Below are positions 1-64,000 of a stretch of 64,000 nt of DNA, piece after piece. The stretch's first letter is position 1. Every line of letters begins with the position of its first letter. The position numbers and the translations under genes are program-made. This DNA comes from Gammaproteobacteria bacterium (GTDB taxonomy: Bacteria; Pseudomonadota; Gammaproteobacteria; Pseudomonadales; Halieaceae): NCBI GenBank assembly GCA_030426545.1, contig JAUHYL010000004.1, positions 45,426 through 109,425 on the forward strand. Direction: 5' to 3'. The notes under the pieces were generated by a model. It was not told the origin of the DNA. It saw only the letters and a program-made list of their open reading frames with translations, and made no database searches.

Positions 1-2
1 AC

Positions 3-1376
3 CCGGCGGTGCGCGATCGAAATAGCTATCTCAAACGGCTGGCGCAGGTGGAGGAGGGCATGGCTGACGCGAATAAGCTGCTATTGTCCTGGGGCTTTCA
101 TCACTACTTCCACGGGCGATTGACACGCCGTGACCTGGATGCAATCTCGCGGACGCGGCCCATCATCATCTGGCATCGCTCTGCGCACGAATTTGTATTG
201 AACTCTGCCGCATTGCTCAAAGTCGGAATGAACACCGCAACGTCCTCCAGCGCACTGCAGGGGGCGAGTGACCTCGCTCGCAGCCAGATAGACCTGAAAG
301 CCGGGCACTTCTGGGAGGCCGGTGCGTTTGATTTTCTACTGCCCAAATTGCTCCCACTCATCATCGGCGAACTAAAAAAGGGATTGGAACTGACCGAGCA
401 GTACCTGCATCGCGCCGGGGTCACGACGGCGGCGGAGCCCGGGGGGCTCAGCGCCTTTTATGCCGCACAGATTGCCGTGCTTGGAGACGCGGCAACCCCG
501 CTGCGCTTTTATTTTATTCCCGACGGGCGCGCGCTGGCGGCAACGCACGAAGGCCAGGCACTTCTGTCGGCCACGCAGAATCTTGCACCTGCCAATCCCG
601 GCGGGACCACCTTCCTGCCGAAACAGGTAAAACTGTTCGCCGACGGTGCCATCTTCAGTCAACTTATGCAGATGCGCGAAGGTTACCTGGATGGACACCA
701 CGGCGAGTGGATGATGGAGGAAAGTATTTTTTACCGCGCTTTCCGCACCTACTGGGACGCGGGTTACCAGATTCATGTGCACCAGAATGGCGACCTCGGG
801 CTCGACAGGGTGATCAGGGCGCTGCGGGAAAATATGCAGCGTAAGCCGCGCAAGGATCACCGCACGACCATTGTCCATTTCGGCTTTGCCACGCCCGAGC
901 AGGTAGAACAACTCGCCGCATTGGGCGCTATCGTCAGCGCCAACCCGTATTACGTAACTGCGCTCGCTGACAAATACAGCGAGATCGGTATTGGTCCGAA
1001 ACGGGCACATGAGATGGTGAGACTGGCTGATGTGGTGGAGCAGGGCATGTCCCTCTCCCTGCACTCGGATATGCCAATGGCACCGGCAAAGCCGCTCTAC
1101 CTCATGTGGGCGGCCGTTAACCGAACCACCTTCTCCGGACGGGCCGCCGCGCCTGAGCTCGCTCTGAGCGTCGAGCAGGCGTTGCGCGCTGTAACACAAT
1201 CGGCGGCCTATTCGCTGCGCCTGGAAAACGAAACCGGCAGTATTGAACCCGGGAAACGCGCGGATTTCACGGTGCTAGAGCAAAGCCCGTTCCGGGTACC
1301 CAGATCCGACATCAGGGACATCACTGTTGTCGCAACCGTGTCGGGTGGACGTGATTTCCCGGTGACAGAACGGTAA
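3..1376 (+). CDS. YtcJ-type amidohydrolase (amidohydrolase family 3), 5' end missing
   Basis: The reading frame is open to the left edge, so the N-terminus lies outside the window; the GTG at 9 is only the first possible start codon inside it. The visible 457 codons match the core and C-terminus of the amidohydrolase 3 / YtcJ family, metal-dependent hydrolases in a TIM barrel. Supporting motifs are the metal-site motifs HVHQNGD (near residue 256 counted from the GTG), a later HFG and HSDMP, and the closing GSIEPGKRADFTVLE stretch typical of the family's small beta domain. The N-terminal HxH motif expected of these enzymes would be upstream and cannot be checked. Substrate is unknown; relatives act on formamides, N-acyl or carbamoyl compounds. 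The next gene on the same strand is a TetR-like regulator 228 bp away. Confidence 0.88.
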   Translation, partial: PAVRDRNSYLKRLAQVEEGMADANKLLLSWGFHHYFHGRLTRRDLDAISRTRPIIIWHRSAHEFVLNSAALLKVGMNTATSSSALQGASDLARSQIDLKAGHFWEAGAFDFLLPKLLPLIIGELKKGLELTEQYLHRAGVTTAAEPGGLSAFYAAQIAVLGDAATPLRFYFIPDGRALAATHEGQALLSATQNLAPANPGGTTFLPKQVKLFADGAIFSQLMQMREGYLDGHHGEWMMEESIFYRAFRTYWDAGYQIHVHQNGDLGLDRVIRALRENMQRKPRKDHRTTIVHFGFATPEQVEQLAALGAIVSANPYYVTALADKYSEIGIGPKRAHEMVRLADVVEQGMSLSLHSDMPMAPAKPLYLMWAAVNRTTFSGRAAAPELALSVEQALRAVTQSAAYSLRLENETGSIEPGKRADFTVLEQSPFRVPRSDIRDITVVATVSGGRDFPVTER

Positions 1377-1604
1377 GCGTCGGGCATCAGTGGGAGAGGG
1401 CAGAGTGGCCCCGTAGCGCGAGCGAAGCCATAAGGCCGCGTTTAGGTCATCCAGCACCGCCGTCGCGCAGATCGGCATGCTCGTAAGCGCTTCAGCAGGG
1501 CGCGCTACGAAATAATCCTTTGAACTTTTGCCCCATTTGGGTACTCTCTCGTCTTCAGTCTGCCAACGCTGAAACACCACAAAAAAACAAAGACGACGGG
1601 TGAC

Positions 1605-2318
1605 ATGACGTATACCTACAAAGACTCCATGGATTCAGGAGTCGAAAAGGAAGTTGACAGCGACAACATAGTCGCTGCGATTCTCTCTATCAAGGGGCGT
1701 GAACCCACCTTCGAAGATCTCGCGGATCAATTGCGTGTAGAGAAGGTAGCCTTGCTGGAGCACATCACCAGTTTCGATCACCTTGCCACGCTGGCAGGTG
1801 ACGCGATTCTGAACGCACTGAATCTGCCAGATAAACAGCGGCATAGTCACTGGGCGCAGTGGTCGTTTCATTATGCGATGACCATCCGCGACCTGATCTG
1901 TGAATACCCGATTTTCCTGCGACAACTGCGCCCACGCGCTGCACAGGTGAGGCATGTGGAGCGCGTGCTGGACCACCTGGTAGATCTGGGCCTTAGCGAC
2001 AGCGAGGCCATGTACACCCAGTTCACGATGTTCAGCATGGGTATCGGTGCGGCCAATTCGAAGCCGTTCGGTGCGCTGCTAAGGGATAACCAGCAGTCGC
2101 TGTCCGACTTCCTGATCGCCGTGCAGGAAAATCTCGAAAGCGCCCCCAGGCTGGCGGCGCTGCTGCACGGCGAACAGAATCTCGCCAACATGGACGACGA
2201 CGTCCTCGTGTCCTCGTTGATTCAATTTGCGCTGGAGGGTATTGCCAGGCGCCGCAACGAAGCGTTGCCCAGCGGTTTGGACTTTAACTATCAGCGACAA
2301 CCCCTGGTCGAGTTCTAA
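1605..2318 (+). CDS. TetR-like transcriptional regulator
   Basis: A 237-residue protein. Residues about 20-70 resemble a TetR/AcrR helix-turn-helix (TFEDLADQLRVEKVALLEHI followed by a DHL element), though the N-terminal helix is less typical than in the other TetR of this window. The rest is helical, as expected of a ligand-binding and dimerisation domain. The ATG at 1605 follows a purine-rich GACGGGTGAC; an in-frame ATG at 1629 is an alternative start. It lies 228 bp downstream of the amidohydrolase and could control it or itself. No clear operator was seen upstream. Family assignment is moderately secure; the ligand is unknown. Confidence 0.7.
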   Translation: MTYTYKDSMDSGVEKEVDSDNIVAAILSIKGREPTFEDLADQLRVEKVALLEHITSFDHLATLAGDAILNALNLPDKQRHSHWAQWSFHYAMTIRDLICEYPIFLRQLRPRAAQVRHVERVLDHLVDLGLSDSEAMYTQFTMFSMGIGAANSKPFGALLRDNQQSLSDFLIAVQENLESAPRLAALLHGEQNLANMDDDVLVSSLIQFALEGIARRRNEALPSGLDFNYQRQPLVEF

Positions 2319-2396
2319 CGGGCTGGCTAACCCAATAGTCGGGATACTCATCATTCGGAGTGTTAGTGCCGGACTGCGAGCTGGCGATACAGGACG

Positions 2397-2690
2397 CTAT
2401 TTGAAGTGTGATTTGAAGTAGTTGAAAGAGTTACGCAGGGCCTTCCAAGCGTGCTCAGCGTCATCCTTTATTTCTTCCCACTGCTCTTCGCCGGCGTCAC
2501 GCGCTTCTTCCATTCGTTGCTGCGCTTTCCTTCTAGCTTGCCGAAGTTCTGTGAGACGCTCGTCATACTCTGCCCGAGCATCACTTTCGAGTTTTTCAGA
2601 CTTTTGACCGAGTGCTTCCATTTTTCCATCTATCTCGTCAATCTGATCTTTCAAAGAAGCAACGATTTTCTCTCGTGTATTTTGGGACAT
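2397..2690 (-). CDS. Small coiled-coil protein (sll1863-like stress-response type)
   Basis: A 97-residue, highly charged protein with no signal peptide or membrane segment. From about residue 10 to 80 it is a continuous heptad-like helix rich in Glu, Lys, Arg and Ala, ending in an aromatic patch (WKALRNSFNYFKSHFK). Short coiled-coil proteins of this composition are annotated in other proteobacteria as sll1863-family stress-response proteins; that link is by appearance only. It is convergent with the TetR-like gene to its left and has a long upstream non-coding region. No function can be assigned from sequence. Confidence 0.65.
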   Translation of the reverse strand: MSQNTREKIVASLKDQIDEIDGKMEALGQKSEKLESDARAEYDERLTELRQARRKAQQRMEEARDAGEEQWEEIKDDAEHAWKALRNSFNYFKSHFK

Positions 2691-3069
2691 AGAGATTAAT
2701 CTCCAATAATTGAATTTTCTTGCATTGAGCTACGCTCTCTGCCTGCAGGGCGGTTGCCTCTGTCAAACCGATAATTAGCTGCCTCGTTAGACAACACACA
2801 TGACCGAAGTTCCCGCGTACCGCAATGCATAAGTAATGGAAGGATAGGGTGATCGGTAATTCAGGGGGTATTAATGAACTTTCCGACAAATGTTACCGTT
2901 GCCGACATATAATAGAGGGTTTACTCGTTTATGCACGAGCCATACTGAACGTAAGCCGTCTTATGTGCATAAAATCTCGGTGTATTGTCCAAGACTCGAA
3001 ATTGACCGCGACCACCTAGTGCTAAACAACCGTACTGCACACTATCAGACCAAATCTGGAGCTTCTCTG
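2691..3069. other. Intergenic region, AT-rich, between divergent genes
   Basis: These 379 bp separate the minus-strand coiled-coil gene from the plus-strand alkylsulfatase-like gene. The plus-strand frame stays open back to 2890, but the signal peptide places the true start at 3070. The stretch is visibly richer in A and T than its surroundings, contains a TATAAT at 2908-2913 without a convincing -35 partner, and carries a 9-bp inverted repeat (2928-2936 with 2965-2973). It probably holds promoters for both flanking genes. Confidence 0.5.
2928..2973. repeat. Inverted repeat with 9-bp perfect arms
   Basis: TTTATGCAC at 2928-2936 is the exact reverse complement of GTGCATAAA at 2965-2973, with a 28-bp spacer. 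It sits about 100 bp upstream of the alkylsulfatase-like start. It could be a regulator site or a cruciform-type relic of an insertion; the sequence alone does not decide. Confidence 0.45.
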
Positions 3070-4440
3070 ATGAAAACTTGCACCATTGTGCCTATCAGCA
3101 TCGCTTTTCTATTGTTTTGCAATATCAACCTCGCTGCTGGCAATCCAGAAGCGCTCCTTCAGGAGAGAAACGCGGAGTTTAAGCAGGACATTATCGAAGT
3201 GGCGCCTAACGTATATACCGCGGTGGGATATGCCGTGTCACCAACTTCTATGATTATTGGAGAGAGCGGCATCATAATTATTGACACCCAGATTGATTCA
3301 TCGGCCGCACAAGCCGTGCTCACCGAGTTTCGGAAAATTACTGAGAAGCCAGTAGCCGGCATCGTATTGACGCATGGGCACGGTGATCATACAGGTGGCC
3401 TACACGTATTTGCAGCGGCAGGAAAGGATGTTCAAATATGGGCGCGGAAAAATTTCAATCAAGAATCTCGTAAATTCTCTAATGCTGGATTGACGATTCA
3501 AGGAACGCGTGGAGCGCGGCAAGGTGGATTTCTACTTCCACCGGGGAGCCGAATCAATAACGGGGTTGCAAAGCAATACTTTCCCGAGCGGGGCGGGGAA
3601 GTATTTGCAGCAGCGGGTGCTAAACCCACTCATTATCTGAGTGAAGATAGACAAAGGGTCAGAACAGGGGGCATCGAGATTGATTTAGTCGCCGCAACTG
3701 GCGAAGCCTACGATGAGCTTTATGTTTGGTATCCAAAAGAGCGAGTGGTTTTTGCAGGAGACAACTTCTATAAGTCTTGGCCAAATTTGTATGCGATTCG
3801 AGGCACACCCTATAGGGATGTCCTGGCTTGGATTAACAGTCTCTCGCTGATGATCAACGAAAAACCCAAGCATTTGGTAGGCGGCCATACTCGACCAATC
3901 TTAGGCGAAGAACAGACAACTATTACCCTCACGAATTATCGAGATGCAATACGGTCCATTTTTGACCAAACAATAGCCGGGATGAATCGCGGGCTAACCC
4001 CGGACGAGCTAGTGGAAATCGTCAAACTCCCAGAAAAATATTCGCAGTTGGATTACCTGCGTGAGTACTACGGCAATATCGAGTGGGGTGTGCGCGCTAT
4101 CTTCTCCGGCTATTTGGGTTGGTTCGATGGAAACCCCAGCAGTCTTTTTCCGCTTTCGCCCGAAGAAGAAGCCAAGGAAATAGTGAAGCTAGCCGGCGGC
4201 ACTGACGTGCTTCTCAGCAAGGCGCGTTCTTCACTATTAAAAAACCCCCAATGGACGGCGCAACTTTGTGACTACCTGCTTGCGTTGGGCTACGCGGACG
4301 ACGATGTTAGACATCTCAAGGCAGATGCTTTGGAGCTGATTGGCGGTGAACTACTGACAGCGACAGGCCGGAATTATTACTTTTCAGTTGCTAAACAACT
4401 GCGTGAGTCAACTGACAGCGTAGGGCCGATTGCACAGTAA
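3070..4440 (+). CDS. Secreted alkylsulfatase-like metallo-beta-lactamase-fold hydrolase
   Basis: A 456-residue protein that would hydrolyse sulfate esters (R-OSO3) with two zinc ions, by homology to SdsA1/BDS1-type alkylsulfatases. Residues 1-23 are a Sec signal peptide, which is why the ATG at 3070 is chosen over the upstream open frame. The zinc-binding THGHGDH is at 101-107. Later family landmarks are VVFAGDN, an LYAIRG segment, and a helical dimerisation region ending near ATGRNYYFSVAKQL. It stops there, whereas SdsA1-type enzymes continue into a C-terminal SCP-2-like domain for the alkyl chain, so this copy lacks that domain. The gene is notably AT-richer than its neighbours, suggesting recent acquisition. 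Exact substrate is unknown. Confidence 0.85.
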   Translation: MKTCTIVPISIAFLLFCNINLAAGNPEALLQERNAEFKQDIIEVAPNVYTAVGYAVSPTSMIIGESGIIIIDTQIDSSAAQAVLTEFRKITEKPVAGIVLTHGHGDHTGGLHVFAAAGKDVQIWARKNFNQESRKFSNAGLTIQGTRGARQGGFLLPPGSRINNGVAKQYFPERGGEVFAAAGAKPTHYLSEDRQRVRTGGIEIDLVAATGEAYDELYVWYPKERVVFAGDNFYKSWPNLYAIRGTPYRDVLAWINSLSLMINEKPKHLVGGHTRPILGEEQTTITLTNYRDAIRSIFDQTIAGMNRGLTPDELVEIVKLPEKYSQLDYLREYYGNIEWGVRAIFSGYLGWFDGNPSSLFPLSPEEEAKEIVKLAGGTDVLLSKARSSLLKNPQWTAQLCDYLLALGYADDDVRHLKADALELIGGELLTATGRNYYFSVAKQLRESTDSVGPIAQ

Positions 4441-4453
4441 GATGACTATTTAA

Positions 4454-4469
4454 CATAATATATATTATG
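4454..4469. repeat. Perfect 16-bp AT-rich palindrome
   Basis: CATAATATATATTATG reads the same on both strands. It starts 13 bp after the alkylsulfatase-like stop codon, between that gene and the convergent SDR gene. There is no GC stem followed by a T run, so it is not a standard terminator. It may mark the edge of the AT-rich insert. Confidence 0.5.
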
Positions 4470-4628
4470 CGCACTCATGGATGGCGATAACAGGGCTATC
4501 CTTGCGATGATCCTGCACAAAAGCACCCCGAGTGCCTCTGTGCGTTCTTTCAATCGACCTTAGCTTGCCAGCGCTGGTCTTCACCGTAGCGTGGATGGAT
4601 TAAACGAGTTTCGTGCCAGGCACTGAGT

Positions 4629-5408
4629 TCACAATGCGTTTTCAGGATCTGCCACCACGCCAAGCACTTTTAGCAGCCTGTGCCGACTCAACATGCGAGG
4701 CAGTAACAACATGAGACGATTAATCCGGCCGGTTACAACGATGGACTTCTTGCGCTTTTCCAGAGCTGCCAGTGCCTCGACGACGACAGCATCCGCTGTC
4801 TGAATCAGCGCCGCGGGCATCCCCTGTTCGTCGGACTCGCCGCCGGTGGCATTGCTCACGAACTCGGTTGCGGTCAGGCCCGGACAAAGGCCCATAACGT
4901 AAACACCACGGTCGCGGTGCTCGTGCCAGAGGCATTCAGACAGCGCAGCGATAAAGGATTTACTGGCGCTGTACATGGGCTGGGAAGGCGTCGGCAGGTA
5001 GGCCACCACCGAGGCTACATTGATCAATGCATCGCCGCGCTCGGACTGTCGCAGAAACGCGTGGGCAAGCGTGGTCAGTGCAGCGCAGTTGACGGCCAGA
5101 ATATTCTGCTGCGTCTCCTGTTCTGATTCATAGAACGGTGCCAGCACGCTGTAGCCTGCGTTATTGATCAACAGGTGATATCGCGTGCCCGACACCTCGT
5201 CCGCCACCGACTGAACGTCCTCGGCCCTGGCTAGATCTGCTACCAGGTAACGATGTTCATCGCCGGGCAACTCGTCTACCAGAGCCTGCAATCGGTCTTC
5301 GCGACGGGCAACGCCGGTTACGTTATACCCGAGTGCCGCGAGTTGCTTGCAAAAAGCATGACCGATACCGGAACTAGCGCCTGTGACCAGTACACGTTTC
5401 ACGTCCAC
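4629..5408 (-). CDS. Short-chain dehydrogenase/reductase
   Basis: An SDR oxidoreductase of about 259 residues with a Rossmann fold. The cofactor motif TGASSGIG lies at the N-terminus, followed by the NNAG motif, a Ser in NVASVVAY and the catalytic YSASK. The start is uncertain: the frame extends to 5504, but the Rossmann strand begins just after two in-frame GTG codons (5408 and 5402) that follow a GGCAGGG purine run, so GTG 5408 is used. It is convergent with the alkylsulfatase-like gene and lies downstream of the EXPERA-like gene on the same strand, with a 71-bp gap from GTG 5408, so the two are probably co-transcribed. Substrate unknown. Confidence 0.85.
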   Translation of the reverse strand: MDVKRVLVTGASSGIGHAFCKQLAALGYNVTGVARREDRLQALVDELPGDEHRYLVADLARAEDVQSVADEVSGTRYHLLINNAGYSVLAPFYESEQETQQNILAVNCAALTTLAHAFLRQSERGDALINVASVVAYLPTPSQPMYSASKSFIAALSECLWHEHRDRGVYVMGLCPGLTATEFVSNATGGESDEQGMPAALIQTADAVVVEALAALEKRKKSIVVTGRINRLMLLLPRMLSRHRLLKVLGVVADPENAL

Positions 5409-5479
5409 TACCCTGCCCGCTTTTCTGTTGGGTAACGTGGCTGAACGACTGCAGTAAAGGCCGCACTGTTGTACATCGG

Positions 5480-6289
5480 TTAGCGGCCCGCTTCGCCGGC
5501 GCACTCTGCCGCGGTTTCAGCGCGCACCCTTTGCACCAGTAACCAGATGGCCCCAATCGCTGCGAACGGACTGACAGTTGACCACTGCATGTTCAAACCC
5601 ACCCATTTCAGCCAGAAACCCCAGGCGCCCTGCTCTATATTGCGGTAATCGACCAGTATTTCTCCGAGATAGATCACAGACGTGTTGCCGTAAAACGCCC
5701 CCCAGTTGGCGAGCGCCGCAATGGTCAGGGCTTTCTTGTAATGGATTCCCCGGGACAACCAGTAAGCGGCGAGGAGTTGCAGGAACCCGGAATGGCCCAG
5801 CATTGCCTCGTGCGCCAGTTGAGCTTCATGCGGCCTCATGTAACGCGTGTCAGCGACGGCGTATAACCACCAGGGCCAGAACACCAGCTGATCTGGCTGC
5901 AACTCACTCCCCAGTTGGTAGAGATAGGAGACCTTCATATACACGGCCGGTAATTCCCAGCCCACCTGCGCACAACCGCTGGTGACCAGCCAGACGACAA
6001 GGAATTCGTGCCACTTCGCCACTGAGCTGCGACGTTCGCCCGGATTGTCCAGGAAGGCGAACAACGCCGCCCAGTAACCAATGAAGAGACTGATAGAGAC
6101 GTACTTATCGGCAGGTGTCGGTTCAATCAGCCCCGTCAGGATTAGTGACCAGGCCACGACAAACGCGCCTGGAATCATGATTCCCGACGCGATGTACGCG
6201 CTGCGTCTGATGTTGAAACCCTGATGAACAGACGGGCTCCATTCCAGTAGCGATGGCATTGCACCCGGGGCAAGGGTCTGTGTATTCAT
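5480..6289 (-). CDS. EXPERA / emopamil-binding-protein-like integral membrane protein
   Basis: A 269-residue protein with several hydrophobic helices. Reading it against eukaryotic emopamil-binding protein (sterol delta8-delta7 isomerase) gives matching landmarks in the same order. There is a helix with a buried Glu (GCAQVGWELPAVY), then WWLYAVADTRYM (compare WKEY..DSRY in EBP), then HEAMLGHSGFLQLL (compare the Glu-containing ME helix of EBP), then a helix ending YGNTSVIYLGE (compare YGDVLYF.TE). This suggests an EXPERA-domain protein that binds or isomerises a sterol- or terpene-like lipid. The match is by eye. The ATG at 6289 has a good AGGAGG site. Upstream is a divergent TetR gene with a palindromic operator between them. 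Confidence 0.6.
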   Translation of the reverse strand: MNTQTLAPGAMPSLLEWSPSVHQGFNIRRSAYIASGIMIPGAFVVAWSLILTGLIEPTPADKYVSISLFIGYWAALFAFLDNPGERRSSVAKWHEFLVVWLVTSGCAQVGWELPAVYMKVSYLYQLGSELQPDQLVFWPWWLYAVADTRYMRPHEAQLAHEAMLGHSGFLQLLAAYWLSRGIHYKKALTIAALANWGAFYGNTSVIYLGEILVDYRNIEQGAWGFWLKWVGLNMQWSTVSPFAAIGAIWLLVQRVRAETAAECAGEAGR

Positions 6290-6408
6290 GCGCTGTGCCT
6301 CCTGTTCTTCGCGGCGGTTTGGTCGTTTACCTGCACTACCCCCGATCCGCCAACAGCGGAGAACGGGGACCTGCTCGGGTTTAATCGAACAGCGGTGTGC
6401 GATAAACT

Positions 6409-6428
6409 ATCATACAGGCTTGTATGAT
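6409..6428. promoter_or_regulatory. Palindromic operator between divergent TetR and EXPERA-like genes
   Basis: ATCATACA (6409-6416) and TGTATGAT (6421-6428) are perfect 8-bp inverted arms around GGCT. The size and symmetry are those of a TetR-family operator. It lies 120 bp before the EXPERA-like ATG and 113 bp before the TetR ATG, so one dimer could control both genes. An ATG within it (6424) opens the long TetR frame but cannot be the working start if this is the operator. Confidence 0.65.
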
Positions 6429-6540
6429 TAAAGCCGGAATTGCATTGACCGATCAATGCCTGACACGCCACAGTTTGGGCCACGGCGCCAACCGGGATCA
6501 ACAAGACTACCGGCACGTACAGCACAGGACGCAGAGAGAA

Positions 6541-7158
6541 ATGGCAAACGCAGCAGTAGTGAGGGATGGCCGCGCTAAAAAACGCCCCGGGCTTGAGGAA
6601 CAGCGCAGAATTATCCTGGAAGCGGCCGTAGAACTGTTCAGCGCGCGGGGCTCCCGAGCGGTATCCATCTCCGATATCTGCGCGCAAGCCAACGTTTCGC
6701 GCCATACCTACTACCGCTGTTTCACCGATAAGGATGAGTTGATCCGGCTGCTCTACCAGACCTCAGTCAATGATCACATGGAAGCCATCAGCGGCGCGGC
6801 GGACGTGGACTACAGCGACCCGCTCTGGTTGCACCGGGCGTTCGAATACACAATCGATGCCATACTCGAGCAGCACCAGGTGGCACAATTTCTGTTTGTC
6901 GAATCCAGTGATCCCAATTCACACGCGCACACCGTGATTAATGAAGCGCTGGACAAGGTAGTCCTGAGAATGCAGCGCTGGTGCGTGAGCCACTATGGCC
7001 AGCGGCCATCCAAGGTATTTCTCAAATCGCTGCTAATGGCGTCCCAGTGGCTGGTGCAGAACGCGATCGAGTCCGGCATGGACAGAAAAGTCATTGCGGA
7101 ATCCAAACAGGCCGCAGAGCAGTTGTACTACGCAGCGTTCTCGACACTGGAAAAGTAG
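6541..7158 (+). CDS. TetR/AcrR family transcriptional regulator
   Basis: A 205-residue regulator. The helix-turn-helix is clear at about residues 18-62: ILEAAVELFSARGSRAVSI, then ICAQANVSRHTYYRCFTDKDEL, the standard TetR pattern with the YxxF turn before the last helix. The C-terminal two thirds are helical and would bind the inducer. The start at 6541 is preferred because the upstream in-frame ATG at 6424 lies inside the operator and the intervening sequence is not TetR-like. It is divergent from the EXPERA-like gene, which is the most likely target together with the downstream SDR. Confidence 0.9.
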   Translation: MANAAVVRDGRAKKRPGLEEQRRIILEAAVELFSARGSRAVSISDICAQANVSRHTYYRCFTDKDELIRLLYQTSVNDHMEAISGAADVDYSDPLWLHRAFEYTIDAILEQHQVAQFLFVESSDPNSHAHTVINEALDKVVLRMQRWCVSHYGQRPSKVFLKSLLMASQWLVQNAIESGMDRKVIAESKQAAEQLYYAAFSTLEK

Positions 7159-7222
7159 TGGAGCAAAGTGATACGTCTATACTTGTCGTAGACTCCCTGC
7201 CCCGTTTTGAGGACCTGCCCCA

Positions 7223-8446
7223 ATGTTCAAATTCCCGACCATAAGGCTGTTCAGCGTTTCCGCACTTTTTCTGGCCATCTGGGCTTGCAGTGACAGCCAA
7301 CCGCCGGCCGACGGCGCCCATGAGACAACACAGGGAGATGACAGTAAGGTTGCGCAGCGTTCCAGCAGCGCACTGGTAATGCGAGAGCACCATCTGCGCG
7401 ACCCGGGAATGAACAACACCATCGCAAGTACCGTCCTGGTACCGGATGGCTGGACCCTCGAGGGTGGCCTCACCAGGCCATCGAACCAGCTCTACAACAT
7501 GCCGGTTGTCAGTGACGTCAAGATCAGTAGCCCGGATGGCCGAGCAGTGCATTTTTTCCCCAGTTTCTCCTTTGAGTTTAACCACGCCTCCCCTGGTCAG
7601 CCCATGCAGCCCACCCTGGGCGGCAATCTCTACCTTGCGCTGCCCGAATCGGCGGGCCAGTGGCTGATGAGTATGGTGCGCAATAACCCCGATCCGACGA
7701 CTAAAAATGTGCAACTTATCGCCGAAGAAGACGTTCCCGAGCTGACGCAACAACTGCGCGAACAAAACGCCCAGATGTATCAGATCATTCAACAGGGCAA
7801 TATGACCTCGCGCTCAATGGGATTTGGGCAGGAATTCGATACGCAGGCAACGCGGCTCGTGCTTACCTACGAGCAGAATGGCAAATCGCTGGAGGAGACC
7901 ATTCTCATTACCTGGCAATACCTCACCTTTATCCAGCAGGGGCAGATCAGCTCGGGCACGTGGTCGATCAACCTGATGCGCAGCTTCCGCGGCCCTGCCG
8001 GTTCCGATTATCTGAACGACCCGGTGTTGGCTGCCATCGTGCAATCCGTGCGCATCAACCCCACCTGGCAGGCTGAAATGCAGCGTTACTGGCAGCAACT
8101 GGCCGCGATAAAACAGAAGGGCTCGAATGATCGAATGGCGAGCTGGCGTGCGCACAATCAAAAAATGCAGCAAATCAACAGCGACATTAACGACATCATC
8201 GTAGGCGGTTATAGGGAGCGCTCAGCCATCAGCGACCGTATGCAGGAGCAGTACGTGGATACCTTGCGAGAGGAGACACCCTACACGACTCCCTCTGGTG
8301 AGACTGTGAAGTTACCGAGTTTCTACGACAACGTTTATACGGACGGCAACGGCACTTACCTGCTCAACAACGATGCGCTCTACAATCCCAATACGGATCC
8401 AACGATCAATAACGTCAACTGGGATCGGATCGAAGCACGACAGTGA
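7223..8446 (+). CDS. Putative lipoprotein of unknown function
   Basis: A 407-residue protein not recognised as a known family. The first 22 residues form a signal peptide ending in AIWAC, an acceptable but not ideal lipobox, followed by a Ser/Asp-rich linker, so it is probably a lipoprotein. The mature part contains a globular region with two long beta-rich segments (about 55-260) and a Gln-rich helical stretch (about 275-330, with QAEMQRYWQQLAAIKQ). The end is a Tyr/Asn/Asp-rich tail (YTDGNGTYLLNNDALYNPN). It lies 64 bp after the TetR gene, and its stop overlaps a possible GTG start of the PhyH gene, so the two are likely co-transcribed. Confidence 0.75.
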   Translation: MFKFPTIRLFSVSALFLAIWACSDSQPPADGAHETTQGDDSKVAQRSSSALVMREHHLRDPGMNNTIASTVLVPDGWTLEGGLTRPSNQLYNMPVVSDVKISSPDGRAVHFFPSFSFEFNHASPGQPMQPTLGGNLYLALPESAGQWLMSMVRNNPDPTTKNVQLIAEEDVPELTQQLREQNAQMYQIIQQGNMTSRSMGFGQEFDTQATRLVLTYEQNGKSLEETILITWQYLTFIQQGQISSGTWSINLMRSFRGPAGSDYLNDPVLAAIVQSVRINPTWQAEMQRYWQQLAAIKQKGSNDRMASWRAHNQKMQQINSDINDIIVGGYRERSAISDRMQEQYVDTLREETPYTTPSGETVKLPSFYDNVYTDGNGTYLLNNDALYNPNTDPTINNVNWDRIEARQ

Positions 8447-8454
8447 GATCAAAC

Positions 8455-9327
8455 ATGCCGTCACTCAATCATCTGCCAAATGACGCAACAGCCGAACAAC
8501 TCATCGACGAGCTTGACACCTTTGGTGCCGTTATCATCGATGAGTTCCTGTCGGCAGAGGTCGTCGACGCCTTCAATGCCGAAATCGATCCTCTGCTCGC
8601 AGCCAGGTCAAACAACCACGCTCACCCCAACGAGGCCATTGAGTTTTTTCATGGCCCACACACGAAGCACCTGACGGGCGTGGCTGGCGTGTCCGCCACC
8701 TTCGTCAACAACGTTCTGCTGCACCCGATATTCAAGACCATTGGCGACCATTTCCTGTTACCCAATTGTGCCGAGTACGTTTTGAACATCGCCCACGTGC
8801 TGGATCGGGGCCCTGGCTCGTCGGACCAGTTGATTCACCGCGATCATGACGTGTGGCCCAGGAAGATGACGTCTACCCTGGGCGGTCACGTTCAGTTCGC
8901 GTCTCTGTTGGCGCTGGGAGAATACACGGCTGAGATGGGCGCAACGCGAATTGTGCCGGGCAGCCATCGCTGGCCTGCAGACCGTGAGCCTGAGCCATCA
9001 GAAATTGCGGTGGCGCAGATGGCGCCCGGTTCCGCGGCCATCTACCTGGGTTCTACACTGCACGGCGCCGGCGCCAATACAACCAACAAGTTGCGACGCG
9101 GCATGCACACGAGTTTTTGCCTGGGCTGGTTGCGTACCGAGGAGAACAGCTACCTGTCTGTGCCGCTGGAGCGTGTCGCCAGCATGCCACGCAGAGCGCA
9201 GGAGTTGCTGGGGTTTGGCGTGCACGATGGCATCGCCAACGGCGAGGGCTTTCTCGGTGCCCTGGACAACCAGGTTCCGGCTGATGTGATTTCGCGCACC
9301 CATGCAGGATCGGCCGCTTCTCGGTAA
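8455..9327 (+). CDS. Phytanoyl-CoA dioxygenase (PhyH) family protein
   Basis: A 290-residue Fe(II)/2-oxoglutarate-dependent oxygenase of the PhyH family, which hydroxylates lipids or small natural products. The iron-binding HxD is in the LIHRDHD segment (about residue 128-134), and the distal His is in STLHGAGANTT; the Arg that would hold 2-oxoglutarate follows in KLRRGMHTSF. The segment GATRIVPGSHRWP is a typical PhyH signature. ATG 8455 is used; a GTG at 8443 overlaps the stop of the lipoprotein gene and would add four residues. It is convergent with the alcohol dehydrogenase gene. Substrate unknown. Confidence 0.88.
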   Translation: MPSLNHLPNDATAEQLIDELDTFGAVIIDEFLSAEVVDAFNAEIDPLLAARSNNHAHPNEAIEFFHGPHTKHLTGVAGVSATFVNNVLLHPIFKTIGDHFLLPNCAEYVLNIAHVLDRGPGSSDQLIHRDHDVWPRKMTSTLGGHVQFASLLALGEYTAEMGATRIVPGSHRWPADREPEPSEIAVAQMAPGSAAIYLGSTLHGAGANTTNKLRRGMHTSFCLGWLRTEENSYLSVPLERVASMPRRAQELLGFGVHDGIANGEGFLGALDNQVPADVISRTHAGSAASR

Positions 9328-9382
9328 CAGCAGTCTCGGGCTGCAATTCGTCAGGGCCGGTACGTGCCGGAACGTTCTACGA

Positions 9383-11518
9383 CTACCTGGCTTGCCCGGC
9401 TGCCTGTTGCTGCTCGTACAGCCGGTTTGCTTCCAGTAAAACGTACTGACGAATGGCTTCAGCCTCGCCTTCATCGATGAAGCGTTCAAAGCCGACCATG
9501 CCAACAGGGCTGAGCACGCCACCGCGTACAATCTCCTGCCAGATGTCATGTACCGCAGTGGCTGAATAGCGCAGATCGGGTGTCAGGCCGCCCGTGCGCA
9601 TACCGTCACCGTGGCAGTAACTGCAGTGACGCTGGTACATCACCTTACCGAGCGCTATCGCGTCTTCCCGGCCCGTGACCGGCGGTGGTTTCTTCAGCAC
9701 GCGCTCACGGGGAGGCACCGGCGGCAGCTTTGCCTTGCCGTCCAGTTTGTAGACCAGCACTCGCGACAGGTTGGGAACGTTCCAGCCGTGCACGATAGCC
9801 CCGGCCTCGGAGGCCGCTCCGCCGCCGAACCCGACGGCAGCTGCAAGGTACTGCACGCCATCGATCGCGTAGGTAATCGGTGCCGCCATGGCGGCAGTCT
9901 GCACGTCGGTGGACCATAACACTTCGCCCGTAGCGGCGTTGAAGGCACGCAACTCAGTTTCTGCGCTGCCCTGGAACACCAGATTACCGGCAGTACTCAG
10001 TACGCCACCGCCACTGGGGCGCCCCGTTTCGCTTTCCCACTTCGCTTCCTGTTGCAGCGGATCCCAGGCCAGCAACTTGCCGGTGTAGACCTGATCCATG
10101 AGCGCATTGATATTCGGCACATCCGGCAGTGCATTGCCCATCCGATCAAACCCCACGTTCCAGTATCCCTGGCCGGGCTTGCGGTCGAGATCGCGCGTCG
10201 GTTCCAGGAACGTGATGGGTATGTGCATTGTCGGGATATAAACCAGCCCGGTGCCGGGGTGATAAGACATGGGTTGCCAGTTGTGCGCGCCGGCGTTACT
10301 GGGCAGGCTGACGTTCTTGCCGTCAAATACCCGCGCATTGGGGGTCTCAATCGGGCGACCGGTTTTCAAGTCGACGGCCGTCGCCCAGGTAGTAACCGCA
10401 AACGGTTCAGCGGAAAGCAACTCGCCACTGGTGCGGTCCAGCACGTAGAAAAAACCGTTCTTCGGCGCCTGCATAATGACCTTGCGCAACTGGCCACCGA
10501 TTTCGAGGTCGGCCAGTATCATGTGCTGCGTGGCGGTGAAGTCCCAGGTCTCGCCGGGTGTTGTCTGGTAGTGCCAGACGTATTCGCCCGTTTTGCCGCG
10601 CAGCGCCACGATGGAAGTGAGAAACAGGTTGTCGCCACCCTCGGGGCTACGCATCTTCTGATTCCATGGTGAGCCATTGCCCACGCCGATGTACAGCAGG
10701 TCGAGTTGCGGGTCGTAGACCATTGAATCCCAGACCGTGCCACCGCCGCCCCACTCCCACCACTGCCCGCTCCAGGTCTCGGCTGCGGTTTTCATGAGGT
10801 CAGATTCAAAACCATCTTTGGGGTTGCCCGGAACCGTGTAAAAACGCCAGGCTTGCTTGCCGGTAGCGATAGCGTAGGCGGTGACGTAGCCGCGCACACC
10901 CAACTCTGCACCGCCATTGCCAATCACTACCTTGTCAGCGACGATTCGCGGCGCGCCGGTGATGGTATAGGATTGATTGCGATCGGTTGTTTGCACCTCC
11001 CAAACCACTTTGCCGTCACTGGCTTGCAGCGCGACGAGACGGCCGTCGTAGGTGCCCACGATAACCTTGCCATCCGCATAGGCAACGCCGCGATTAACCG
11101 CGTCGCAGCAGCCCTTGGCGAGGAAAGCGCGATCCACTTCCGGGTTGTAGAACCAGCGCAATTCGCCGGTTCTGGCATCCAGTGCATACACCATCGACCA
11201 ACTGCCAGTGACATACAGCGTGCCATCGACCATCAGCGGGGTTGCCTCAACGCCTCGCCGTGTGTACAGGTCGAAATACCACGCCAGTCCGAGCTTCCTC
11301 ACATTGTCGCTGTTAATCTGGCGCAGTTTGGAGTGGCGTTGTTCGCCGACGTCGAGGCCATGCAGGCGCCACTCGCTATCCGGCGCAGGAGGTGATGCTG
11401 TCGACTCGTCGGCAACAGCGGTTTGATTAGTCGTCAGCAGAAGCAGCAGGCCAAACAAACTGGCCAGCATCGTGCATAAACGCATTCGCTGCTGCCTGCG
11501 GTTGCACCTGTCGGTCAT
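9383..11518 (-). CDS. PQQ-dependent alcohol dehydrogenase, quinohaemoprotein type
   Basis: A 711-residue periplasmic enzyme that oxidises alcohols with pyrroloquinoline quinone and passes electrons through its own haem c. Residues 1-36 are a signal peptide. The beta-propeller has the vicinal cysteine pair CC at 137-138 in KGCCDAVNRG, family segments GNGGAELGVRG and GVGNGSPWN (likely Ca2+/PQQ ligands), and WDFTATQ with the probable catalytic Asp. The C-terminal cytochrome domain has CSYCH at 632-636 and an axial Met candidate in GMVGFE. The start at ATG 11518 has a GGAG upstream; the frame runs to 11560. It sits 55 bp after the outer-membrane barrel gene on the same strand. No PQQ synthesis genes are in the window. 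Confidence 0.93.
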   Translation of the reverse strand: MTDRCNRRQQRMRLCTMLASLFGLLLLLTTNQTAVADESTASPPAPDSEWRLHGLDVGEQRHSKLRQINSDNVRKLGLAWYFDLYTRRGVEATPLMVDGTLYVTGSWSMVYALDARTGELRWFYNPEVDRAFLAKGCCDAVNRGVAYADGKVIVGTYDGRLVALQASDGKVVWEVQTTDRNQSYTITGAPRIVADKVVIGNGGAELGVRGYVTAYAIATGKQAWRFYTVPGNPKDGFESDLMKTAAETWSGQWWEWGGGGTVWDSMVYDPQLDLLYIGVGNGSPWNQKMRSPEGGDNLFLTSIVALRGKTGEYVWHYQTTPGETWDFTATQHMILADLEIGGQLRKVIMQAPKNGFFYVLDRTSGELLSAEPFAVTTWATAVDLKTGRPIETPNARVFDGKNVSLPSNAGAHNWQPMSYHPGTGLVYIPTMHIPITFLEPTRDLDRKPGQGYWNVGFDRMGNALPDVPNINALMDQVYTGKLLAWDPLQQEAKWESETGRPSGGGVLSTAGNLVFQGSAETELRAFNAATGEVLWSTDVQTAAMAAPITYAIDGVQYLAAAVGFGGGAASEAGAIVHGWNVPNLSRVLVYKLDGKAKLPPVPPRERVLKKPPPVTGREDAIALGKVMYQRHCSYCHGDGMRTGGLTPDLRYSATAVHDIWQEIVRGGVLSPVGMVGFERFIDEGEAEAIRQYVLLEANRLYEQQQAAGQAR

Positions 11519-11573
11519 TGCGCAATCTCCGCGTGAAAGGTCCGGGTGGCAGGTTCGCATACCCGCTGCCAGG

Positions 11574-12374
11574 CTATTGTGGGAACATAAACTGAACTTG
11601 CGCTCGAAGGCTCCAATCGCCTAACGCGCGCGGCGCCTCCGCATAATAGAACGCCTGCACATTCACGTTCAGCGGCACGCTGCCCAGGCGCACTATCTTG
11701 CCCGCACCACCGCCGACGGGCACAGTGTACCTGTCGTCACTGTCTGCCTCCCAGTTAGCCGTCATGATCGGCGCAGAAGTCAGATACCAACCATCGTCAA
11801 AGTTGTAGTTAACAAAGTACTGCCAGGTAAACAGGTTGATGTCCGTATCGCCGCCAAAATCCCAGACATTGCTGAACAAACTCCCCACCACCCAGCGGCC
11901 TGGCATGGCCAGCGCCACCACGGAAGCACCACCGCCCCACTCTCCCGCGCCCAGTCGATCGTCGGTCGAGGTGGGTATCAAAAGTACCGGCCCCGCCCCC
12001 CAGGTGATCGATCCGCTGTCTGCAGGCGAGATGAAGGCACTGAAGGACGTATCGCCGAGGCCATTTTTCCTGTCCTGTCCGGGCACCGTACCCGGCTGGG
12101 ACACGATGGGCAGGATGGTACGCGTTATCAGGTTGTAGTCGTCATTCAGATTCACCGGGACAACCGGCTGCACATTGGTGATGCTGCGGTAATCGTCGTC
12201 GGGTCCGAACTGCAGGTCTGCATTGTGCTGGATAGGGAGGCTGACAAGGTCTGCAACGGGGTTTTGTGAGGCCTTGGCCAACGAACTGTCATCGGCAGCG
12301 AGAGCCGGCGTTGCAAGGGCGAGCAGGCAGGCTACTACAATGGCGGTGAGGCCGCGGCGTTTGTTCATGGTCAT
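11574..12374 (-). CDS. Outer-membrane beta-barrel protein (phenol-degradation MetA-like transporter type)
   Basis: A 266-residue exported protein with a signal peptide cut after about residue 26 (ATPALAADD). The mature part alternates polar and aromatic residues in repeated strands and ends in FMFPQ, as expected of a small outer-membrane barrel. Sequence style and length fit the family annotated as transporter or MetA-pathway of phenol degradation, thought to help hydrophobic compounds cross the outer membrane. It lies between the E2 gene (171 bp upstream) and the PQQ alcohol dehydrogenase (55 bp downstream), which suggests it serves the same substrate. Confidence 0.75.
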   Translation of the reverse strand: MTMNKRRGLTAIVVACLLALATPALAADDSSLAKASQNPVADLVSLPIQHNADLQFGPDDDYRSITNVQPVVPVNLNDDYNLITRTILPIVSQPGTVPGQDRKNGLGDTSFSAFISPADSGSITWGAGPVLLIPTSTDDRLGAGEWGGGASVVALAMPGRWVVGSLFSNVWDFGGDTDINLFTWQYFVNYNFDDGWYLTSAPIMTANWEADSDDRYTVPVGGGAGKIVRLGSVPLNVNVQAFYYAEAPRALGDWSLRAQVQFMFPQ

Positions 12375-12545
12375 CCCTCGTTATGGCGACAGCGGCAAAT
12401 GCTTGTTCGCATCACCCTTCCGGCGGTTGCCCGACGCGTTGTCTGCCTGAAACTGCATGCCTGCGATTACACGCCCGAGTCTACGGCAATGCCTGCCGCA
12501 AATTCCAGCGTCGGGAGGGGATTATTCGTGGGGTTATGCGGCGCG

Positions 12546-13715
12546 CTAACCCAGCGCGCCAATCTCCTCACCCAGAACCTTCAGGAACTGGGCGCCAACC
12601 GCGCCATCAATGACACGGTGGTCACAGGAGAGTGTTGCGCTGACCATGGTGGCCACAGTCTGCTCTCCGTCCCGCACCACCACACGCGGCTCACCCTTTC
12701 CCAGTGCGAGAATGGCGCCCATGGGCGGATTGACAATGGCCGTGAAATTGCTGACCCCGAACATGCCGAGGTTGGACACCGTGAACGAGCCGCCAGTGAT
12801 ATCTTCTTTCGCAAGCTTGCCCGCCCTGGTTTTCTCAGCGAACGCTGCTATCGCGACAGCGATTTCAGCGGGTGACAGCGTTTGTGCCTTGCGCAAAGTG
12901 GCCGGGTACAAACCGTCATCCGTTGCAATGGCCACCGAAATGTTGGCATCACGAAACTGGTGCACATCGTCTCCCACCAGATTGACGTTGACGCGCGGCT
13001 CCTTGATCAGCGCCTGGGCAACACACCACACGATCAGGTCATTCACTGACACCCTGGTGTCACCGGCTGCGTTCAGTGCCTCGCGATGGGCGAGCAGCCC
13101 GTCCAGTTCAAAATCCACAGTCAGGTAGAAGTGTGGGATCTGTTGCTTCGCTTCAGTGAGGCGTTTGGCGATTGTCTTGCGTGTGGGGCTGAGCGGAATG
13201 ATCTCAACATCGTCTGCGGTGGCCGTAATGTCGCTGCCGGCCGCGCGCACGTCGTCTTCGGTGATGCGTCCGCGACGTCCGGTTCCAGTGACGGCATTCA
13301 GGTCTACGCCCAGTTCCTGGGCCAGTTTGCGCACTGACGGACTGGAGCGCTTGTTGGCATCGGTGGCACCGGCAGTCGTCGCGGTTGGCGCCTCAGCTGC
13401 TTCGGGCTGCTGCTCGGCCGGTGTGCCGGCGAAGCTCGCAATAAACTCATCGATCGCGGTGTCGTCCACTTCCGCGGCGGCAATCACGCCCAACAGGGCA
13501 CCCACCGGGTGAGCATCGCCCTCCTCGGCCAGAATGCGCCGCAGCACTCCGTCCACGGGAGAATCCCAGACGTTGACGATTTTGTCTGATTCCATTTCGA
13601 ACACTTCGTCGCCCTTGGCAACGCTGTCACCGGGCGCCTTGTTCCAGGCGGTAATGGTGCCTTCCACCATTTCGATGCCCCACTTGGGCACTGCAATCGG
13701 GTAAATATCGCTCAT
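12546..13715 (-). CDS. 2-oxo-acid dehydrogenase E2 (dihydrolipoyl acyltransferase)
   Basis: The 389-residue E2 core of a 2-oxo-acid dehydrogenase complex transfers the acyl group from the lipoyl arm to CoA. The lipoyl domain (1-80) carries the modified Lys45 in EMESDKIV. The linker is Ala/Pro/Thr-rich, the peripheral-subunit-binding domain is at about 124-160 (SPSVRKLAQELGV...GRRGRITEDDV), and the catalytic domain ends with SCDHRVIDG at about 363-371, whose His and Asp are the active-site pair. It starts 12 bp after the E1beta stop. No E3 gene is present here, so the complex must use an E3 encoded elsewhere. Acetoin-type or branched-chain/pyruvate-type specificity cannot be read from sequence alone. 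Confidence 0.93.
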   Translation of the reverse strand: MSDIYPIAVPKWGIEMVEGTITAWNKAPGDSVAKGDEVFEMESDKIVNVWDSPVDGVLRRILAEEGDAHPVGALLGVIAAAEVDDTAIDEFIASFAGTPAEQQPEAAEAPTATTAGATDANKRSSPSVRKLAQELGVDLNAVTGTGRRGRITEDDVRAAGSDITATADDVEIIPLSPTRKTIAKRLTEAKQQIPHFYLTVDFELDGLLAHREALNAAGDTRVSVNDLIVWCVAQALIKEPRVNVNLVGDDVHQFRDANISVAIATDDGLYPATLRKAQTLSPAEIAVAIAAFAEKTRAGKLAKEDITGGSFTVSNLGMFGVSNFTAIVNPPMGAILALGKGEPRVVVRDGEQTVATMVSATLSCDHRVIDGAVGAQFLKVLGEEIGALG

Positions 13716-13727
13716 CGTTAACAGGCG

Positions 13728-14735
13728 CTAGGCCATGACCTCCTGGATGCTTGCCTTGACCTTGTTGACGTCAGGAATGTAGGCCGCTTCCAGTTCCGGC
13801 GAGAACGGCGTGGGACTGTGCGGTGCGCTGACCATCTGCACGGGCGCCTTCAGGGCGCTGAACGCCTTGCTCGCCACCAGTGCGGCGATATCAGCGGTCA
13901 GCCCGCAGCGTGGCGGTGATTCATCCACGACCACCAGGCGGCCGGTGGCCTCTACGCTCTCCAGTATCGCAGCCTCATCCAGGGGCGAACTGGTGCGCGG
14001 GTCAATCAGGTCGCAGCTGATGCCGTCGCTTTCCAGCGCGTCGATGGCAGCGGCGGCGCGGTTCACCATCTGGCCGAAGGCGACTACCGTTACATCGTCG
14101 CCCTCGCGCACGAACGCGGCCTCGCCGAAAGGGATGGTGTACGCTTCGTCCGGAACCTCGCAGGCCTCCTGGTAGAGCGCCTTGGGCTCAAAGAACAGTA
14201 CGGGATCATCATCCTGGATGGCCTGCAACAGCAGCCCCTTGGCATCGTAGGCATTGGAGGGAATGACCACTTTGAGACCAGGGAAGGAGGTCATTACCTG
14301 GTACATGGACTGACTGTGCTGGCCGGCCGCGGAAAAGCCGCCACCCGAGGCAAAGCGGATCACCGCCGGACATTTGCTCTTGCCGCCGAACATATAGCGG
14401 AATTTGCCCATCTGGTTGACGATTTGATCCATGCACACGCCGACGAAGTCAGCGAACATGATCTCGGCCACCGGCCGCATGCCAACCAGCGCTGCGCCGG
14501 AAGCGGCGCCCACGATAGCGGACTCAGAAATGGGTGTGTCGATACAGCGGTCGGGGCCGAATTTCTTATACAGACCGCTGGTGACCCCAAACACTCCCCC
14601 TACCTCTCCGACCTTGCCGCTGGGACTGCCGTTACAGCCGGCCACGTCTTCACCGATGACGAACACTGAATCATCGGCCTCCATCGCCTGGTGAAGGGCT
14701 TCGTTAATCGCATCGCGCATGGTTTTCTCTGGCAT
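13728..14735 (-). CDS. 2-oxo-acid dehydrogenase E1 component, beta subunit
   Basis: The 335-residue beta subunit pairs with the alpha subunit to decarboxylate a 2-oxo acid (or cleave acetoin) using thiamine diphosphate. The family pattern is complete: GEDVAGCNG near residue 28, DTPISESAIVGAASGAAL with the Glu that activates thiamine, a central FADFVGVCMDQIVNQ, and the C-terminal transketolase domain with DLIDPRTSSPLD and VDESPPRCG. A Shine-Dalgarno AGGAGA overlaps the E1alpha stop codon, so translation of the two subunits is probably coupled. Confidence 0.94.
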   Translation of the reverse strand: MPEKTMRDAINEALHQAMEADDSVFVIGEDVAGCNGSPSGKVGEVGGVFGVTSGLYKKFGPDRCIDTPISESAIVGAASGAALVGMRPVAEIMFADFVGVCMDQIVNQMGKFRYMFGGKSKCPAVIRFASGGGFSAAGQHSQSMYQVMTSFPGLKVVIPSNAYDAKGLLLQAIQDDDPVLFFEPKALYQEACEVPDEAYTIPFGEAAFVREGDDVTVVAFGQMVNRAAAAIDALESDGISCDLIDPRTSSPLDEAAILESVEATGRLVVVDESPPRCGLTADIAALVASKAFSALKAPVQMVSAPHSPTPFSPELEAAYIPDVNKVKASIQEVMA

Positions 14736-14746
14736 AACGGTTTCTC

Positions 14747-15730
14747 CTATGCGCTGCCGGCGGAATAGTTAATGTAGACGTCGCTGGTGACCTGATCCGG
14801 CGTGGGCCGCGGCGCCGCTTTCGCCTCCGTGACTGACTGCTCAATCAACGCCATGACTTCTGCGTCGATGGCGTCCAGTTCCTCCTGGGAAACGTCGCCG
14901 GATTCTGCCATGGAGGCGCGGAAATTCTTGAGACAGCAGGAGTTCTCCCGCAGATCGTCCAGTTCGCCATCCGCGCGGTAGTACTGCGGATCGCCGACAA
15001 AGTGCCCGTGAAAGCGACCGGTCTCGGCGAATACGCCGGCCGGTCCATTGCCGCCCCGCGCATGTTCAATCGCCTTGGCAGCCGCTTCATAGACAGAGAA
15101 AAAATCGGCGCCATCGGCCACGAATACCGGAAATCCGAAGCTCTCTGTGCGCGCCTTCAGGTCGTCGCAACCCACCGCATAGCTGATATTGGTGTGTTCG
15201 GAGTAGTAGTTGTTCTCGATCACGAATACAGCCGGCACCTTGAGCACAACGGCGAGGTTCATCGCTTCGAAACAGGTGCCCTGGTTCACTGAGCCATCAC
15301 CGGAAAAAGAAACCGCGACGCGGCCATTTTTGCGAATCTTCGCAGCCAGCGCTGCGCCCACCGAAATGGGTGGGCCGCCGGCGACAATACCGTTGGCACC
15401 GAGAATGCCCTTCTCCATATCGGCCACGTGCATGGAACCGCCCTTGCCCTTGCACAGCCCTTCCGACGAACCGAACAGCTCTTTCATCATGCCGATCACG
15501 TCGGCGCCCTTGGCGATGCAGTGCCCGTGGCCGCGATGGGTCGATATGATGGTGTCTTCGTCGCCCAGGTTTTCACAGACGCCGACGGCGTTTGCTTCCT
15601 GCCCGGTATAAAGGTGGGTGAAGCCGGCTATCTGGCCGTTCATGATCTCCGCGTGGGCGCGCTCCTCGAACTCGCGGATGGTCTTCATCTGGCGGTAGGC
15701 CCGCAACAGTTTTTCCTTGGGTAAACTCAC
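14747..15730 (-). CDS. 2-oxo-acid dehydrogenase E1 component, alpha subunit
   Basis: The 327-residue alpha subunit binds thiamine diphosphate through GDGSVNQG (about 144-151) followed by the ENNYYSEHTN end of the motif. HRGHGHCIAKGAD near residue 66 and KGKGGSMHVAD near 95 are standard for pyruvate/acetoin/branched-chain E1alpha. The start is GTG at 15730 with AAGGAG eight bases upstream. It is the first gene of a minus-strand run E1alpha-E1beta-E2-barrel-PQQ dehydrogenase and is divergent from the TonB receptor. The GGSMHVAD form resembles AcoA-type proteins, but acetoin as substrate is only a guess. Confidence 0.93.
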   Translation of the reverse strand: MSLPKEKLLRAYRQMKTIREFEERAHAEIMNGQIAGFTHLYTGQEANAVGVCENLGDEDTIISTHRGHGHCIAKGADVIGMMKELFGSSEGLCKGKGGSMHVADMEKGILGANGIVAGGPPISVGAALAAKIRKNGRVAVSFSGDGSVNQGTCFEAMNLAVVLKVPAVFVIENNYYSEHTNISYAVGCDDLKARTESFGFPVFVADGADFFSVYEAAAKAIEHARGGNGPAGVFAETGRFHGHFVGDPQYYRADGELDDLRENSCCLKNFRASMAESGDVSQEELDAIDAEVMALIEQSVTEAKAAPRPTPDQVTSDVYINYSAGSA

Positions 15731-16039
15731 GGTTCGACTCCTTATTCGGCGGCGATTGCGACAGCGGCTGCGGCAGTGTGTGGGCAGACCTTGCTAAACG
15801 CAATCGAAAGACAGCCACTGTGCCAATCCGAGTGAATATAGGGGAATTTTCAGCCAAAAACAATCAGGATTGCTTGTTTTTTCGAAAAGCGAAACGCGTG
15901 GTACGCAGGTGCAGCGGGCCAACGGATTGTACCGCCCCTGCCCGACAAAATTGTCTCCCCAATTTGCACCGTTGCTGCATAGTCAATCTCAGGAAAGACG
16001 GTTCATAATGACGGAATAATAAGTATTCGAGGAATTGCC
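15731..16039. other. Divergent control region of E1alpha operon and TonB receptor
   Basis: 309 bp with no gene. It contains a small palindrome CAATCAGGATTG inside an A/T-rich stretch around 15861-15878, a TTTTCGAAAA palindrome just after it, and a CATAAT (16004-16009) that could be a -10 for the receptor, without a convincing -35. A GAGGAA ribosome site precedes the receptor ATG. The divergent layout suggests both sides answer to one signal. Confidence 0.45.
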
Positions 16040-18319
16040 ATGTATCGCCTACCGCTGCCGCTCGCTATCGCCACCCTGGGACTCTTATCCGGGCCTGCAC
16101 TTTCTGCACCCACGCTGGAAGAAGTGATCGTCACGGCGGAACGACGGGAACAGTCGCTACAGGATGTTCCCATCTCTATTGCCGCTTTCAGTGAAAACAC
16201 GCTGGAGAAGATGGGGGTGTATGACATCAAGGGGCTCGCTTCCAAGGTGCCCAACGTGGTGGTGAATGAATTTACCGGCTCATCGACCACCGTGCGCCTG
16301 TTCATCCGCGGCGTGGGCCAGAACGACGTGCAGGTTACCCAGGATCCCTCCGTGGCTCTGTACATGGACGGTGTGTATATAGGTTCCTCCGTGGGCACCG
16401 CCTTTGAGAGCGCCGATATTAAGCGGGTGGAGATACTGCGCGGTCCACAGGGCACGCTGTATGGTCGCAATGCCACCGGCGGTGCCATCAACCTGATTAC
16501 CAACCGGGCGAGCACCGAGGAACTCACGTTCCGACAACGATTGACCTACGGCGATTTCGGTGAATTCCGCTCGCGTTCCATTCTTAACCTGCCACTCACC
16601 GACACCGTCGCGGTAAAACTGGCCTATTCCTACTCTGAACGGGATGCGCTGGTGGAAAACCTCGGTGCCGGAGAAGACTGGGGAATCGAGGAACGGGACA
16701 ATATCACCGCCGACATTCACTGGGACCTGGCGGACAACATCACACTGGACTACAAGTATGATCGATCCTCAATAGAGGATTCCTCGCGCCTGTCCCAGGT
16801 GCTGGGCTTCGACTTTTCCGCGCCCGCAGCCGGTGTCATCCAGTTTGAGAATCCCGCGCTAAGGCCTGACGGCCAACCGGTGGATTCCTCCGCCGGCCGT
16901 CTCGACAAGGCCACCAGCTTTGATGCAATTGCCATCGGCGACGTGGAAATAGATGCCCATACGCTAAACATTGAGTGGGCGTTGAGTGATGCGCTGACCC
17001 TGCGCTCGATCACCGGCTATCGTGATGTTGCCGCTTTTACACAAAATTCACAGACGCCGGTCACCTCCCTGTTCGGCAATTTCTCGGTAACCGACGGTCA
17101 GCCCGACACACGCTTCGAGCAGCTTTCACAGGAGTTTCAGTTGCTCGGCAGCAGCGAGACGCTGAACTGGGTAGCGGGACTGTACTATTACGAGGACGAG
17201 TCGAGGGAAGACAACCTCGGTTCGAGCAACGGTTCAGAAGCGCTGCCGGAGGGCGTGCTGGTGGATTTTACCTCGACAGAGAACACCTCTATCGCACTGT
17301 TCGGCCAGGCAACGTGGTCTCCCGCGAGCCTGGAACGCTGGCACTTTACGCTGGGCGCCCGCTACTCCGACGACAACCGCAAGGCCTTTCGCGACAATAA
17401 CCGCGTCAGTTTTGGCCTGGGCGGCGCCCCGACGCCCGTACCGCCCTTCCGCGCGAATTACGACCGTGACTTTGACGAGTTCAATCCCTCGTTCACCGTG
17501 GAGTACGATTTGAACGCCGACGCCAACGTCTATGCAAAGTTAGTGACGGCCTACAAATCCGGCGGCACCAGCCAGCGTTCTACCACGGAAGACAATTTTC
17601 TGACCGGGTTTGAACCGGAAGATCTCGTTTCCTACGAACTGGGTTACAAGGGTGACATCGCCAACGGTCGGGTGCGCTTTAACGCCGCGTTGTTTTACAT
17701 GGAGTACGAGGGCTATCAGCAGAGCGTTCAAACCGGGCGCAACGCGGGCGAGAGGGACTTTATCAACATCGACGACGCCGACATCGCAGGCCTGGAGTTT
17801 GACCTGACCGCAGCCCTCACCGACTCACTGACCGGCACGTTGAGCTACGGCTACCTCGACGCGAAGTTTGGGACTGACACCGTTTCTTATGAACAGATCG
17901 ACGACAACGCCGCGAGTGGGGTTTCGACGGTCACAGAGGAACTGACAGAAAACCTGGCCCTGGCGCCGGAGCACAGCATCACGGCCTCACTGGATTACAC
18001 GCGCCCACTTTCGTTTGGCGTGCTGCAGGCGAACGTGAATGTGCAGTACCAGGATGAGGCAAATGGCGGCGTACAAATTCCTACAGGTGTATTGAATGAT
18101 CGAACACTGCTCGCAGCCACGCTTGGCATTGCAGAGATTGCGCTGGGGGATGCCGGCCGACTTCGCATTTCACTGTGGGGAGAAAACCTGCTCGACGAGG
18201 AGTACCACATCGGCAACATCCGCCAGGCCACCTTTGACACACTGGGTTTTACCAGCGGTCTGGCGACCTTTGGTGATCCGCGGACCTACGGCATCACGCT
18301 CGAATACGAGTTCAACTAG
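16040..18319 (+). CDS. TonB-dependent outer-membrane receptor
   Basis: A 759-residue receptor that imports a substrate across the outer membrane using TonB energy. A short signal peptide (to about residue 22) is followed at once by the TonB box EEVIVTAERR and the plug domain (QDVPISIAAFS..., then RGVGQNDVQVTQDPSVALYMDGVYIG and VEILRGPQGTLYGRNATGGAINLIT), the usual form of the plug in marine proteobacterial receptors. The remainder is barrel strands ending in TYGITLEYEFN with the terminal aromatic/Asn pattern. There is no extra N-terminal signalling domain, so it probably does not act through a sigma/anti-sigma pair. Context suggests an organic substrate linked to the divergent oxidation operon. 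Confidence 0.93.
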   Translation: MYRLPLPLAIATLGLLSGPALSAPTLEEVIVTAERREQSLQDVPISIAAFSENTLEKMGVYDIKGLASKVPNVVVNEFTGSSTTVRLFIRGVGQNDVQVTQDPSVALYMDGVYIGSSVGTAFESADIKRVEILRGPQGTLYGRNATGGAINLITNRASTEELTFRQRLTYGDFGEFRSRSILNLPLTDTVAVKLAYSYSERDALVENLGAGEDWGIEERDNITADIHWDLADNITLDYKYDRSSIEDSSRLSQVLGFDFSAPAAGVIQFENPALRPDGQPVDSSAGRLDKATSFDAIAIGDVEIDAHTLNIEWALSDALTLRSITGYRDVAAFTQNSQTPVTSLFGNFSVTDGQPDTRFEQLSQEFQLLGSSETLNWVAGLYYYEDESREDNLGSSNGSEALPEGVLVDFTSTENTSIALFGQATWSPASLERWHFTLGARYSDDNRKAFRDNNRVSFGLGGAPTPVPPFRANYDRDFDEFNPSFTVEYDLNADANVYAKLVTAYKSGGTSQRSTTEDNFLTGFEPEDLVSYELGYKGDIANGRVRFNAALFYMEYEGYQQSVQTGRNAGERDFINIDDADIAGLEFDLTAALTDSLTGTLSYGYLDAKFGTDTVSYEQIDDNAASGVSTVTEELTENLALAPEHSITASLDYTRPLSFGVLQANVNVQYQDEANGGVQIPTGVLNDRTLLAATLGIAEIALGDAGRLRISLWGENLLDEEYHIGNIRQATFDTLGFTSGLATFGDPRTYGITLEYEFN

Positions 18320-18350
18320 GCCAGCGGGTACCGGCGGCCAGGCGACGCTG

Positions 18351-20066
18351 CTACCAGCCGCCGCCACCGCCGCCGCCACCACCACCGCCGGAAAAGCCCC
18401 CACCGCCACCGCCAGAACTGCTGCCAGGGGCCGTCGATGCCGATGAAACGGCCGAGTTGAAACCACTGCCCACTGCCGTGGAAAAACTACCGAGTCGCGC
18501 GGCGTTGAAATTCCCGTTGTACCAGGCCGGGTGATACGGCTGGCCGGTTTGAGGATCACGGACCTTGGCAAGCACATCGCTGAACTGCTCCGCCCAGGCC
18601 TGCTCAACGTCCAGCGCAATGGCAAAGGGCAGGTAGGCTTCGAACAACTGCGGGGTTTTCTTCGGCGGATTGCGCAGGTTCAGATCATCCTTTTCCGCGA
18701 CTTTCAGGTAGAGCCGGAACCCGGCAGATTTGTCCATCAGGCGCCTACCGCGTTGGGACGGCGCTTTCAGCAACCAGGCAAACAGAACATGCAAGGCGAT
18801 GACCGCAGCGAAGAGGGCCAGCGCCAGCGGCGCGAAGGTGCCCGTCAGTAGTGTGATAACGAACAGGATAAGACTGGCGATGAAACTGGGTGCCATCAGC
18901 AATCCGTTGGTCTTGAAGTACAGCCCGCGATACTCTTTTTCCAGAGCGGCGCGGTGCGCACGTCGGGCAGCGGAAACGACGGCGTGATTCACCTTGTCCA
19001 GTACCAGCCTGCTGCCACCGGTGAATAGCTTCGCCAGCAGCCTGCGTTCCGCGGTGGATATGTCGGCAGGCTCGGCACCGGCGCCAATGGCTTTACGGTG
19101 CAGGGAATAGTCACCCTCGTCGCAGTGGATATCCAGGTAGCCTTTCACGGCCAGGTTAATGATCGCGGCAGAGAAAGCATGATTGTCATAGCCCATGCGA
19201 TTGACATAGCGCAGAGAGGCAGGTGAGTAGCCAGCCGGTGGCTCGTAGTGAGGGAAGATCACGCCTTCCTCCGGGTCACGCCCATAGCGACGCCACATCA
19301 GCAGCAGGTAAACAGCGCTACCGCCGAAAGCCAGCAACGCCAGTGCCACGCTGAGGTTGGCTACCAGCAGGTGCAGCAGCCTGCGCAGGTACCCCGGCGC
19401 TTCTATCACGCCATTGGGCCAACCCATTACCAGTGTCAGGCCCTCTCCAGGCCCCAGCGCGACGGTCGTCTCGATACGCGCTTCGCCGAGTGCGATTGCT
19501 GTCGCTACGTCGCTGCTTTTGCTGCCAAACGCGCCGGTATACCCGTCGATTGACAGGTCCTGCACAGGAACCGGCTGCGGCAGCGTAACGCGGGCGCTGG
19601 CGTGGTCGATCGCAAATCCCCAGCCATTACCGGTTACATTCCAGTAAAGCTCGTCCCTGTTGTCAAAAAAGCCGACCTGCCAATCAGTGCGGTACAGAAT
19701 GCGGTAGGTGTACTCGCCGGGCTGCAGTATTACGTCGCTGTGGCCAGCGTAAATGCGAACCCCGTTGGACAGATTGCGTGTGTGCCACGGTTCCTCGTTG
19801 CCATCGCGACTTAACGAAAGCACATCGAAATCCACCCGATACACATTGCCATAGCGATCGCGATACCTGGTGGGAAATTCCCGGTAAATGCCGCGACGAA
19901 TTTGCTTGCCCTGTGACACCACCCTGATGGTTTCCTCGACGACCATGGAACCGTCACGGGCTATCGAGATATCACTGTGGAAAGAGAGTATGCGCTCCTG
20001 GGCCGCGAGGTTGCCTGACGCCAGTGCCAGCAACAGGCAGCAGACGATGCGGGCCAGCGCGGGCAT
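18351..20066 (-). CDS. DUF2207 domain membrane protein with glycine-rich tail
   Basis: A 571-residue membrane protein. A signal peptide (1-22, ending LAAQ) is followed by the extracytoplasmic DUF2207 domain (about 25-225: SFHSDISIARDGSMVVEETI, IRRGIYREFP, LYWNVTGNGW). A membrane helix follows near 235-260, then a cytoplasmic part, two more helices near 405-450 and a tail that is nearly all Gly with Ser and Phe. The pattern (YciQ-like, Gly-rich end) is well known, but function is not. Its ATG overlaps the stop of lemA by one base, so the two are translationally coupled. LemA and DUF2207 proteins are often neighbours. Confidence 0.88.
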   Translation of the reverse strand: MPALARIVCCLLLALASGNLAAQERILSFHSDISIARDGSMVVEETIRVVSQGKQIRRGIYREFPTRYRDRYGNVYRVDFDVLSLSRDGNEEPWHTRNLSNGVRIYAGHSDVILQPGEYTYRILYRTDWQVGFFDNRDELYWNVTGNGWGFAIDHASARVTLPQPVPVQDLSIDGYTGAFGSKSSDVATAIALGEARIETTVALGPGEGLTLVMGWPNGVIEAPGYLRRLLHLLVANLSVALALLAFGGSAVYLLLMWRRYGRDPEEGVIFPHYEPPAGYSPASLRYVNRMGYDNHAFSAAIINLAVKGYLDIHCDEGDYSLHRKAIGAGAEPADISTAERRLLAKLFTGGSRLVLDKVNHAVVSAARRAHRAALEKEYRGLYFKTNGLLMAPSFIASLILFVITLLTGTFAPLALALFAAVIALHVLFAWLLKAPSQRGRRLMDKSAGFRLYLKVAEKDDLNLRNPPKKTPQLFEAYLPFAIALDVEQAWAEQFSDVLAKVRDPQTGQPYHPAWYNGNFNAARLGSFSTAVGSGFNSAVSSASTAPGSSSGGGGGGFSGGGGGGGGGGGW

Positions 20067-20614
20067 CAGCTTACCTCTACCGCGGGCGCCTGCCGTTCTG
20101 CCGCCTCATCCACAGCAAAGAACTGCGCTTGCCTGAACCCCAGCGGCGCTGCCAACAACAGATCGGGAAACGACTGCACGCGGGTATTGAGGTCGCGCAC
20201 TGCCCCGTTGTAAAAACGTCTGGCGTACTGAAGCGTCTCCTCGGTTTGCACGAGCTCGGCCTGCAACTGGCGGAAATTTTCATCCGCCCGCAGTTCCGGG
20301 TAGTCCTCCACGGTAACGATGACCTTGTGCAAGCCTGCCTCCACCGCCTGTTCGATCATCGCTTTTTCGGGCAGGTCATCGGTGCGCTCACTGCGAGCGC
20401 GAAGCTCTGTGACGGCCTCCAGGGTTGCACGTTCGTAATCAGCGTAGGCGCGTACGCAATTCACCAGGCGCGGAATCAATTCATGCCGGCGCTTCAACTG
20501 CACATCGATGTCGCTCCAGGCGGCCTCAACAAGATTACGTGCGCGCACCAGCCGGTTGTAGATCCAGATAACACCGGCTACCAGCAATCCCACGATAAGG
20601 AGAAATTCAAGCAT
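20066..20614 (-). CDS. lemA: LemA family protein
   Basis: A 182-residue protein with an N-terminal membrane anchor (about 3-19) and a long helical bundle. The RARNLVEAAWSDIDVQLKRRHELIPRLVNCVRAYADYE segment is the LemA family hallmark. The family is widespread, membrane-anchored with the bulk outside or in the cytoplasm depending on species, and its role is unclear. It is the first gene of a two-gene operon with the DUF2207 protein. The name follows the family, not a proven function. Confidence 0.9.
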   Translation of the reverse strand: MLEFLLIVGLLVAGVIWIYNRLVRARNLVEAAWSDIDVQLKRRHELIPRLVNCVRAYADYERATLEAVTELRARSERTDDLPEKAMIEQAVEAGLHKVIVTVEDYPELRADENFRQLQAELVQTEETLQYARRFYNGAVRDLNTRVQSFPDLLLAAPLGFRQAQFFAVDEAAERQAPAVEVS

Positions 20615-20699
20615 AGGTCAGTATAGGCCGCGCCCGGAAGGTGCCACAACGGCTTTTGCACGGGCGCGGGGGCAGCGCATGGCGCCTCGCCCTGGCCTG

Positions 20700-21881
20700 C
20701 TAGTCAGAGATTGGCCAGCGCGGATCACCTGTATAGAAGGCAAAGCGATCGGCAATCAGCTCCCTGGTCAGCCCATATTCGGCAAGGTCGTACTCGTGCT
20801 TGCCGTGTTTACCCTTGGGGTTGGCGTCGATGTGTGCTTGCATCGCATCGCGCGAGGCATCGTCCAGTGTCAGGTCAAAAGCGGCGTACACGCGCTGAAC
20901 CACGCCCAGCGGGTCGGCCACAAACTCTGCCTGAGAGCAATCCACAAACAGTGACGCGGGCAGCTTCTCGCGCATGGCAAGCCCCTGCTCCAGCGACAGT
21001 GCATACCACTCCATCACCGCGCGGCCAATCTCGCCTGCATCGAAGTGACTGCAGTCCCCGGCATACATATTCATGACCACCTTGTTCATGCTGTTGATCG
21101 ACGGCACAACTTTCTGCGGATCGCGATGACACCAGACGAAACGTGCATCCGGGAATACTTCGAGAATGGCATCGATACCCCACATGTGCGCTGGCGCTTT
21201 CAGCATCCACTGCTTGCCGGGATTGCGCCAGTTGAGGAGCTGCATCTGCTTTTTCTGGTACGCATACATGGGCACCAGGTCCTGCTTGAGCAACCAGCTG
21301 CGGTAGGGCTCAAGCATAATTTCAAAGCCCAGTTGAACGCCGGTAAACGCGAAGGCGTGGAGCAGCACGCATTCTTCTGGCGTATCTGCGTCGATAAAGT
21401 GAATCTTGGCGAAATCTGAATTGCGCGTTTCTTCCAGTGCTTTCACCAGGTAGGGATAGCGCGGGTCTTCCGCGCCGGGTTCGCTACCAGGCCAGGGATC
21501 CGGGAACTGCACTTCCCACTGCAGCAGGCCGCGGTTTGCCGGCGCGGCAACCAGCAGGTTTAGCAGTGCCGAAGTACCCGAGCGCGGCAGGCCGGTAACA
21601 AAAATGGGCGCCTCGATACGTTGCTCGGCGTATTCGGGAATCGTGCTAAAGGCGTTTTCGCACTTCAGGCGAGTGGCCAGTTGCATGGACACGCGCTGTC
21701 GGCAACGCGCCCTGCCCTCCTCATCGCGAATATTGCGGTCGTAGGTCTGAAGAAGCACCTCCAGGCCCTCGCGGTAGGGCAACTCACCAAAATCATCGAA
21801 ACCCGTTTGCTCGATGGCTTCCGCTATCAGTTCATCAGCGTCAAAACTGACGGCACTGTCACTGACTGCACTCGCACTCAT
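20700..21881 (-). CDS. Sulfotransferase family protein
   Basis: A 393-residue enzyme predicted to move a sulfuryl group from PAPS to an acceptor. The 5'-phosphosulfate-binding loop VTGLPRSGTSAL is at about 95-106, and the 3'-phosphate-binding region is represented by FVWCHRDPQKVVPSINS. The ATG at 21881 overlaps the stop of the DUF1214 gene (ATGA), so translation is coupled, and the longer frame to 21953 is not used. Such single-domain bacterial sulfotransferases often act on lipids or small metabolites. Its donor PAPS could come from the cysC-sat operon at 44-46 kb. Confidence 0.9.
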   Translation of the reverse strand: MSASAVSDSAVSFDADELIAEAIEQTGFDDFGELPYREGLEVLLQTYDRNIRDEEGRARCRQRVSMQLATRLKCENAFSTIPEYAEQRIEAPIFVTGLPRSGTSALLNLLVAAPANRGLLQWEVQFPDPWPGSEPGAEDPRYPYLVKALEETRNSDFAKIHFIDADTPEECVLLHAFAFTGVQLGFEIMLEPYRSWLLKQDLVPMYAYQKKQMQLLNWRNPGKQWMLKAPAHMWGIDAILEVFPDARFVWCHRDPQKVVPSINSMNKVVMNMYAGDCSHFDAGEIGRAVMEWYALSLEQGLAMREKLPASLFVDCSQAEFVADPLGVVQRVYAAFDLTLDDASRDAMQAHIDANPKGKHGKHEYDLAEYGLTRELIADRFAFYTGDPRWPISD

Positions 21882-22981
21882 TTCAACTCCGACAGTTTCG
21901 CTACCCGCGTATTCAAGGTGGGGTGCTTGTCCGCCCCTATCCAGCGCCAACACATGGTCCCCATGTTGTGACCCGCTGTCTCGATCCAGTTCGGCACGCC
22001 GGGATCAGTGTGTGAGACCACCACGCGTACGCTGCCATCCGGTTCGTAGTGCGCGGTGTGTTTGTTGACGTGTATTGTGTGGTGGCGGTAATCCAGGGAC
22101 TCCATCCACCAATTGTCCAGCTGGAAGTTCCAGGTCTGGCACTCGGGAATTTCTGGCGCCTCGATAATGAATACCTCGTCATCCTCGAGCTGCCAGGCGC
22201 TGTGAAAGTAAAATATGTTGGGGTCGCCGCCAATGGACTGGCAGTACGCCTGGTCCGCCGGGGGCAGTTCATTCAACGTGGGCAGAAAACTCTCTGACCA
22301 ATCCTCAAACATCTTTGCCGAGCCGTGGACAAACATCACCGCTCCCATTAATCCACGTTCGAGCTTCTCTGCTGTCAGCGGTTCCGGGCGGTCATCTGCC
22401 GCACCAATGCGCTCGATGGTCATCTCGGCGCGTTTTTCGTTAATGCGGTCCTGGAAGGTCTGGCGAACCGTGATCGAGTTGGTGCCCTCCTTCATCGGCA
22501 ACCAGTTACCCGGCTTTTCATCACGGCTGATGATGATCTCAATTTCTCCGTTGGGGCCAATGTCCATCTGGCGATGATCAATGTGACCGGTCACCTCCAT
22601 GGTGCCGTCAACTGCGTACTTGTTGATGATGGAGCTGATACCCAGGTAATCCACCGTGCCGCGGGTGCCGGTAATCTTGTAATCGTACCTGGGATTGATC
22701 GGTGCGCTCTCGTAGCGATTATCGGGGTTATCCGCGCCGAGCTTGATCGTCTCGTGGGCGCCACAGCGGAGCTGGGGGAACATCGGATCGCGAAATTCAA
22801 GAAAGCTCTCAAGGCCACCGCGCAGCAGGCGCGCCAGGTAACGATAGCCCTCCGCCTGATTGAAGGCATCCCTGGGTGCTTTCTCTGACTGGATGATTTT
22901 GCCGGCTTCCTTGAGAGTGTCGCAGAACTGCTCCCAGGTGGTGCCGTCCACTACGCGCTTTTCCGCATCTGACATCGACAT
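21878..22981 (-). CDS. DUF1214 domain-containing protein
   Basis: A 367-residue protein of unknown biochemical function. The C-terminal half carries the DUF1214 pattern: FYFHSAWQLEDDEVFIIEAPEIPECQTW, then WWMESLDYRHHTIHVNKHTA, then VVVSHTDPGVPNWIETAGHNMGTMCWRW. Many His and Trp residues in this block suggest a ligand or metal site. No signal peptide is visible. It ends in a four-base overlap with the sulfotransferase gene, so the two proteins are made together. Downstream coupling argues for a shared substrate, perhaps a sterol- or lipid-like acceptor; this is inference. Confidence 0.88.
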   Translation of the reverse strand: MSMSDAEKRVVDGTTWEQFCDTLKEAGKIIQSEKAPRDAFNQAEGYRYLARLLRGGLESFLEFRDPMFPQLRCGAHETIKLGADNPDNRYESAPINPRYDYKITGTRGTVDYLGISSIINKYAVDGTMEVTGHIDHRQMDIGPNGEIEIIISRDEKPGNWLPMKEGTNSITVRQTFQDRINEKRAEMTIERIGAADDRPEPLTAEKLERGLMGAVMFVHGSAKMFEDWSESFLPTLNELPPADQAYCQSIGGDPNIFYFHSAWQLEDDEVFIIEAPEIPECQTWNFQLDNWWMESLDYRHHTIHVNKHTAHYEPDGSVRVVVSHTDPGVPNWIETAGHNMGTMCWRWIGADKHPTLNTRVAKLSELK

Positions 22982-23139
22982 GCTGTTACCCGCTTGGCTG
23001 ACTTCGAGCCTGCCAGTGTGTTCAATGCACGGCGATGAATCAATGCGTAGACAGCGCTGCCGAGGCGGGGGTCTACCCCTTTGAACCGACGCCGCCGGAC
23101 CTGCCGCGGTTCGGGGGACAGGGGCGTCAGGCGGGGCGT

Positions 23140-25236
23140 TTAGCGCGCGAAATTGACGTAGATGGGCGATGTCCAGGCGCGAGGCTGCGCGGGGGCGGTA
23201 CAGTCCTCGCCGGGGCCGGCGTTCTCATCGATACAGTAATTGCGCTGCACACAGGCGCCACTGGCATCGTACACACAACCGAACGGGTCACCGCTGATTA
23301 GCGGTTCAGCCTCCTGTAGCACCCGTGCGTAGTAGAGCGACGGTCGTGCGGAAGCGACAAATTCCGGATCAGTGAACTCCACCGTGCAACCCTCCTCACT
23401 TGGCTCGCACTGGAATTCCCGCCAGCGATGCTCGATCAACGGCGCGATCGCCTCCTGCGGATTCTGCTGTGGGCGAATACGGGTGATTTCTATTCGCTCA
23501 ATGCGCTTGCGTTTGTCGCCTGGCCGGTAGCACTCACCACCACACAACGACGCGACACGCTCACGGCCCAACGCGGTGACGGCCTCCTCGGGGCAACCGG
23601 GCTGTTGTTCGAAGGCGCCCAGCGCCCTTACCCTGAACCGGGGCGACGTTGCCATATGCACCTCGCTGCCCATCGGTTGTTCACCAGAGGGCGCATTGAC
23701 AAGGTCAAACCATACCAGCATGCGATCACCGGAGGTCGCATAAACGTTGCGGGTATCTAGCGCTTTCCAGACTGCGTCGCGGTCGCGCCCGTTGGTATGC
23801 GCCGCCACCAGGCCGCCAGTGTAATAGAAACTGCCGGATTCCCTGTCTGCGGAGTAAGACCACGTGGGCTCGCCGGTAACACTCTTGTTGTCGGTCATAA
23901 TCGGGCGATTCAGTTCCTTGTAAGTGTTCCCCGGCCGGGCCACGTGGTTATCGGAAGAACCGATCAGGCCAAAACGAACCCGTTTAGGTGCGCCATTCTC
24001 GTCAAAACCGAGCGCGAGGTTGTACTGCGTGGACTGGCGCGGCACGTACATGGACGCGGGTTGAAAGCTGTTCTGCAGATGGCCACAGCCGGCCCAGTCG
24101 TCCACCGTAGCCTCGGGCAGCAGCTTGCGCCCCGCGCGCGGCCCTGCCTCAACATAGGCTGTCATGATGCTCTGTGCCTGTTGTTCACACTCGCCGGAAC
24201 CTGATTCACAGGCTGCGCGCGCGAGCTCGGCAGCCCGTCGACAGCACGGCGTAAAGTTCGCAGTGGGTTGCGGGCAATACAGTGTGCCATCGTCTGCCAC
24301 ACCCACGCGCTGAAAATCCTCGAAGCGTTCGGAATTGCCGTGCCCGGAGAACGTCTCCAGCAACTTCTGGTAGCGTGCTTCATATTCATCGAGTTGCCTG
24401 CGGAAGTCCGCCGTCAACGGATTGGTCGTACCCCAGGCAAGCCCGTGCGGAATCACCAGGCTGTCAAAACCCCACTCATCGAGTTTGCGGTACAGCTCGC
24501 TCGGTGTCAGTGCTACCTCTCGACAATCCGCGGGCAATTCATCAGCGGAGATGCCTTCGGGGCAAATCGGTACGGTGCTTGACTCGTTGTTATACCAGCC
24601 AAAATCACTGGTCTCCTTGCGGTCTTCTACCAGACTGATCAGGCCGAGCAGCGCTGACGGTACCTGCGCAGTAGGGTAGCGCTCCGCGGAGGCAATTGGC
24701 CGCGTGGGCGCCCGGCCGGGTTCCCAGGTACGGAAGATGACGTTTTTGTGGCCGAAGTGGCTGGGCACATCGTCGCTATTGCTGTTTGACCACTCCCAAC
24801 CCACCAGTGACACCATATCCGGATTGTCCGGGTCACCGCTCTGGGCGTTGCAGGCGCGAATCGCCTCCACCGTATCGGACCAGACCCGTGGCGTCAGACT
24901 CTCGGCGTGGTCGTTAATGCTCCAGAAATCCAGCGCCGAACAATAGCGCGCAAAATCACAGGCATCAGCCGGCGTGACAACACCGCCACCTTTTATCAAC
25001 TGGGTATTGAACAGGTAGGCGTCGAGAGAATAGTTGGTATGCGTGTGCAGATCGCCGAACAGTATCTGAGGCGTATCATCCGCGACTGTACGTTGCTCCC
25101 GAGGCCCGTCCGCGACGGGTGCTGATTCCCAGGGGCCACCACCAATCCAGCCTTTACCCACGGCGTGGAACCACAGCAGGACCGCGGCCACGGCAAGCAG
25201 GACGGCACACAGGACAATCAGGACAATTTTTTTCAT
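23140..25236 (-). CDS. DUF3604 domain-containing protein, membrane-anchored
   Basis: A 698-residue protein with one N-terminal hydrophobic segment (about 3-24), so it is exported and anchored or secreted. The DUF3604 domain begins FGDLHTHTNYSLDA (about 60-73), with a further INDHAE motif and NYxxxH-like stretches, resembling the metal site of PHP-type phosphoesterases. Other landmarks are LVGWEWSN, GHKNVIFR, and a late DNHVARPGNTYKE. The many Cys residues (CNAQSGDPDN, CPQPT, CCRRAAELARAACESGSGECEQQ, CYRPGD) suggest disulfides in the periplasm. It starts 37 bp after the sulfatase gene stop, so it is likely part of the same transcript. A hydrolytic role on a sugar or ester derivative is plausible but unproven. 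The frame begins with GTG 25239; ATG 25236 is used. Confidence 0.85.
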   Translation of the reverse strand: MKKIVLIVLCAVLLAVAAVLLWFHAVGKGWIGGGPWESAPVADGPREQRTVADDTPQILFGDLHTHTNYSLDAYLFNTQLIKGGGVVTPADACDFARYCSALDFWSINDHAESLTPRVWSDTVEAIRACNAQSGDPDNPDMVSLVGWEWSNSNSDDVPSHFGHKNVIFRTWEPGRAPTRPIASAERYPTAQVPSALLGLISLVEDRKETSDFGWYNNESSTVPICPEGISADELPADCREVALTPSELYRKLDEWGFDSLVIPHGLAWGTTNPLTADFRRQLDEYEARYQKLLETFSGHGNSERFEDFQRVGVADDGTLYCPQPTANFTPCCRRAAELARAACESGSGECEQQAQSIMTAYVEAGPRAGRKLLPEATVDDWAGCGHLQNSFQPASMYVPRQSTQYNLALGFDENGAPKRVRFGLIGSSDNHVARPGNTYKELNRPIMTDNKSVTGEPTWSYSADRESGSFYYTGGLVAAHTNGRDRDAVWKALDTRNVYATSGDRMLVWFDLVNAPSGEQPMGSEVHMATSPRFRVRALGAFEQQPGCPEEAVTALGRERVASLCGGECYRPGDKRKRIERIEITRIRPQQNPQEAIAPLIEHRWREFQCEPSEEGCTVEFTDPEFVASARPSLYYARVLQEAEPLISGDPFGCVYDASGACVQRNYCIDENAGPGEDCTAPAQPRAWTSPIYVNFAR

Positions 25237-25273
25237 CACACCTACCCGCCTCCCAGAACCGGCAAGGCCACAA

Positions 25274-26833
25274 TTACAGTAGTTTCAACAGCCACTCGAA
25301 GACCCGTATGACGGGGCCGTGATACCACGGCACCTCCGGGTCTTCCTCGGGAACGGCATAGTGTTTTCGCAGATTCGCCAGGTCGTCTTTCAGACGGCGC
25401 ACCAGCTGTTGATGGCGGTCGCTGCCATACAGGTTAACTTGTTCGCCGGGATCGCTCTCAATATCAAACAGCTCCCATTCATCGTAACGGTAGTAGTGAA
25501 CGAGCTTGTATCGACCCGCATGGATACCGTAGTGCCGGGGCACACCGTGAAACCCGGGATTCTCGTAAAAATGGTAGTACAGGTGACGACTCCAGTCACT
25601 GACTTCACCTGTCAACAAGGGCATCAAGCTGATGCCGTGCATGGGTTCTGGCGGCTGAATGCCGGCGGCGTCCAGCAGCGTGGGCGCAAAGTCAATGTTC
25701 TGCACGAGCGCACTGTTCACGCTGCCCGCCTCGACACGGGCGGGCCAGCGCAGCAGTAGCGGCACCCGGGAGGACACTTCATCCATCCAGCGCTTGTCAA
25801 ACCAGCCGTTCTCGCCGAGAAAGAAGCCCTGGTCAGACGTGTAAACGACGAGGGTGTTGTCCATCAGTCCGCGGGCTTCCAGGTAGTCGAGTAAGCGCCC
25901 GATTTCCCGATCCATGCTGCGCACCGATGCGATATAGGTCTTGATGTAGCGCTGGTACTTCCAGCGAACTGTCTCATCCGCGCTGAGGTCCGCCTGCTCG
26001 TATTGACGGTTCCCCTCGGCAAAGGCCTGCTCCCAGATAGCGGCCTGCTGCGGTGTGAGATTGCGCGCCATACTGAGCTTTACATCGCCGTTGGTCATGT
26101 AATCCGCGATGCGCATTCGGGCATCCTGTCGCGCCTCGGTGGCGCCCGCCAGATCGCGCAGCAAGGTGGGCGGCTCCTGCACACGTGCAGCCTCGTCCCA
26201 GCCGCGAAGTTCCTGCGGCCCCGGTAACCAGTCGCGGTGTGGCGTTTTGTGGTTGTATAACAGGAAGAAGGGCTGCTCGCCGTCCGCGACGCTGTTCAGC
26301 CAGCTGAGTGCTTTATCGGTTACCAGCTCCGCAACGTAACCGTTTACCTGCTCCACTCCGGCCGGGCTTCGGAACTCCGGGTTGTAATAGGTGCCCTGTT
26401 CAAAGGCGTTGTTAATAACCTCCCAGTGGTCAAAACCCACAGGATCACTGTACAGGTGCCACTTGCCAATAACGGCAGTGCGATAACCCGCTCCCTGCAA
26501 CAGCGTGGACAGCGTTTGCTGTGTGCCATCAAAGGGCCCGGACCATTCGTTGCTGTAGAAGCCGTTGGCGTGGCTGTGATTCCCGGTCAGCATGGTGGCA
26601 CGACTGGGCCCGCAGATCGCATTGCCGACATAAGCGCGATCAAACCGCATGCCGCCTGCGGCGATGCGATCGATATTGGGTGTCTGCATCAGGCTGTCAT
26701 CGTAGGCACTGACTGCACGCACAGCATGGTCGTCCGACATGATAAAGACGATGTTGGGGCGTTCTGCGGCCTGTGCCACTGGATACACCGACAATGCCGC
26801 AAAGACGCACAGAACCCAACCAGATAGCTTCAT
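25274..26833 (-). CDS. Exported sulfatase (formylglycine type)
   Basis: A 519-residue arylsulfatase-family enzyme that hydrolyses sulfate esters. Residues 1-22 are a signal peptide (PVAQAAERP). The metal-binding DD is at 34-35 and the sulfatase signature CGPSRATMLTG begins at Cys74, the residue converted to formylglycine. GKWHLY and the later TSDQGFFLGE complete the active site, and the C-terminus (YKLVHYYRYDEWELFDIESDPGE) is typical of the S1 family. The start at 26833 has GGGAGG upstream; the frame runs to 26875. No formylglycine-generating enzyme is encoded in this window, so maturation must rely on one elsewhere. Confidence 0.94.
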   Translation of the reverse strand: MKLSGWVLCVFAALSVYPVAQAAERPNIVFIMSDDHAVRAVSAYDDSLMQTPNIDRIAAGGMRFDRAYVGNAICGPSRATMLTGNHSHANGFYSNEWSGPFDGTQQTLSTLLQGAGYRTAVIGKWHLYSDPVGFDHWEVINNAFEQGTYYNPEFRSPAGVEQVNGYVAELVTDKALSWLNSVADGEQPFFLLYNHKTPHRDWLPGPQELRGWDEAARVQEPPTLLRDLAGATEARQDARMRIADYMTNGDVKLSMARNLTPQQAAIWEQAFAEGNRQYEQADLSADETVRWKYQRYIKTYIASVRSMDREIGRLLDYLEARGLMDNTLVVYTSDQGFFLGENGWFDKRWMDEVSSRVPLLLRWPARVEAGSVNSALVQNIDFAPTLLDAAGIQPPEPMHGISLMPLLTGEVSDWSRHLYYHFYENPGFHGVPRHYGIHAGRYKLVHYYRYDEWELFDIESDPGEQVNLYGSDRHQQLVRRLKDDLANLRKHYAVPEEDPEVPWYHGPVIRVFEWLLKLL

Positions 26834-26878
26834 CGATCCTCCCTTAAATCTATGCCAGCGGCGAATCTGCACCACCCT

Positions 26879-28603
26879 TCATCTCGGTAGCTCAATACTG
26901 ACAAGATCACTCTCCTCCCAGCCGTAGCGTACCGCCCTGGCCTGTACACTGTTAGCGCCGCGCAGGGGAACGGGATCGGTATAAACGTGCCAGGTATCCC
27001 CGTCCAGGCGATAACCCATCGACGCGCCCTCGACTGCACTGACCAGTTCCATCACCCCTGCCTTCACGCTGATCCTGGGCGGAGGTGTTTTTTCAATCTC
27101 GCCACCGGGCATGAACTGCGCCACCATGTCCGCTTCGCTCTGTTCGCTCCAGTCGCCCACATCACGCTGCCAGCGCGCAACTTCATCGCGTAGCCGGCCC
27201 AGCACAGCGGCATGGGCCGGGTCCTGCGATAGATCTTTTAACTCGTAGGGGTCGGCGAGAATATCAAACAGCCGCTCAGTTCCGGGCGGCTCGAACCAGC
27301 GCTTCTGCTCAGTATTCAGCTTGCCCTGCTCATACAACGCGCGCATTTCGCGCATCATGGGAATATTGTCGCGAAACGCCAGCGCGTGACCGCCTGGCAA
27401 CTGCGGATGCCAACTGCGAATGTACTTGTAGCGCTGATCCCGCACCGCTCTCTGTCGGTCTGGCACTTCGTCAATGCGATCGCGCGCGGCATACACATAC
27501 TCTCTTGGCTCGACCTTGACGATGTCGCGCCCGTGAAGATAGGACGGCACCTCAACGCCGGCAACGCGCAGTAAAGTTGGCGCCAGATCCACCAGGCTGA
27601 TCAGGCGCTCATCCAGGCTGCCTGGCGCCACGTCGTGCGGCCGCAAGGCCGCGGGCCAGCGGATAATCATCGGCACGCGAATTCCGGAATCGTACAGTTC
27701 GCGCTTTGCCCGCGGCAGTCCATCGCCGTGATCTGTGGTCCAGACCACAATTGTGTTATCGGCCAGCCCATCGGCTTCAAGCTGGGCGAGCAACGCACCC
27801 ACCTGGGCGTCCATGACCGTGATATTGGTGTAGTGCCGTGCGATGTCGTTACGTACGGTGTCGGTATCGGGGTAGTAAGGCGGCAGGGGCACCTCCGAAG
27901 CCTGCACGGTGCGCGACACCTCAACGTCAGGGGATTGCGCCCAACGCAACCACTGCATAACAAAGTGTGTAACGCTGTGCGGCCATGCGCCCAGCGGCGG
28001 AAACACACCGCTTTCATGCGTAACGGGGAAATTCACCAGGCCGAAAAAAGGCTGGCCGACGGCCCGGTTACGCCAGTGGGTACCACTGCCCTCCTCGCTC
28101 CAGATCGTGAAGGGGCCGGATCCGCGCAGTGTGCCACTGAACTGGTAATCGAGTTTATGGTCGGTATACGTGTAATAGCCGGCCGCACGCAACAATTCAG
28201 GATACGCCTTGACCTTCGGCGGCGGCACGGACTTGTAACCACCCGCAGGCCGACTGCTGCTGCGCATGTGTTGCGTGCCGGTAGACATCTGGTGCATACC
28301 CAGAATGTGCGCAGCGCGACTGGGCGCGCAGACACCTGCGGTGGTAAAGGTGTTCGGGTAACGCACACCCTGCTTTGCCAGCGCATCAAGATGCGGTGTC
28401 ACCGCTACGGGGTCGCCAAAGGCACCGACACGCGCACTCATGTCCTCCGCCATCAGCAGCAGGATATTGGGTCGGTCTTCGGCGAGCGCATGGGCAGCTT
28501 GCAAGAAAGCCAGCAACAGCAGCCCGTTGCAAACCAGCAGCCTTTTCACTGCAGCCTGCGCAAAAGCGCTGGCGGCGAGGCGGGCGAGTTCGCTCACATT
28601 CAT
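26879..28603 (-). CDS. Exported sulfatase (formylglycine type), second copy
   Basis: A 574-residue sulfatase clearly different from its neighbour. The signal/anchor segment lies around 20-41, then EDRPNILLLMAEDMS gives the metal site (Asp54, with Glu53 where Asp is usual), and CAPSRAAHILG begins at Cys92, the formylglycine position. The TTDHGDGLPRAKRELYDSG region and IRSWHPQLPGG near the C-terminus resemble N-sulfoglucosamine sulfohydrolase-like S1 members. The start at ATG 28603 is preferred; the frame continues to 28660 but would overlap the GMC gene. It is 45 bp upstream of the other sulfatase and 10 bp after the GMC stop, so all are likely one transcript. The exact sulfated sugar is unknown. 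Confidence 0.93.
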   Translation of the reverse strand: MNVSELARLAASAFAQAAVKRLLVCNGLLLLAFLQAAHALAEDRPNILLLMAEDMSARVGAFGDPVAVTPHLDALAKQGVRYPNTFTTAGVCAPSRAAHILGMHQMSTGTQHMRSSSRPAGGYKSVPPPKVKAYPELLRAAGYYTYTDHKLDYQFSGTLRGSGPFTIWSEEGSGTHWRNRAVGQPFFGLVNFPVTHESGVFPPLGAWPHSVTHFVMQWLRWAQSPDVEVSRTVQASEVPLPPYYPDTDTVRNDIARHYTNITVMDAQVGALLAQLEADGLADNTIVVWTTDHGDGLPRAKRELYDSGIRVPMIIRWPAALRPHDVAPGSLDERLISLVDLAPTLLRVAGVEVPSYLHGRDIVKVEPREYVYAARDRIDEVPDRQRAVRDQRYKYIRSWHPQLPGGHALAFRDNIPMMREMRALYEQGKLNTEQKRWFEPPGTERLFDILADPYELKDLSQDPAHAAVLGRLRDEVARWQRDVGDWSEQSEADMVAQFMPGGEIEKTPPPRISVKAGVMELVSAVEGASMGYRLDGDTWHVYTDPVPLRGANSVQARAVRYGWEESDLVSIELPR

Positions 28604-28613
28604 CACGATTACG

Positions 28614-30326
28614 CTACAGCTGCCCGGCGGCAAGTTGTGTGGCGGCGTAATCACAGGCACGCGCGGTAAACGCCATATAAGTCAGGGACGGGTTGACGCA
28701 GGAGGCGGACGTCATGAAAGAGCCATCCGTGACAAACAGGTTGGGCACATCGTGCGCCTGGTTCCATTTATTCAACACCGCCTGCGCTGGATCGTTGCCC
28801 ATACGCGCCGTTCCCATCTCGTGAATCCCTTCCCCGGGCAACGACATGGTTTCGGGCGAGATGTTCTCTTCGCCCATGGTGAAGACAGCACCCGCCGCAC
28901 GGAGGATGCGCGTGGCCTGTTGCGCAGCGTCCTGGCGCAGTTTTACCTCGTTGTCGCTCCAGCGCATATCGAATGCAACCTGCGGCAAACCGAAGCGATC
29001 GAGCTTTTTACTGAGATACATGCGGTTGGATTCTCGTGGCAGGCACTCGGTAAATCCTGCCAGTGCGAACAGCCACGGGCCTGGTTTGCGCAGGCTGTTT
29101 TTCAGGTCGGCGCCAAACCCCTTGGTGTTAAAGCTGGTTTGCCAATCCATGCGCAGGGTCGCTGTCTGGTAGTTGTAACCGCGCAGAAAATCGAGATTCT
29201 CGTCCTCGCCTTCCAGGTTGCGAAAGCGCGGCACGTACAAACCCGTGGGACGGTTGCCATAGTAATAGCTGTCCATGTCGTCGTAGAACAGACCCATTCC
29301 GCTCATACCCAGCGTGTGGTCCATCAGGTAGTGGCCCAGCGCGCCGCTGCGATTGGCGAGACCCTGCGGGAACTGCTCGCTGGTGGACTGCATCAGAATC
29401 TGCGTACTGGCCACCGTCGATGCACAAAGAAAAAACATGCGCGCAGAAAAGGACTGGCGCTCGCGCGTCTCGGTGTCCACCACATGAATGGACGCGATCC
29501 GACCCGTCTCCGCGTCATACTGTAGCCGCTCGACCAGGGTGTTTGACTTCAATGTCATATTCCCCGTGGCACGGGCTGCCGGCAGTGTCGAGGCCTGCGA
29601 ACTAAAGTAACTGCCGGTTGAACAACCGCGATGACAAGGCCCGCAATAATGGCAGGCCGAGCGGCCGGGAAGATCCTCGGTCAGCACGGCGACGCGGGCG
29701 TTGGTCAACGTAATGTCCGGCGCTTTCTTTTGCAGCCTGCGCTGGATGGTTCTTTCCAGTGCCATCCAGGGCATGGGTTTCTGGAACTCACCGTCCGGCA
29801 GTTGCGGCAGACCCTCGGCTTTACCGTTAACGCCGATAAACTTTTCCACATGACTGTACCAGGGCGCGATATCGTCATAGCCCACCGGCCACGGTATGCC
29901 ATGACCATCGCGTTCGTTGGCGCGAAAATCCATCTCACTCCAGCGATAAACCTGCCTTCCCCAGAGCAGGGAGCGCCCGCCTACGGTATTGCCGCGAATC
30001 CACATGAAGGGATCCTGCTTATCAACCACATACGGGTTTTGCTTTTCATTCAGCCAATACTGGCGCGTTGCTTCACTGAAGGCGTACACCCGATTTGCCA
30101 TCGGATACTCTTCCTCGTAGAACTCCCTGGGCTTCTTGCCATGGTAGGGTACCTTCCAGTCCGGCGCGTGTTCGCCCCGATAACCTTTACCATGCTGCAA
30201 GTCTCTGCCGCGCTCCAGCACGAGTACCTTCAAACCCTTTTCGGTCAGCTCCTTGGCTGCCCAGCCGCCCGTAATACCCGAACCGACAACAACGGCATCA
30301 AAATCGTACTGTATTGCTTCTCTCAT
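28614..30326 (-). CDS. GMC flavoprotein oxidoreductase, likely sugar/glycoside dehydrogenase (copy A)
   Basis: A 570-residue FAD enzyme of the GMC/BetA superfamily. The N-terminal dinucleotide motif is VVVGSGITGGWAAKELTEKG (about 12-31). A Cys cluster, CHYCGPCHRGC (about 225), is characteristic of glucoside-3-dehydrogenase/pyranose-dehydrogenase relatives. The likely catalytic pair is His502 in HEMGTARMG and Asn545 in NPSLTYM, matching the His/Asn pair of pyranose oxidase. No signal peptide of its own, so export would be with a partner. The partner is probably the downstream-strand small protein encoded 47 bp upstream (30374-30994). Activity as a C3 dehydrogenase of glycosides is inference from that pairing. 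Part of a duplicated segment with the copy at 31803-33509. Confidence 0.9.
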   Translation of the reverse strand: MREAIQYDFDAVVVGSGITGGWAAKELTEKGLKVLVLERGRDLQHGKGYRGEHAPDWKVPYHGKKPREFYEEEYPMANRVYAFSEATRQYWLNEKQNPYVVDKQDPFMWIRGNTVGGRSLLWGRQVYRWSEMDFRANERDGHGIPWPVGYDDIAPWYSHVEKFIGVNGKAEGLPQLPDGEFQKPMPWMALERTIQRRLQKKAPDITLTNARVAVLTEDLPGRSACHYCGPCHRGCSTGSYFSSQASTLPAARATGNMTLKSNTLVERLQYDAETGRIASIHVVDTETRERQSFSARMFFLCASTVASTQILMQSTSEQFPQGLANRSGALGHYLMDHTLGMSGMGLFYDDMDSYYYGNRPTGLYVPRFRNLEGEDENLDFLRGYNYQTATLRMDWQTSFNTKGFGADLKNSLRKPGPWLFALAGFTECLPRESNRMYLSKKLDRFGLPQVAFDMRWSDNEVKLRQDAAQQATRILRAAGAVFTMGEENISPETMSLPGEGIHEMGTARMGNDPAQAVLNKWNQAHDVPNLFVTDGSFMTSASCVNPSLTYMAFTARACDYAATQLAAGQL

Positions 30327-30373
30327 TAGCGTATCCGCGTAAAGATTGGGGCCTTGTGAGCTTGGTCACACCG

Positions 30374-30994
30374 CTAAAAGGATGGGCCTGCCCACGTGCT
30401 TTCGTCAGGCCCGAGTGGAATGTCCCCGTCGAACCGCATGGGCATCGGTTCGTAGCGGAGCACTTCCCTGGCACCCACTTCCGAGGTGAAAAAGCCCCAT
30501 ATCGTCAGCTCTTTGACCTGGCAGATAAACGGTGCGTCGCTTATAAACTGACGCTGCACATTGGCAAAGTCGTACCAGGCAGAATCTTTCGCCTGTGCTT
30601 CAAGATCCTGCATGATTTCCAGCTGCAAGCTGGCCTCAAGCAAGTGGAACGGCTTGCCATAATCAACAGGGATGCGGGTCTCTATATCCGCCAGGCCCGC
30701 CACGAAAATCGCACGCTCCTGGTCGTTAAACCAGTCTCCGGCCATCAGCTCGATGAAACGCGGCACCCCGGCATCGATGGCACCCGGTGTTTCAGTACGC
30801 GGGATCACAACCTCTGCCATTGCCGCAACAAGATTGCGCTGTGCCGGCGTGAGGAAATTCAGCTCACCGGCGATGTAATCCGGCGCTGTCGCAAGATAAG
30901 TCTCCTGTTCAGGCGAAAGCGCAAATCCCAACTGCGCAGCGCTCGCCCCACTGATCATGATGACGGCACACTGCATGAATTCTCGTCGATTCAT
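30374..30994 (-). CDS. Gluconate 2-dehydrogenase subunit 3-like protein (copy A)
   Basis: A 206-residue small subunit of the Gluconate_2-dh3 family, which escorts GMC flavoproteins. It begins MNRREFMQ with a hydrophobic stretch after it, a Tat-like signal with RR but not the full SRRxFLK consensus, so it could carry the folded flavoprotein through Tat. The family core is the EVVIPRTETPGAIDAGVPRFIELM segment (about 62-85). The ISDAPFICQVKELTIWGFFTSEVG stretch near residue 150 is also shared with its paralogue. The GMC gene follows 47 bp later. Role inferred from known heteromeric glucoside dehydrogenases. Confidence 0.9.
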   Translation of the reverse strand: MNRREFMQCAVIMISGASAAQLGFALSPEQETYLATAPDYIAGELNFLTPAQRNLVAAMAEVVIPRTETPGAIDAGVPRFIELMAGDWFNDQERAIFVAGLADIETRIPVDYGKPFHLLEASLQLEIMQDLEAQAKDSAWYDFANVQRQFISDAPFICQVKELTIWGFFTSEVGAREVLRYEPMPMRFDGDIPLGPDESTWAGPSF

Positions 30995-31060
30995 TAACTA
31001 CCTCAGACTATTGGCAAATCTTCAAACGGCATTCCTGCGAACGCCTCGATCGACACTGTG

Positions 31061-31720
31061 TCAGGACAATCCGCGTACGGGCACCAGCGCGCCGTGAATG
31101 GCACGCGCAGCGTCGGACCCCAGAAAGCAGATGACACTGGCCAGGTCCTCAGGGGAAACCCACTGTGCCGGGTCTGCATCCGGCATAGCCGCGCGATTGG
31201 CCGGTGTGTCGATAACCGTTGGCAGTACAGCGTTGACATTGATGCCTTTTTCTCTCACCTCTGCTGAGAGGCTCTCGGTAATGCGCATCACAGTACTTTT
31301 CGCTGCCGTATACGCTGACATACCGCCTTGCCCCTCGCGCGCGCCATAGGCGCCGATGTTTATGATCGCACCCGCACCCCTGTCAAGCAGGCGAGGGACT
31401 GCCTCCGACAGGACACCGCGCAGTGTTTCCACATTAATCTTGAACATGCTGTCCCAATCGTTTTCATCCGCCCACGAATCGGCACCCATAGCAAAACCGC
31501 CCGCAATGTTGCACACCACATCGAAATCGCCTATGGAATCAAAAGTCGAGGTCAGTGCTACCCGGTTAGTGAGATCAACCTCAAAACAGTTGTCGTTTTT
31601 GCTGGAGAAAGCTATATCCAGGCGCGCAGTGCGCGCACCTAGCGCTTCAGCCTTGTCACATACAGCTCGGCCGAGGGCGCCGGCGGCACCGGTGACAACC
31701 AGGGTTTTGTCTTCAAGCAT
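31061..31720 (-). CDS. SDR-family oxidoreductase, dihydropteridine-reductase-like
   Basis: A 219-residue short SDR with the cofactor motif TGAAGALG and the active-site YTAAK. The expected catalytic Ser is absent: where classical SDRs have NISS this one has NIGAYGA. The C-terminal half, GMSAYTAAK followed by AVLPTVIDTPANRAAMPDADPAQW, follows the pattern of mammalian dihydropteridine reductase (QDPR), which also lacks the Ser. It lies between the two GMC/small-subunit pairs on the same strand and could reduce or oxidise a keto sugar, but no substrate can be assigned. The upstream frame is closed, so ATG 31720 is the start. Confidence 0.85.
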   Translation of the reverse strand: MLEDKTLVVTGAAGALGRAVCDKAEALGARTARLDIAFSSKNDNCFEVDLTNRVALTSTFDSIGDFDVVCNIAGGFAMGADSWADENDWDSMFKINVETLRGVLSEAVPRLLDRGAGAIINIGAYGAREGQGGMSAYTAAKSTVMRITESLSAEVREKGINVNAVLPTVIDTPANRAAMPDADPAQWVSPEDLASVICFLGSDAARAIHGALVPVRGLS

Positions 31721-31802
31721 CCATGTATTCCTGTCAAGTTAAGGGCTGGCAGCCATTGTACTGCGCCCTACAGCGCCGCTTGTTCGAGGCTGCAGGCAGT
31801 CG

Positions 31803-33509
31803 TCAAATTGCTCCAGCCGCCAACTGTTTTACTGCATAGTCGCAGGCCCGCGCCGTAAACGCCATATAAGTCAGTGAAGGGTTAACACACGAGGCGGACG
31901 TCATAAAGGAGCCGTCTGTGACAAACAGGTTGGGGACGTCATGCGCCTGGTTCCACCGGTTCAACACCGCCTGCCCTGGATCATCACCCATGCGCGCTGT
32001 ACCCATTTCGTGAATCCCCTCTCCTGGCAATGACATTTCTGCGTTGCCGGGCATCACCAGCGCAGCGCCTGCTGCTTTTAGTATGCGCTCAGCGTGGACC
32101 ATGGCGTCGCGCCGCATAGCCCTCTCGTTGTCAGACCATTCAAACTCAAACGCTACTTGCGGGACACCGTATTGATCTACCTTGTTGCGGCTAAGGTACA
32201 TGCGGTTGGACTGCTGCGGCAGACACTCGGTAAAGCCTGAAAGCGTAAAAATCCAGGGGCCGGGTTTGCGTAAAGACTGTTTTAGTTTTGTGCCGAAGCC
32301 CTTCTTGTTAAATCCCGTTTGCCAGTCGGTACGCAACGTCATAGTTTGGAAGCCATAACCGCGGATAAAATCTGCATCTTCATCCTGACCGTTAAGGTTG
32401 CGAAAACGGGGTATATACAGGCCCGTGGGACGATTCCCGTGGTAATAGCTGTCCATATTGTCGAGAAACACGCCCATACCGCTGAATCCCAGCGTGTGGT
32501 CCATCATGTAGTGGCCCAGGACACCGCTGGAGTTGGCCAGACCCGCGGGAAACGTCTCGCTCGCAGAATTCATCAACAACTGGGTACTGGCAATGGTAGA
32601 TGCACAAAGGAAGAAAATACGCGCAGAGTAACTGCTGCGCTCTCCGCTTTGGGTATCGATGACATGCACACGTGAAATACGCTCACTTCCCGGGTCATAC
32701 TCCAACCTTTCAACTAGCGAATTTGCTTTCAGCGTCAGGTTGCCGGTTGCCCGCGCGGCGGGCAGCGTGGAAGCCTGGGAACTAAAATAGCTGCCGGTTG
32801 AGCAGCCGCGTGGGCAGGGGCCACAGTAGTGGCATGCGCTTCGCCCCGGTAGATCCTCGGTGAGAATAGCCGTGCGTGCACTCGTCAGCGTGACATCGGG
32901 AGCCTTTTTCTGCAGCCGCTGCTCAATCGTTTTTTCCAGGGCAAACCATCCCATTGGTTTCTGGAATTCACCATCAGGTAATTGCGGCAGGCCCTCTGCC
33001 CGCCCGTTCACGCCGATGAACTTTTCGACGTGGCTATACCAGGGAGCAATTTCCTTGTAGTCCACTGGCCATGGAATACCGTGGCCATCCAGTTCGTTGG
33101 CTTTAAAGTCCTGCTCACTCCAGCGATAGGTTTGACGCCCCCAGAGTATGGAACGGCCGCCAACGATATCAGAGCGAATCCACATGAAAGGGTTCTTTTC
33201 ATCGACGACGTAAGGATTATCCTTTTCATTCATCCAAAAGGCTCGGTTGGCCTCGCTGAAAGAATGAAACACCCGTTTTGCCATCGGGTATTCCTCGTCG
33301 TATAACTGGCGGGGAATTTTCCCCTGATGCGGCAACTTCCAGCTTGGTGCATGCTCGCCGTAGTAGCCGGAGCCGTGTTGTAAATCCTTGCCACGCTCCA
33401 AAACAAGCACTTTGAGGCCTTTTTCCGTCAATTCCTTGGCCGCCCAACCGCCGGAGATTCCGGAGCCGACTACGATGGCGTCAAAGTCCAGTGATTTCGA
33501 TTCGATCAT
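31803..33509 (-). CDS. GMC flavoprotein oxidoreductase, likely sugar/glycoside dehydrogenase (copy B)
   Basis: A 568-residue paralogue of copy A with the same layout: FAD loop VVGSGISGGWAAKELTEKG at the N-terminus, the Cys cluster CHYCGPCPRGC, and the probable catalytic His500 (HEMGTARMG) and Asn543 (NPSLTYM). The difference between the copies is concentrated in the substrate region (about 300-470), so the two may have different substrate ranges. Its partner subunit is encoded just upstream (33518-34141), only 8 bp before this ATG. Periplasmic location is expected through the partner's Tat-like signal. Confidence 0.9.
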   Translation of the reverse strand: MIESKSLDFDAIVVGSGISGGWAAKELTEKGLKVLVLERGKDLQHGSGYYGEHAPSWKLPHQGKIPRQLYDEEYPMAKRVFHSFSEANRAFWMNEKDNPYVVDEKNPFMWIRSDIVGGRSILWGRQTYRWSEQDFKANELDGHGIPWPVDYKEIAPWYSHVEKFIGVNGRAEGLPQLPDGEFQKPMGWFALEKTIEQRLQKKAPDVTLTSARTAILTEDLPGRSACHYCGPCPRGCSTGSYFSSQASTLPAARATGNLTLKANSLVERLEYDPGSERISRVHVIDTQSGERSSYSARIFFLCASTIASTQLLMNSASETFPAGLANSSGVLGHYMMDHTLGFSGMGVFLDNMDSYYHGNRPTGLYIPRFRNLNGQDEDADFIRGYGFQTMTLRTDWQTGFNKKGFGTKLKQSLRKPGPWIFTLSGFTECLPQQSNRMYLSRNKVDQYGVPQVAFEFEWSDNERAMRRDAMVHAERILKAAGAALVMPGNAEMSLPGEGIHEMGTARMGDDPGQAVLNRWNQAHDVPNLFVTDGSFMTSASCVNPSLTYMAFTARACDYAVKQLAAGAI

Positions 33510-33517
33510 GGTGTACC

Positions 33518-34141
33518 TCAGGCGGTTAATCCGCCAGACCAGGTGCTGTCATCGGGCGAGAGTGGGTAGTCGCCGTCGAATTCCATGGGCATCGGGTCAT
33601 GCCGTAACACCTGTGTTGCGCCGACTTCCGAGGTAAAAAACCCCCACACAGTTAATTCCTTTATCTGACAGATGAAGGGCGCATCGCTGATAAAGGCGCG
33701 CAGCACATTACCAAACTCGTACCACGATGAATCACCTGCCGCCGATTCCAGCTTCTCCAGAATCTGCTCTTGCTGATCTTTCTCCAACTCGACAAATGGC
33801 CTGCCAAGCTCAAGGGGAACTCTGGTCTGCAAATCCTTCAGGCCAGCATCGAAAATCGCCCGCTCGTCGTCACTGAACCAATCGGACACCATCAGTTCGA
33901 TGTAGCGCGGCACACCGGCATCGACAGCACCGGGTGTTTCGTCGCGGGGGATAATGACGTCGGCGATGGCAGTCACAATAGCGCGTTGCTCAGCGTTGAA
34001 ATAGCTCACCGCTGTGTGAATGTAATTTGGCGCCGATGCAAGGTACTGGCTCTGTTCTTCACTGAGCGCGAAACCGAGCTGGCTCGCGCTGGCGCCGGTA
34101 ACAATCAGCGTTGCGCACTGCATAAATTCTCTACGATTCAC
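33518..34141 (-). CDS. Gluconate 2-dehydrogenase subunit 3-like protein (copy B)
   Basis: A 207-residue paralogue of the small subunit at 30374-30994, with the same NRREFMQ signal and DVIIPRDETPGAVDAGVPRYIELM core. The start needs a choice: the frame opens with GTG at 34147, but GAGGAG sits five bases before the GTG at 34141, and that start also aligns with the paralogue's MNRREF, so 34141 is used. Its stop is 8 bp from the GMC copy B ATG. It should form the exported complex with copy B. Confidence 0.9.
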   Translation of the reverse strand: MNRREFMQCATLIVTGASASQLGFALSEEQSQYLASAPNYIHTAVSYFNAEQRAIVTAIADVIIPRDETPGAVDAGVPRYIELMVSDWFSDDERAIFDAGLKDLQTRVPLELGRPFVELEKDQQEQILEKLESAAGDSSWYEFGNVLRAFISDAPFICQIKELTVWGFFTSEVGATQVLRHDPMPMEFDGDYPLSPDDSTWSGGLTA

Positions 34142-34187
34142 GACCACTCCTCACTATGCCTGACGGGTAACTGTGCCTGTGTATTGC

Positions 34188-34448
34188 TCACTTTGCGCCA
34201 CGCATCCGGCGCACCAGCGGCGGCAGGAAAATAATCAGTGCGGCCACTGCGGTGCACGCGTAGAGCTTGTAGGGCCACGCACCAAAGTAATACCCGGCCG
34301 CTTTGAATGCCCCATAGCCATAATAAATTGGTTCAATGTGCGTCAGATGATACAACTCGTAGAAACCAGTAGCCGTGGCCGGCAACAGAAAATAGAGATA
34401 CAGCGCCACGGCAATTGCGATTATCCAGCGGCGTTTCGAAAAAAACAT
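34188..34448 (-). CDS. Small two-helix membrane protein of unknown function
   Basis: An 86-residue protein with two hydrophobic segments (about 8-27 and 63-79) joined by a Tyr/Gly-rich loop (YYGYGAFKAAGYYFGAW), and a basic end (RRMRGAK). Not recognised. It sits between the TIM-barrel gene and small-subunit copy B with short gaps, so it is likely part of the same transcript. It might hold the dehydrogenase at the membrane or pass electrons on, but nothing in the sequence shows a haem or quinone site. Confidence 0.75.
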   Translation of the reverse strand: MFFSKRRWIIAIAVALYLYFLLPATATGFYELYHLTHIEPIYYGYGAFKAAGYYFGAWPYKLYACTAVAALIIFLPPLVRRMRGAK

Positions 34449-34473
34449 GGGCTCCTCCTAAACCGTTGCGTGA

Positions 34474-35349
34474 CTATGCAGTCGCTTGCGAACGAGATTC
34501 AGCGTGGTGAATGTGATCGCGAATAAACGCGATGCCGCTCTCGTACAGCTCCTCTGGCGAATGAAAGGTGTTGCGCCAGACATTGGCCGCCGCGGCGAGA
34601 TCGCTGTCTGCGGTGCCGAAAGCCTCGATTACCAGCCAGCCACGGTAGTTGATGTCCTGCAACGCCGAAAAGCTGGCCCCCCAGTCAACCTGCCCGGTGC
34701 CCAGCGTTCCCCGATGGCTTTCACTCAGGTGAACATGATTCAACACGTCCCGGCAGGCCATTAACGCCTCCCGCGGATCCGGCTCCTCGATATTGGCGTG
34801 ATGAGTATCGTAGTGCACGCCCACGTTGGGCAGGCCCACTTGCTCTACCATGCGCTTGCACTCCTGCGAGGTATTGATAAGAAACACTTCGAAGCGATTG
34901 AGAAACTCCAGGCCGAGACGAACCCCGACACTCTGCGCATACTCACCGCAAGTTCGCAGGTATTCGGCTGACCAGTTCCACTCCTGCTCTGTAGGGCCCT
35001 GGCCAGTAAAGTACTTGTGCGCCTGGTAGATGCCGCCCACCAGGGTATCTGCACCGATCAACCGCGCATCGTCGATACCTTTTTTCAGATTTTCGATCGC
35101 GGCACCGCGTACCTTCGGGTCAGGCGAAATGGGGTTGACCTCCTCCCCAACAAAGGCAGATGCCGTGCGCGCCAGACCTAGATCGTCACAGGCTGCAGCC
35201 ATTGTCGCCAGTTCTCCGCGCGATTGGCCGACCACAGGGATTTCCACGCCGTCATAGCCGGCTCGAGCCAAACCCTCAAAGACGGGTATGTGTTCAGGTG
35301 TAATCTGGATGCCCCAGAGGAGCATGTTCATGCCTATTTTTACGTCCAT
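34474..35349 (-). CDS. Sugar isomerase/epimerase-like TIM-barrel protein (tagatose/allulose 3-epimerase type)
   Basis: A 291-residue protein of the xylose-isomerase-like TIM barrel (AP endonuclease 2 family). Four metal-binding landmarks can be read in order: Glu in LEFLNRFE (about 147-154), Asp in VHYDTHH (about 182-188), His in HVHLSESHRG (about 209), and Glu in LVIEAFG (about 240). The NRFE feature is the signature of ketose 3-epimerases. The alternative is a role in keto-glycoside processing, as related proteins do in C-glycoside cleavage. It starts 3 bp after the MFS stop, so they are co-transcribed. Confidence 0.88.
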   Translation of the reverse strand: MDVKIGMNMLLWGIQITPEHIPVFEGLARAGYDGVEIPVVGQSRGELATMAAACDDLGLARTASAFVGEEVNPISPDPKVRGAAIENLKKGIDDARLIGADTLVGGIYQAHKYFTGQGPTEQEWNWSAEYLRTCGEYAQSVGVRLGLEFLNRFEVFLINTSQECKRMVEQVGLPNVGVHYDTHHANIEEPDPREALMACRDVLNHVHLSESHRGTLGTGQVDWGASFSALQDINYRGWLVIEAFGTADSDLAAAANVWRNTFHSPEELYESGIAFIRDHIHHAESRSQATA

Positions 35350-35352
35350 CCG

Positions 35353-36669
35353 CTACGCTGCACCCTCGCCGATGCTCTGGGCCCGATGACCACCGCGACG
35401 TCGATCTGCCAGCCAGATAACACCAAAAACCGGCAGCAGGAGTAACGGCACAATCGCGACCGACTGAAAGGATTCAACCGACGCATAGCGCGTGACCTCG
35501 ATCAGGGCCTCTGGCGAGAGGGAATCGAGCATCGCGACGCCACCTGCTGCCTCCGCCTTGGCGCGATCAAAGATCGCACCCATTTCAGGCAGGACGAACT
35601 GTATGGACATGCCGCCTGCAAAACCCATCAGGCCCATCGCCATGGCGCCGCCGCGGGGAAACCGCTCCGACACGATGGCCAGCATGGTCGGCCACATCCA
35701 GCATACGCCCAGCCCCCAGACTGTGGCCGCCCCGAACGCCAATAGCGGGGTATCGGCAAGGCTGAGCAGGTAGAGCCCAATGCCCGCCGCCAGACAGCTG
35801 ACAAACATCAGCCCTATGGGTGAAATCCTGTTGACGATGGGACCGGCAAAGTGTCGCCCGACGAACATCAACGCACTCACATACACCAGCAGCAGGATGC
35901 CCTGCATGCCAACAATATTGGACAGCGCAATGTTTACCCACTGCCCCGGCGCCAGTTCCGCCGCTGCAGTCAGAAACATACAAACCCAGAACACCCAGAA
36001 CATGGGCCTGCGGACCAGCTCTGCGAACATGTCGCGGTAGCTGACACCGGCTGCCACGCGTTCCGTCACGGGAAATGCCGAGGTAGCCACCAACCACGCC
36101 AGCACCAGCGCTGGCGCCAGCAGCACAAACATATTGAGCTTCCAGTCCAGTCCGAACCGGGTAAGGGCAAAGCCCAGCAAACCGCCAACCACAATGCCCG
36201 CGGGCCACCAGGCGTGAAGAATGTTCAAGCGATGCGTTTTTTCTTCCGGGTAAAGGGCCGCCACCATTGGATTCGAGGCCGCTTCCACCGCTCCCCATCC
36301 CAGTCCGGTCAACAGCAAGCTCACCAAAACGACCATTTCCACGCCACCGCTGGCATCCAGCGTGGTCGCCCAGAGCAGCCCCACGGCGCCGGCGATATAG
36401 CCCAGCGCCGAGAGCAGCAGCATGCGCTTCATGCCGATCAGATCAACCAGCGCGCTGCCAAACAGCAGCGTCAGCGCAAAACCGGTAAAGGTTGCTCCCA
36501 ACGCCTCGCCCACCATCGTGGCGGAATTGACCAGATCAATCTTGTCGTAGATATCTTCTTTCAGATTGGGGGCAATATTGGCACGCACAGCAAAGCCAAG
36601 ACCGATCATGAAGATCGACAGGTTGCCCACGTAGTAGAGACGTTTGCGGTCCACCGCTTGATCAATCAT
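35353..36669 (-). CDS. MFS transporter, sugar-type
   Basis: A 438-residue protein with about 12 hydrophobic helices and the MFS pattern: a loop with GMKRMLLLSALGYIAGA between helices 2 and 3, and a matching motif in the second half. The signal is typical of FucP-like sugar or sugar-acid:H+ symporters, but the substrate cannot be told. It lies between the two TIM-barrel isomerase genes (3 and 32 bp gaps), making it the probable cytoplasmic importer for the sugar or keto-sugar that they act on. Confidence 0.9.
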   Translation of the reverse strand: MIDQAVDRKRLYYVGNLSIFMIGLGFAVRANIAPNLKEDIYDKIDLVNSATMVGEALGATFTGFALTLLFGSALVDLIGMKRMLLLSALGYIAGAVGLLWATTLDASGGVEMVVLVSLLLTGLGWGAVEAASNPMVAALYPEEKTHRLNILHAWWPAGIVVGGLLGFALTRFGLDWKLNMFVLLAPALVLAWLVATSAFPVTERVAAGVSYRDMFAELVRRPMFWVFWVCMFLTAAAELAPGQWVNIALSNIVGMQGILLLVYVSALMFVGRHFAGPIVNRISPIGLMFVSCLAAGIGLYLLSLADTPLLAFGAATVWGLGVCWMWPTMLAIVSERFPRGGAMAMGLMGFAGGMSIQFVLPEMGAIFDRAKAEAAGGVAMLDSLSPEALIEVTRYASVESFQSVAIVPLLLLPVFGVIWLADRRRGGHRAQSIGEGAA

Positions 36670-36701
36670 GCTTCGAACTCCGATGTAACATTATTATCAT
36701 T

Positions 36702-37757
36702 CTAGTCCAGCCCGAGTATACGCCGATTCGATGCCTCGTCGGCACTGCCGCCGGCAAAATCATCGAAGGCCTTGTCCGTGGTTCGAATAATGTGTCGGTT
36801 GATAAAGTCCACGCCCTCGCGCGCTCCATCTTCGGGGTGTTTCAGGCAACACTCCCATTCCAGCACCGCCCAGCCCTCAAAGCCGTACTTTGCAAACTGA
36901 CTGAAGATGGCGCTGAAATCCACCTGGCCATCGCCCAGTGAGCGGAATCTACCGGGTCGATCCACCCAGCCCTGGTAGCCGCCATAGACGCCGCTACGGC
37001 CGTTGGGATTGAACTCCGCATCTTTGACGTGAAACATGCGAATGCGCTCGTGGTAAATGTCGATGAACTGGATGTAATCCAGCTGCTGCAGCACAAAGTG
37101 GCTGGGATCGTACAAAATATTGCAGCGCGCGTGATTACCGGTCGCCTCCAGGAAGCGCTCGAAGGTCACCCCGTCATGCAGGTCTTCACCCGGGTGAATC
37201 TCGTAGCACAGATCGACACCCGCCTCATCGAACGCGTTAAGAATAGGCAACCAGCGTTTGGCCAGTTCGCTAAAGCCGGTTTCAACGAGACCTTCGGGAC
37301 GCTGCGGCCAGGGATACATAGTGTGCCAGAGCAGCGCGCCGGAAAAAGTGACGTGCGCGCTGAGACCCATGTTGGCGCTGGCCTTGGCGGCCAGTAACAG
37401 CTGATTCACAGCCCACTCCTGTCGTGCCCGGGGATTGCCGTGTACTTCCGGCGGCGCAAACCCGTCAAACATCTGGTCGTAAGCCGGGTGCACGGCTACT
37501 AGCTGCCCCTGCAGATGCGTGGACAGCTCTGAAATCTCTACATCGTTCTCAGCGCAGATGCCCAGCAGTTCATCACAGTAATCCTTGCTCTGTGCCGCTT
37601 GTTCCAGGTCGATCAGGCGCGGATCCCAGGTCGGCACCTGCACGCCCTTGTACCCGAGATCTCCCGCCCATCGGGTAATCCCCGGCAGTGAATCGAACGG
37701 GGCTTCAGCGCCGGCAAATTGGGCCAGGAAGATGGCCGGTCCTTTCATTTTCGACAT
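36702..37757 (-). CDS. Sugar phosphate isomerase/epimerase-like TIM-barrel protein
   Basis: A 351-residue member of the xylose-isomerase-like TIM barrels, longer than the other copy and not a close paralogue. Metal-binding landmarks are CYEIHPGEDLHDG (about 183), NILYDPSHFVLQQLDY (about 215), FHVKDAEFN (about 244) and LEWECCLKHPEDG (about 305). The ATG at 37757 follows GAGGA; an ATG three codons on is possible. It is 89 bp downstream of the Gfo/Idh gene. Relatives take part in inositol and keto-glycoside catabolism; exact reaction unknown. Confidence 0.88.
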   Translation of the reverse strand: MSKMKGPAIFLAQFAGAEAPFDSLPGITRWAGDLGYKGVQVPTWDPRLIDLEQAAQSKDYCDELLGICAENDVEISELSTHLQGQLVAVHPAYDQMFDGFAPPEVHGNPRARQEWAVNQLLLAAKASANMGLSAHVTFSGALLWHTMYPWPQRPEGLVETGFSELAKRWLPILNAFDEAGVDLCYEIHPGEDLHDGVTFERFLEATGNHARCNILYDPSHFVLQQLDYIQFIDIYHERIRMFHVKDAEFNPNGRSGVYGGYQGWVDRPGRFRSLGDGQVDFSAIFSQFAKYGFEGWAVLEWECCLKHPEDGAREGVDFINRHIIRTTDKAFDDFAGGSADEASNRRILGLD

Positions 37758-37846
37758 GGGTATGTCCTCTACTGGTTAAATGCTGCGCGGGTAAAAGGAG
37801 CGACGGCGTCTGGCACTACTTTCACGGTCGCTTCGGTGGCGCGTCG

Positions 37847-39004
37847 TCACTGCTGCACGAACGGATGCCATTTTTCGTCGCTGGCGCTCGCCGCGACAGC
37901 CAACTCGATAAACTGCATGCCGCGAATCGCCTCTTCAATGCCGGGGCAATCCTGCCCGCGCGCGTCACAGGGCGCATTCGCTTCGCGCGCGCGAATCTGC
38001 GCGGCGAAACCCATGTACAGGTTGGCGAATGCTTCCAGGTAACCCTCGGGGTGACCCATGGGTGTACGCGTATTGGCCGCGGCGAGCGCGCCCAGGTAGT
38101 CGCCGCCTGTGCGTAGCATTTCAGTGGGCCTGTCGTTCCACTTCAGCCACAGGGTGTTGGGTTCCTGCTGTTTCCACTCGAGGCCACCCTTTTCACCATA
38201 GACGCGAATGCTCAGCGCGTTTTCCTCGCCGGCGCTGACCTGGCTGGCGTGCAGAACACCCTTGGCCCCAGTATTGAAACGCAGCAGCACGGCACCGTCG
38301 TCGTCCAGTTCTCTGCCGGGCACGAATGCCGTCAAATCGGCGCAGATTGCAGATAATTGCAAACCACTCACATACTCGGCGAGATTGGCGGCGTGCACAC
38401 CGATATCTCCCATGCAGGAGCTGACACCCGCCTGCTTCGGATCCAGACGCCAGGCGGCCTGCTTGTTGTCCTGGTCTTCCTGACGATCTGCCAACCAGCC
38501 CTGCGGATACTCCACCACCACCCTGCGAACTTCGCCCAACTCTCCGGCAGCCACGCGTTCGCGCGCCTCCTTGACCAGTGGGTAGCCGGTATACGTATGC
38601 GTCAGACCGTAAAGACGCCCGGTTTCGTTAATGATATCGCGCAGCTGCAATGCTTCATTCAGGTTGAACGTTGCAGGCTTGTCGGACATGACATGGAACC
38701 CGGCATGCAGTGCCGCCTCCGCCACCGGAAAGTGCAGATGGTTGGGCGTCACCACGGCAACGAACTGCATGCGCTGTGCTTCCGGCAGCGCGGCCTCGGC
38801 GTCGAACATTTCAGAATAGCTGTCATAGACACGATCCGGCGGTAAATACAGCGCCGCGCCCGAGCGCCTGCTGGTCTGCGCATCGCTGCTGAACGCACCA
38901 CACACCAGTTCAATCTCACCGTCCAGGGCCGCCGCCATACGGTGAACTGCACCGATGAACGCGCCCTCGCCGCCGCCGACCATTCCCATTCGAACTTTCG
39001 CCAT
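37847..39004 (-). CDS. Gfo/Idh/MocA family oxidoreductase
   Basis: A 385-residue NAD(P)-dependent sugar oxidoreductase. The Rossmann motif GMVGGGEGAFIG is at the N-terminus, and the family EKP-type motif appears as SDKPATFNLNEA (about 127). His and Lys residues further on (SCMGDIGVHAANLAEYV) fit the active site. The start at ATG 39004 follows a strong AGGAGG; the frame continues to 39103. Family members oxidise or reduce sugar C1-C3 positions and split keto-glycosides by transient oxidation. It is transcribed first in the run that includes both TIM-barrel genes and the MFS gene. Confidence 0.92.
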   Translation of the reverse strand: MAKVRMGMVGGGEGAFIGAVHRMAAALDGEIELVCGAFSSDAQTSRRSGAALYLPPDRVYDSYSEMFDAEAALPEAQRMQFVAVVTPNHLHFPVAEAALHAGFHVMSDKPATFNLNEALQLRDIINETGRLYGLTHTYTGYPLVKEARERVAAGELGEVRRVVVEYPQGWLADRQEDQDNKQAAWRLDPKQAGVSSCMGDIGVHAANLAEYVSGLQLSAICADLTAFVPGRELDDDGAVLLRFNTGAKGVLHASQVSAGEENALSIRVYGEKGGLEWKQQEPNTLWLKWNDRPTEMLRTGGDYLGALAAANTRTPMGHPEGYLEAFANLYMGFAAQIRAREANAPCDARGQDCPGIEEAIRGMQFIELAVAASASDEKWHPFVQQ

Positions 39005-39095
39005 CCAGTTGTCCTCCTCGCTGGCACTATTGCGTTTACAGGGCCAGGGCGTGGTGCACGGCAAGTCACACCACCACGGCCCATTCTGCATACAA

Positions 39096-39111
39096 CGTCG
39101 CAATTGCGACG
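39096..39111. promoter_or_regulatory. Perfect 16-bp palindrome upstream of the Gfo/Idh gene
   Basis: CGTCGCAATTGCGACG is a perfect palindrome lying 92 bp before the Gfo/Idh ATG. Outside it, TGCATACAA on one side and TTGTGCA on the other are imperfect outer arms, so the dyad is larger. It looks like the operator of a dimeric regulator (LacI or GntR type) that would control the Gfo/Idh-TIM-MFS run. The regulator is not identified. Confidence 0.5.
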
Positions 39112-39194
39112 CCCTTGTGCACTTCTATCCCGCTATAAGCCTCACTAGAACCCTGTTGCGTTCGGGTTGTCCCGACGTCACCGGCGGTGCTGAC

Positions 39195-40529
39195 TCATAA
39201 GTATTGATTGATGACGTTCTCGTACCATTCCTGCTTTCCGCTAAGCGTTTCCGGTTCGCCACTGTCCAGCGCAAGATCGCGCAGTGCCGAAAGGTCCAGT
39301 TCACCGCGCGCGAAACGCGCCCCGTCACCACTGTCGAAACTGGCGTAGCGCGCCTGTTTGCGCTCCACAATACCGGAGCGTTCGCGCAGCGCATGCGCCA
39401 CTTCCAGTGCGCGGGCGAAGGTATCCATAGCGCCGATATGGCCTATAAAAATATCCTCCAGATCAACCGACTCGCGACGGACCTTGGCGTCGAAATTGAG
39501 ACCGCCACTACCAAAACCGCCGTCGGCCAGAAGCACCAGCATGGCCTGAATGGCGTCATATAGATCGGTGGCAAACTGATCGGTGTCCCAGCCATTCTGT
39601 GGATCGCCGCGGTTGGCGTCGATGCTGCCCAGCAGCCCGGCGTCAGTGCACATCTGGAGTTCGTGGGCAAAGCTATGGCCGGCGAGCGTGGCGTGATTGG
39701 CCTCTACGTTGACCTTGAAGTCATCTGCAAGGTCGTAGTGGCGCAAAAAGCCGATGACGGTTTGGGCGTCGAAATCGTACTGGTGTTTGCTGGGCTCCAT
39801 CGGTTTCGGCTCAATCAGAAATGTCCCCTGAAACCCGATGCTGCGACCGTAATCCCGTGCTGCGTGCAAGAATCGGGCAAGGTGATCCATCTCGCGCCGC
39901 GTGTCGGTATTGATGAGCGCGGCGTAGCCCTCGCGGCCACCCCAGAAGACATAGTTCTCTCCGCCCAACTCGACCGTTGCCTCCAGCGCAGCCTTCACCT
40001 GGGCCGCGGCATGGGTCACCACCGCGAAGTCGGGATTGGTTGCCGCACCGTTCATGTAACGCGGATGGCCAAAAAGGTTCGCCGTTCCCCAGAGCAACTT
40101 CATACCTGTGGCGTCCTGGCGCTCCCTGGCCAGCGCCACCATCGCCGCCAGGTTGCGCTCTGATTCAGCAACGTTTTCGCCTTCAGGTGCCATATCGCGA
40201 TCATGAAAGCAGTAGTACGGCGCTCCGAGCTTGGTAAAGAACTCGAAGGCGGCATCCATTCTAGAGCGCGCTGCGCGCATTTCCTCAACAGGTTCATCCC
40301 AGGGAAACATCTGCGTATCGACGCCGAACGGGTCCGCGCCCTTCGCACAGAAGGTGTGCCAGTAGCAGACGGCAAAGCGCAGGTGTTCAGCCATGGTCTT
40401 ACCGGCTACCACTTTGCCCGCGTCGTAGAATTTGAATGCCAGCGGATTGTCCGACTCGCGCCCCTCGAAAGCGATCTTGCCTATGCCGGGAAAATACTCG
40501 CGGTCACCGGTAAAGTAGCTGTGTGTCAT
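39195..40529 (-). CDS. xylA: Xylose isomerase
   Basis: A 444-residue enzyme of the class II XylA type, converting D-xylose to D-xylulose with divalent metal ions in the cytoplasm. Signatures include the [11 protein letters not shown] region, the catalytic [10 protein letters not shown] (His109, Asp112), the [20 protein letters not shown] segment and WGGREGY, plus the [13 protein letters not shown] stretch. The gene is 21 bp after xylB on the same strand, and the pair forms a xylose operon. A second gene block starts 190 bp downstream (Gfo/Idh). Confidence 0.97.
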
Positions 40530-40550
40530 GTCACTCTCCTTTGCCTGTAT

Positions 40551-42032
40551 TCATGGATAGAGCGTGCCGATCACCGCAACGTGTCGCAGATAGTTGGCAT
40601 AATATTCCTCGTAAAGAGCAGCCACATCGGCGCGGGGCTCACAGGATCGCGCTTCGTCTACGGCAAGGTGCGCATCCAGCAGTGCGGGCAGCGACCCAGC
40701 GCAATCGCCGGCGTGCATCCACAGCGCCTGCAGGGCCGCACCCAGTGCCGCACCCTCGTCCACCGCCTGCACGGTGACCGGCAACTGGAAGACATCGGCA
40801 ACCATCTGGCGCCAGGCGGCGCTTTGTGCCCCACCGCCTGTCAGCCTTACGCTGCTCACCGGCAGACCGAGGTCGGCAAGCCCGTCCAGCCCTGCACGCA
40901 GACCGTAAACGGCAGACTCCATCGCGGACCGCAGCAGGTTGTCGCGATGATAGTTGCCTTCATCAAGCCCCAGGATGCAGGCCTTGGCATTGGGCAGGTT
41001 GGGCGTTCGCTCGCCGTTGAAGAACGGTAGTGTGAGCACGCCACCAGCGCCAGGAGGAACTGACTCCGTCGCCGCCTGTAGCGCATCCAGGCTAAGCCCA
41101 AACAGCTGTCGGGACACTTCCGTTGCCACGGTGCAATTCATCGTGCACAGCAGGGGCAGCCAACCTCCCGTGGAGGAACAGAAGGCAGCGATGTTGCCCG
41201 CCGGATCGATTAAAGGCTCACTGGAAAAGGCAAACAGCGTTCCCGACGTGCCAAGGCTGACGGTGAGCCTGCCGGGACTGACATTCCCCGTGCCAATCGC
41301 CGCCATCATGTTGTCGCCGCCCCCGGTCGCGACAGGAATACCCGGCGGCAGGCCCAGCGTCGCGGCACTGGCGGGACGCAGGCAGCCCATCTGTTCACCC
41401 GCGTCGAGTAGCACCGGCAAGGCGTCACCAAGATCGCGCTGATCATCGATTGCACGGAGGGCGGCGTCGTGCCAACGGCGCTCACGGACGTTCATCAACC
41501 CGGTGCCCGAGGCATCGCCATACTCCATGGCGAGCTCCCCGGTCAGAGAGTAATTGATGTAATCGTGCGGCAGCAAAATCGTGGTGAGTTTTGCGTAAGA
41601 CTCAGGGTGGTGCTTCTTCAACCAGAGAATTTTTGCTGCTGTATAGCCGGGTAATACGGGATTGCCCATCTGCGCGATACAGGCTTCCTCGCCGCCGAGG
41701 GCAGCAGTGATCTCCGCGCACTCCACCGTTGTTGCGGTATCACACCACAGCTTCACTGGCGCCAGCACCTCGCCGTCGGCGCCCAGCGGAACAAAGCCAT
41801 GCTGTTGCGCCGACACACCCACCGCCTGTACCTGCGCGCGCAAGCCAGGATCAAACTCCTGCAAGCACGCGCCCAGCGCGTCAAGCCACCACTGCGCCTC
41901 TTGTTCACGGGTGCCATCCGCTTCACTGATCAGCCGCAGTGGTGCGCTCGCAACGGCCGCGACCTCGCGCGACTGGGCGTCATAGATGAGCGCTTTTACG
42001 CTCTGGGTGCCGACATCAATACCAAGGTACAT
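40551..42032 (-). CDS. xylB: Xylulokinase
   Basis: The 493-residue FGGY kinase phosphorylates D-xylulose to D-xylulose 5-phosphate. The N-terminal ATPase motif GIDVGTQSVKALI, the QMGNPVLPGYTAAKILWL substrate region, and VATGGGDNMMAAIGTG with the catalytic Asp (about 235) are all present, as is the C-terminal LTGGGAQSAAWRQM. ATG 42032 is used; the frame extends to 42068 but starts weakly. It is divergent from the AraC-type regulator, with a 20-bp-spaced direct repeat in between. Confidence 0.96.
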   Translation of the reverse strand: MYLGIDVGTQSVKALIYDAQSREVAAVASAPLRLISEADGTREQEAQWWLDALGACLQEFDPGLRAQVQAVGVSAQQHGFVPLGADGEVLAPVKLWCDTATTVECAEITAALGGEEACIAQMGNPVLPGYTAAKILWLKKHHPESYAKLTTILLPHDYINYSLTGELAMEYGDASGTGLMNVRERRWHDAALRAIDDQRDLGDALPVLLDAGEQMGCLRPASAATLGLPPGIPVATGGGDNMMAAIGTGNVSPGRLTVSLGTSGTLFAFSSEPLIDPAGNIAAFCSSTGGWLPLLCTMNCTVATEVSRQLFGLSLDALQAATESVPPGAGGVLTLPFFNGERTPNLPNAKACILGLDEGNYHRDNLLRSAMESAVYGLRAGLDGLADLGLPVSSVRLTGGGAQSAAWRQMVADVFQLPVTVQAVDEGAALGAALQALWMHAGDCAGSLPALLDAHLAVDEARSCEPRADVAALYEEYYANYLRHVAVIGTLYP

Positions 42033-42126
42033 CGTCAGCGCAAATGCTCGTGCGCAGTCATGAATCAAAGTTCCTGCTTTTTATTCTGGGCCGCCAGCCG
42101 TAACCCGTGCAGTAAGCCACAATCTG

Positions 42127-42155
42127 ACAAGGCGGCATTCGGCGATACAAGGCGG
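42127..42155. promoter_or_regulatory. Direct repeat, candidate AraC-family binding site
   Basis: ACAAGGCGG occurs at 42127-42135 and again at 42147-42155, a 20-bp period in the same orientation. AraC-family activators bind such same-orientation half-sites about two helical turns apart. The pair lies between xylB and the divergent AraC-type gene, 95 bp from the xylB ATG and 87 bp from the regulator ATG, where an activator of xylBA would sit. Confidence 0.5.
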
Positions 42156-42206
42156 AGCCCGAAAATCATGCGCCCTGCGGCAACGCATTTCTTGTACAGA
42201 ATCACT

Positions 42207-42212
42207 TATAAT
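42207..42212 (+). promoter_or_regulatory. Candidate -10 box for the AraC-type regulator
   Basis: A perfect TATAAT 29 bp before the AraC-type ATG in an A/T-rich stretch. No good -35 is seen at the right distance, so the promoter may be weak or activator-dependent. Confidence 0.4.
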
Positions 42213-42241
42213 TAGAACAAATTCGGCGTGAGCGCCACGAA

Positions 42242-42994
42242 ATGACAAAACTGATCTTCAACCATCTCCAGGATGCAGAACACAATTTCGCCATGCTGGA
42301 CCTGATCCCGGACACCCACGCGTGGATCAAGGACACCGCTGGCCAGTTCGTGTTCGGCAACCGCCTGTTCTTCGAACGCTTCGGCTTTGCGTCCATGCAG
42401 GGACTATTGGGCAAGAGCGACTACGATATCGCACCGTCAACGCTGGCTGAGAAATACACCACCGACGATGCCTTTGTGCTGGGAGGCGGCGTGGTGACCG
42501 ATCGTCTGGAGCTCATACTGAACGAAGCCGGTAGCGGCGACTGGTTCCTGACCTCCAAGTGGCCGATCCATGACCTGCACGACAACGTCCTCGGCAGCTT
42601 CGGCATCAGTCGCCACCTCAACCGCACCGAGGGCACGACCATTCCCTATCAGGAACTGCGCGCACCGGTAGACTACATCTGCAGCAACTTCGACACCGAT
42701 ATCTCTGTTGAATCGCTCGCCAGCGCCTGCAACATCTCAGTCAGCGCGCTGGAGCGACGCTTCCGCAAACACCTGGACAAAACACCCCGGCAGTACATCA
42801 ATGAAGTGCGTTTGAATCATGCCCGACAGGTGTTGCTGGAAACCGACAAACCCATTGGGACAATCGCCGTAGAAACCGGCTTCGCAGATCACAGCCATTT
42901 CGCACGCGCGTTCAGACGCCATTTTGGCCTGACCCCAAGCGCAGCCCGCCACGGAAGCAATACGGATAAAAAGACCGGACTCCCCGCTAAATAG
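42242..42994 (+). CDS. AraC-family transcriptional regulator with PAS-like sensor domain
   Basis: A 250-residue regulator. The N-terminal half (about 15-130) is PAS-like: NFAMLDLIPDTHAWIKDTAGQFVFGN at the start, then a GLLGKSDYDI turn and LILNEAG..WFLTSKWPI strands. The C-terminal half is the AraC double helix-turn-helix (SVESLASACNISVSALERRFRKHL... and IGTIAVETGFADHSHFARAFRRHFGLTPS). It is divergent from xylB and so is the probable controller of xylBA, though the PAS domain differs from the LacI-like sugar-binding domain of E. coli XylR, and the inducer is unknown. Confidence 0.92.
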   Translation: MTKLIFNHLQDAEHNFAMLDLIPDTHAWIKDTAGQFVFGNRLFFERFGFASMQGLLGKSDYDIAPSTLAEKYTTDDAFVLGGGVVTDRLELILNEAGSGDWFLTSKWPIHDLHDNVLGSFGISRHLNRTEGTTIPYQELRAPVDYICSNFDTDISVESLASACNISVSALERRFRKHLDKTPRQYINEVRLNHARQVLLETDKPIGTIAVETGFADHSHFARAFRRHFGLTPSAARHGSNTDKKTGLPAK

Positions 42995-43111
42995 CAGGAT
43001 AACCGTTAAAAAAAGACCCTGACGCCCCACTGGAAAAACAGTCACCACCCACCGCAACCATGCCCGACCCCGAACAAGCAGGCAACCCCACAACAGGAAG
43101 CGGCAACAAAT

Positions 43112-43184
43112 GGCCTGACGGTGCCAGGGTTACGAGGTGAGTATCTTAGCCTTCCGAGCCGCGTAACCCTGGCACCGTCAGGCC
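43112..43184. repeat. Long perfect inverted repeat (23-bp arms, 27-bp loop)
   Basis: The 23 bases at 43112-43134 are the exact reverse complement of 43162-43184, with a 27-base loop. It lies between convergent genes (AraC-type on the left, DHH on the right). As RNA from either strand it makes a very strong hairpin. There is no T run after it, so it could be a bidirectional Rho-independent-like terminator without a tail, a REP-type element, or a small mobile inverted-repeat element. Confidence 0.8.
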
Positions 43185-43264
43185 TATCAACAACCCGGCA
43201 ACATCAGGGCCACCAAAAATCGACACCTAACCCGCAAAGGATTCCCGGTTATATAAAAGCAAAC

Positions 43265-44221
43265 TTACCCAGGATAAGCCCCCTGAAAAGCCTCAACAAA
43301 CGCCTGCAAACTGTCCGCCGGCAAATCGTTAATGCCCGCCGCACCAGCGCGACCACCACCAGTAGGGAACTGCCCACACAGATCCGCCGCACCCTGCTTG
43401 TTAGTCATCGGCGCACGCACGCTGACAAGATAGTTGCCATTGTCCTTCACCGTGAGCACCGCATGAGCCCGCGCCGGGTTATCGGTCGCAAGATCGTTGC
43501 TGTATACGCCACTCACACGACGCGCCCATGCCTCGTTGGGCAGGATGAACAAGGCAGTAGCGCCATTGTCTTCCTGCGGCTGCAGCGCCGCCGCTTTGCC
43601 CATGTCTTCCTTGTATCCTTCACTGAGGGTGCGAAAGTCCGCTGAACTGGCAATAAAGTCCAGCGGTCCGTCCGAAGCGTAGAGCTTGAGGTAGAGATCC
43701 TTTGGATCAAAGTGCAGGTCCTCGATCGCAGGACCGTAGCCGTTGTAGTTGATATAGGTACCCAGCGCTTCCAGCGCATCGAGATCTGCAGCAGAAATAT
43801 CCAGGCCCTTTGCCAGCGTACGCGCGGTATCTTTCAGGTTGTCGCCAAACGCGCCCGTCACCGCCCAGTCCAGGTGAGCACCCTGAAGATGCCCATTGAC
43901 CAGTGCCGCCGTACAGACATCCGGCGCTTCATTGATGATGGATGCCAGGTTCGCGTGTTCGGGAATATCGCCAGGCTTGTGGTGGTCTACATAGAACACC
44001 TCAGCCCCCGCCTCCAGGGCTGCGTTCAGGGCATCCTTGTTCTTGTCCATGGAGACATCGAGTACGGTGATGTGATCGCCGGAGGCGGCCTGCACCTTAC
44101 CCAGCAGGTTGATATCGCGTTTTACGCCGGTAACCAGCTGCGCGTCGCGAGGCTCGGCCTTACGCAACTGCAACAACGCGCAGATGCCATCGGCATCGCC
44201 GTTAAACAGGTCATAGTTCAT
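43265..44221 (-). CDS. DHH-family phosphoesterase
   Basis: A 318-residue protein of the DHH superfamily. NGDADG (about 8-12) and the DHH triad at 79-81 in YVDHHKPGD supply the metal site, with an Asp in VLDVS (about 55), and the DHHA1-type C-terminus has GGGRAGAAGIN. NrnA-type relatives split short oligoribonucleotides and 3'-phosphoadenosine 5'-phosphate (pAp). It follows sat in a cysC-sat-DHH operon, which suggests it clears pAp left by PAPS-using enzymes. That role is inference from context. Start ATG 44221 is used because the upstream part is not conserved. Confidence 0.88.
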   Translation of the reverse strand: MNYDLFNGDADGICALLQLRKAEPRDAQLVTGVKRDINLLGKVQAASGDHITVLDVSMDKNKDALNAALEAGAEVFYVDHHKPGDIPEHANLASIINEAPDVCTAALVNGHLQGAHLDWAVTGAFGDNLKDTARTLAKGLDISAADLDALEALGTYINYNGYGPAIEDLHFDPKDLYLKLYASDGPLDFIASSADFRTLSEGYKEDMGKAAALQPQEDNGATALFILPNEAWARRVSGVYSNDLATDNPARAHAVLTVKDNGNYLVSVRAPMTNKQGAADLCGQFPTGGGRAGAAGINDLPADSLQAFVEAFQGAYPG

Positions 44222-44296
44222 GATAAATAGTACCTTGTGTTCAGGCGGGAACCGCAAAGCCGCTCCCGCACGGGAGAGCGGCTGATGCGGCCGTGA

Positions 44297-45493
44297 TCAG
44301 GAAGCTTTGGCGTCCAGAGCCTGGTAATAGTCTGACAGGATTTTCGCCACTTCCGGGCGGGAGAACTCCGGGGGCGGAGCGATACCCTTGCCCAGCATCT
44401 CACGCACTGCGGTACCGGAAAGCAGCACGAAATCATCCTTGTCGTGATCCGGTGCGTCTTTCATCATGACTACCTTGTTCAGCTTCTTGCTGTAGGCGGT
44501 GTGGTCGGCTTTAAAGATTTCCAGCTCCAGCGCGCCCTCAGGCACCTCTTCGTCGAAAATCGTCTGCGCATCGAAGCCGCCGTAATAGTCACCCACGCCG
44601 GCGTGATCACGACCGACGATCAGGTGCGTGCAGCCGCAGTTCTGGCGGAACACCGCATGCAAAACCGCTTCGCGAGGGCCCGCATAAAGCATATCGAAGC
44701 CGTAACCGGTGACCATCACCGTGTTCGGTGGGAAGTAAACCTCGACCATTTTGCGGATGGAAGCATCGCGCACGTCCGCCGGAATATCACCGGGCTTCAG
44801 TTTGCCAAGCAGCATGTGGATCAGGATGCCGTCGGCATCCAGTTGCTCCATCGCCATACGGCATAGCTCTTCGTGGGCACGGTGCATGGGGTTGCGAGTC
44901 TGGAACGCAACGACCTTCTCCCAGCCGTGCTCGGCGATCTCCTCGCGAATCTCCACGGCGGTGCGGAACGTGTCGGGGAAGTCCGCCTGAAAGTAGGAGA
45001 AATTCAACACCTGGATGGGGCCCGACAACAAGGTGCGGCCAAGGCCGGTAAACGTGGCGACGCCCGGGTGCTTTTCATCGAGCGTGCGGAATATTTTTTC
45101 CGCCATGAACGTCATCTGCTCATCGGAAACCTGTTCCACCGCCTCTACATCCATGATGGCGAGCACCGGGTTGCCATCGACATTCGGATCGCGCAGAGCG
45201 ATGCGGCTACCCGCCTCGATGCCGGTTTCGTCGGTGAGATTGACAACGGGCACGGGGAAAAACAGGCCGTCCACGGTCTGCATTTTCTCCGACGTGCTGA
45301 GCGCGTCGGCCAGGTTCATGTAACCGGTTAATGGATTGAAGTAACCACCGCCGAGCATGACGGCGTTCGCGGCGGCGGCGGAATTCAGCAGTATGGAGGG
45401 TAGATTTTCTGCCTCTGCTTGTAGCGCGCTGCGCTGCTGTGCATCGTCGACGTAAAGCGGGTTAAGGCTGTCGGAACCGTGTGGTTTGATCAT
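44297..45493 (-). CDS. sat: Sulfate adenylyltransferase (ATP sulfurylase), monofunctional Sat type
   Basis: A 398-residue enzyme making adenosine 5'-phosphosulfate from ATP and sulfate, of the homo-oligomeric Sat type rather than the CysDN type. The nucleotide motif FQTRNPMHRAHE (about 198-209) and the GRDHAG motif (about 294) are both intact, and there is no C-terminal kinase domain. An AGGAGA ribosome site precedes the ATG. It is 9 bp after cysC, confirming one operon for APS and PAPS synthesis. The enzyme type is used by many marine bacteria in assimilation. Confidence 0.96.
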   Translation of the reverse strand: MIKPHGSDSLNPLYVDDAQQRSALQAEAENLPSILLNSAAAANAVMLGGGYFNPLTGYMNLADALSTSEKMQTVDGLFFPVPVVNLTDETGIEAGSRIALRDPNVDGNPVLAIMDVEAVEQVSDEQMTFMAEKIFRTLDEKHPGVATFTGLGRTLLSGPIQVLNFSYFQADFPDTFRTAVEIREEIAEHGWEKVVAFQTRNPMHRAHEELCRMAMEQLDADGILIHMLLGKLKPGDIPADVRDASIRKMVEVYFPPNTVMVTGYGFDMLYAGPREAVLHAVFRQNCGCTHLIVGRDHAGVGDYYGGFDAQTIFDEEVPEGALELEIFKADHTAYSKKLNKVVMMKDAPDHDKDDFVLLSGTAVREMLGKGIAPPPEFSRPEVAKILSDYYQALDAKAS

Positions 45494-45502
45494 TGCTGTC
45501 TC

Positions 45503-46126
45503 CTACTTGTTGATGATGCCGCGGTCGCGCAACACCGCAAGAATTTCGTTAACCTCTTCTTCCAGAGTCTGCTTGTCGGAATGCAGATGAATCTCCGGCT
45601 TCAGTGGCTCCTCGTAGGGGTCATCAATACCGGTGAAGTTTTTGATCTCTCCCGCGCGTGCCTTCTTGTACAGACCCTTGGGATCACGCTCCTCGGCTGC
45701 TTCCAGTGAGCAATCCACAAATACTTCGATGAAATCCATGCCCGCCTCGTCGTGCAGGGCGCGCACCTGGTCGCGGTCCTCGCGGTAAGGGCTGACAAAG
45801 CTGCTCAGCGCAATCTGGCCACTGTCCACAAACAGCTTGGCCACCTCGCCAATACGACGGATGTTCTCCGCCCGGTCTTCAGCGGAAAAGCCCAGGTTCT
45901 TGTTGATACCCATGCGCACGTTGTCGCCGTCCAGCCGGTAACAGATGACGCCCTGCTCGTGAAGAATGCCCTCCAGTTCCACGGCTACGGTGCTCTTCCC
46001 CGAGCCCGAAAGCCCCGTAAACCAGATGGTGGCACCCTTGTGGCCAAGCAGCTTTTCGCGGTGCTCGCGCGTGATATCGCCCTCGTGCCAGTGGACGTTG
46101 GTCGCCTTCTGTTCTGCCATTGTCAT
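45503..46126 (-). CDS. cysC: Adenylylsulfate kinase
   Basis: A 207-residue APS kinase that phosphorylates adenosine 5'-phosphosulfate to PAPS. The P-loop TGLSGSGKST lies at about 37-46, and the SPYREDRDQVR segment holds the family's conserved Ser and Arg. The initiator is either ATG 46126 or ATG 46120; GGAG is nine bases from the second, so 46120 is plausible too. As first gene of cysC-sat-DHH and divergent from a LysR regulator it is likely controlled by that regulator. PAPS made here would feed sulfotransferases, including the one at 20.7 kb. Confidence 0.95.
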   Translation of the reverse strand: MTMAEQKATNVHWHEGDITREHREKLLGHKGATIWFTGLSGSGKSTVAVELEGILHEQGVICYRLDGDNVRMGINKNLGFSAEDRAENIRRIGEVAKLFVDSGQIALSSFVSPYREDRDQVRALHDEAGMDFIEVFVDCSLEAAEERDPKGLYKKARAGEIKNFTGIDDPYEEPLKPEIHLHSDKQTLEEEVNEILAVLRDRGIINK

Positions 46127-46158
46127 TCTCTCCTGCTCGATTAATGCGTCGATTGAGT

Positions 46159-46185
46159 GCGAGGTCCGGCGTTGCGGTACCTCGC
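46159..46185. promoter_or_regulatory. Inverted repeat in the cysC/LysR divergent promoter region
   Basis: GCGAGGT (46159-46165) and ACCTCGC (46179-46185) are exact reverse complements with a 13-base spacer, 33 bp upstream of the cysC ATG. A second palindrome, TACATGTA (46219-46226), lies closer to the LysR gene. Either could be the LysR-type binding site (an interrupted dyad) controlling both directions, or the first could form a leader hairpin in the cysC transcript. Confidence 0.4.
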
Positions 46186-46293
46186 GTAAAAAGGTGGGGA
46201 TGGTAAGCGGATTCTATCTACATGTAAAACAGGATATTATGGATGCCCTTACCGGCTTTTCCGGTAGTAAGACAAATCGGCGTGGGAGGCGGC

Positions 46294-47178
46294 ATGCGAT
46301 TCACTCTGCGGCAATTGCAGATATTCCTGGCGGTGGCGAAATACCAGAATATTTCACGCGCTGCGCAGTCTCTGCACATGTCACAGTCGGCTGCCAGCGA
46401 AGCCCTGCTTAACCTCGAGCACACCTACGATGTCACCTTGTTCGAGCGCGCCAGTAACCGCCTGTCGCTGAGCCCCATCGGACATACCCTGCGCAAGGAA
46501 GCGCAGAGCCTGCTGGCCCATTGCGAGAGTTTCGAAGAGGGCCTGCGCGACCACGTTGACGTGGGCCACATCAAGGTGGGCGCCAGCTTCACTATCGGCA
46601 ACCACCTGGCGACGAGATACCTGGCGGGGTATCTGGCGCGCTATCCCGAGGCCAATGTGCAGTTGGATATCGCCAACACACCAGACGTCGTCGCCCGCGT
46701 ACTGAACTTCGAGGTCGATATTGGCATGATCGAGGGTGAAATCCAGCACCGCGAATTGGAACTGATTCCATGGCGCGAGGACGAACTCGTTGTTTTCTGC
46801 GCCGCGGACCACCCGTTAGCGCGCAAGCGCTCGCTGTCCACCCGGGATATCAAGGCCGCCATGTGGATATTGCGTGAGCCCGACTCAGGCGCTCGTCAAA
46901 CCTTCGAACGCGCCATGGCGGGGCTGCTGACGGACATCAATGTGTACTTGGAGCTAAAACACAACGAGGCGATCAAGAATGCCGTGGAGTCTGGCCTGGG
47001 TATCGGCTGTTTGTCGGAAATCGTGCTGAAGAAGAACTTCGCCAACGGCGACCTGGTGCCACTGCGCCTGCCCCGTCGCGATATGCGCCGCACCTTTTAC
47101 TTTGCACTGCCGAAACAGCGCTATCACCTGGATACTGTCGAAGCGTGGATGCAGACCTGCCGGGAGACGGATACCTGA
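46294..47178 (+). CDS. LysR-family transcriptional regulator
   Basis: A 294-residue LysR regulator. The N-terminal winged helix is complete (LRQLQIFLAVAKYQNISRAAQSLHMSQSAASEALLNLE), followed by the two-subdomain effector-binding region (GHIKVGASFTIGNHLAT to about 285). The start ATG 46294 has GGGAGG upstream; the earlier frame is not LysR-like. It is divergent from cysC-sat-DHH, so it is probably the sulfur-responsive regulator of that operon. The effector-binding sequence is not clearly CysB/Cbl-like; the specificity is uncertain. Confidence 0.92.
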   Translation: MRFTLRQLQIFLAVAKYQNISRAAQSLHMSQSAASEALLNLEHTYDVTLFERASNRLSLSPIGHTLRKEAQSLLAHCESFEEGLRDHVDVGHIKVGASFTIGNHLATRYLAGYLARYPEANVQLDIANTPDVVARVLNFEVDIGMIEGEIQHRELELIPWREDELVVFCAADHPLARKRSLSTRDIKAAMWILREPDSGARQTFERAMAGLLTDINVYLELKHNEAIKNAVESGLGIGCLSEIVLKKNFANGDLVPLRLPRRDMRRTFYFALPKQRYHLDTVEAWMQTCRETDT

Positions 47179-47238
47179 GGCAGACAGCCGCTACGCTTTG
47201 TGCAAATATCAGTTCACGCTAATCGGTCGAGCAACGCC

Positions 47239-47463
47239 ATGGACAAGTCGGGTTTGATAAAGGCTGCGGTTTTTTTCTTTGCCATTGGCCTGGTTGTGCT
47301 GCTGTACCGCCTGACGCTCGATGATTCGGTGCAGGATCCCTGCGCACAACCACAGTCAGACATTAGTGGTGCGGTGCTCTCCGATGAGCAGGATCAGGAT
47401 GCGATGGTGAATCGCGCAATCATCATGAAGGGGCGCTGCAGGGAAAAGGACGAACAAGATTAG
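47239..47463 (+). CDS. Small single-helix membrane protein
   Basis: A 74-residue protein with one hydrophobic helix (about 5-23) and an acidic tail with two Cys (DPCAQPQ and GRCREKDEQD). It is not recognised. An open frame from 47200 exists, but ATG 47239 fits the membrane helix and position. It lies 60 bp after the LysR gene. Function unknown. Confidence 0.5.
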   Translation: MDKSGLIKAAVFFFAIGLVVLLYRLTLDDSVQDPCAQPQSDISGAVLSDEQDQDAMVNRAIIMKGRCREKDEQD

Positions 47464-47566
47464 CGGCAACGGACGTGCGCCCGCGTCGGGTCACGCGGTA
47501 TCAGCATTCAAGGTGCTGTAATGCTGCGCGGCGTGGTACTACCCCGCAGCCTCATAAGCGACGCCG

Positions 47567-48070
47567 TCAACTCGCCGCGACAGAAATGCTGACAACGCCT
47601 GTCCCGGGCTGCAGGATGCAGCTGACAGAGAACACACTCTCCGACACTGTCCGCTCGATCTCGTACCAGGTCATCAATCCGGTAGAATCACTTTCCAGGT
47701 ACACGGACGTTGAGTAACTGCGCACCTGTTTGCCCGACATAATATCCACTTCGACCAACCTGCACTCCACGGGCCCTTCCAGGCTGGACTTGCGCGAGAA
47801 CACCACGGCGTTGAGCGTATAGGCGCCGGACTCCGGGATGGTCACGGGGCAATTCGCGACGGCAAATTCGTCGGACGACCGGTTGACCGCGCCGCGTGGA
47901 AGGTAGCCCAGTGGCTGCCCCCACTCCGTGTAAAGTGCACCGCTCTGACACGCCAGGCCGGACACATACTGGGTCTCGTAATAATAGGGTGTAGAGACGG
48001 TGGCCGCGGAAAATACGCCCGCGGTAACCAGTGATGCGCAAAGCAGAAGTCGTTTCAGGTATGTTGCCAT
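47567..48070 (-). CDS. Secreted protein of unknown function
   Basis: A 167-residue protein with a clear Sec signal peptide (residues 1-22) and a mature part of beta-rich composition with conserved-looking Cys pairs (LACQSG, ANCPVT, VECRLVE, VSCILQPG), which probably form disulfides. Not recognised. It is convergent with the small membrane protein gene and divergent from the O-antigen-ligase-like gene, so it is transcribed alone. Confidence 0.7.
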   Translation of the reverse strand: MATYLKRLLLCASLVTAGVFSAATVSTPYYYETQYVSGLACQSGALYTEWGQPLGYLPRGAVNRSSDEFAVANCPVTIPESGAYTLNAVVFSRKSSLEGPVECRLVEVDIMSGKQVRSYSTSVYLESDSTGLMTWYEIERTVSESVFSVSCILQPGTGVVSISVAAS

Positions 48071-48134
48071 GGGCCAGTCCCGGATAAACTTATAAACTCG
48101 TTCTTCATTTTAGAAGCGCCCGGCGACTTTCGCA

Positions 48135-49364
48135 ATGCCGTACCGATCACAATCACACAGGACGCAGGTGCCCACTGCCGCGGTGGCACTTTACCTGGTG
48201 ATGTCCGCAACCGACGTGCCGACGGGATTCGCGCATGGCGCCCTGTTGTTCGCCTGCCTGTACGCCACACTATTTCCAGCCTGGCGCCAGCATTCAGACG
48301 TCAGCCCGCCCTCGCCTCCGCTGTTGCTTTCGCTCGCCCTTTTCCTCACCTCATTTGCACTATCGACCTGGTTTTCCTATTACCGGCCGTTGAGCCTCGA
48401 TACGAGCGCCAATCTGATCCCGGGTCTGCTTGTCCTGTATGTCCTGTTCCGCACCGGCGCGACGGTTGCGAGGTGCACAGACCTCTGCGCACTGTTCGCC
48501 GGAGCAGTGGGAGTCACCTATCTCTTAACAGGCTTTCGCAGCGGCTGGATGAACGCCGAGACGGCGATGGATGATTTTCGAATCGCCGCGCTGGTTGTAC
48601 CCAACGATGTCATCGCAACCGTCATACTGCTACCGGCTCTGCTCACGGTGCTCGTACAGCAGCACAATCAACTCGCACGCTATGGCGCGCTGTTGTTGCT
48701 CCTCGCGTTGCTCCCGGTTTGGTGGTGGGTGGGAAGTCGCTTGAGCGTGCTCTTGTTGCTGCTGACCGCTGCGGTCTACAGCTTATACAGCGGTCGGGTG
48801 ATGTGGGCGACCGCGATCAAGGGGATCGCCCTCAGCCTCATCGTACTCTGCTGTATCGGACTGGCCCTGTTGGCAGGGCAGGTAGATGTGGCGCAACTCC
48901 CTGCGCTGGACAATACCCGACTGAGCGTTTGGGCAGCGGGAATCAGTCGCTGGGATGACCATCCATGGCTCGGATTTGGGCCCGGTCACTTCGAGGTGCC
49001 GTATCGCCTCGGCATCGCCGAACTACACTTGCCCGACTGGATCATGATCGAGGAGCGGATGGTTCCCTGGGCGCACAACATTTACCTGGAGAGCTACCTG
49101 GAACGCGGTGTCCTGGGGCTCGCCACACAAGGGCTGCTGTTTGCCGTGCTATTCAGCATGCTACACCGGAAGTGGCAAAACACATCTGGAACAGACAGGG
49201 GTCGCTACCTGGCGGTGCTGCTGGCCTACTGTGCCTTTTTGTTCGCGGGGTTTTTTGAGCTGACCTTTCAGCGGCTGTGGGTCTCCAATCTGTTTTTTCT
49301 GATCGTGGCAGTGGCGATCGGACCATCGCAAGCCTTCAGGAATAAGGCGCAGCCTCCTCAGTAA
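48135..49364 (+). CDS. O-antigen ligase family (Wzy-C) membrane protein
   Basis: A 409-residue protein with about ten hydrophobic helices. The large periplasmic loop and following helix carry the Wzy_C/O-antigen-ligase pattern: WLGFGPGHFEVPYR, then PWAHNIYLESYLERGVLGLATQGLLF, where the Arg in the loop and the HN motif are typical. It could ligate or polymerise a surface polysaccharide, or glycosylate another acceptor. There are no other LPS or capsule genes beside it. The neighbour sohB overlaps its 3' end by seven bases in the opposite direction. Confidence 0.85.
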   Translation: MPYRSQSHRTQVPTAAVALYLVMSATDVPTGFAHGALLFACLYATLFPAWRQHSDVSPPSPPLLLSLALFLTSFALSTWFSYYRPLSLDTSANLIPGLLVLYVLFRTGATVARCTDLCALFAGAVGVTYLLTGFRSGWMNAETAMDDFRIAALVVPNDVIATVILLPALLTVLVQQHNQLARYGALLLLLALLPVWWWVGSRLSVLLLLLTAAVYSLYSGRVMWATAIKGIALSLIVLCCIGLALLAGQVDVAQLPALDNTRLSVWAAGISRWDDHPWLGFGPGHFEVPYRLGIAELHLPDWIMIEERMVPWAHNIYLESYLERGVLGLATQGLLFAVLFSMLHRKWQNTSGTDRGRYLAVLLAYCAFLFAGFFELTFQRLWVSNLFFLIVAVAIGPSQAFRNKAQPPQ

Positions 49365-50419
49365 TGCGGCCCCTGCCCCCGCTGCCAGATTTTCAGAAAG
49401 GCGCGCTCCAGCGCGCCCTCTGCCGCCATCCCCAGCTTCTCCTGCCAGTTCTTTCGATGTACAAACCTGACTTCGAAAACATCCCAATCCTGCAGACGCT
49501 TCTGGATAAAGGCATCACTGGTCTGTAATTCATCCACCAGGCCCTGCTCCACCGCCTGCTGACCGTACCAGACCTCGCCGGTGGCAACTTTGGCTATATC
49601 GAGCTGCGGGCGGTTGCTGCTGACGAAGGTTTTGAACAGCTGGTGTGTTTCCTCCAGTTCCTGCAGGAACTTCTCTCTGCCCTTGTCGGTGTTCTCACCG
49701 AAGATTGTGAGCGTACGTTTGTACTCGCCCGCCGTTAACAGCTCAAAGTCTATATCCATCTTTTTCAGCAGACGATGGAAGTTCGGCAATTGCGCCAACA
49801 CACCGATGGAACCAATGACGGCAAAAGGCGCAGCGATGATGTGATTGGCGACACAGGCCATCATGTAGCCACCGCTGGCGGCAACCTTGTCCACGGCGAT
49901 GGTCAGTGGCACGTCGGCATCGCGGATGCGCTGTAACTGGCTGGCGGCGAGGCCGTAACCGTGCACTACCCCGCCAGGGCTTTCAACGCGGATCAGTATT
50001 TCATCGCCCGCGCTTGCCTGCGACAAAACGACGGAAATTTCTTCGCGCAGGTTGTCCGTTGCACTGGCGCGAATATCGCCATCAAAATTGAACACGTACA
50101 ATCGCTTGCGCCGGGCGTCAGACTCATCCACCACGCCCTTCTTGCGCGCCTTCTTGGCTTCTTTTGCTTCCTGCTTATCAGCCTTCTTTTGCGCCTTATG
50201 GTTTGCTTTCACGGTTTCCGGGTCATCCGCTATCGAGCGCAGGGCATCGGCCATGTTTTTGTAGCGCTCGTTGACCTTGCGCACTTCGATGTGCCCCTCG
50301 TGCTGTGCCGCGCGTTGCCTGGAACCGATGGCAACAATGCCGGCCACGAGAATGAGAACCGCGGCAACAATCGTCACCGCGCGGGCGAGGAACATGCCAT
50401 ATTCGTAGAGGTATTCCAA
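49358..50419 (-). CDS. sohB: Inner-membrane peptidase SohB (S49 family)
   Basis: A 353-residue protein related to signal peptide peptidase. A membrane helix (about 11-33) and a Lys/Glu/Ala-rich charged stretch (about 70-105) precede the S49 domain: VESPGGVVHGYG, the nucleophile Ser in VAASGGYMMACV, and the general-base Lys in TAGEYKRTL. The C-terminal WYGQQAVEQGLVDELQTSDAFI segment matches the family. It runs convergent with the O-antigen-ligase-like gene. Confidence 0.93.
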   Translation of the reverse strand: MEYLYEYGMFLARAVTIVAAVLILVAGIVAIGSRQRAAQHEGHIEVRKVNERYKNMADALRSIADDPETVKANHKAQKKADKQEAKEAKKARKKGVVDESDARRKRLYVFNFDGDIRASATDNLREEISVVLSQASAGDEILIRVESPGGVVHGYGLAASQLQRIRDADVPLTIAVDKVAASGGYMMACVANHIIAAPFAVIGSIGVLAQLPNFHRLLKKMDIDFELLTAGEYKRTLTIFGENTDKGREKFLQELEETHQLFKTFVSSNRPQLDIAKVATGEVWYGQQAVEQGLVDELQTSDAFIQKRLQDWDVFEVRFVHRKNWQEKLGMAAEGALERAFLKIWQRGQGPHY

Positions 50420-50483
50420 AAGTGCTCTCCAAGTAGAAATCGGCGCTTAACAGGGCGCTTCGACAGATTCGCGGCTCGCTATG

Positions 50484-51368
50484 TTAGCGCAGGGATTCGA
50501 TGTAGTGCTGAATAAGCTGGCCCGAAATGGAAGCCACTGGCGGTATCATAGGCAGATTCGAGTAGTGGAACCACTGCGCGTCGGCAATTTCGACCTCGTC
50601 GCAGACAATTTCCCCACCGGCGTACTCTGCGAAAAAGCCCAGCATCAGCTGATTGGGGAAAGGCCAGGACTGGGACTGGTAGTAGCGCAGGTTCTTCACA
50701 TCTACTCCCACCTCCTCCTTGACTTCCCGCGCGAGCGTCTCCTCGGCGCTTTCACCCGCCTCGATGAACCCGGCGAGGGTGCTGTACATCGGTTGCGGGA
50801 AATTTGCATTGCGCGCCAGCAACAACTCTTCGCCGCGCGTGATCAGTACGATAACGCAGGGCGCAATGCGCGGGTAGTTAATCACCCTGCAGGGATCGCA
50901 GCGCATGGCGCGCTCCTGGTGATCGACGCGCATAGCGCCGCCACAGCGGCCGCAGTACTGGTGATCGCGCTCCCAGTCCAGTAGCTGCTGAGCGCGTCCA
51001 GCCAGCGCGAACAGGCGTTCATCGACGCGGCCGAGAATATGGTAGAGATTGCCCTTCTGGAACTGCATGGGATCGGGCTCGTCTACCGGGTCGATCTCCA
51101 GGGCGTAGCAGGGCTGCTCCTGCCAATAGCCAAGGAACAGTCGACGCACCTCGCGCCAGCCACATCCGGCTACCAGCTCGGTACCCAGCAAACAGCCCTC
51201 GCGCGAACGCATATCGCTGAGCAACTGGCCCCGGTGGAACACGATCAACAGGTCGTCGCTGCTGCCGTCTGGCGGTGTGTTATCCGGTCGAAACATCCAC
51301 TCTTCCCGTGAGACTACAAAGAGCCGGCTATAGTATTCTCGCCGACGGGTCAGGGGCAAGGGCAGCAT
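50484..51368 (-). CDS. nudC: NAD+ diphosphatase / NADH pyrophosphatase (Nudix)
   Basis: A 294-residue NudC-type enzyme which hydrolyses NAD(H) and also decaps NAD-RNA. A zinc ribbon of four Cys (CGRCGG and later CDPC, about 130-155) precedes the Nudix box GFIEAGESAEETLAREVKEEVGV, and the NudC-specific SQSWPFPNQLM follows. The expected form is SQPWPFPxS; here Ser replaces Pro and Gln replaces Ser. ATG 51368 is used; the frame runs to 51470. It is divergent from nhaB. Confidence 0.94.
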   Translation of the reverse strand: MLPLPLTRRREYYSRLFVVSREEWMFRPDNTPPDGSSDDLLIVFHRGQLLSDMRSREGCLLGTELVAGCGWREVRRLFLGYWQEQPCYALEIDPVDEPDPMQFQKGNLYHILGRVDERLFALAGRAQQLLDWERDHQYCGRCGGAMRVDHQERAMRCDPCRVINYPRIAPCVIVLITRGEELLLARNANFPQPMYSTLAGFIEAGESAEETLAREVKEEVGVDVKNLRYYQSQSWPFPNQLMLGFFAEYAGGEIVCDEVEIADAQWFHYSNLPMIPPVASISGQLIQHYIESLR

Positions 51369-51508
51369 GGTAGCCCGGGCGCGCTGTACGCCACTCCGCG
51401 GCGTATTCAGGGGCGTAAAAGTGCATGTAAAAAGACCCGGGAGCAGCCTACGAAACGCGCCCGGATTCACGTAGAATGCGCGCCAACTTTATCAGCACCC
51501 GGCCCAGC

Positions 51509-53014
51509 ATGAGCGATAGTACCGTTAGCGCCCTTTGGAAAAACTTTCTCGGCGCCTCCCCCCTCTGGTACAAGCGCACGATAGTAGCGTTTCTCGTCCT
51601 CAACCCGCTGTTCCTGCTCCTGCTTGGCCCCTTCGTGACCGGGTGGTTACTGATTGGCGAGTTTATTTTTACACTGGCATTGGCGCTGCGTTGCTACCCG
51701 TTGCAACCGGGGGGATTGCTGGCAATACAGGCTGTACTCCTGGGTATGACCACGCCCGAGATGGTATTTGCCGAGACCGCTGCCAATTTCGAGGTCATTC
51801 TGCTCCTGATGTTCATGGTGGCGGGCATCTACTTTATGAAGGAGCTGCTGCTCTTCGTCTTTACGCGCATTCTTCTGAACGTGCGTTCGAAGGTGCTGCT
51901 TTCGCTGCTTTTTTCCCTGGTAGCCGCCTTTCTTTCGGCGTTTCTCGACGCGCTGACCGTTACCGCCGTGCTGATCAGTGTCGGCGTCGGCTTCTACAGC
52001 GTCTATCATGAAGTGGCCTCCGATAAAGGCACCGGCCAGGGAAACCACGACCACTCGGACGACACCTCGGTCACTGAACAGCACCGGGAAGATCTGGAGC
52101 AATTTCGCAGCTTTCTGCGTAGCCTGCTGATGCACGGCGCCGTGGGTACCGCGCTGGGTGGCGTCTGCACACTGGTCGGTGAGCCTCAGAACCTGCTCAT
52201 CGCCACGATCGCAGGCTGGGATTTCCTCGAATTTCTGACCATCATGGCACCCGTGACCGTGCCGGTCCTGGTGGCCGGCCTCGCTACTTGCGCCGCGCTC
52301 GAACTCAGCGGCCGCTTTGGCTACGGCGCAAAATTGCCCGACAACGTGCGCGCTGTGCTGGAGGAATTCCAACGGCGCGAGGAACGCCAGCGCACGCCGC
52401 GTTCAGACATGCGCCTGGTCATCCAGGCGGCAGTCGCCGCGCTGCTGGTGATGGGCCTTGCCATGCACTGGGCCGCAGTAGGATTGATCGGTTTGATGGT
52501 GATTGTCCTGCTCACAGCGTTCAACGGCGTCATCGAGGAGCACCGCATTGGTCACGCCTTTGAAGAGGCACTGCCGTTTACCGCGCTGCTGGTGGTTTTT
52601 TTCGCAATCGTAGCGGTTATCCACGATCAACACCTGTTCACGCCGGTGATCGATGCGGTACTGGCGATGGATTCGGATATCCGCCCGCCCATGTTCTTTC
52701 TGGCAAACGGGCTGCTTTCGATGATCAGTGACAACGTCTTCGTGGCAACGGTTTACATCAACGAAGTCAAAGTGGCGCTGAATGCGGGCACGATTACGCG
52801 GCAGGAGTTTAATCAGCTGGCAGTCGCCATTAACACCGGCACCAACCTGCCCAGTGTCGCCACGCCGAATGGCCAGGCGGCTTTCCTGTTTCTGCTCACG
52901 TCTGCGCTGGCGCCACTGATCCGGCTGTCCTACGGGCGCATGGTGATCATGGCATTGCCGTACACCTTGATGATGGGCAGTGTCGGTCTGGCCTGCGTGT
53001 CTCTGTTTATCTAG
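51509..53014 (+). CDS. nhaB: Na+/H+ antiporter NhaB
   Basis: A 500-residue inner-membrane protein with about a dozen helices, exchanging Na+ for H+, useful in a marine cell. The sequence follows NhaB throughout: [21 protein letters not shown] at the start, [50 protein letters not shown], and the final [17 protein letters not shown] and [37 protein letters not shown]. Starting at ATG 51509 matches family N-termini. Transcribed away from nudC. Confidence 0.97.
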
Positions 53015-53078
53015 TGAGCTCTCCGGGGTGACTGCCCCGCCCCGCTTCCGAATGCGTGACGCCAGTCAGCGCCAGGCG

Positions 53079-53816
53079 TCACACCGGGTCCTGAACACCC
53101 TGTGCCACCGTGCGCCACAATACCTCACCGCCACTTTTACGGGCGATTGCCTGCAATTGCTCCTCGTGGGCCCGAACCTCTTCTGCACTGGCAGTCACGA
53201 CAGGCAGCGGCCTGCGGTCGGGCGGCAACCGTCTCAGCGGCTCCCCGCCGCTACGGGTACCGCTGTCGTCAGACGTTTCCGTTAACTGCAGCGTGGTTTG
53301 CCCACCCGTCATGGCAAGGTAGACATCGGCAAGAATCTCGGCGTCCAGCAGCGCGCCGTGCAGATCGCGCTGGGAGTTGTCCACCATGTAACGCTGACAG
53401 AGCGCATCCAGGTTGTTGCGCTGTCCGGGATGCTTGGAGCGTGCCATCACCAGCGTATCAACGACCGTGCACACGCTCTCCAGGCCCTGGTCACAATCCT
53501 CAAGCCGTGCCAGTTCGCTGTCCAGAAAGCCGATGTCAAAGGGCGCATTGTGGATTACCAGCTGCGCTCCACTGACGAACGCCAGGAATTCTGCGGCCAC
53601 CTGTTCGAAGGCAGGTTTGTCCGCCAGAAAGTCCTGCGTGATGCCGTGAACTTCAATCGCGCCCTGATCGATCTCGCGCTGGGGGTTGATGTACTGGTGG
53701 TAGTGGTTGCCCGTCAGTTTGCGGTTGACCAGCTCTACGCAGCCTATCTCGATAATCCTGTGGCCCTGGGACACTTCAAGGCCGGTTGTCTCAGTATCCA
53801 GTACGATCTGTCTCAC
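53079..53816 (-). CDS. dnaQ: DNA polymerase III epsilon subunit (proofreading exonuclease)
   Basis: A 245-residue 3'-5' exonuclease which proofreads for the replicase. Exo I is DTETTGLE at the N-terminus, Exo II is HNAPFDIGFLDSEL, and Exo III is HGALLDAEILADVYLAMTGG. A short QTTLQL just after could be the sliding-clamp contact. It follows rnhA with a 21-bp gap on the same strand. Confidence 0.97.
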   Translation of the reverse strand: MRQIVLDTETTGLEVSQGHRIIEIGCVELVNRKLTGNHYHQYINPQREIDQGAIEVHGITQDFLADKPAFEQVAAEFLAFVSGAQLVIHNAPFDIGFLDSELARLEDCDQGLESVCTVVDTLVMARSKHPGQRNNLDALCQRYMVDNSQRDLHGALLDAEILADVYLAMTGGQTTLQLTETSDDSGTRSGGEPLRRLPPDRRPLPVVTASAEEVRAHEEQLQAIARKSGGEVLWRTVAQGVQDPV

Positions 53817-53837
53817 CCGGGCTTTCCCTCCCCGTAC

Positions 53838-54275
53838 TCAGTCATGCAGTTCATCAATGCCGCGGTTTGCCAGCTGGTCTGCAATTTCGTTCTCGCGGTG
53901 ACCGCTGTGACCCTTCACCCAGTGCCACTGTACCTCGTGGCGTTGATTCTCCGCGTCCAGCGCCTGCCAGAGGTCGACATTTTTCACCGGCTTTTTCGCG
54001 GAGGTCTTCCAACCCTTCTTCTTCCAGCCGTCCAGCCAGTTGGTGATACCCTGCCTGACATATTGCGAATCCGTCGTCAGCCGCACGCGACAGGGCTCCG
54101 ACAACGCGCGCAGGCCCTCGATGGCGGCCTGCAGTTCCATACGATTATTGGTGGTAGCCGGTGCGCCGCCATAGAGGGTTTTCTCCACTCCGCCATAGCG
54201 CATCAGCACGCCCCATCCACCGGGACCCGGATTGCCCCGACAGGCCCCGTCGGTAAAGATCTCCACGTCTTTCAA
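53838..54275 (-). CDS. rnhA: Ribonuclease HI
   Basis: A 145-residue RNase HI which cuts RNA in RNA-DNA hybrids. All four carboxylates of the family are seen: Asp in [12 protein letters not shown], Glu in [12 protein letters not shown], Asp in [11 protein letters not shown], and Asp in [10 protein letters not shown]. Length and sequence are standard. It overlaps the upstream methyltransferase gene by four bases and precedes dnaQ, a gene order typical of pseudomonad-like gammaproteobacteria. Confidence 0.98.
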
Positions 54276-55072
54276 GCCTGCTCGTCTCCCCGCTCAAGCT
54301 GCACCACGCGCGGCGGTGAGGGTGCTATGGGGCTCGGCGCCGCCGCGGGCTTGGGCACCAGGCCAATCAATGGCCTGCCACGGGAAAGATTCAGGCGACG
54401 CGGCCTGTGCAGGCCGGCAACCTTTTTCGTCGCATGAAGAATGTAAAGCCCGCCTATCAGAAGGTTATGTTGACTGCTCCAGGCATCGAGCCGCGTAAGC
54501 CCGCGGCGCAGCCTGCCCCCGCCCACAGGTGGCACACTGTGAATGCGCACGGTTTCCTGCACTTCGCAACCCAGCAGGTGTAACCAGTCGGTCATGCGTC
54601 GTTCGCCCACCGGCCGGTGGTGGCGCCACAGTGAATGGCCGGCCAGCCTGCGCAGGTAGCTAGCACAGCCAGACAGGCTGTAGGGGTTAAAGCCAATCAC
54701 CAGCAACTGACCCTGCGGTGTCAGTACGCGCTGAATCTCGCGCAGCACCTGGTGCGGATTGCAGGCAAATTCGAGGCTGTGGTGGGCAATAACTGCATCC
54801 ACGCTGTCACTTTCCAGGGGCAGTTCGTCGGGATGGGCAACCAGTTGCACACCCGCTTCAGCCCTGGCGGCGCAAACGATCCGGTGATTGATAGGGCTGT
54901 TTGCGCAGAGCGCATCATCACTGCAGTGTCCCAGTTGCAGAATGTGGTAGCCAAACGCCCTGTCCAACATGTCCTGCACGGCGCGCTCGGTGGCCTGGTA
55001 CAGATACTGGCCACCCTCCCGGGCATACCAGGATTCCAGTCGTTGAAAAATGTCGCTACACTCTGCCTGCAT
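54272..55072 (-). CDS. Class I SAM-dependent methyltransferase (YafS-like)
   Basis: A 266-residue protein between rnhA and gloB, the position of yafS in gammaproteobacteria. The SAM-binding region is of the class I type, with [10 protein letters not shown] in place of the usual GxGxG loop, a later [47 protein letters not shown], and a basic C-terminus. The degenerate first loop means SAM binding may be atypical. The stop of this gene overlaps the rnhA start, so the two are coupled. Confidence 0.88.
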
Positions 55073-55291
55073 TGCGCTGTGCCCGAACGTCCGTGGCGGC
55101 TTGTCTTGCCTTCATCGGCCCGACTAACAGGCCCTACACACCCGCCATAGTAAAGGGGAGACTCGCGGCAAGTCCACTGGAGGGAAACTCCCCCGGTTTC
55201 GGGTGTACACTCCCGGGCAATGAGCAATCCAGTTTTCTCCAAACGTGTATCGACCATTTGATCGAAGCGACAACCAGGGAGCCCGTTACCC

Positions 55292-56065
55292 ATGCTCGAC
55301 ATCCAGCCCATCGAGGCCTTCAGCGACAACTACATCTGGTTGATTCGTGAGCCTGGCTCCAATCGCGCCGCCGTGGTTGACCCTGGCGACGCGGCGCCGG
55401 TGCGCGCAGTGCTGGCTGAACAGGAACTGGTGCTGCACGCAGTCTTGATCACTCACCACCACTTCGACCACGTCGGCGGCCTCCAGGAACTGCGCGATGC
55501 GTTCTCGCCCAGGGTTTACGGCCCCGACAATGCCGCGATCGAGGGCATCGATGAGCGCCTGGGCGATGGTGACAGCATCGAACTTTTTGGCGCTCAATTC
55601 GAAGTCTTCGAGGTTCCCGGTCATACACTTGACCACATCGCCTACTTTCACGACGGCGATCAGCCGGTGCTGTTTTGTGGCGACACCCTGTTCGCAGGAG
55701 GCTGCGGCCGGCTGTTTGAGGGCACCGCCCCGATGATGCTGCACTCGCTGGACAAACTCGCCGCACTGCCAGCGGCCACGCAGGTCTATTGCGCCCATGA
55801 ATACACCCTGGCGAATCTGGCCTTTGCCAGGGCAGTGGAGCCCGACAACGAGGCGCTGCTGAAGCGCAGCAGCGAGGCAGAGCAATACCGGAAGCGGGGC
55901 GAGCCCACCGTGCCATCACAACTCAGGCTGGAACTGGATACCAACCCGTTTCTGCGCTGCCGTGAAGGAGCGCTGGTGGCCAGCCTCGATGCCCAGGGGC
56001 GACTTCAGGAGCGCACGCCCGAGGCGGTATTTGCCAGTGTGCGGGGCTGGAAGGACAGTTTTTGA
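55292..56065 (+). CDS. gloB: Hydroxyacylglutathione hydrolase (glyoxalase II)
   Basis: A 257-residue zinc enzyme of the metallo-beta-lactamase fold which splits S-lactoylglutathione to lactate and glutathione. The zinc motif THHHFDHVGG (about 51-60) and the glyoxalase-type VFCGDTLFAGGCGRLFEG and CAHEYTLANLAFA segments are intact. It is divergent from the methyltransferase gene and precedes mltD, a conserved gammaproteobacterial neighbourhood. Confidence 0.97.
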   Translation: MLDIQPIEAFSDNYIWLIREPGSNRAAVVDPGDAAPVRAVLAEQELVLHAVLITHHHFDHVGGLQELRDAFSPRVYGPDNAAIEGIDERLGDGDSIELFGAQFEVFEVPGHTLDHIAYFHDGDQPVLFCGDTLFAGGCGRLFEGTAPMMLHSLDKLAALPAATQVYCAHEYTLANLAFARAVEPDNEALLKRSSEAEQYRKRGEPTVPSQLRLELDTNPFLRCREGALVASLDAQGRLQERTPEAVFASVRGWKDSF

Positions 56066-56161
56066 AAGAAATCTGAAGAAAACACTCGCGCCCGAACGTC
56101 TGGCCAATAATAATAACCCCTTGGGGATAGAAGAATAATCTTGAATAGTATATTATTCAGT

Positions 56162-57559
56162 ATGTTACGATCATTACTTAGCGTAATTTGTTTGATGTGG
56201 TTTCTAACTGCGTGTCAGTCCCTGCCTGACACCGAACTTTCCGAGACTGCCTCTCCCGACATTCTCCTTGAATTGCCTGCCACACCTCCGGCGCCCGCCT
56301 TAGCGGCTTCTGGCGGGGAGACAGCGGCCAACGACGCCTCGGGATCAACGCCGCCGGTCGCCACCCCTGAGCAGGCAGCGCGGGCCGTCGAAACAGACCT
56401 GTGGCAGCGCGTACGTGGTGGATTAACGTGGCAGTCGCAGGAGAACCAGCAGATCGCTCGCGAGCGGCAGTGGTATCTGTCGCAGTCGGGCTTCTTACCG
56501 CTCATCAGCCATCGCGCACAGTACTACCTGCACTACATCGTGGAGGAGGTTGAGAAACGCGACCTGCCCATGGAGTTGGCCCTGCTGCCAGTAGTGGAAA
56601 GCAACCTGAACCCCTTTGCCGACTCCCCTTCCCACGCATCGGGGCTGTGGCAGATCATGCCGGCGACCGGCAGGCACCTGGGCTTGCGCCAGGATTACTG
56701 GTACGACGGGCGCCGCGACCTGCGCGATTCAACGCGCGCGGGGCTGGACTACCTGGAAGAACTCTATGCGAAGTGCGAGCAGGACTGGCTGTTAACCCTC
56801 GCCGCCTACAACGCCGGCAAAGCCCGCGTGATACGCGCTCAGCGACACAACGCCCGTCGTGGCGAACCCACCGACTACTGGTCACTGCGCCTGCCGCGCG
56901 AAACACGCCGCTACGTGCCCCGGCTGATTGCGCTCGCACAGATCATTGCCGCCCCCGAGAAGCATCATGCCAAGCTGCCCCCGCTGGCCAACAGCGCGCC
57001 CTTCGAGATTGCAACCGCGGGAGGGCAATTGGAAATTGTGCGCGCTGCCGAACTGGCGGAAGTGGATATAGCGACTTTCCGTGCACTGAACCCCGGACAG
57101 TTGCGCTGGGCAACTTCGCCCGATAAGGGCGACACCCTGTTGGTTCCGCTGGGCAAGCGCGCAGCGTTTGAACAGGGCATCGCCAAGCTGGACTCGCAGG
57201 ACAGGGTGCGCTGGCAGCACTACCGCATTGTCCGGGGCGACTCACTGATTCGCATCGCCAAAAAATTCAACACTGAGGTGGCGCTGCTGCGCGAGGTAAA
57301 CGGCATTCGCGGTAGTCGTATCCGTGCCGGCGATACCCTGCTGATACCGCAGGGGGAAGCCTGGGAGTCCAGTCTCGCCTACGCGCGACCAGAGGCGGTA
57401 AAACCACAGGGGTACCGCGTCCGCCGCGGTGATTCGCTGTACCGCATCGCCGGGAAATTCAATGTCTCTATCAACGACATCATCGCCTGGAACGCTCTTG
57501 ATCCACGCAAGTATCTACAACCCGGCCAGAAACTCACGCTGTACGTTGGCGGCGGTTAG
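56162..57559 (+). CDS. mltD: Membrane-bound lytic murein transglycosylase D, LysM-containing
   Basis: A 465-residue lipoprotein which cleaves the glycan of peptidoglycan. The signal peptide ends in LTACQS with a lipobox Cys. The SLT domain carries the catalytic Glu in VVESNLNPFADSP and the SGLWQIMPATGR and AAYNAGKARV landmarks. The C-terminus has two clear LysM repeats (YRIVRGDSLIRIAKKF and YRVRRGDSLYRIAGKF) plus a degenerate one before them. The TTG at 56141 opens the frame, but the ATG at 56162 fits the signal peptide. Confidence 0.96.
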   Translation: MLRSLLSVICLMWFLTACQSLPDTELSETASPDILLELPATPPAPALAASGGETAANDASGSTPPVATPEQAARAVETDLWQRVRGGLTWQSQENQQIARERQWYLSQSGFLPLISHRAQYYLHYIVEEVEKRDLPMELALLPVVESNLNPFADSPSHASGLWQIMPATGRHLGLRQDYWYDGRRDLRDSTRAGLDYLEELYAKCEQDWLLTLAAYNAGKARVIRAQRHNARRGEPTDYWSLRLPRETRRYVPRLIALAQIIAAPEKHHAKLPPLANSAPFEIATAGGQLEIVRAAELAEVDIATFRALNPGQLRWATSPDKGDTLLVPLGKRAAFEQGIAKLDSQDRVRWQHYRIVRGDSLIRIAKKFNTEVALLREVNGIRGSRIRAGDTLLIPQGEAWESSLAYARPEAVKPQGYRVRRGDSLYRIAGKFNVSINDIIAWNALDPRKYLQPGQKLTLYVGGG

Positions 57560-57693
57560 CGCGCCGGTGGCGACCCTTTGGCTGCGCATCAAACGGCCAT
57601 TCGGCGCATTGAGAGTCGCTACATGACTGTACTGCAGCATCGACCGCCCGGCAGTGCCAACTCCCCTCCCCCCGTTCCCGCCCGTACGCCATA

Positions 57694-58818
57694 ATGCAGG
57701 GTGCCCAATGCACCACGCCCTTCGGTGAGTTTATCCTGGCGCGTTATCCCGCGCGCCGCAGAGAGCCCCTGCTAGCGTGGTGCGCAGCAGACCTTCTGCT
57801 ACTCGAAGCAGCTGCCGCACAAGGCACACCGTGCAATGATGCGCTGGTGGTCAATGACGCTCATGGCCTGCTCAGCCTGGCTTTGCGCGCTGCCCATCTG
57901 TGGACAGACTCCGCCCTGAGCGTCACGGCGATGCGCCGTAACGCAGAGGCAAACGGCCTGGCTGCAACGCCGGTCATCTGGAGCACGGAGCCACCACCTC
58001 CGAGCAGGCTGGTGGTGATGCGCGTACCCAAGCAGATGAGCTACTTCGCCGAGCAGCTACGCTTGTTATCGAGCCAACTGCCAGCCGGGGCGCTCGTGCT
58101 GGCGGCGGGCATGGACAAACACCTTTCCCCGAATACCGCGACGCTGCTCGAGGCACATATTGGCCCGACAGAAAGGCACGCGGGGCAGAAGAAGGCGCGG
58201 CTGTTCAGTGCGGTGCGCGATCCCGGCTGCGCGCCGCAGGCCCCGGGGGAAATCGCGCGCGTGCTCTGCCCACAAGCCGGGGGCGAACTGATCGCCCTGC
58301 CCAACGTGTTTAGCGGTGACAAACTGGACGGGGGTGCGCGCCTGCTGTTGCGACACATGAAGACGGCAAGTGCTGCACAGCGGGTAATTGACCTGGCCTG
58401 CGGCAATGGCGTGCTGGGGCTGGCCGCTTTCCAGCACGGTTTGGCCAGGCAGGTGTTATTCTGCGACGAGTCGGCACAGGCCATCGCCAGTGCACGCATT
58501 AACGCTGCAGCGCTCTTTCCCGCGAGCCCGGATGCGTTCAGTTTCCATCACGGGGACGGGTTGGAACAGGTCAGCGGGGATCAGGCCCAACTCATCCTGT
58601 GCAACCCGCCATTTCACCTGGAACACACCGTGGACGAATTTGCCGGCAAGCGCCTGCTGCAACAATGCGCTCAGTCTCTCGGTGCAGGCGGTCAGCTCTT
58701 GCTAGTCGCCAACCGGCACCTTGATTATCGGCCGACGCTGAAAAAGGGCTTTGACCGCGTGAGTTTGATCGCGGAGGATCGTCGTTTCAGACTGTGGCTG
58801 GCTGAAAAGGCTGCATAG
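57694..58818 (+). CDS. rlmG: 23S rRNA (guanine-1835-N2)-methyltransferase RlmG-like
   Basis: A 374-residue SAM-dependent rRNA methyltransferase. It has the two-domain RsmC/RlmG form: an inactive N-terminal half and a C-terminal catalytic half with the SAM motif VIDLACGNGVLGLAA and the base-flipping NPPFH (in LCNPPFHLEHT, about 305). The length and the N-terminal TPFGEFILARYP/LLAWCAADLLLL pattern favour RlmG over RsmC, but the choice is by resemblance. Confidence 0.88.
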   Translation: MQGAQCTTPFGEFILARYPARRREPLLAWCAADLLLLEAAAAQGTPCNDALVVNDAHGLLSLALRAAHLWTDSALSVTAMRRNAEANGLAATPVIWSTEPPPPSRLVVMRVPKQMSYFAEQLRLLSSQLPAGALVLAAGMDKHLSPNTATLLEAHIGPTERHAGQKKARLFSAVRDPGCAPQAPGEIARVLCPQAGGELIALPNVFSGDKLDGGARLLLRHMKTASAAQRVIDLACGNGVLGLAAFQHGLARQVLFCDESAQAIASARINAAALFPASPDAFSFHHGDGLEQVSGDQAQLILCNPPFHLEHTVDEFAGKRLLQQCAQSLGAGGQLLLVANRHLDYRPTLKKGFDRVSLIAEDRRFRLWLAEKAA

Positions 58819-58823
58819 CAGCG

Positions 58824-59543
58824 TCAACCTGCCAGCAATTCATCCACCAAAAGCGACACCTGTTCGGTTGCGGGCCCCTGGCGCTGCTGATGAAAGAAGC
58901 CGGTAACCTCGCTCAGCTGTTTGTTCACCTCAACCGTTACCGCGCCCGATGCCAGCGCCTGTTGCACAAACCCCGCCGCGGGGTACACCACGCCCGAGGT
59001 GCCGACCGCGATAAACAGATCGCACCCATCCAGGCGCATAGCGATCTCATCCATGTGATAGGGAATTTCACCGAACCAAACGATATCGGGTCGTAATCCA
59101 CCGGGCTGGCCACAACACGGACAGCCGCTGGCGGCATCGAAATCACCCGTGGCCGGCATACACTCGCTGCAGCGGCGGCAGAGCATGCTGTTCAATTCAC
59201 CGTGCATATGACACACTTGGGCACTTCCAGCCTGCTCGTGCAAGTCATCCACATTCTGCGTAACCAGAAACACGTCCCCCTCGAATTCACGCTGCAGCCG
59301 GGCCAGTGCGAGATGCGCCGCGTTTGGCGCTACTTCTGACAACTGGCTTCGGCGCGCATTGTAAAACCGGTAGACCAGGTCCGGATTACGTGCGAACGCC
59401 TCCGGCGTGGCAATGTCCATTGGGTCATGGCCTTCCCACAGTCCGCCACTGTCGCGAAAGGTTTTCAGGCCCGACTCTGCCGACACACCCGCTCCAGTCA
59501 GAATAACAATTTGATGAAATCGATGGGATGCCAGCTCTGCCAT
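58824..59543 (-). CDS. cobB: NAD-dependent protein deacylase (sirtuin, CobB-like)
   Basis: A 239-residue sirtuin. GAGVSAESGLKTFRDSGGLW (about 17-36) and TQNVDDLHEQAG form the NAD site, HMHGEL has the catalytic His, and CRRC...CPCC are the zinc cysteines. The FYNARRSQL stretch has the Tyr and Arg of class III enzymes which remove succinyl and similar acyl groups, as in E. coli CobB. ATG 59543 is used since the earlier frame lies within the helicase gene. It is 2 bp after that gene's stop, so they are probably co-transcribed. Confidence 0.93.
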   Translation of the reverse strand: MAELASHRFHQIVILTGAGVSAESGLKTFRDSGGLWEGHDPMDIATPEAFARNPDLVYRFYNARRSQLSEVAPNAAHLALARLQREFEGDVFLVTQNVDDLHEQAGSAQVCHMHGELNSMLCRRCSECMPATGDFDAASGCPCCGQPGGLRPDIVWFGEIPYHMDEIAMRLDGCDLFIAVGTSGVVYPAAGFVQQALASGAVTVEVNKQLSEVTGFFHQQRQGPATEQVSLLVDELLAG

Positions 59544-59545
59544 TG

Positions 59546-62500
59546 TTATTCCCCGTGACTCGCCAGTTGCAGTTCCTCGAGAGGGTGCAACACGCCCAAC
59601 GCTGTGAAAAACAGCGCGCAATGTATCGTTTCGCTACCCCAGTGCCTGAGTGCTTCGCGATAAATCAGCAGCTGTTCGCGGTAATGCGCGCCTTCACGCA
59701 GCAAAAAAGCCTCCAACGCCTCGCCCGGTGCTGGCTGGCTGGTCTTGTAATCCACTATCCAGCGCACATCGTCGGCACTATCAATGAAACTGCGATCAAT
59801 TACGATATCCCGGGTGCCATGGGTGTCGCGCATCGTCAATGACCACTCGCTTCTTGGTTCTCGGTGGGCATTGCTCAACACCCAGCGGCCCTGTGCTGAC
59901 GCGAGCGTCCGCTCAACCGATGCCAGCACGGCAGCCAAACCCACCTCGAGGCGCTGACCTGCCAGCCCTTCTTGTCGCAGGCGCATTTCCCATGTGTCTT
60001 TTTGCAGGACGCTCACCGTATCCGGCAACTCCGGTTGCAGGGACAATTCCTCCAAAGCCGCGTGGACTACGGTACCGATGGCCCGTTCGTCAAAATTTTC
60101 CGGCCGATCGGGGACGTTATCGCGCTCGATTTTCGGGGCGAGAAGCTGTGCAACGTCAGGCAGAGCCTGCGGCGTCAGTCGCAGCAGTGCAGGTGCCGCC
60201 TCGTCCTCAGCGGTGATTGCTATCCCCGACGCTTTCACGTCGTGCAACTGCATGGATTCGGCGAAGGCGGGCCAGATACTGCTTAGCAGCGAGTTGGCCC
60301 CCGGCGCCTTTGGGCAATCTTTCTTCTCGTCCCAGCCAATTCCGGCTGACAGGTGCAAATGCTCGATGGCGCGGGTTGCCCCGACATACAGTAAGCGCGT
60401 AGCCTCGAGGCCGCGCTTGCGGGCTTTCTGCGCACGCAGGTAGTTGTAAAGCGTGGGCGCAGTGGCAGGACTGCGATCGTTCGCCGCCAACAGGAAAATG
60501 GGACCGGATGCCACGTTCTGCTGATCCCACATTAGCAACTCGCCCTTGTCCGGGGCCGTCAGGCCATTCAGGCGCGGAATGTAAACGCGCCTGAACTCAA
60601 GCCCCTTCGCTTTGTGCAGTGTCAACAGGTGCACGGGGCACTCCGGGTCTCCTCCGCCGGTGAACTGACTCTCAACCTTGCGCGCCAACCAGTCCAGATC
60701 GAGACCGCGGCCCTCTCCTTCAGCCTGCTCGAGCAGCACGAAAAAATCCTGTGCGTCCTGCAAAGCCAGCGCGCTGGGCTGGGCCTGGGGGCCACCCAGC
60801 TGCAGCCACGCCTGCTCTACCCAAACGCGCAGGCCAAGGCGGTCGCGTTGCATGCGAGCCGCACGCAGCGTGGCGCTCACATGCGCCAGGCGCCGTCGGC
60901 CTTCCTCGCTCAGGCGAGACAGTACGTCTGGCTGCTGAATCAACAGGCGCAATGACTTGCCTGCTTCGTCCTCGTCCTGCTGTGAGGCCTGCGCCAGTAC
61001 CAGCAGATCAGCCAGGCGCAGGCCGCACCAGGGCGCGCGCAACAGTGCATACCACGCCACAAGATCGATATCGTCGGCCAACGTTCGGCACAGTGTCATC
61101 AAATCGCCGACCACTGCGGAGTGCGCGAGACTTTCCAGATCCTGGGCGAAGAATTCCACACCGAGTTCACGCAGACGACGACTGATGGGGCGCAGATGGT
61201 TGCGCTGCCTGCCGAGAATGGCGATGCCGGTTTCGCCGTCGGCAACCCGCTGTGCAATCTCCTGACAAATAAACTCAACTTCCGCGGCAGCAGCATCGGC
61301 GCTGTCACCGAGAAAGCCGTTCAGGCTGACCTGCGGGCCTTCTCTCCCAGCACGAACTGCCACGGCGGGCGTATATTTCACCTGCGCCGCAGCGATGTTG
61401 TCTTCGCTGGGGAACGCCTGAGAAAAAACTTCATTCACCCAGTGGATAACGCCGGCATCGGAGCGGAAGTTACAAGCCAACTCCAGTGGTTGCAGTTGAA
61501 CGCCATTGAAGCCCTCGTCACGAGCAAGCAGAAACAACCCGACGTTGGCGTCGCGAAAGCCGTAGATTGACTGCATCGCGTCACCGACAATCATCAGCGT
61601 TCGCGGTGCATCAGGATGTTCGGCATTGTGCTCCCCCCAGCCACGCGTCAGCTTGTGCAGCAGCGTAAACTGGTTGATAGAGGTGTCCTGGAACTCGTCA
61701 ACAAGGAGGTGCTCAATGGCATAGTCCAGGCGCAGCGCCAGCTCGGTGGGTGCGTCTTCTTCGCCCAGAGCTTGCAACGCCAGCAAGGCGACTTCGCTGT
61801 GATCGACTACCCCGTGCGCGCTGAAAACCAGGCGCAGCTGTGCCGCCAGATACGGCAGCAGTCGCGACAGGTGCAACACCAGCTGCCACGCCAGGCTGCC
61901 CTCCTCTGTTTCCGGCAGTAGCGAAACGGCCGCCAGGCGCTGTTCCAGCTCTTCTATCCCGCCGAGGTCGTGCAGCAACGACAATAGTTGATTTTTACGC
62001 TCATTCGCCAGGCCGCTCTTCGCCGCGGGAAAACCGTTGCGCACGTTGGGTTGCTTCAGCCAGGTACCCGCCTTTGTCATCAACATCGCACGCAATGTGC
62101 GCCACTGCGCCAGGTTATCCACCGAGGGTGCGGGAAAGGCGATCGGGACAGGGTTGCCCAGGTTTTCAGCGCTGTACTGCATGAGCTCCAACAGTTCAGT
62201 GCTATACGGTGCCAGTTGCTGCGTCAGTGCCTGCAGTTTTTCATGCACCAGCTCCGCCACTGCTTGACGCAGGTAGGCCTCCGCCTCTGCGGGAAGCTCT
62301 CTACCACCGATATAGCTGCGCCACTGATCGCGCCGCTGTAGCATGCTCACAAGGAGAGCCTGCAACCCATCCCAGTTATTGTCGAAATGCGTCAGTAGCG
62401 CGCGCAAATCCTGCTCCAACGGTTTGCCACTATCGAGCAGTTCAAAGAGCTGACCAACCGCTTCAAGATAGAGTTCGCTGCAGTCGTCCTGCGGACTGGC

Positions 62501-62917
62501 CTGCCCACCGAAACCGCTCAGGATGGGCATCTGTCGCGTCAGCGCCAGGCAGAAGCTGTCTATAGTTTTAATATTGAGACGGGAGACGTTGCGCAACAAT
62601 TGCCACTGCCCTTGTGCATCTGCCTGCAGGGCAGCTTTGGCCAACGCACGGGTGGTTTCCTCATGGGCGCCGTTACAGGGCGTGTCATCCCTGGCGCCTT
62701 GCAACGCCTGCACCACGCGCTCGCGCATTTCTGCGGCGGCCTTTCGGGTGAACGTGATTGCGACAATCTGTTCGGGCCGCGCAACGCGGGGTAACAGGCC
62801 AAGGTAGCGCTGTATTAACAGTTCGGTCTTACCGGAGCCAGCGGGTGCGCTGACGCAATAACTACCCAGCGGGTTAATGGCCTGTTCCCGTTGCGACTGA
62901 TCCACCACGACAGTCAC
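59546..62917 (-). CDS. UvrD-type helicase/nuclease, AddA-like
   Basis: A 1123-residue protein with an N-terminal superfamily 1 helicase and a C-terminal PD-(D/E)XK nuclease, the organisation of AddA. Walker A is SAPAGSGKTELL near residue 25; helicase motifs ITFTRKAAAEMRERV, LLVDEFQDTS, GDAMQSIYGFR, and TLHKAKGLEFRRVY are present. The nuclease part shows IDRSFIDSADD and WIVDYKTSQPA. The GTG start at 62917 overlaps the stop of the AddB-like gene (GTGA). The pair makes and processes recombination ends at double-strand breaks, as RecBCD does in other gammaproteobacteria. Exact family name (AddA) is inferred from layout. Confidence 0.9.
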   Translation of the reverse strand: MTVVVDQSQREQAINPLGSYCVSAPAGSGKTELLIQRYLGLLPRVARPEQIVAITFTRKAAAEMRERVVQALQGARDDTPCNGAHEETTRALAKAALQADAQGQWQLLRNVSRLNIKTIDSFCLALTRQMPILSGFGGQASPQDDCSELYLEAVGQLFELLDSGKPLEQDLRALLTHFDNNWDGLQALLVSMLQRRDQWRSYIGGRELPAEAEAYLRQAVAELVHEKLQALTQQLAPYSTELLELMQYSAENLGNPVPIAFPAPSVDNLAQWRTLRAMLMTKAGTWLKQPNVRNGFPAAKSGLANERKNQLLSLLHDLGGIEELEQRLAAVSLLPETEEGSLAWQLVLHLSRLLPYLAAQLRLVFSAHGVVDHSEVALLALQALGEEDAPTELALRLDYAIEHLLVDEFQDTSINQFTLLHKLTRGWGEHNAEHPDAPRTLMIVGDAMQSIYGFRDANVGLFLLARDEGFNGVQLQPLELACNFRSDAGVIHWVNEVFSQAFPSEDNIAAAQVKYTPAVAVRAGREGPQVSLNGFLGDSADAAAAEVEFICQEIAQRVADGETGIAILGRQRNHLRPISRRLRELGVEFFAQDLESLAHSAVVGDLMTLCRTLADDIDLVAWYALLRAPWCGLRLADLLVLAQASQQDEDEAGKSLRLLIQQPDVLSRLSEEGRRRLAHVSATLRAARMQRDRLGLRVWVEQAWLQLGGPQAQPSALALQDAQDFFVLLEQAEGEGRGLDLDWLARKVESQFTGGGDPECPVHLLTLHKAKGLEFRRVYIPRLNGLTAPDKGELLMWDQQNVASGPIFLLAANDRSPATAPTLYNYLRAQKARKRGLEATRLLYVGATRAIEHLHLSAGIGWDEKKDCPKAPGANSLLSSIWPAFAESMQLHDVKASGIAITAEDEAAPALLRLTPQALPDVAQLLAPKIERDNVPDRPENFDERAIGTVVHAALEELSLQPELPDTVSVLQKDTWEMRLRQEGLAGQRLEVGLAAVLASVERTLASAQGRWVLSNAHREPRSEWSLTMRDTHGTRDIVIDRSFIDSADDVRWIVDYKTSQPAPGEALEAFLLREGAHYREQLLIYREALRHWGSETIHCALFFTALGVLHPLEELQLASHGE

Positions 62918-64000
62918 GTCGCCTGCTCCTCCAATATGTCGCCCGTGTCCTGACTATTGATTCGGCATAGCGGCTGCAAACCGCAGTAAGTGCAGCTGTT
63001 ACGCAGTGGAAGCACCGCGGCGTCGCCTTCAATAAATGCCTGGGCCAGCTGCTGTAACGTCTGCCGCCAACTTGCATTGAGTGACTCCCAGTCCGCGACA
63101 TTCATACGGTCTTTCACCACGCCCTGAATGTCGCTGCGAACACCGGGGATGGCTTCCGTGCGGCCCAGTCCGACATAGGCGCAGTCCCCTGGACGCACGC
63201 GGGCGAAACTGATGGCCGCTGGCAGCTCATCCTCCGCCAACCCGTACAGGAGAAGCTGTGGTTTGGGCGGACGATCGCCCAGCCAGTCTGTGGTACTGGC
63301 GGCGCCTGTCTTGTAATCGATGATGACTTTGCCGCCGTCGGGCAGTTCATCCATGCGATCCACGCGCAACCGAAGCTTGAGTTGTGAGAGGGTGATCTCC
63401 ACTTTTTGCTCCAGCGCGAGCACACGAAACTCGCCCCGTGCACGCTCCACGGTTAACCATTCGAGCAGCAGCAAGCGTAATCGTTGCGCCTCCAGCTCCA
63501 GGCAGGCATGCCCGACGGCGATACGGCGAAAAGCTGGCAGCCTGAGCAACCCCTCATGCACCGCCTTATCAATCAGGCTATCCAGCGCGGTTTGCTGCAG
63601 CGCCAGCAACGCAGCGTGATCGGTAATCTGCTGCCACAAGTAATGCAGGGCTTCGTGCACCAGCGTGCCCCGCTCCGGCGCCGACAGGCCGGCGCCGAAC
63701 TCGCCCAACGGGGAGACAGCAAGACGGTACCGTGCGAAGGCTTGAAAGGCGCACTGGGATTGTGCCTCCAACAGGGCGGAGCCACCGCCGGTGTGCTGCA
63801 GGGCGTCACCGTTCAACGCTGGCGCTACATGATCCTGCAGCCGCTCCAGGCCACCGCCGGACTGACGCTCAGCCCAGTCTGGAGGCACCGCGCAGACCTC
63901 GACCGGAGTGCTTTGCGGTATGCCTTCCAGCAACGCGCTGACTCCCTCACTGACGCCGTCCACCTGGGTGCTGTAACTGGCGTGCAATACCGCACTGCCA
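62914..64000 (-). CDS. PD-(D/E)XK nuclease, AddB-like, 5' end missing
   Basis: The frame is open to the right edge of the window, so this is the C-terminal part (about 362 codons) of a larger protein. It has the AddB-type C-terminal nuclease: SALLEAQSQCAFQAFARYRL with the first Cys of an iron-sulfur staple, then RVDRMDELPDGGKVIIDYKTG for the nuclease, and SCTYCGLQPLCRI with the remaining three Cys. These Fe-S-staple features are those of AddB and related nucleases. The overlap with the AddA-like gene confirms the pair. Confidence 0.88.
   Translation of the reverse strand, partial: GSAVLHASYSTQVDGVSEGVSALLEGIPQSTPVEVCAVPPDWAERQSGGGLERLQDHVAPALNGDALQHTGGGSALLEAQSQCAFQAFARYRLAVSPLGEFGAGLSAPERGTLVHEALHYLWQQITDHAALLALQQTALDSLIDKAVHEGLLRLPAFRRIAVGHACLELEAQRLRLLLLEWLTVERARGEFRVLALEQKVEITLSQLKLRLRVDRMDELPDGGKVIIDYKTGAASTTDWLGDRPPKPQLLLYGLAEDELPAAISFARVRPGDCAYVGLGRTEAIPGVRSDIQGVVKDRMNVADWESLNASWRQTLQQLAQAFIEGDAAVLPLRNSCTYCGLQPLCRINSQDTGDILEEQAT

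Follow-up and report, generated by a model that had tools for sequence, protein, structure and literature searches.

How could a gene island that joins sulfatases and sugar-oxidizing enzymes to a xylose pathway release its sugar when it encodes no glycoside hydrolase? The ocean is rich in sulfated carbohydrate, the breakdown of which has mostly been described through sulfatases acting together with glycoside hydrolases. Combining the gene content of a 64,000-nucleotide stretch from a Halieaceae bacterium (the window) with comparisons to its relatives, we suggest that the island is a composite, predicted catabolic locus, that its core matches known keto-glycoside pathways and that it is rather likely to serve a sulfated glycoside, the sugar of which would end up as xylose.

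The window ORFs and family scans delimit 17 minus-strand genes between positions 20700 and 42068 with intergenic gaps of at most 158 bp (Table 1). The preliminary description had proposed a closely spaced run from xylB to a sulfotransferase gene, and all genes that it named were found in place; scans with Pfam (50 window proteins, with the 86-aa gene scanned separately) confirmed its inventory of two sulfatases, two GMC/Gluconate_2-dh3 pairs, an SDR, two TIM barrels, a Gfo protein, an MFS transporter and XylAB. The DUF3604, DUF1214 and 86-aa genes and the divergent AraC-type regulator were not in that earlier list. The arrangement is beyond chance in that relatives keep the same genes in the same order, and the conserved co-occurrence that had been proposed as a check thus recurs, but in separable modules. 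An orthologue of the AraC-type regulator adjoins the locus in nine of the 12 complete loci of the genus, that of the window included, and in 13 of all 30 relatives read, several of which are cut by contig ends; a relative (43%) lies beside Gfo in Pseudoalteromonas.

Table 1. Genes of the island and its divergent regulator, by position in the window.
Feature	Position	Strand	Basis
AraC-type regulator with PAS domain; likely locus regulator (predicted)	42242..42994	+	HTH_18, PAS_4; divergent
XylB xylulokinase	40551..42068	-	TIGR01312 529 bits, cut-off 380
XylA xylose isomerase	39195..40529	-	TIGR02630 672 bits, cut-off 533
Gfo/Idh/MocA oxidoreductase, predicted 3-keto-sugar reductase	37847..39103	-	Pfam; 3v5n 364 bits
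TIM2, AP_endonuc_2 TIM barrel, 2-hydroxy-3-keto-glycal hydratase family	36702..37757	-	8ro4 619.6 bits
MFS transporter, predicted importer of keto-glycoside or sugar	35353..36669	-	MFS_1 101 bits
TIM1, AP_endonuc_2 TIM barrel, ketose-3-epimerase-like; eliminase or 3-keto-epimerase candidate	34474..35349	-	Sequence and fold matches
SM, 86-aa small membrane-type protein; candidate membrane partner of dehydrogenase	34188..34448	-	Conservation; no Pfam family
G2D2, Gluconate_2-dh3 small subunit	33518..34147	-	Pfam; N-terminal NRREFM Tat-like motif
GMC2 flavoprotein dehydrogenase	31803..33509	-	Pfam; ACHYCGPC cysteine cluster
SDR	31061..31720	-	Pfam
G2D1, Gluconate_2-dh3 small subunit	30374..30994	-	Pfam; Tat-like motif
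GMC1 flavoprotein dehydrogenase	28614..30326	-	Pfam; 75% identity to GMC2
S1b sulfatase	26879..28660	-	Sulfatase family; S1_8 sulfatases nearest; CAPSR motif
S1a sulfatase	25274..26875	-	Sulfatase family; N-acetylglucosamine-6-sulfatase 5g2v nearest; CGPSR motif
DUF3604 protein, predicted membrane-anchored PHP-like metallohydrolase; adjoins sulfatases	23140..25239	-	Pfam, fold model
DUF1214 protein	21878..22981	-	Pfam; conserved neighbour at site
Sulfotransferase	20700..21953	-	Pfam; conserved neighbour at site

The oxidative keto-glycoside route put forward earlier is supported by the core genes. TIM2 aligns over residues 2-350 with a solved 2-hydroxy-3-keto-glucal hydratase and is predicted to be a hydratase of this type; next to it lies the Gfo protein, by family and adjacency a predicted 3-keto-sugar reductase, the best NCBIfam match of which is levoglucosan dehydrogenase at 91 bits, far under the cut-off of 650. 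Oxidation is predicted to fall to an FAD-dependent GMC dehydrogenase with a Tat-exported small subunit, and GMC2 matches the fructose dehydrogenase large subunit and, over its C-terminal part, pyranose oxidase. A recent tandem duplication of GMC1 and GMC2 is not supported, given their 75% identity and their separate partners in the GMC tree, where the partner of GMC2 is the HTCC2148 gene in locus L001 and GMC1 goes with L005 and G123. XylA and XylB both exceed their NCBIfam equivalog cut-offs, and by this measure the xylose genes are genuine and encode a xylose isomerase pathway.

An oxidation-elimination-hydration-reduction pathway has already been described, as far as the available portions of PMC10628242 and PMC7676230 tell. 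In the former, the Agrobacterium tumefaciens operon (GlycDH/AtOGE/AtHYD/Gfo) resembles the island in having a flavin-dependent C3-dehydrogenase with a Tat protein as partner, a hydratase-type TIM barrel, a second TIM barrel and Gfo, and its make-up includes two sugar phosphate isomerases/epimerases; sulfatases, the DUF3604 protein, XylAB and the 86-aa protein are added here, and the island has an MFS carrier whereas ABC genes lie beside the TIM2 relative on an Agrobacterium plasmid. The levoglucosan system LgdA-B1-B2-C of Bacillus smithii shares the four-step logic in the accessible account of PMC7676230, but acts on another substrate and starts with LgdA, where the island presumably uses a GMC flavoprotein. 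The core set of Gfo, TIM2, permease, GMC, Gluconate_2-dh3 and a further TIM barrel is also found in Pseudoalteromonas, Hymenobacter and Xanthomonas sacchari; these loci all contain DUF1080 and two of the three cytochrome c, no sulfatase or XylAB is annotated in them, and the Hymenobacter region has an annotated GH65 gene at its edge. Gfo lies near TIM2 relatives in ten of 11 plasmid regions, none of which has an annotated sulfatase, and an MFS gene is next to TIM2 in many relatives.

Based on these comparisons, we suggest a pathway in which (i) exported S1a and S1b, perhaps with the DUF3604 protein, would desulfate the glycoside in the periplasm, (ii) the Tat-exported GMC/Gluconate_2-dh3 dehydrogenase would oxidize the sugar at C3 and pass electrons to the membrane, probably via the 86-aa protein, (iii) the MFS carrier would import the 3-keto-glycoside, (iv) the aglycone would be released by beta-elimination, (v) Gfo would reduce the 3-keto sugar, and (vi) XylA and XylB would convert xylose to xylulose 5-phosphate.

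Elimination is the weakest step of this pathway. Pfam finds none of the known beta-eliminase families (PF06439/DUF1080 or a CGE partner) in the island, and TIM1, which by sequence, fold and Glu-Asp-His-Glu residues (E148, D181, H207 and E242, invariant in 21 sequences) belongs to the ketose 3-epimerase superfamily, falls with the epimerases in both sequence and fold. The AtOGE structure 8bvk is not among the 48 hits of its profile search, nor is 8BVK among the matches listed for its fold, by which epimerase and eliminase are not separable; as a D-psicose 3-epimerase, TIM1 reaches 150 bits against the curated NCBIfam equivalog cut-off of 300. TIM1 is nevertheless the best candidate for the eliminase in the island, an assignment that we regard as close to evenly poised. 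Outside the genus, TIM2 is present in all six genomes in which TIM1 reaches at least 60% identity (Fisher p=2e-6, in a test that ignores relatedness and with the identity line set after the hits were seen); in six further genomes of the family, the TIM1 relatives are weaker (44-47%) and TIM2 is absent. TIM1 is missing from G116 and G126, two near-complete relatives in which the core is kept, and is therefore not the sole eliminase; otherwise the enzyme may come from elsewhere, the two PF06439 matches outside the island being candidates. Alternatively, and as a tentative but real possibility, TIM1 may be a 3-keto-glycoside epimerase like Escherichia coli YcjR that would convert an epimeric glycoside, such as a galactoside or an L-arabinopyranoside, to its xylo- or gluco- counterpart for cleavage by another enzyme. 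The position of TIM1 after the MFS gene, like that of DUF1080 in Pseudoalteromonas, argues for the eliminase role instead, and without TIM1 the island would be left with no eliminase candidate.

The CxPSR maturation motif of S1-type sulfatases is intact in both S1a and S1b, their hydrophobic N-termini, judged by eye, predict export, and PF03781 matches are present in the genome. S1b is nearest (231 bits) to the lambda-carrageenan S1_8 sulfatases of Pseudoalteromonas (PMC12549532), but the island, unlike the lambda-carrageenan system, has no carrageenase or galactosidase. The fold model of the DUF3604 protein (pLDDT 76), with 3e38, a PHP-like phosphoesterase, as its best Foldseek match (E 1.1e-3; TM relative to the query 0.24), and a GDLHTHT motif near its start hint at a PHP-like metallohydrolase.

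The island is a composite that relatives take apart. At one site, the genus provides 12 complete loci: four hold the core alone, three the core with XylAB, four the core with XylAB and sulfatases and one the core with sulfatases. The L007 locus of Halioglobus japonicus has just the core. S1b-S1a-DUF3604 is a cassette of its own: in a search that scored up to eight DUF3604 candidates per genome, S1b and S1a (at least 60% identity) adjoin DUF3604 in eight of 12 stretches read. It is unlikely, though worth weighing, that two unrelated systems share the site, namely a keto-glycoside/xylose locus and an inserted sulfatase-DUF3604 cassette for a sulfated polymer. The cassette does lie apart from a fully read core in G117, G126, G130 and G028 and occurs in G010, a genome without any TIM2, and seven of the 12 complete loci have the core without sulfatases; in G053 and G118 it is on a different contig from a cut-off core, to which it may still be linked, and in G127 on a piece of the split island. 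Against separate systems, GMC1, S1b, S1a and DUF3604 are packed in the window (a 47-bp overlap followed by gaps of 3 and 34 bp), and their neighbourhood is also found in G052, which is of another genus, and in G135, where the sulfatases are different ones (24-35% identity). Moreover, four of the six genomes with DUF3604 (at least 60%) outside the genus have TIM2 (Fisher p=0.0026, with relatedness ignored and the identity line again set after the hits were seen), and GMC genes of sulfatase-bearing loci, so labelled when an S1a or S1b hit of any kind lay no more than 15 kb away, mostly group together (exceptions G115, G052 and G135), with three label changes versus 6.6 in shuffles (2/500 as low) in a tree where near relatives cluster anyway.

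No glycoside hydrolase was found by Pfam in the island, as had been claimed, nor is GH3 or GH43 present anywhere in the genome (97.85% complete, 141 contigs); the only glycoside hydrolase among the scanned window proteins is a lytic transglycosylase outside the island (56141-57559). As a defining trait the claim does not stand: sister islands carry GH3, this genome and G123 have none, and the missing hydrolase is therefore a variant and not the rule. An adjacent hydrolase needed for growth had been named beforehand as a finding that would count against the proposal; none is among the window proteins scanned here, but the GH3 inside the G115, G116 and G121 islands comes close. It is improbable that such a GH3 performs the cleavage while the oxidative genes act on some other substrate, the route having been lost here or GH3 lying in an assembly gap: GH3 is also on the G127 contigs that bear further parts of the island and, among GMC loci, in L005, L061 and (at 55%) L015, but the window island is one unbroken stretch without it, and G123 (99% complete) lacks it genome-wide yet keeps XylAB, core and sulfatases. 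A Bacteroidota-type polysaccharide utilisation locus does not fit either, with no SusD in the island by Pfam and a TonB receptor only on its flank (16040-18319).

For the substrate, which we infer from gene content, the proposed sulfated xyloside draws on the sulfatases and XylAB of the island; however, each of these is found without the other at the genus site, TIM2 and XylA are not significantly associated outside the genus (two of six, p=0.18), and the nearest solved relative of S1a is named a 6-sulfatase, a position that the xylose ring does not have. As a settled substrate it was rejected as unproven, the sulfatase signal in the GMC tree being confounded by near-relative clustering. The sulfotransferase, previously counted in the catabolic set, probably has no part in the pathway, and neither has DUF1214: the pair is at the site in all 12 complete loci whatever else is present, is found apart from the core in G044 (L245), and DUF1214 is found in 86 of 140 genomes of the family.

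The combination had been thought to look new, and this holds for the coupling of sulfatases to a keto-glycoside pathway and for the conserved 86-aa protein beside the dehydrogenase, but not for the core pathway, already described in the portions of PMC10628242 and PMC7676230 cited above; the island is predicted to use known chemistry in what is likely a new combination. In one open literature library, judging in part by titles, we found no published locus joining a sulfatase with GMC or 3-keto-glycoside genes and no Halieaceae sulfatase-xylose locus; PMC10100682 counts sulfatases and CAZymes in six Halieaceae, and its accessible part describes no such locus. A bolder reading, in which TIM1 is a new 3-keto-glycoside eliminase from the ketose 3-epimerases, the 86-aa protein a new membrane electron-transfer subunit replacing the cytochrome c of other lineages and the whole a route for sulfated xylosides that is gated by sulfatases and needs no hydrolase, is a long shot. 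If sulfatases, C3 oxidation and elimination do act from one locus, they would constitute a second route for sulfated carbohydrate. The genus offers natural contrasts, with GH3, sulfatases and XylAB present or absent at the same chromosomal site, and the substrate assignment is therefore testable by comparing strains.

The core of the island (its Gfo, TIM2, MFS and GMC/Gluconate_2-dh3 type genes) is, judged by gene content, a pathway of a known kind because its make-up matches that of the Agrobacterium and levoglucosan pathways and of plasmid regions around TIM2 relatives. In the Agrobacterium operon (PMC10628242), GlycDH oxidises C3 and AtOGE removes the aglycone by elimination; the presumed roles of AtHYD and Gfo are to hydrate the glycal and to reduce 3-keto-glucose, respectively. 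This operon has the same make-up as the island core, as does the levoglucosan pathway (PMC7676230). TIM2, one of two AP_endonuc_2 TIM barrels, matches PDB 8ro4, named 2-hydroxy-3-keto-glucal hydratase, over residues 2-350 (619.6 bits). Gfo matches 3v5n and 3dty, both named merely as oxidoreductases, and among NCBIfam models the levoglucosan dehydrogenase, with a score far under the cut-off. The flavoprotein GMC2 matches the fructose dehydrogenase large subunit as well as pyranose oxidases, the latter through its C-terminal part; its closest named relatives, from HTCC2148, Halioglobus and Haliea, suggest by kinship that the host belongs to the Halieaceae. An ACHYCGPC cysteine cluster is present in GMC1 and GMC2 alike, and the small subunits (G2D1, G2D2) each have a Tat-like NRREFM start. 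A further GMC/Gluconate_2-dh3 pair, the genome's third, lies outside the island (L164, contig C22, ~12500-19000; 69/59% to its island counterparts), adjoining a ThuA-family gene with a P450 nearby.

Near TIM2 relatives in 11 plasmid regions, which we picked from 371 records with a match, Gfo was found in 10, GMC in four, xylA in three and an annotated sulfatase in none. Three of the four GMC-bearing regions also contain DUF1080; the fourth, from Novosphingobium, has annotated GH43 and GH1 genes and a TIM barrel with DUF6379, a combination linked to C-glycoside eliminases. Loci from Sulfitobacter, Azospirillum and Pseudosulfitobacter (L113, L114, L250) have xylA and a sugar ABC transporter alongside TIM2 and Gfo; two of the three also have xylB, and none has a GMC gene in the stretch read. 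The oxidative route proposed in the preliminary description is right in kind, and the kind is already known.

The gene row itself was borne out: 17 minus-strand genes with two overlaps and gaps of at most 158 bp, starts being those of the longest ORFs. In order of transcription they are xylB, xylA, Gfo, TIM2, MFS, TIM1, an 86-aa gene, G2D2, GMC2, SDR, G2D1, GMC1, S1b, S1a, DUF3604, DUF1214 and sulfotransferase; the genes named previously are all present and the 86-aa gene had been overlooked. The assembly comprises 4.35 Mb in 141 contigs, and the window ends with its contig.

Features in and around the island (window coordinates)
Feature	Position	Strand	Remark
Alkyl-sulfatase type metallo-beta-lactamase	2890-4440	+	further sulfatase of another fold
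TonB receptor	16040-18319	+	71-74% relatives adjoin the island's sulfotransferase end in G116, G127
Island	20700-42068	-	
86-aa conserved membrane-type protein gene	34188-34448	-	adjoins Gluconate_2-dh3 small subunit gene
AraC-type regulator with PAS domain	42242-42994		divergent, upstream of island
ATP sulfurylase and APS kinase (with DHH protein)	44297-46126	-	on one island side, whole or partial, in complete genus loci

We compared the surroundings in 30 relatives and the window. TIM2 occurs in 32/140 family genomes (E 1e-60) and in 16 of the 18 of the genus, where contig ends cut four loci (G118, G122, G127, G131). The 12 complete genus loci all sit behind the same LysR-CysC-Sat-DHH row, whole or partial, and all close with DUF1214 and sulfotransferase. 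Four have both xylAB and sulfatases (window, G115, G116, G123), three xylAB without sulfatases (G117, G125, G130), one sulfatases without xylAB (G119) and four neither (G120, G121, G126, G128). Beyond the genus, the core stands with S1b, DUF3604 and more sulfatases in G052, which lacks xylAB, and in G135 sulfatase-like genes (24-35% identity) adjoin the core. XylA is found in 20/140 family genomes, overlapping with TIM2 outside the genus in 2/6 (p=0.18). DUF1214, present in 86/140, and the sulfotransferase seem to belong to the site, next to the sulfate-activation genes, rather than to the pathway; with these genes on one side and the sulfotransferase opposite, the island possibly splits a sulfation locus.

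The sulfatases travel with DUF3604: S1a and S1b (>=60% identity) occur in 8 of the 12 DUF3604 stretches read. DUF3604 (>=60%) is found in 18/140 family genomes, 15 of which overlap with TIM2; outside the genus the overlap is 4/6 (p=0.0026). The cassette lies at another site than the fully read core in G117, G126, G130 and G028, and G010 has it without TIM2. In G127 it is a piece of that genome's own split island; in G053 and G118 the core is on a different contig, itself cut off, and may still be linked to the cassette. Near one such cassette, a 1156-aa protein (L233:15381-18848) combines ThuA and glucose/sorbosone dehydrogenase matches with a PKD match and weak ones to cytochrome c. S1a is closest to the N-acetylglucosamine-6-sulfatase 5g2v (469 bits). 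S1b comes nearest to S1_8 enzymes that take part in lambda-carrageenan breakdown (231 bits), two of which, S1_8B and S1_8C, are assigned as exo 2-O-sulfatases in PMC12549532. A 2-O-sulfatase would fit a pathway needing a free C2, but 6-O-sulfatase activity would suggest a hexose. S1a and S1b both keep CxPSR. Across the genome PF00884 gave 20 matches, and PF03781 matched in two reading frames; proteins of the latter kind are not always maturases.

The reported absence of a glycoside hydrolase extends, for the families GH3 and GH43, to the whole of the window's genome, where searches gave no match to either, but does not hold for the islands of G115, G116 and G121, which contain a GH3 of 662-682 aa. 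GH3 genes also occur in the GMC loci L005, L061 and, at 55%, L015, and in G127 on contigs carrying other island pieces. Because GH3 is present in 14/18 genus genomes (in several solely away from the island) and missing genome-wide from the window's genome and G123 (99% complete), these two, both with sulfatases and xylAB, are GH3-free variants; G118 (89%) and G122 (87%) also lack GH3. The relatives do not uphold a missing hydrolase and a xyloside as defining the island.

The 86-aa protein matched no Pfam family and has, by eye, hydrophobic stretches at both ends. Its gene adjoins the small subunit in 50/92 sequences with a Gluconate_2-dh3 gene, or in 38/80 distinct loci once 12 duplicates of contigs already counted are set aside, and was found on no searched sequence lacking Gluconate_2-dh3. 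Of the three DUF1080-bearing plasmid relatives, two have a cytochrome c in the cluster in its place, and among the island proteins tested the sole CxxCH lies within the cysteine cluster of GMC1. We suggest that the protein is a candidate membrane anchor or electron carrier.

What is new is the coupling of the pathway core to a sulfatase-DUF3604 cassette, together with the GH3-free variants of the island and the small conserved 86-aa protein.
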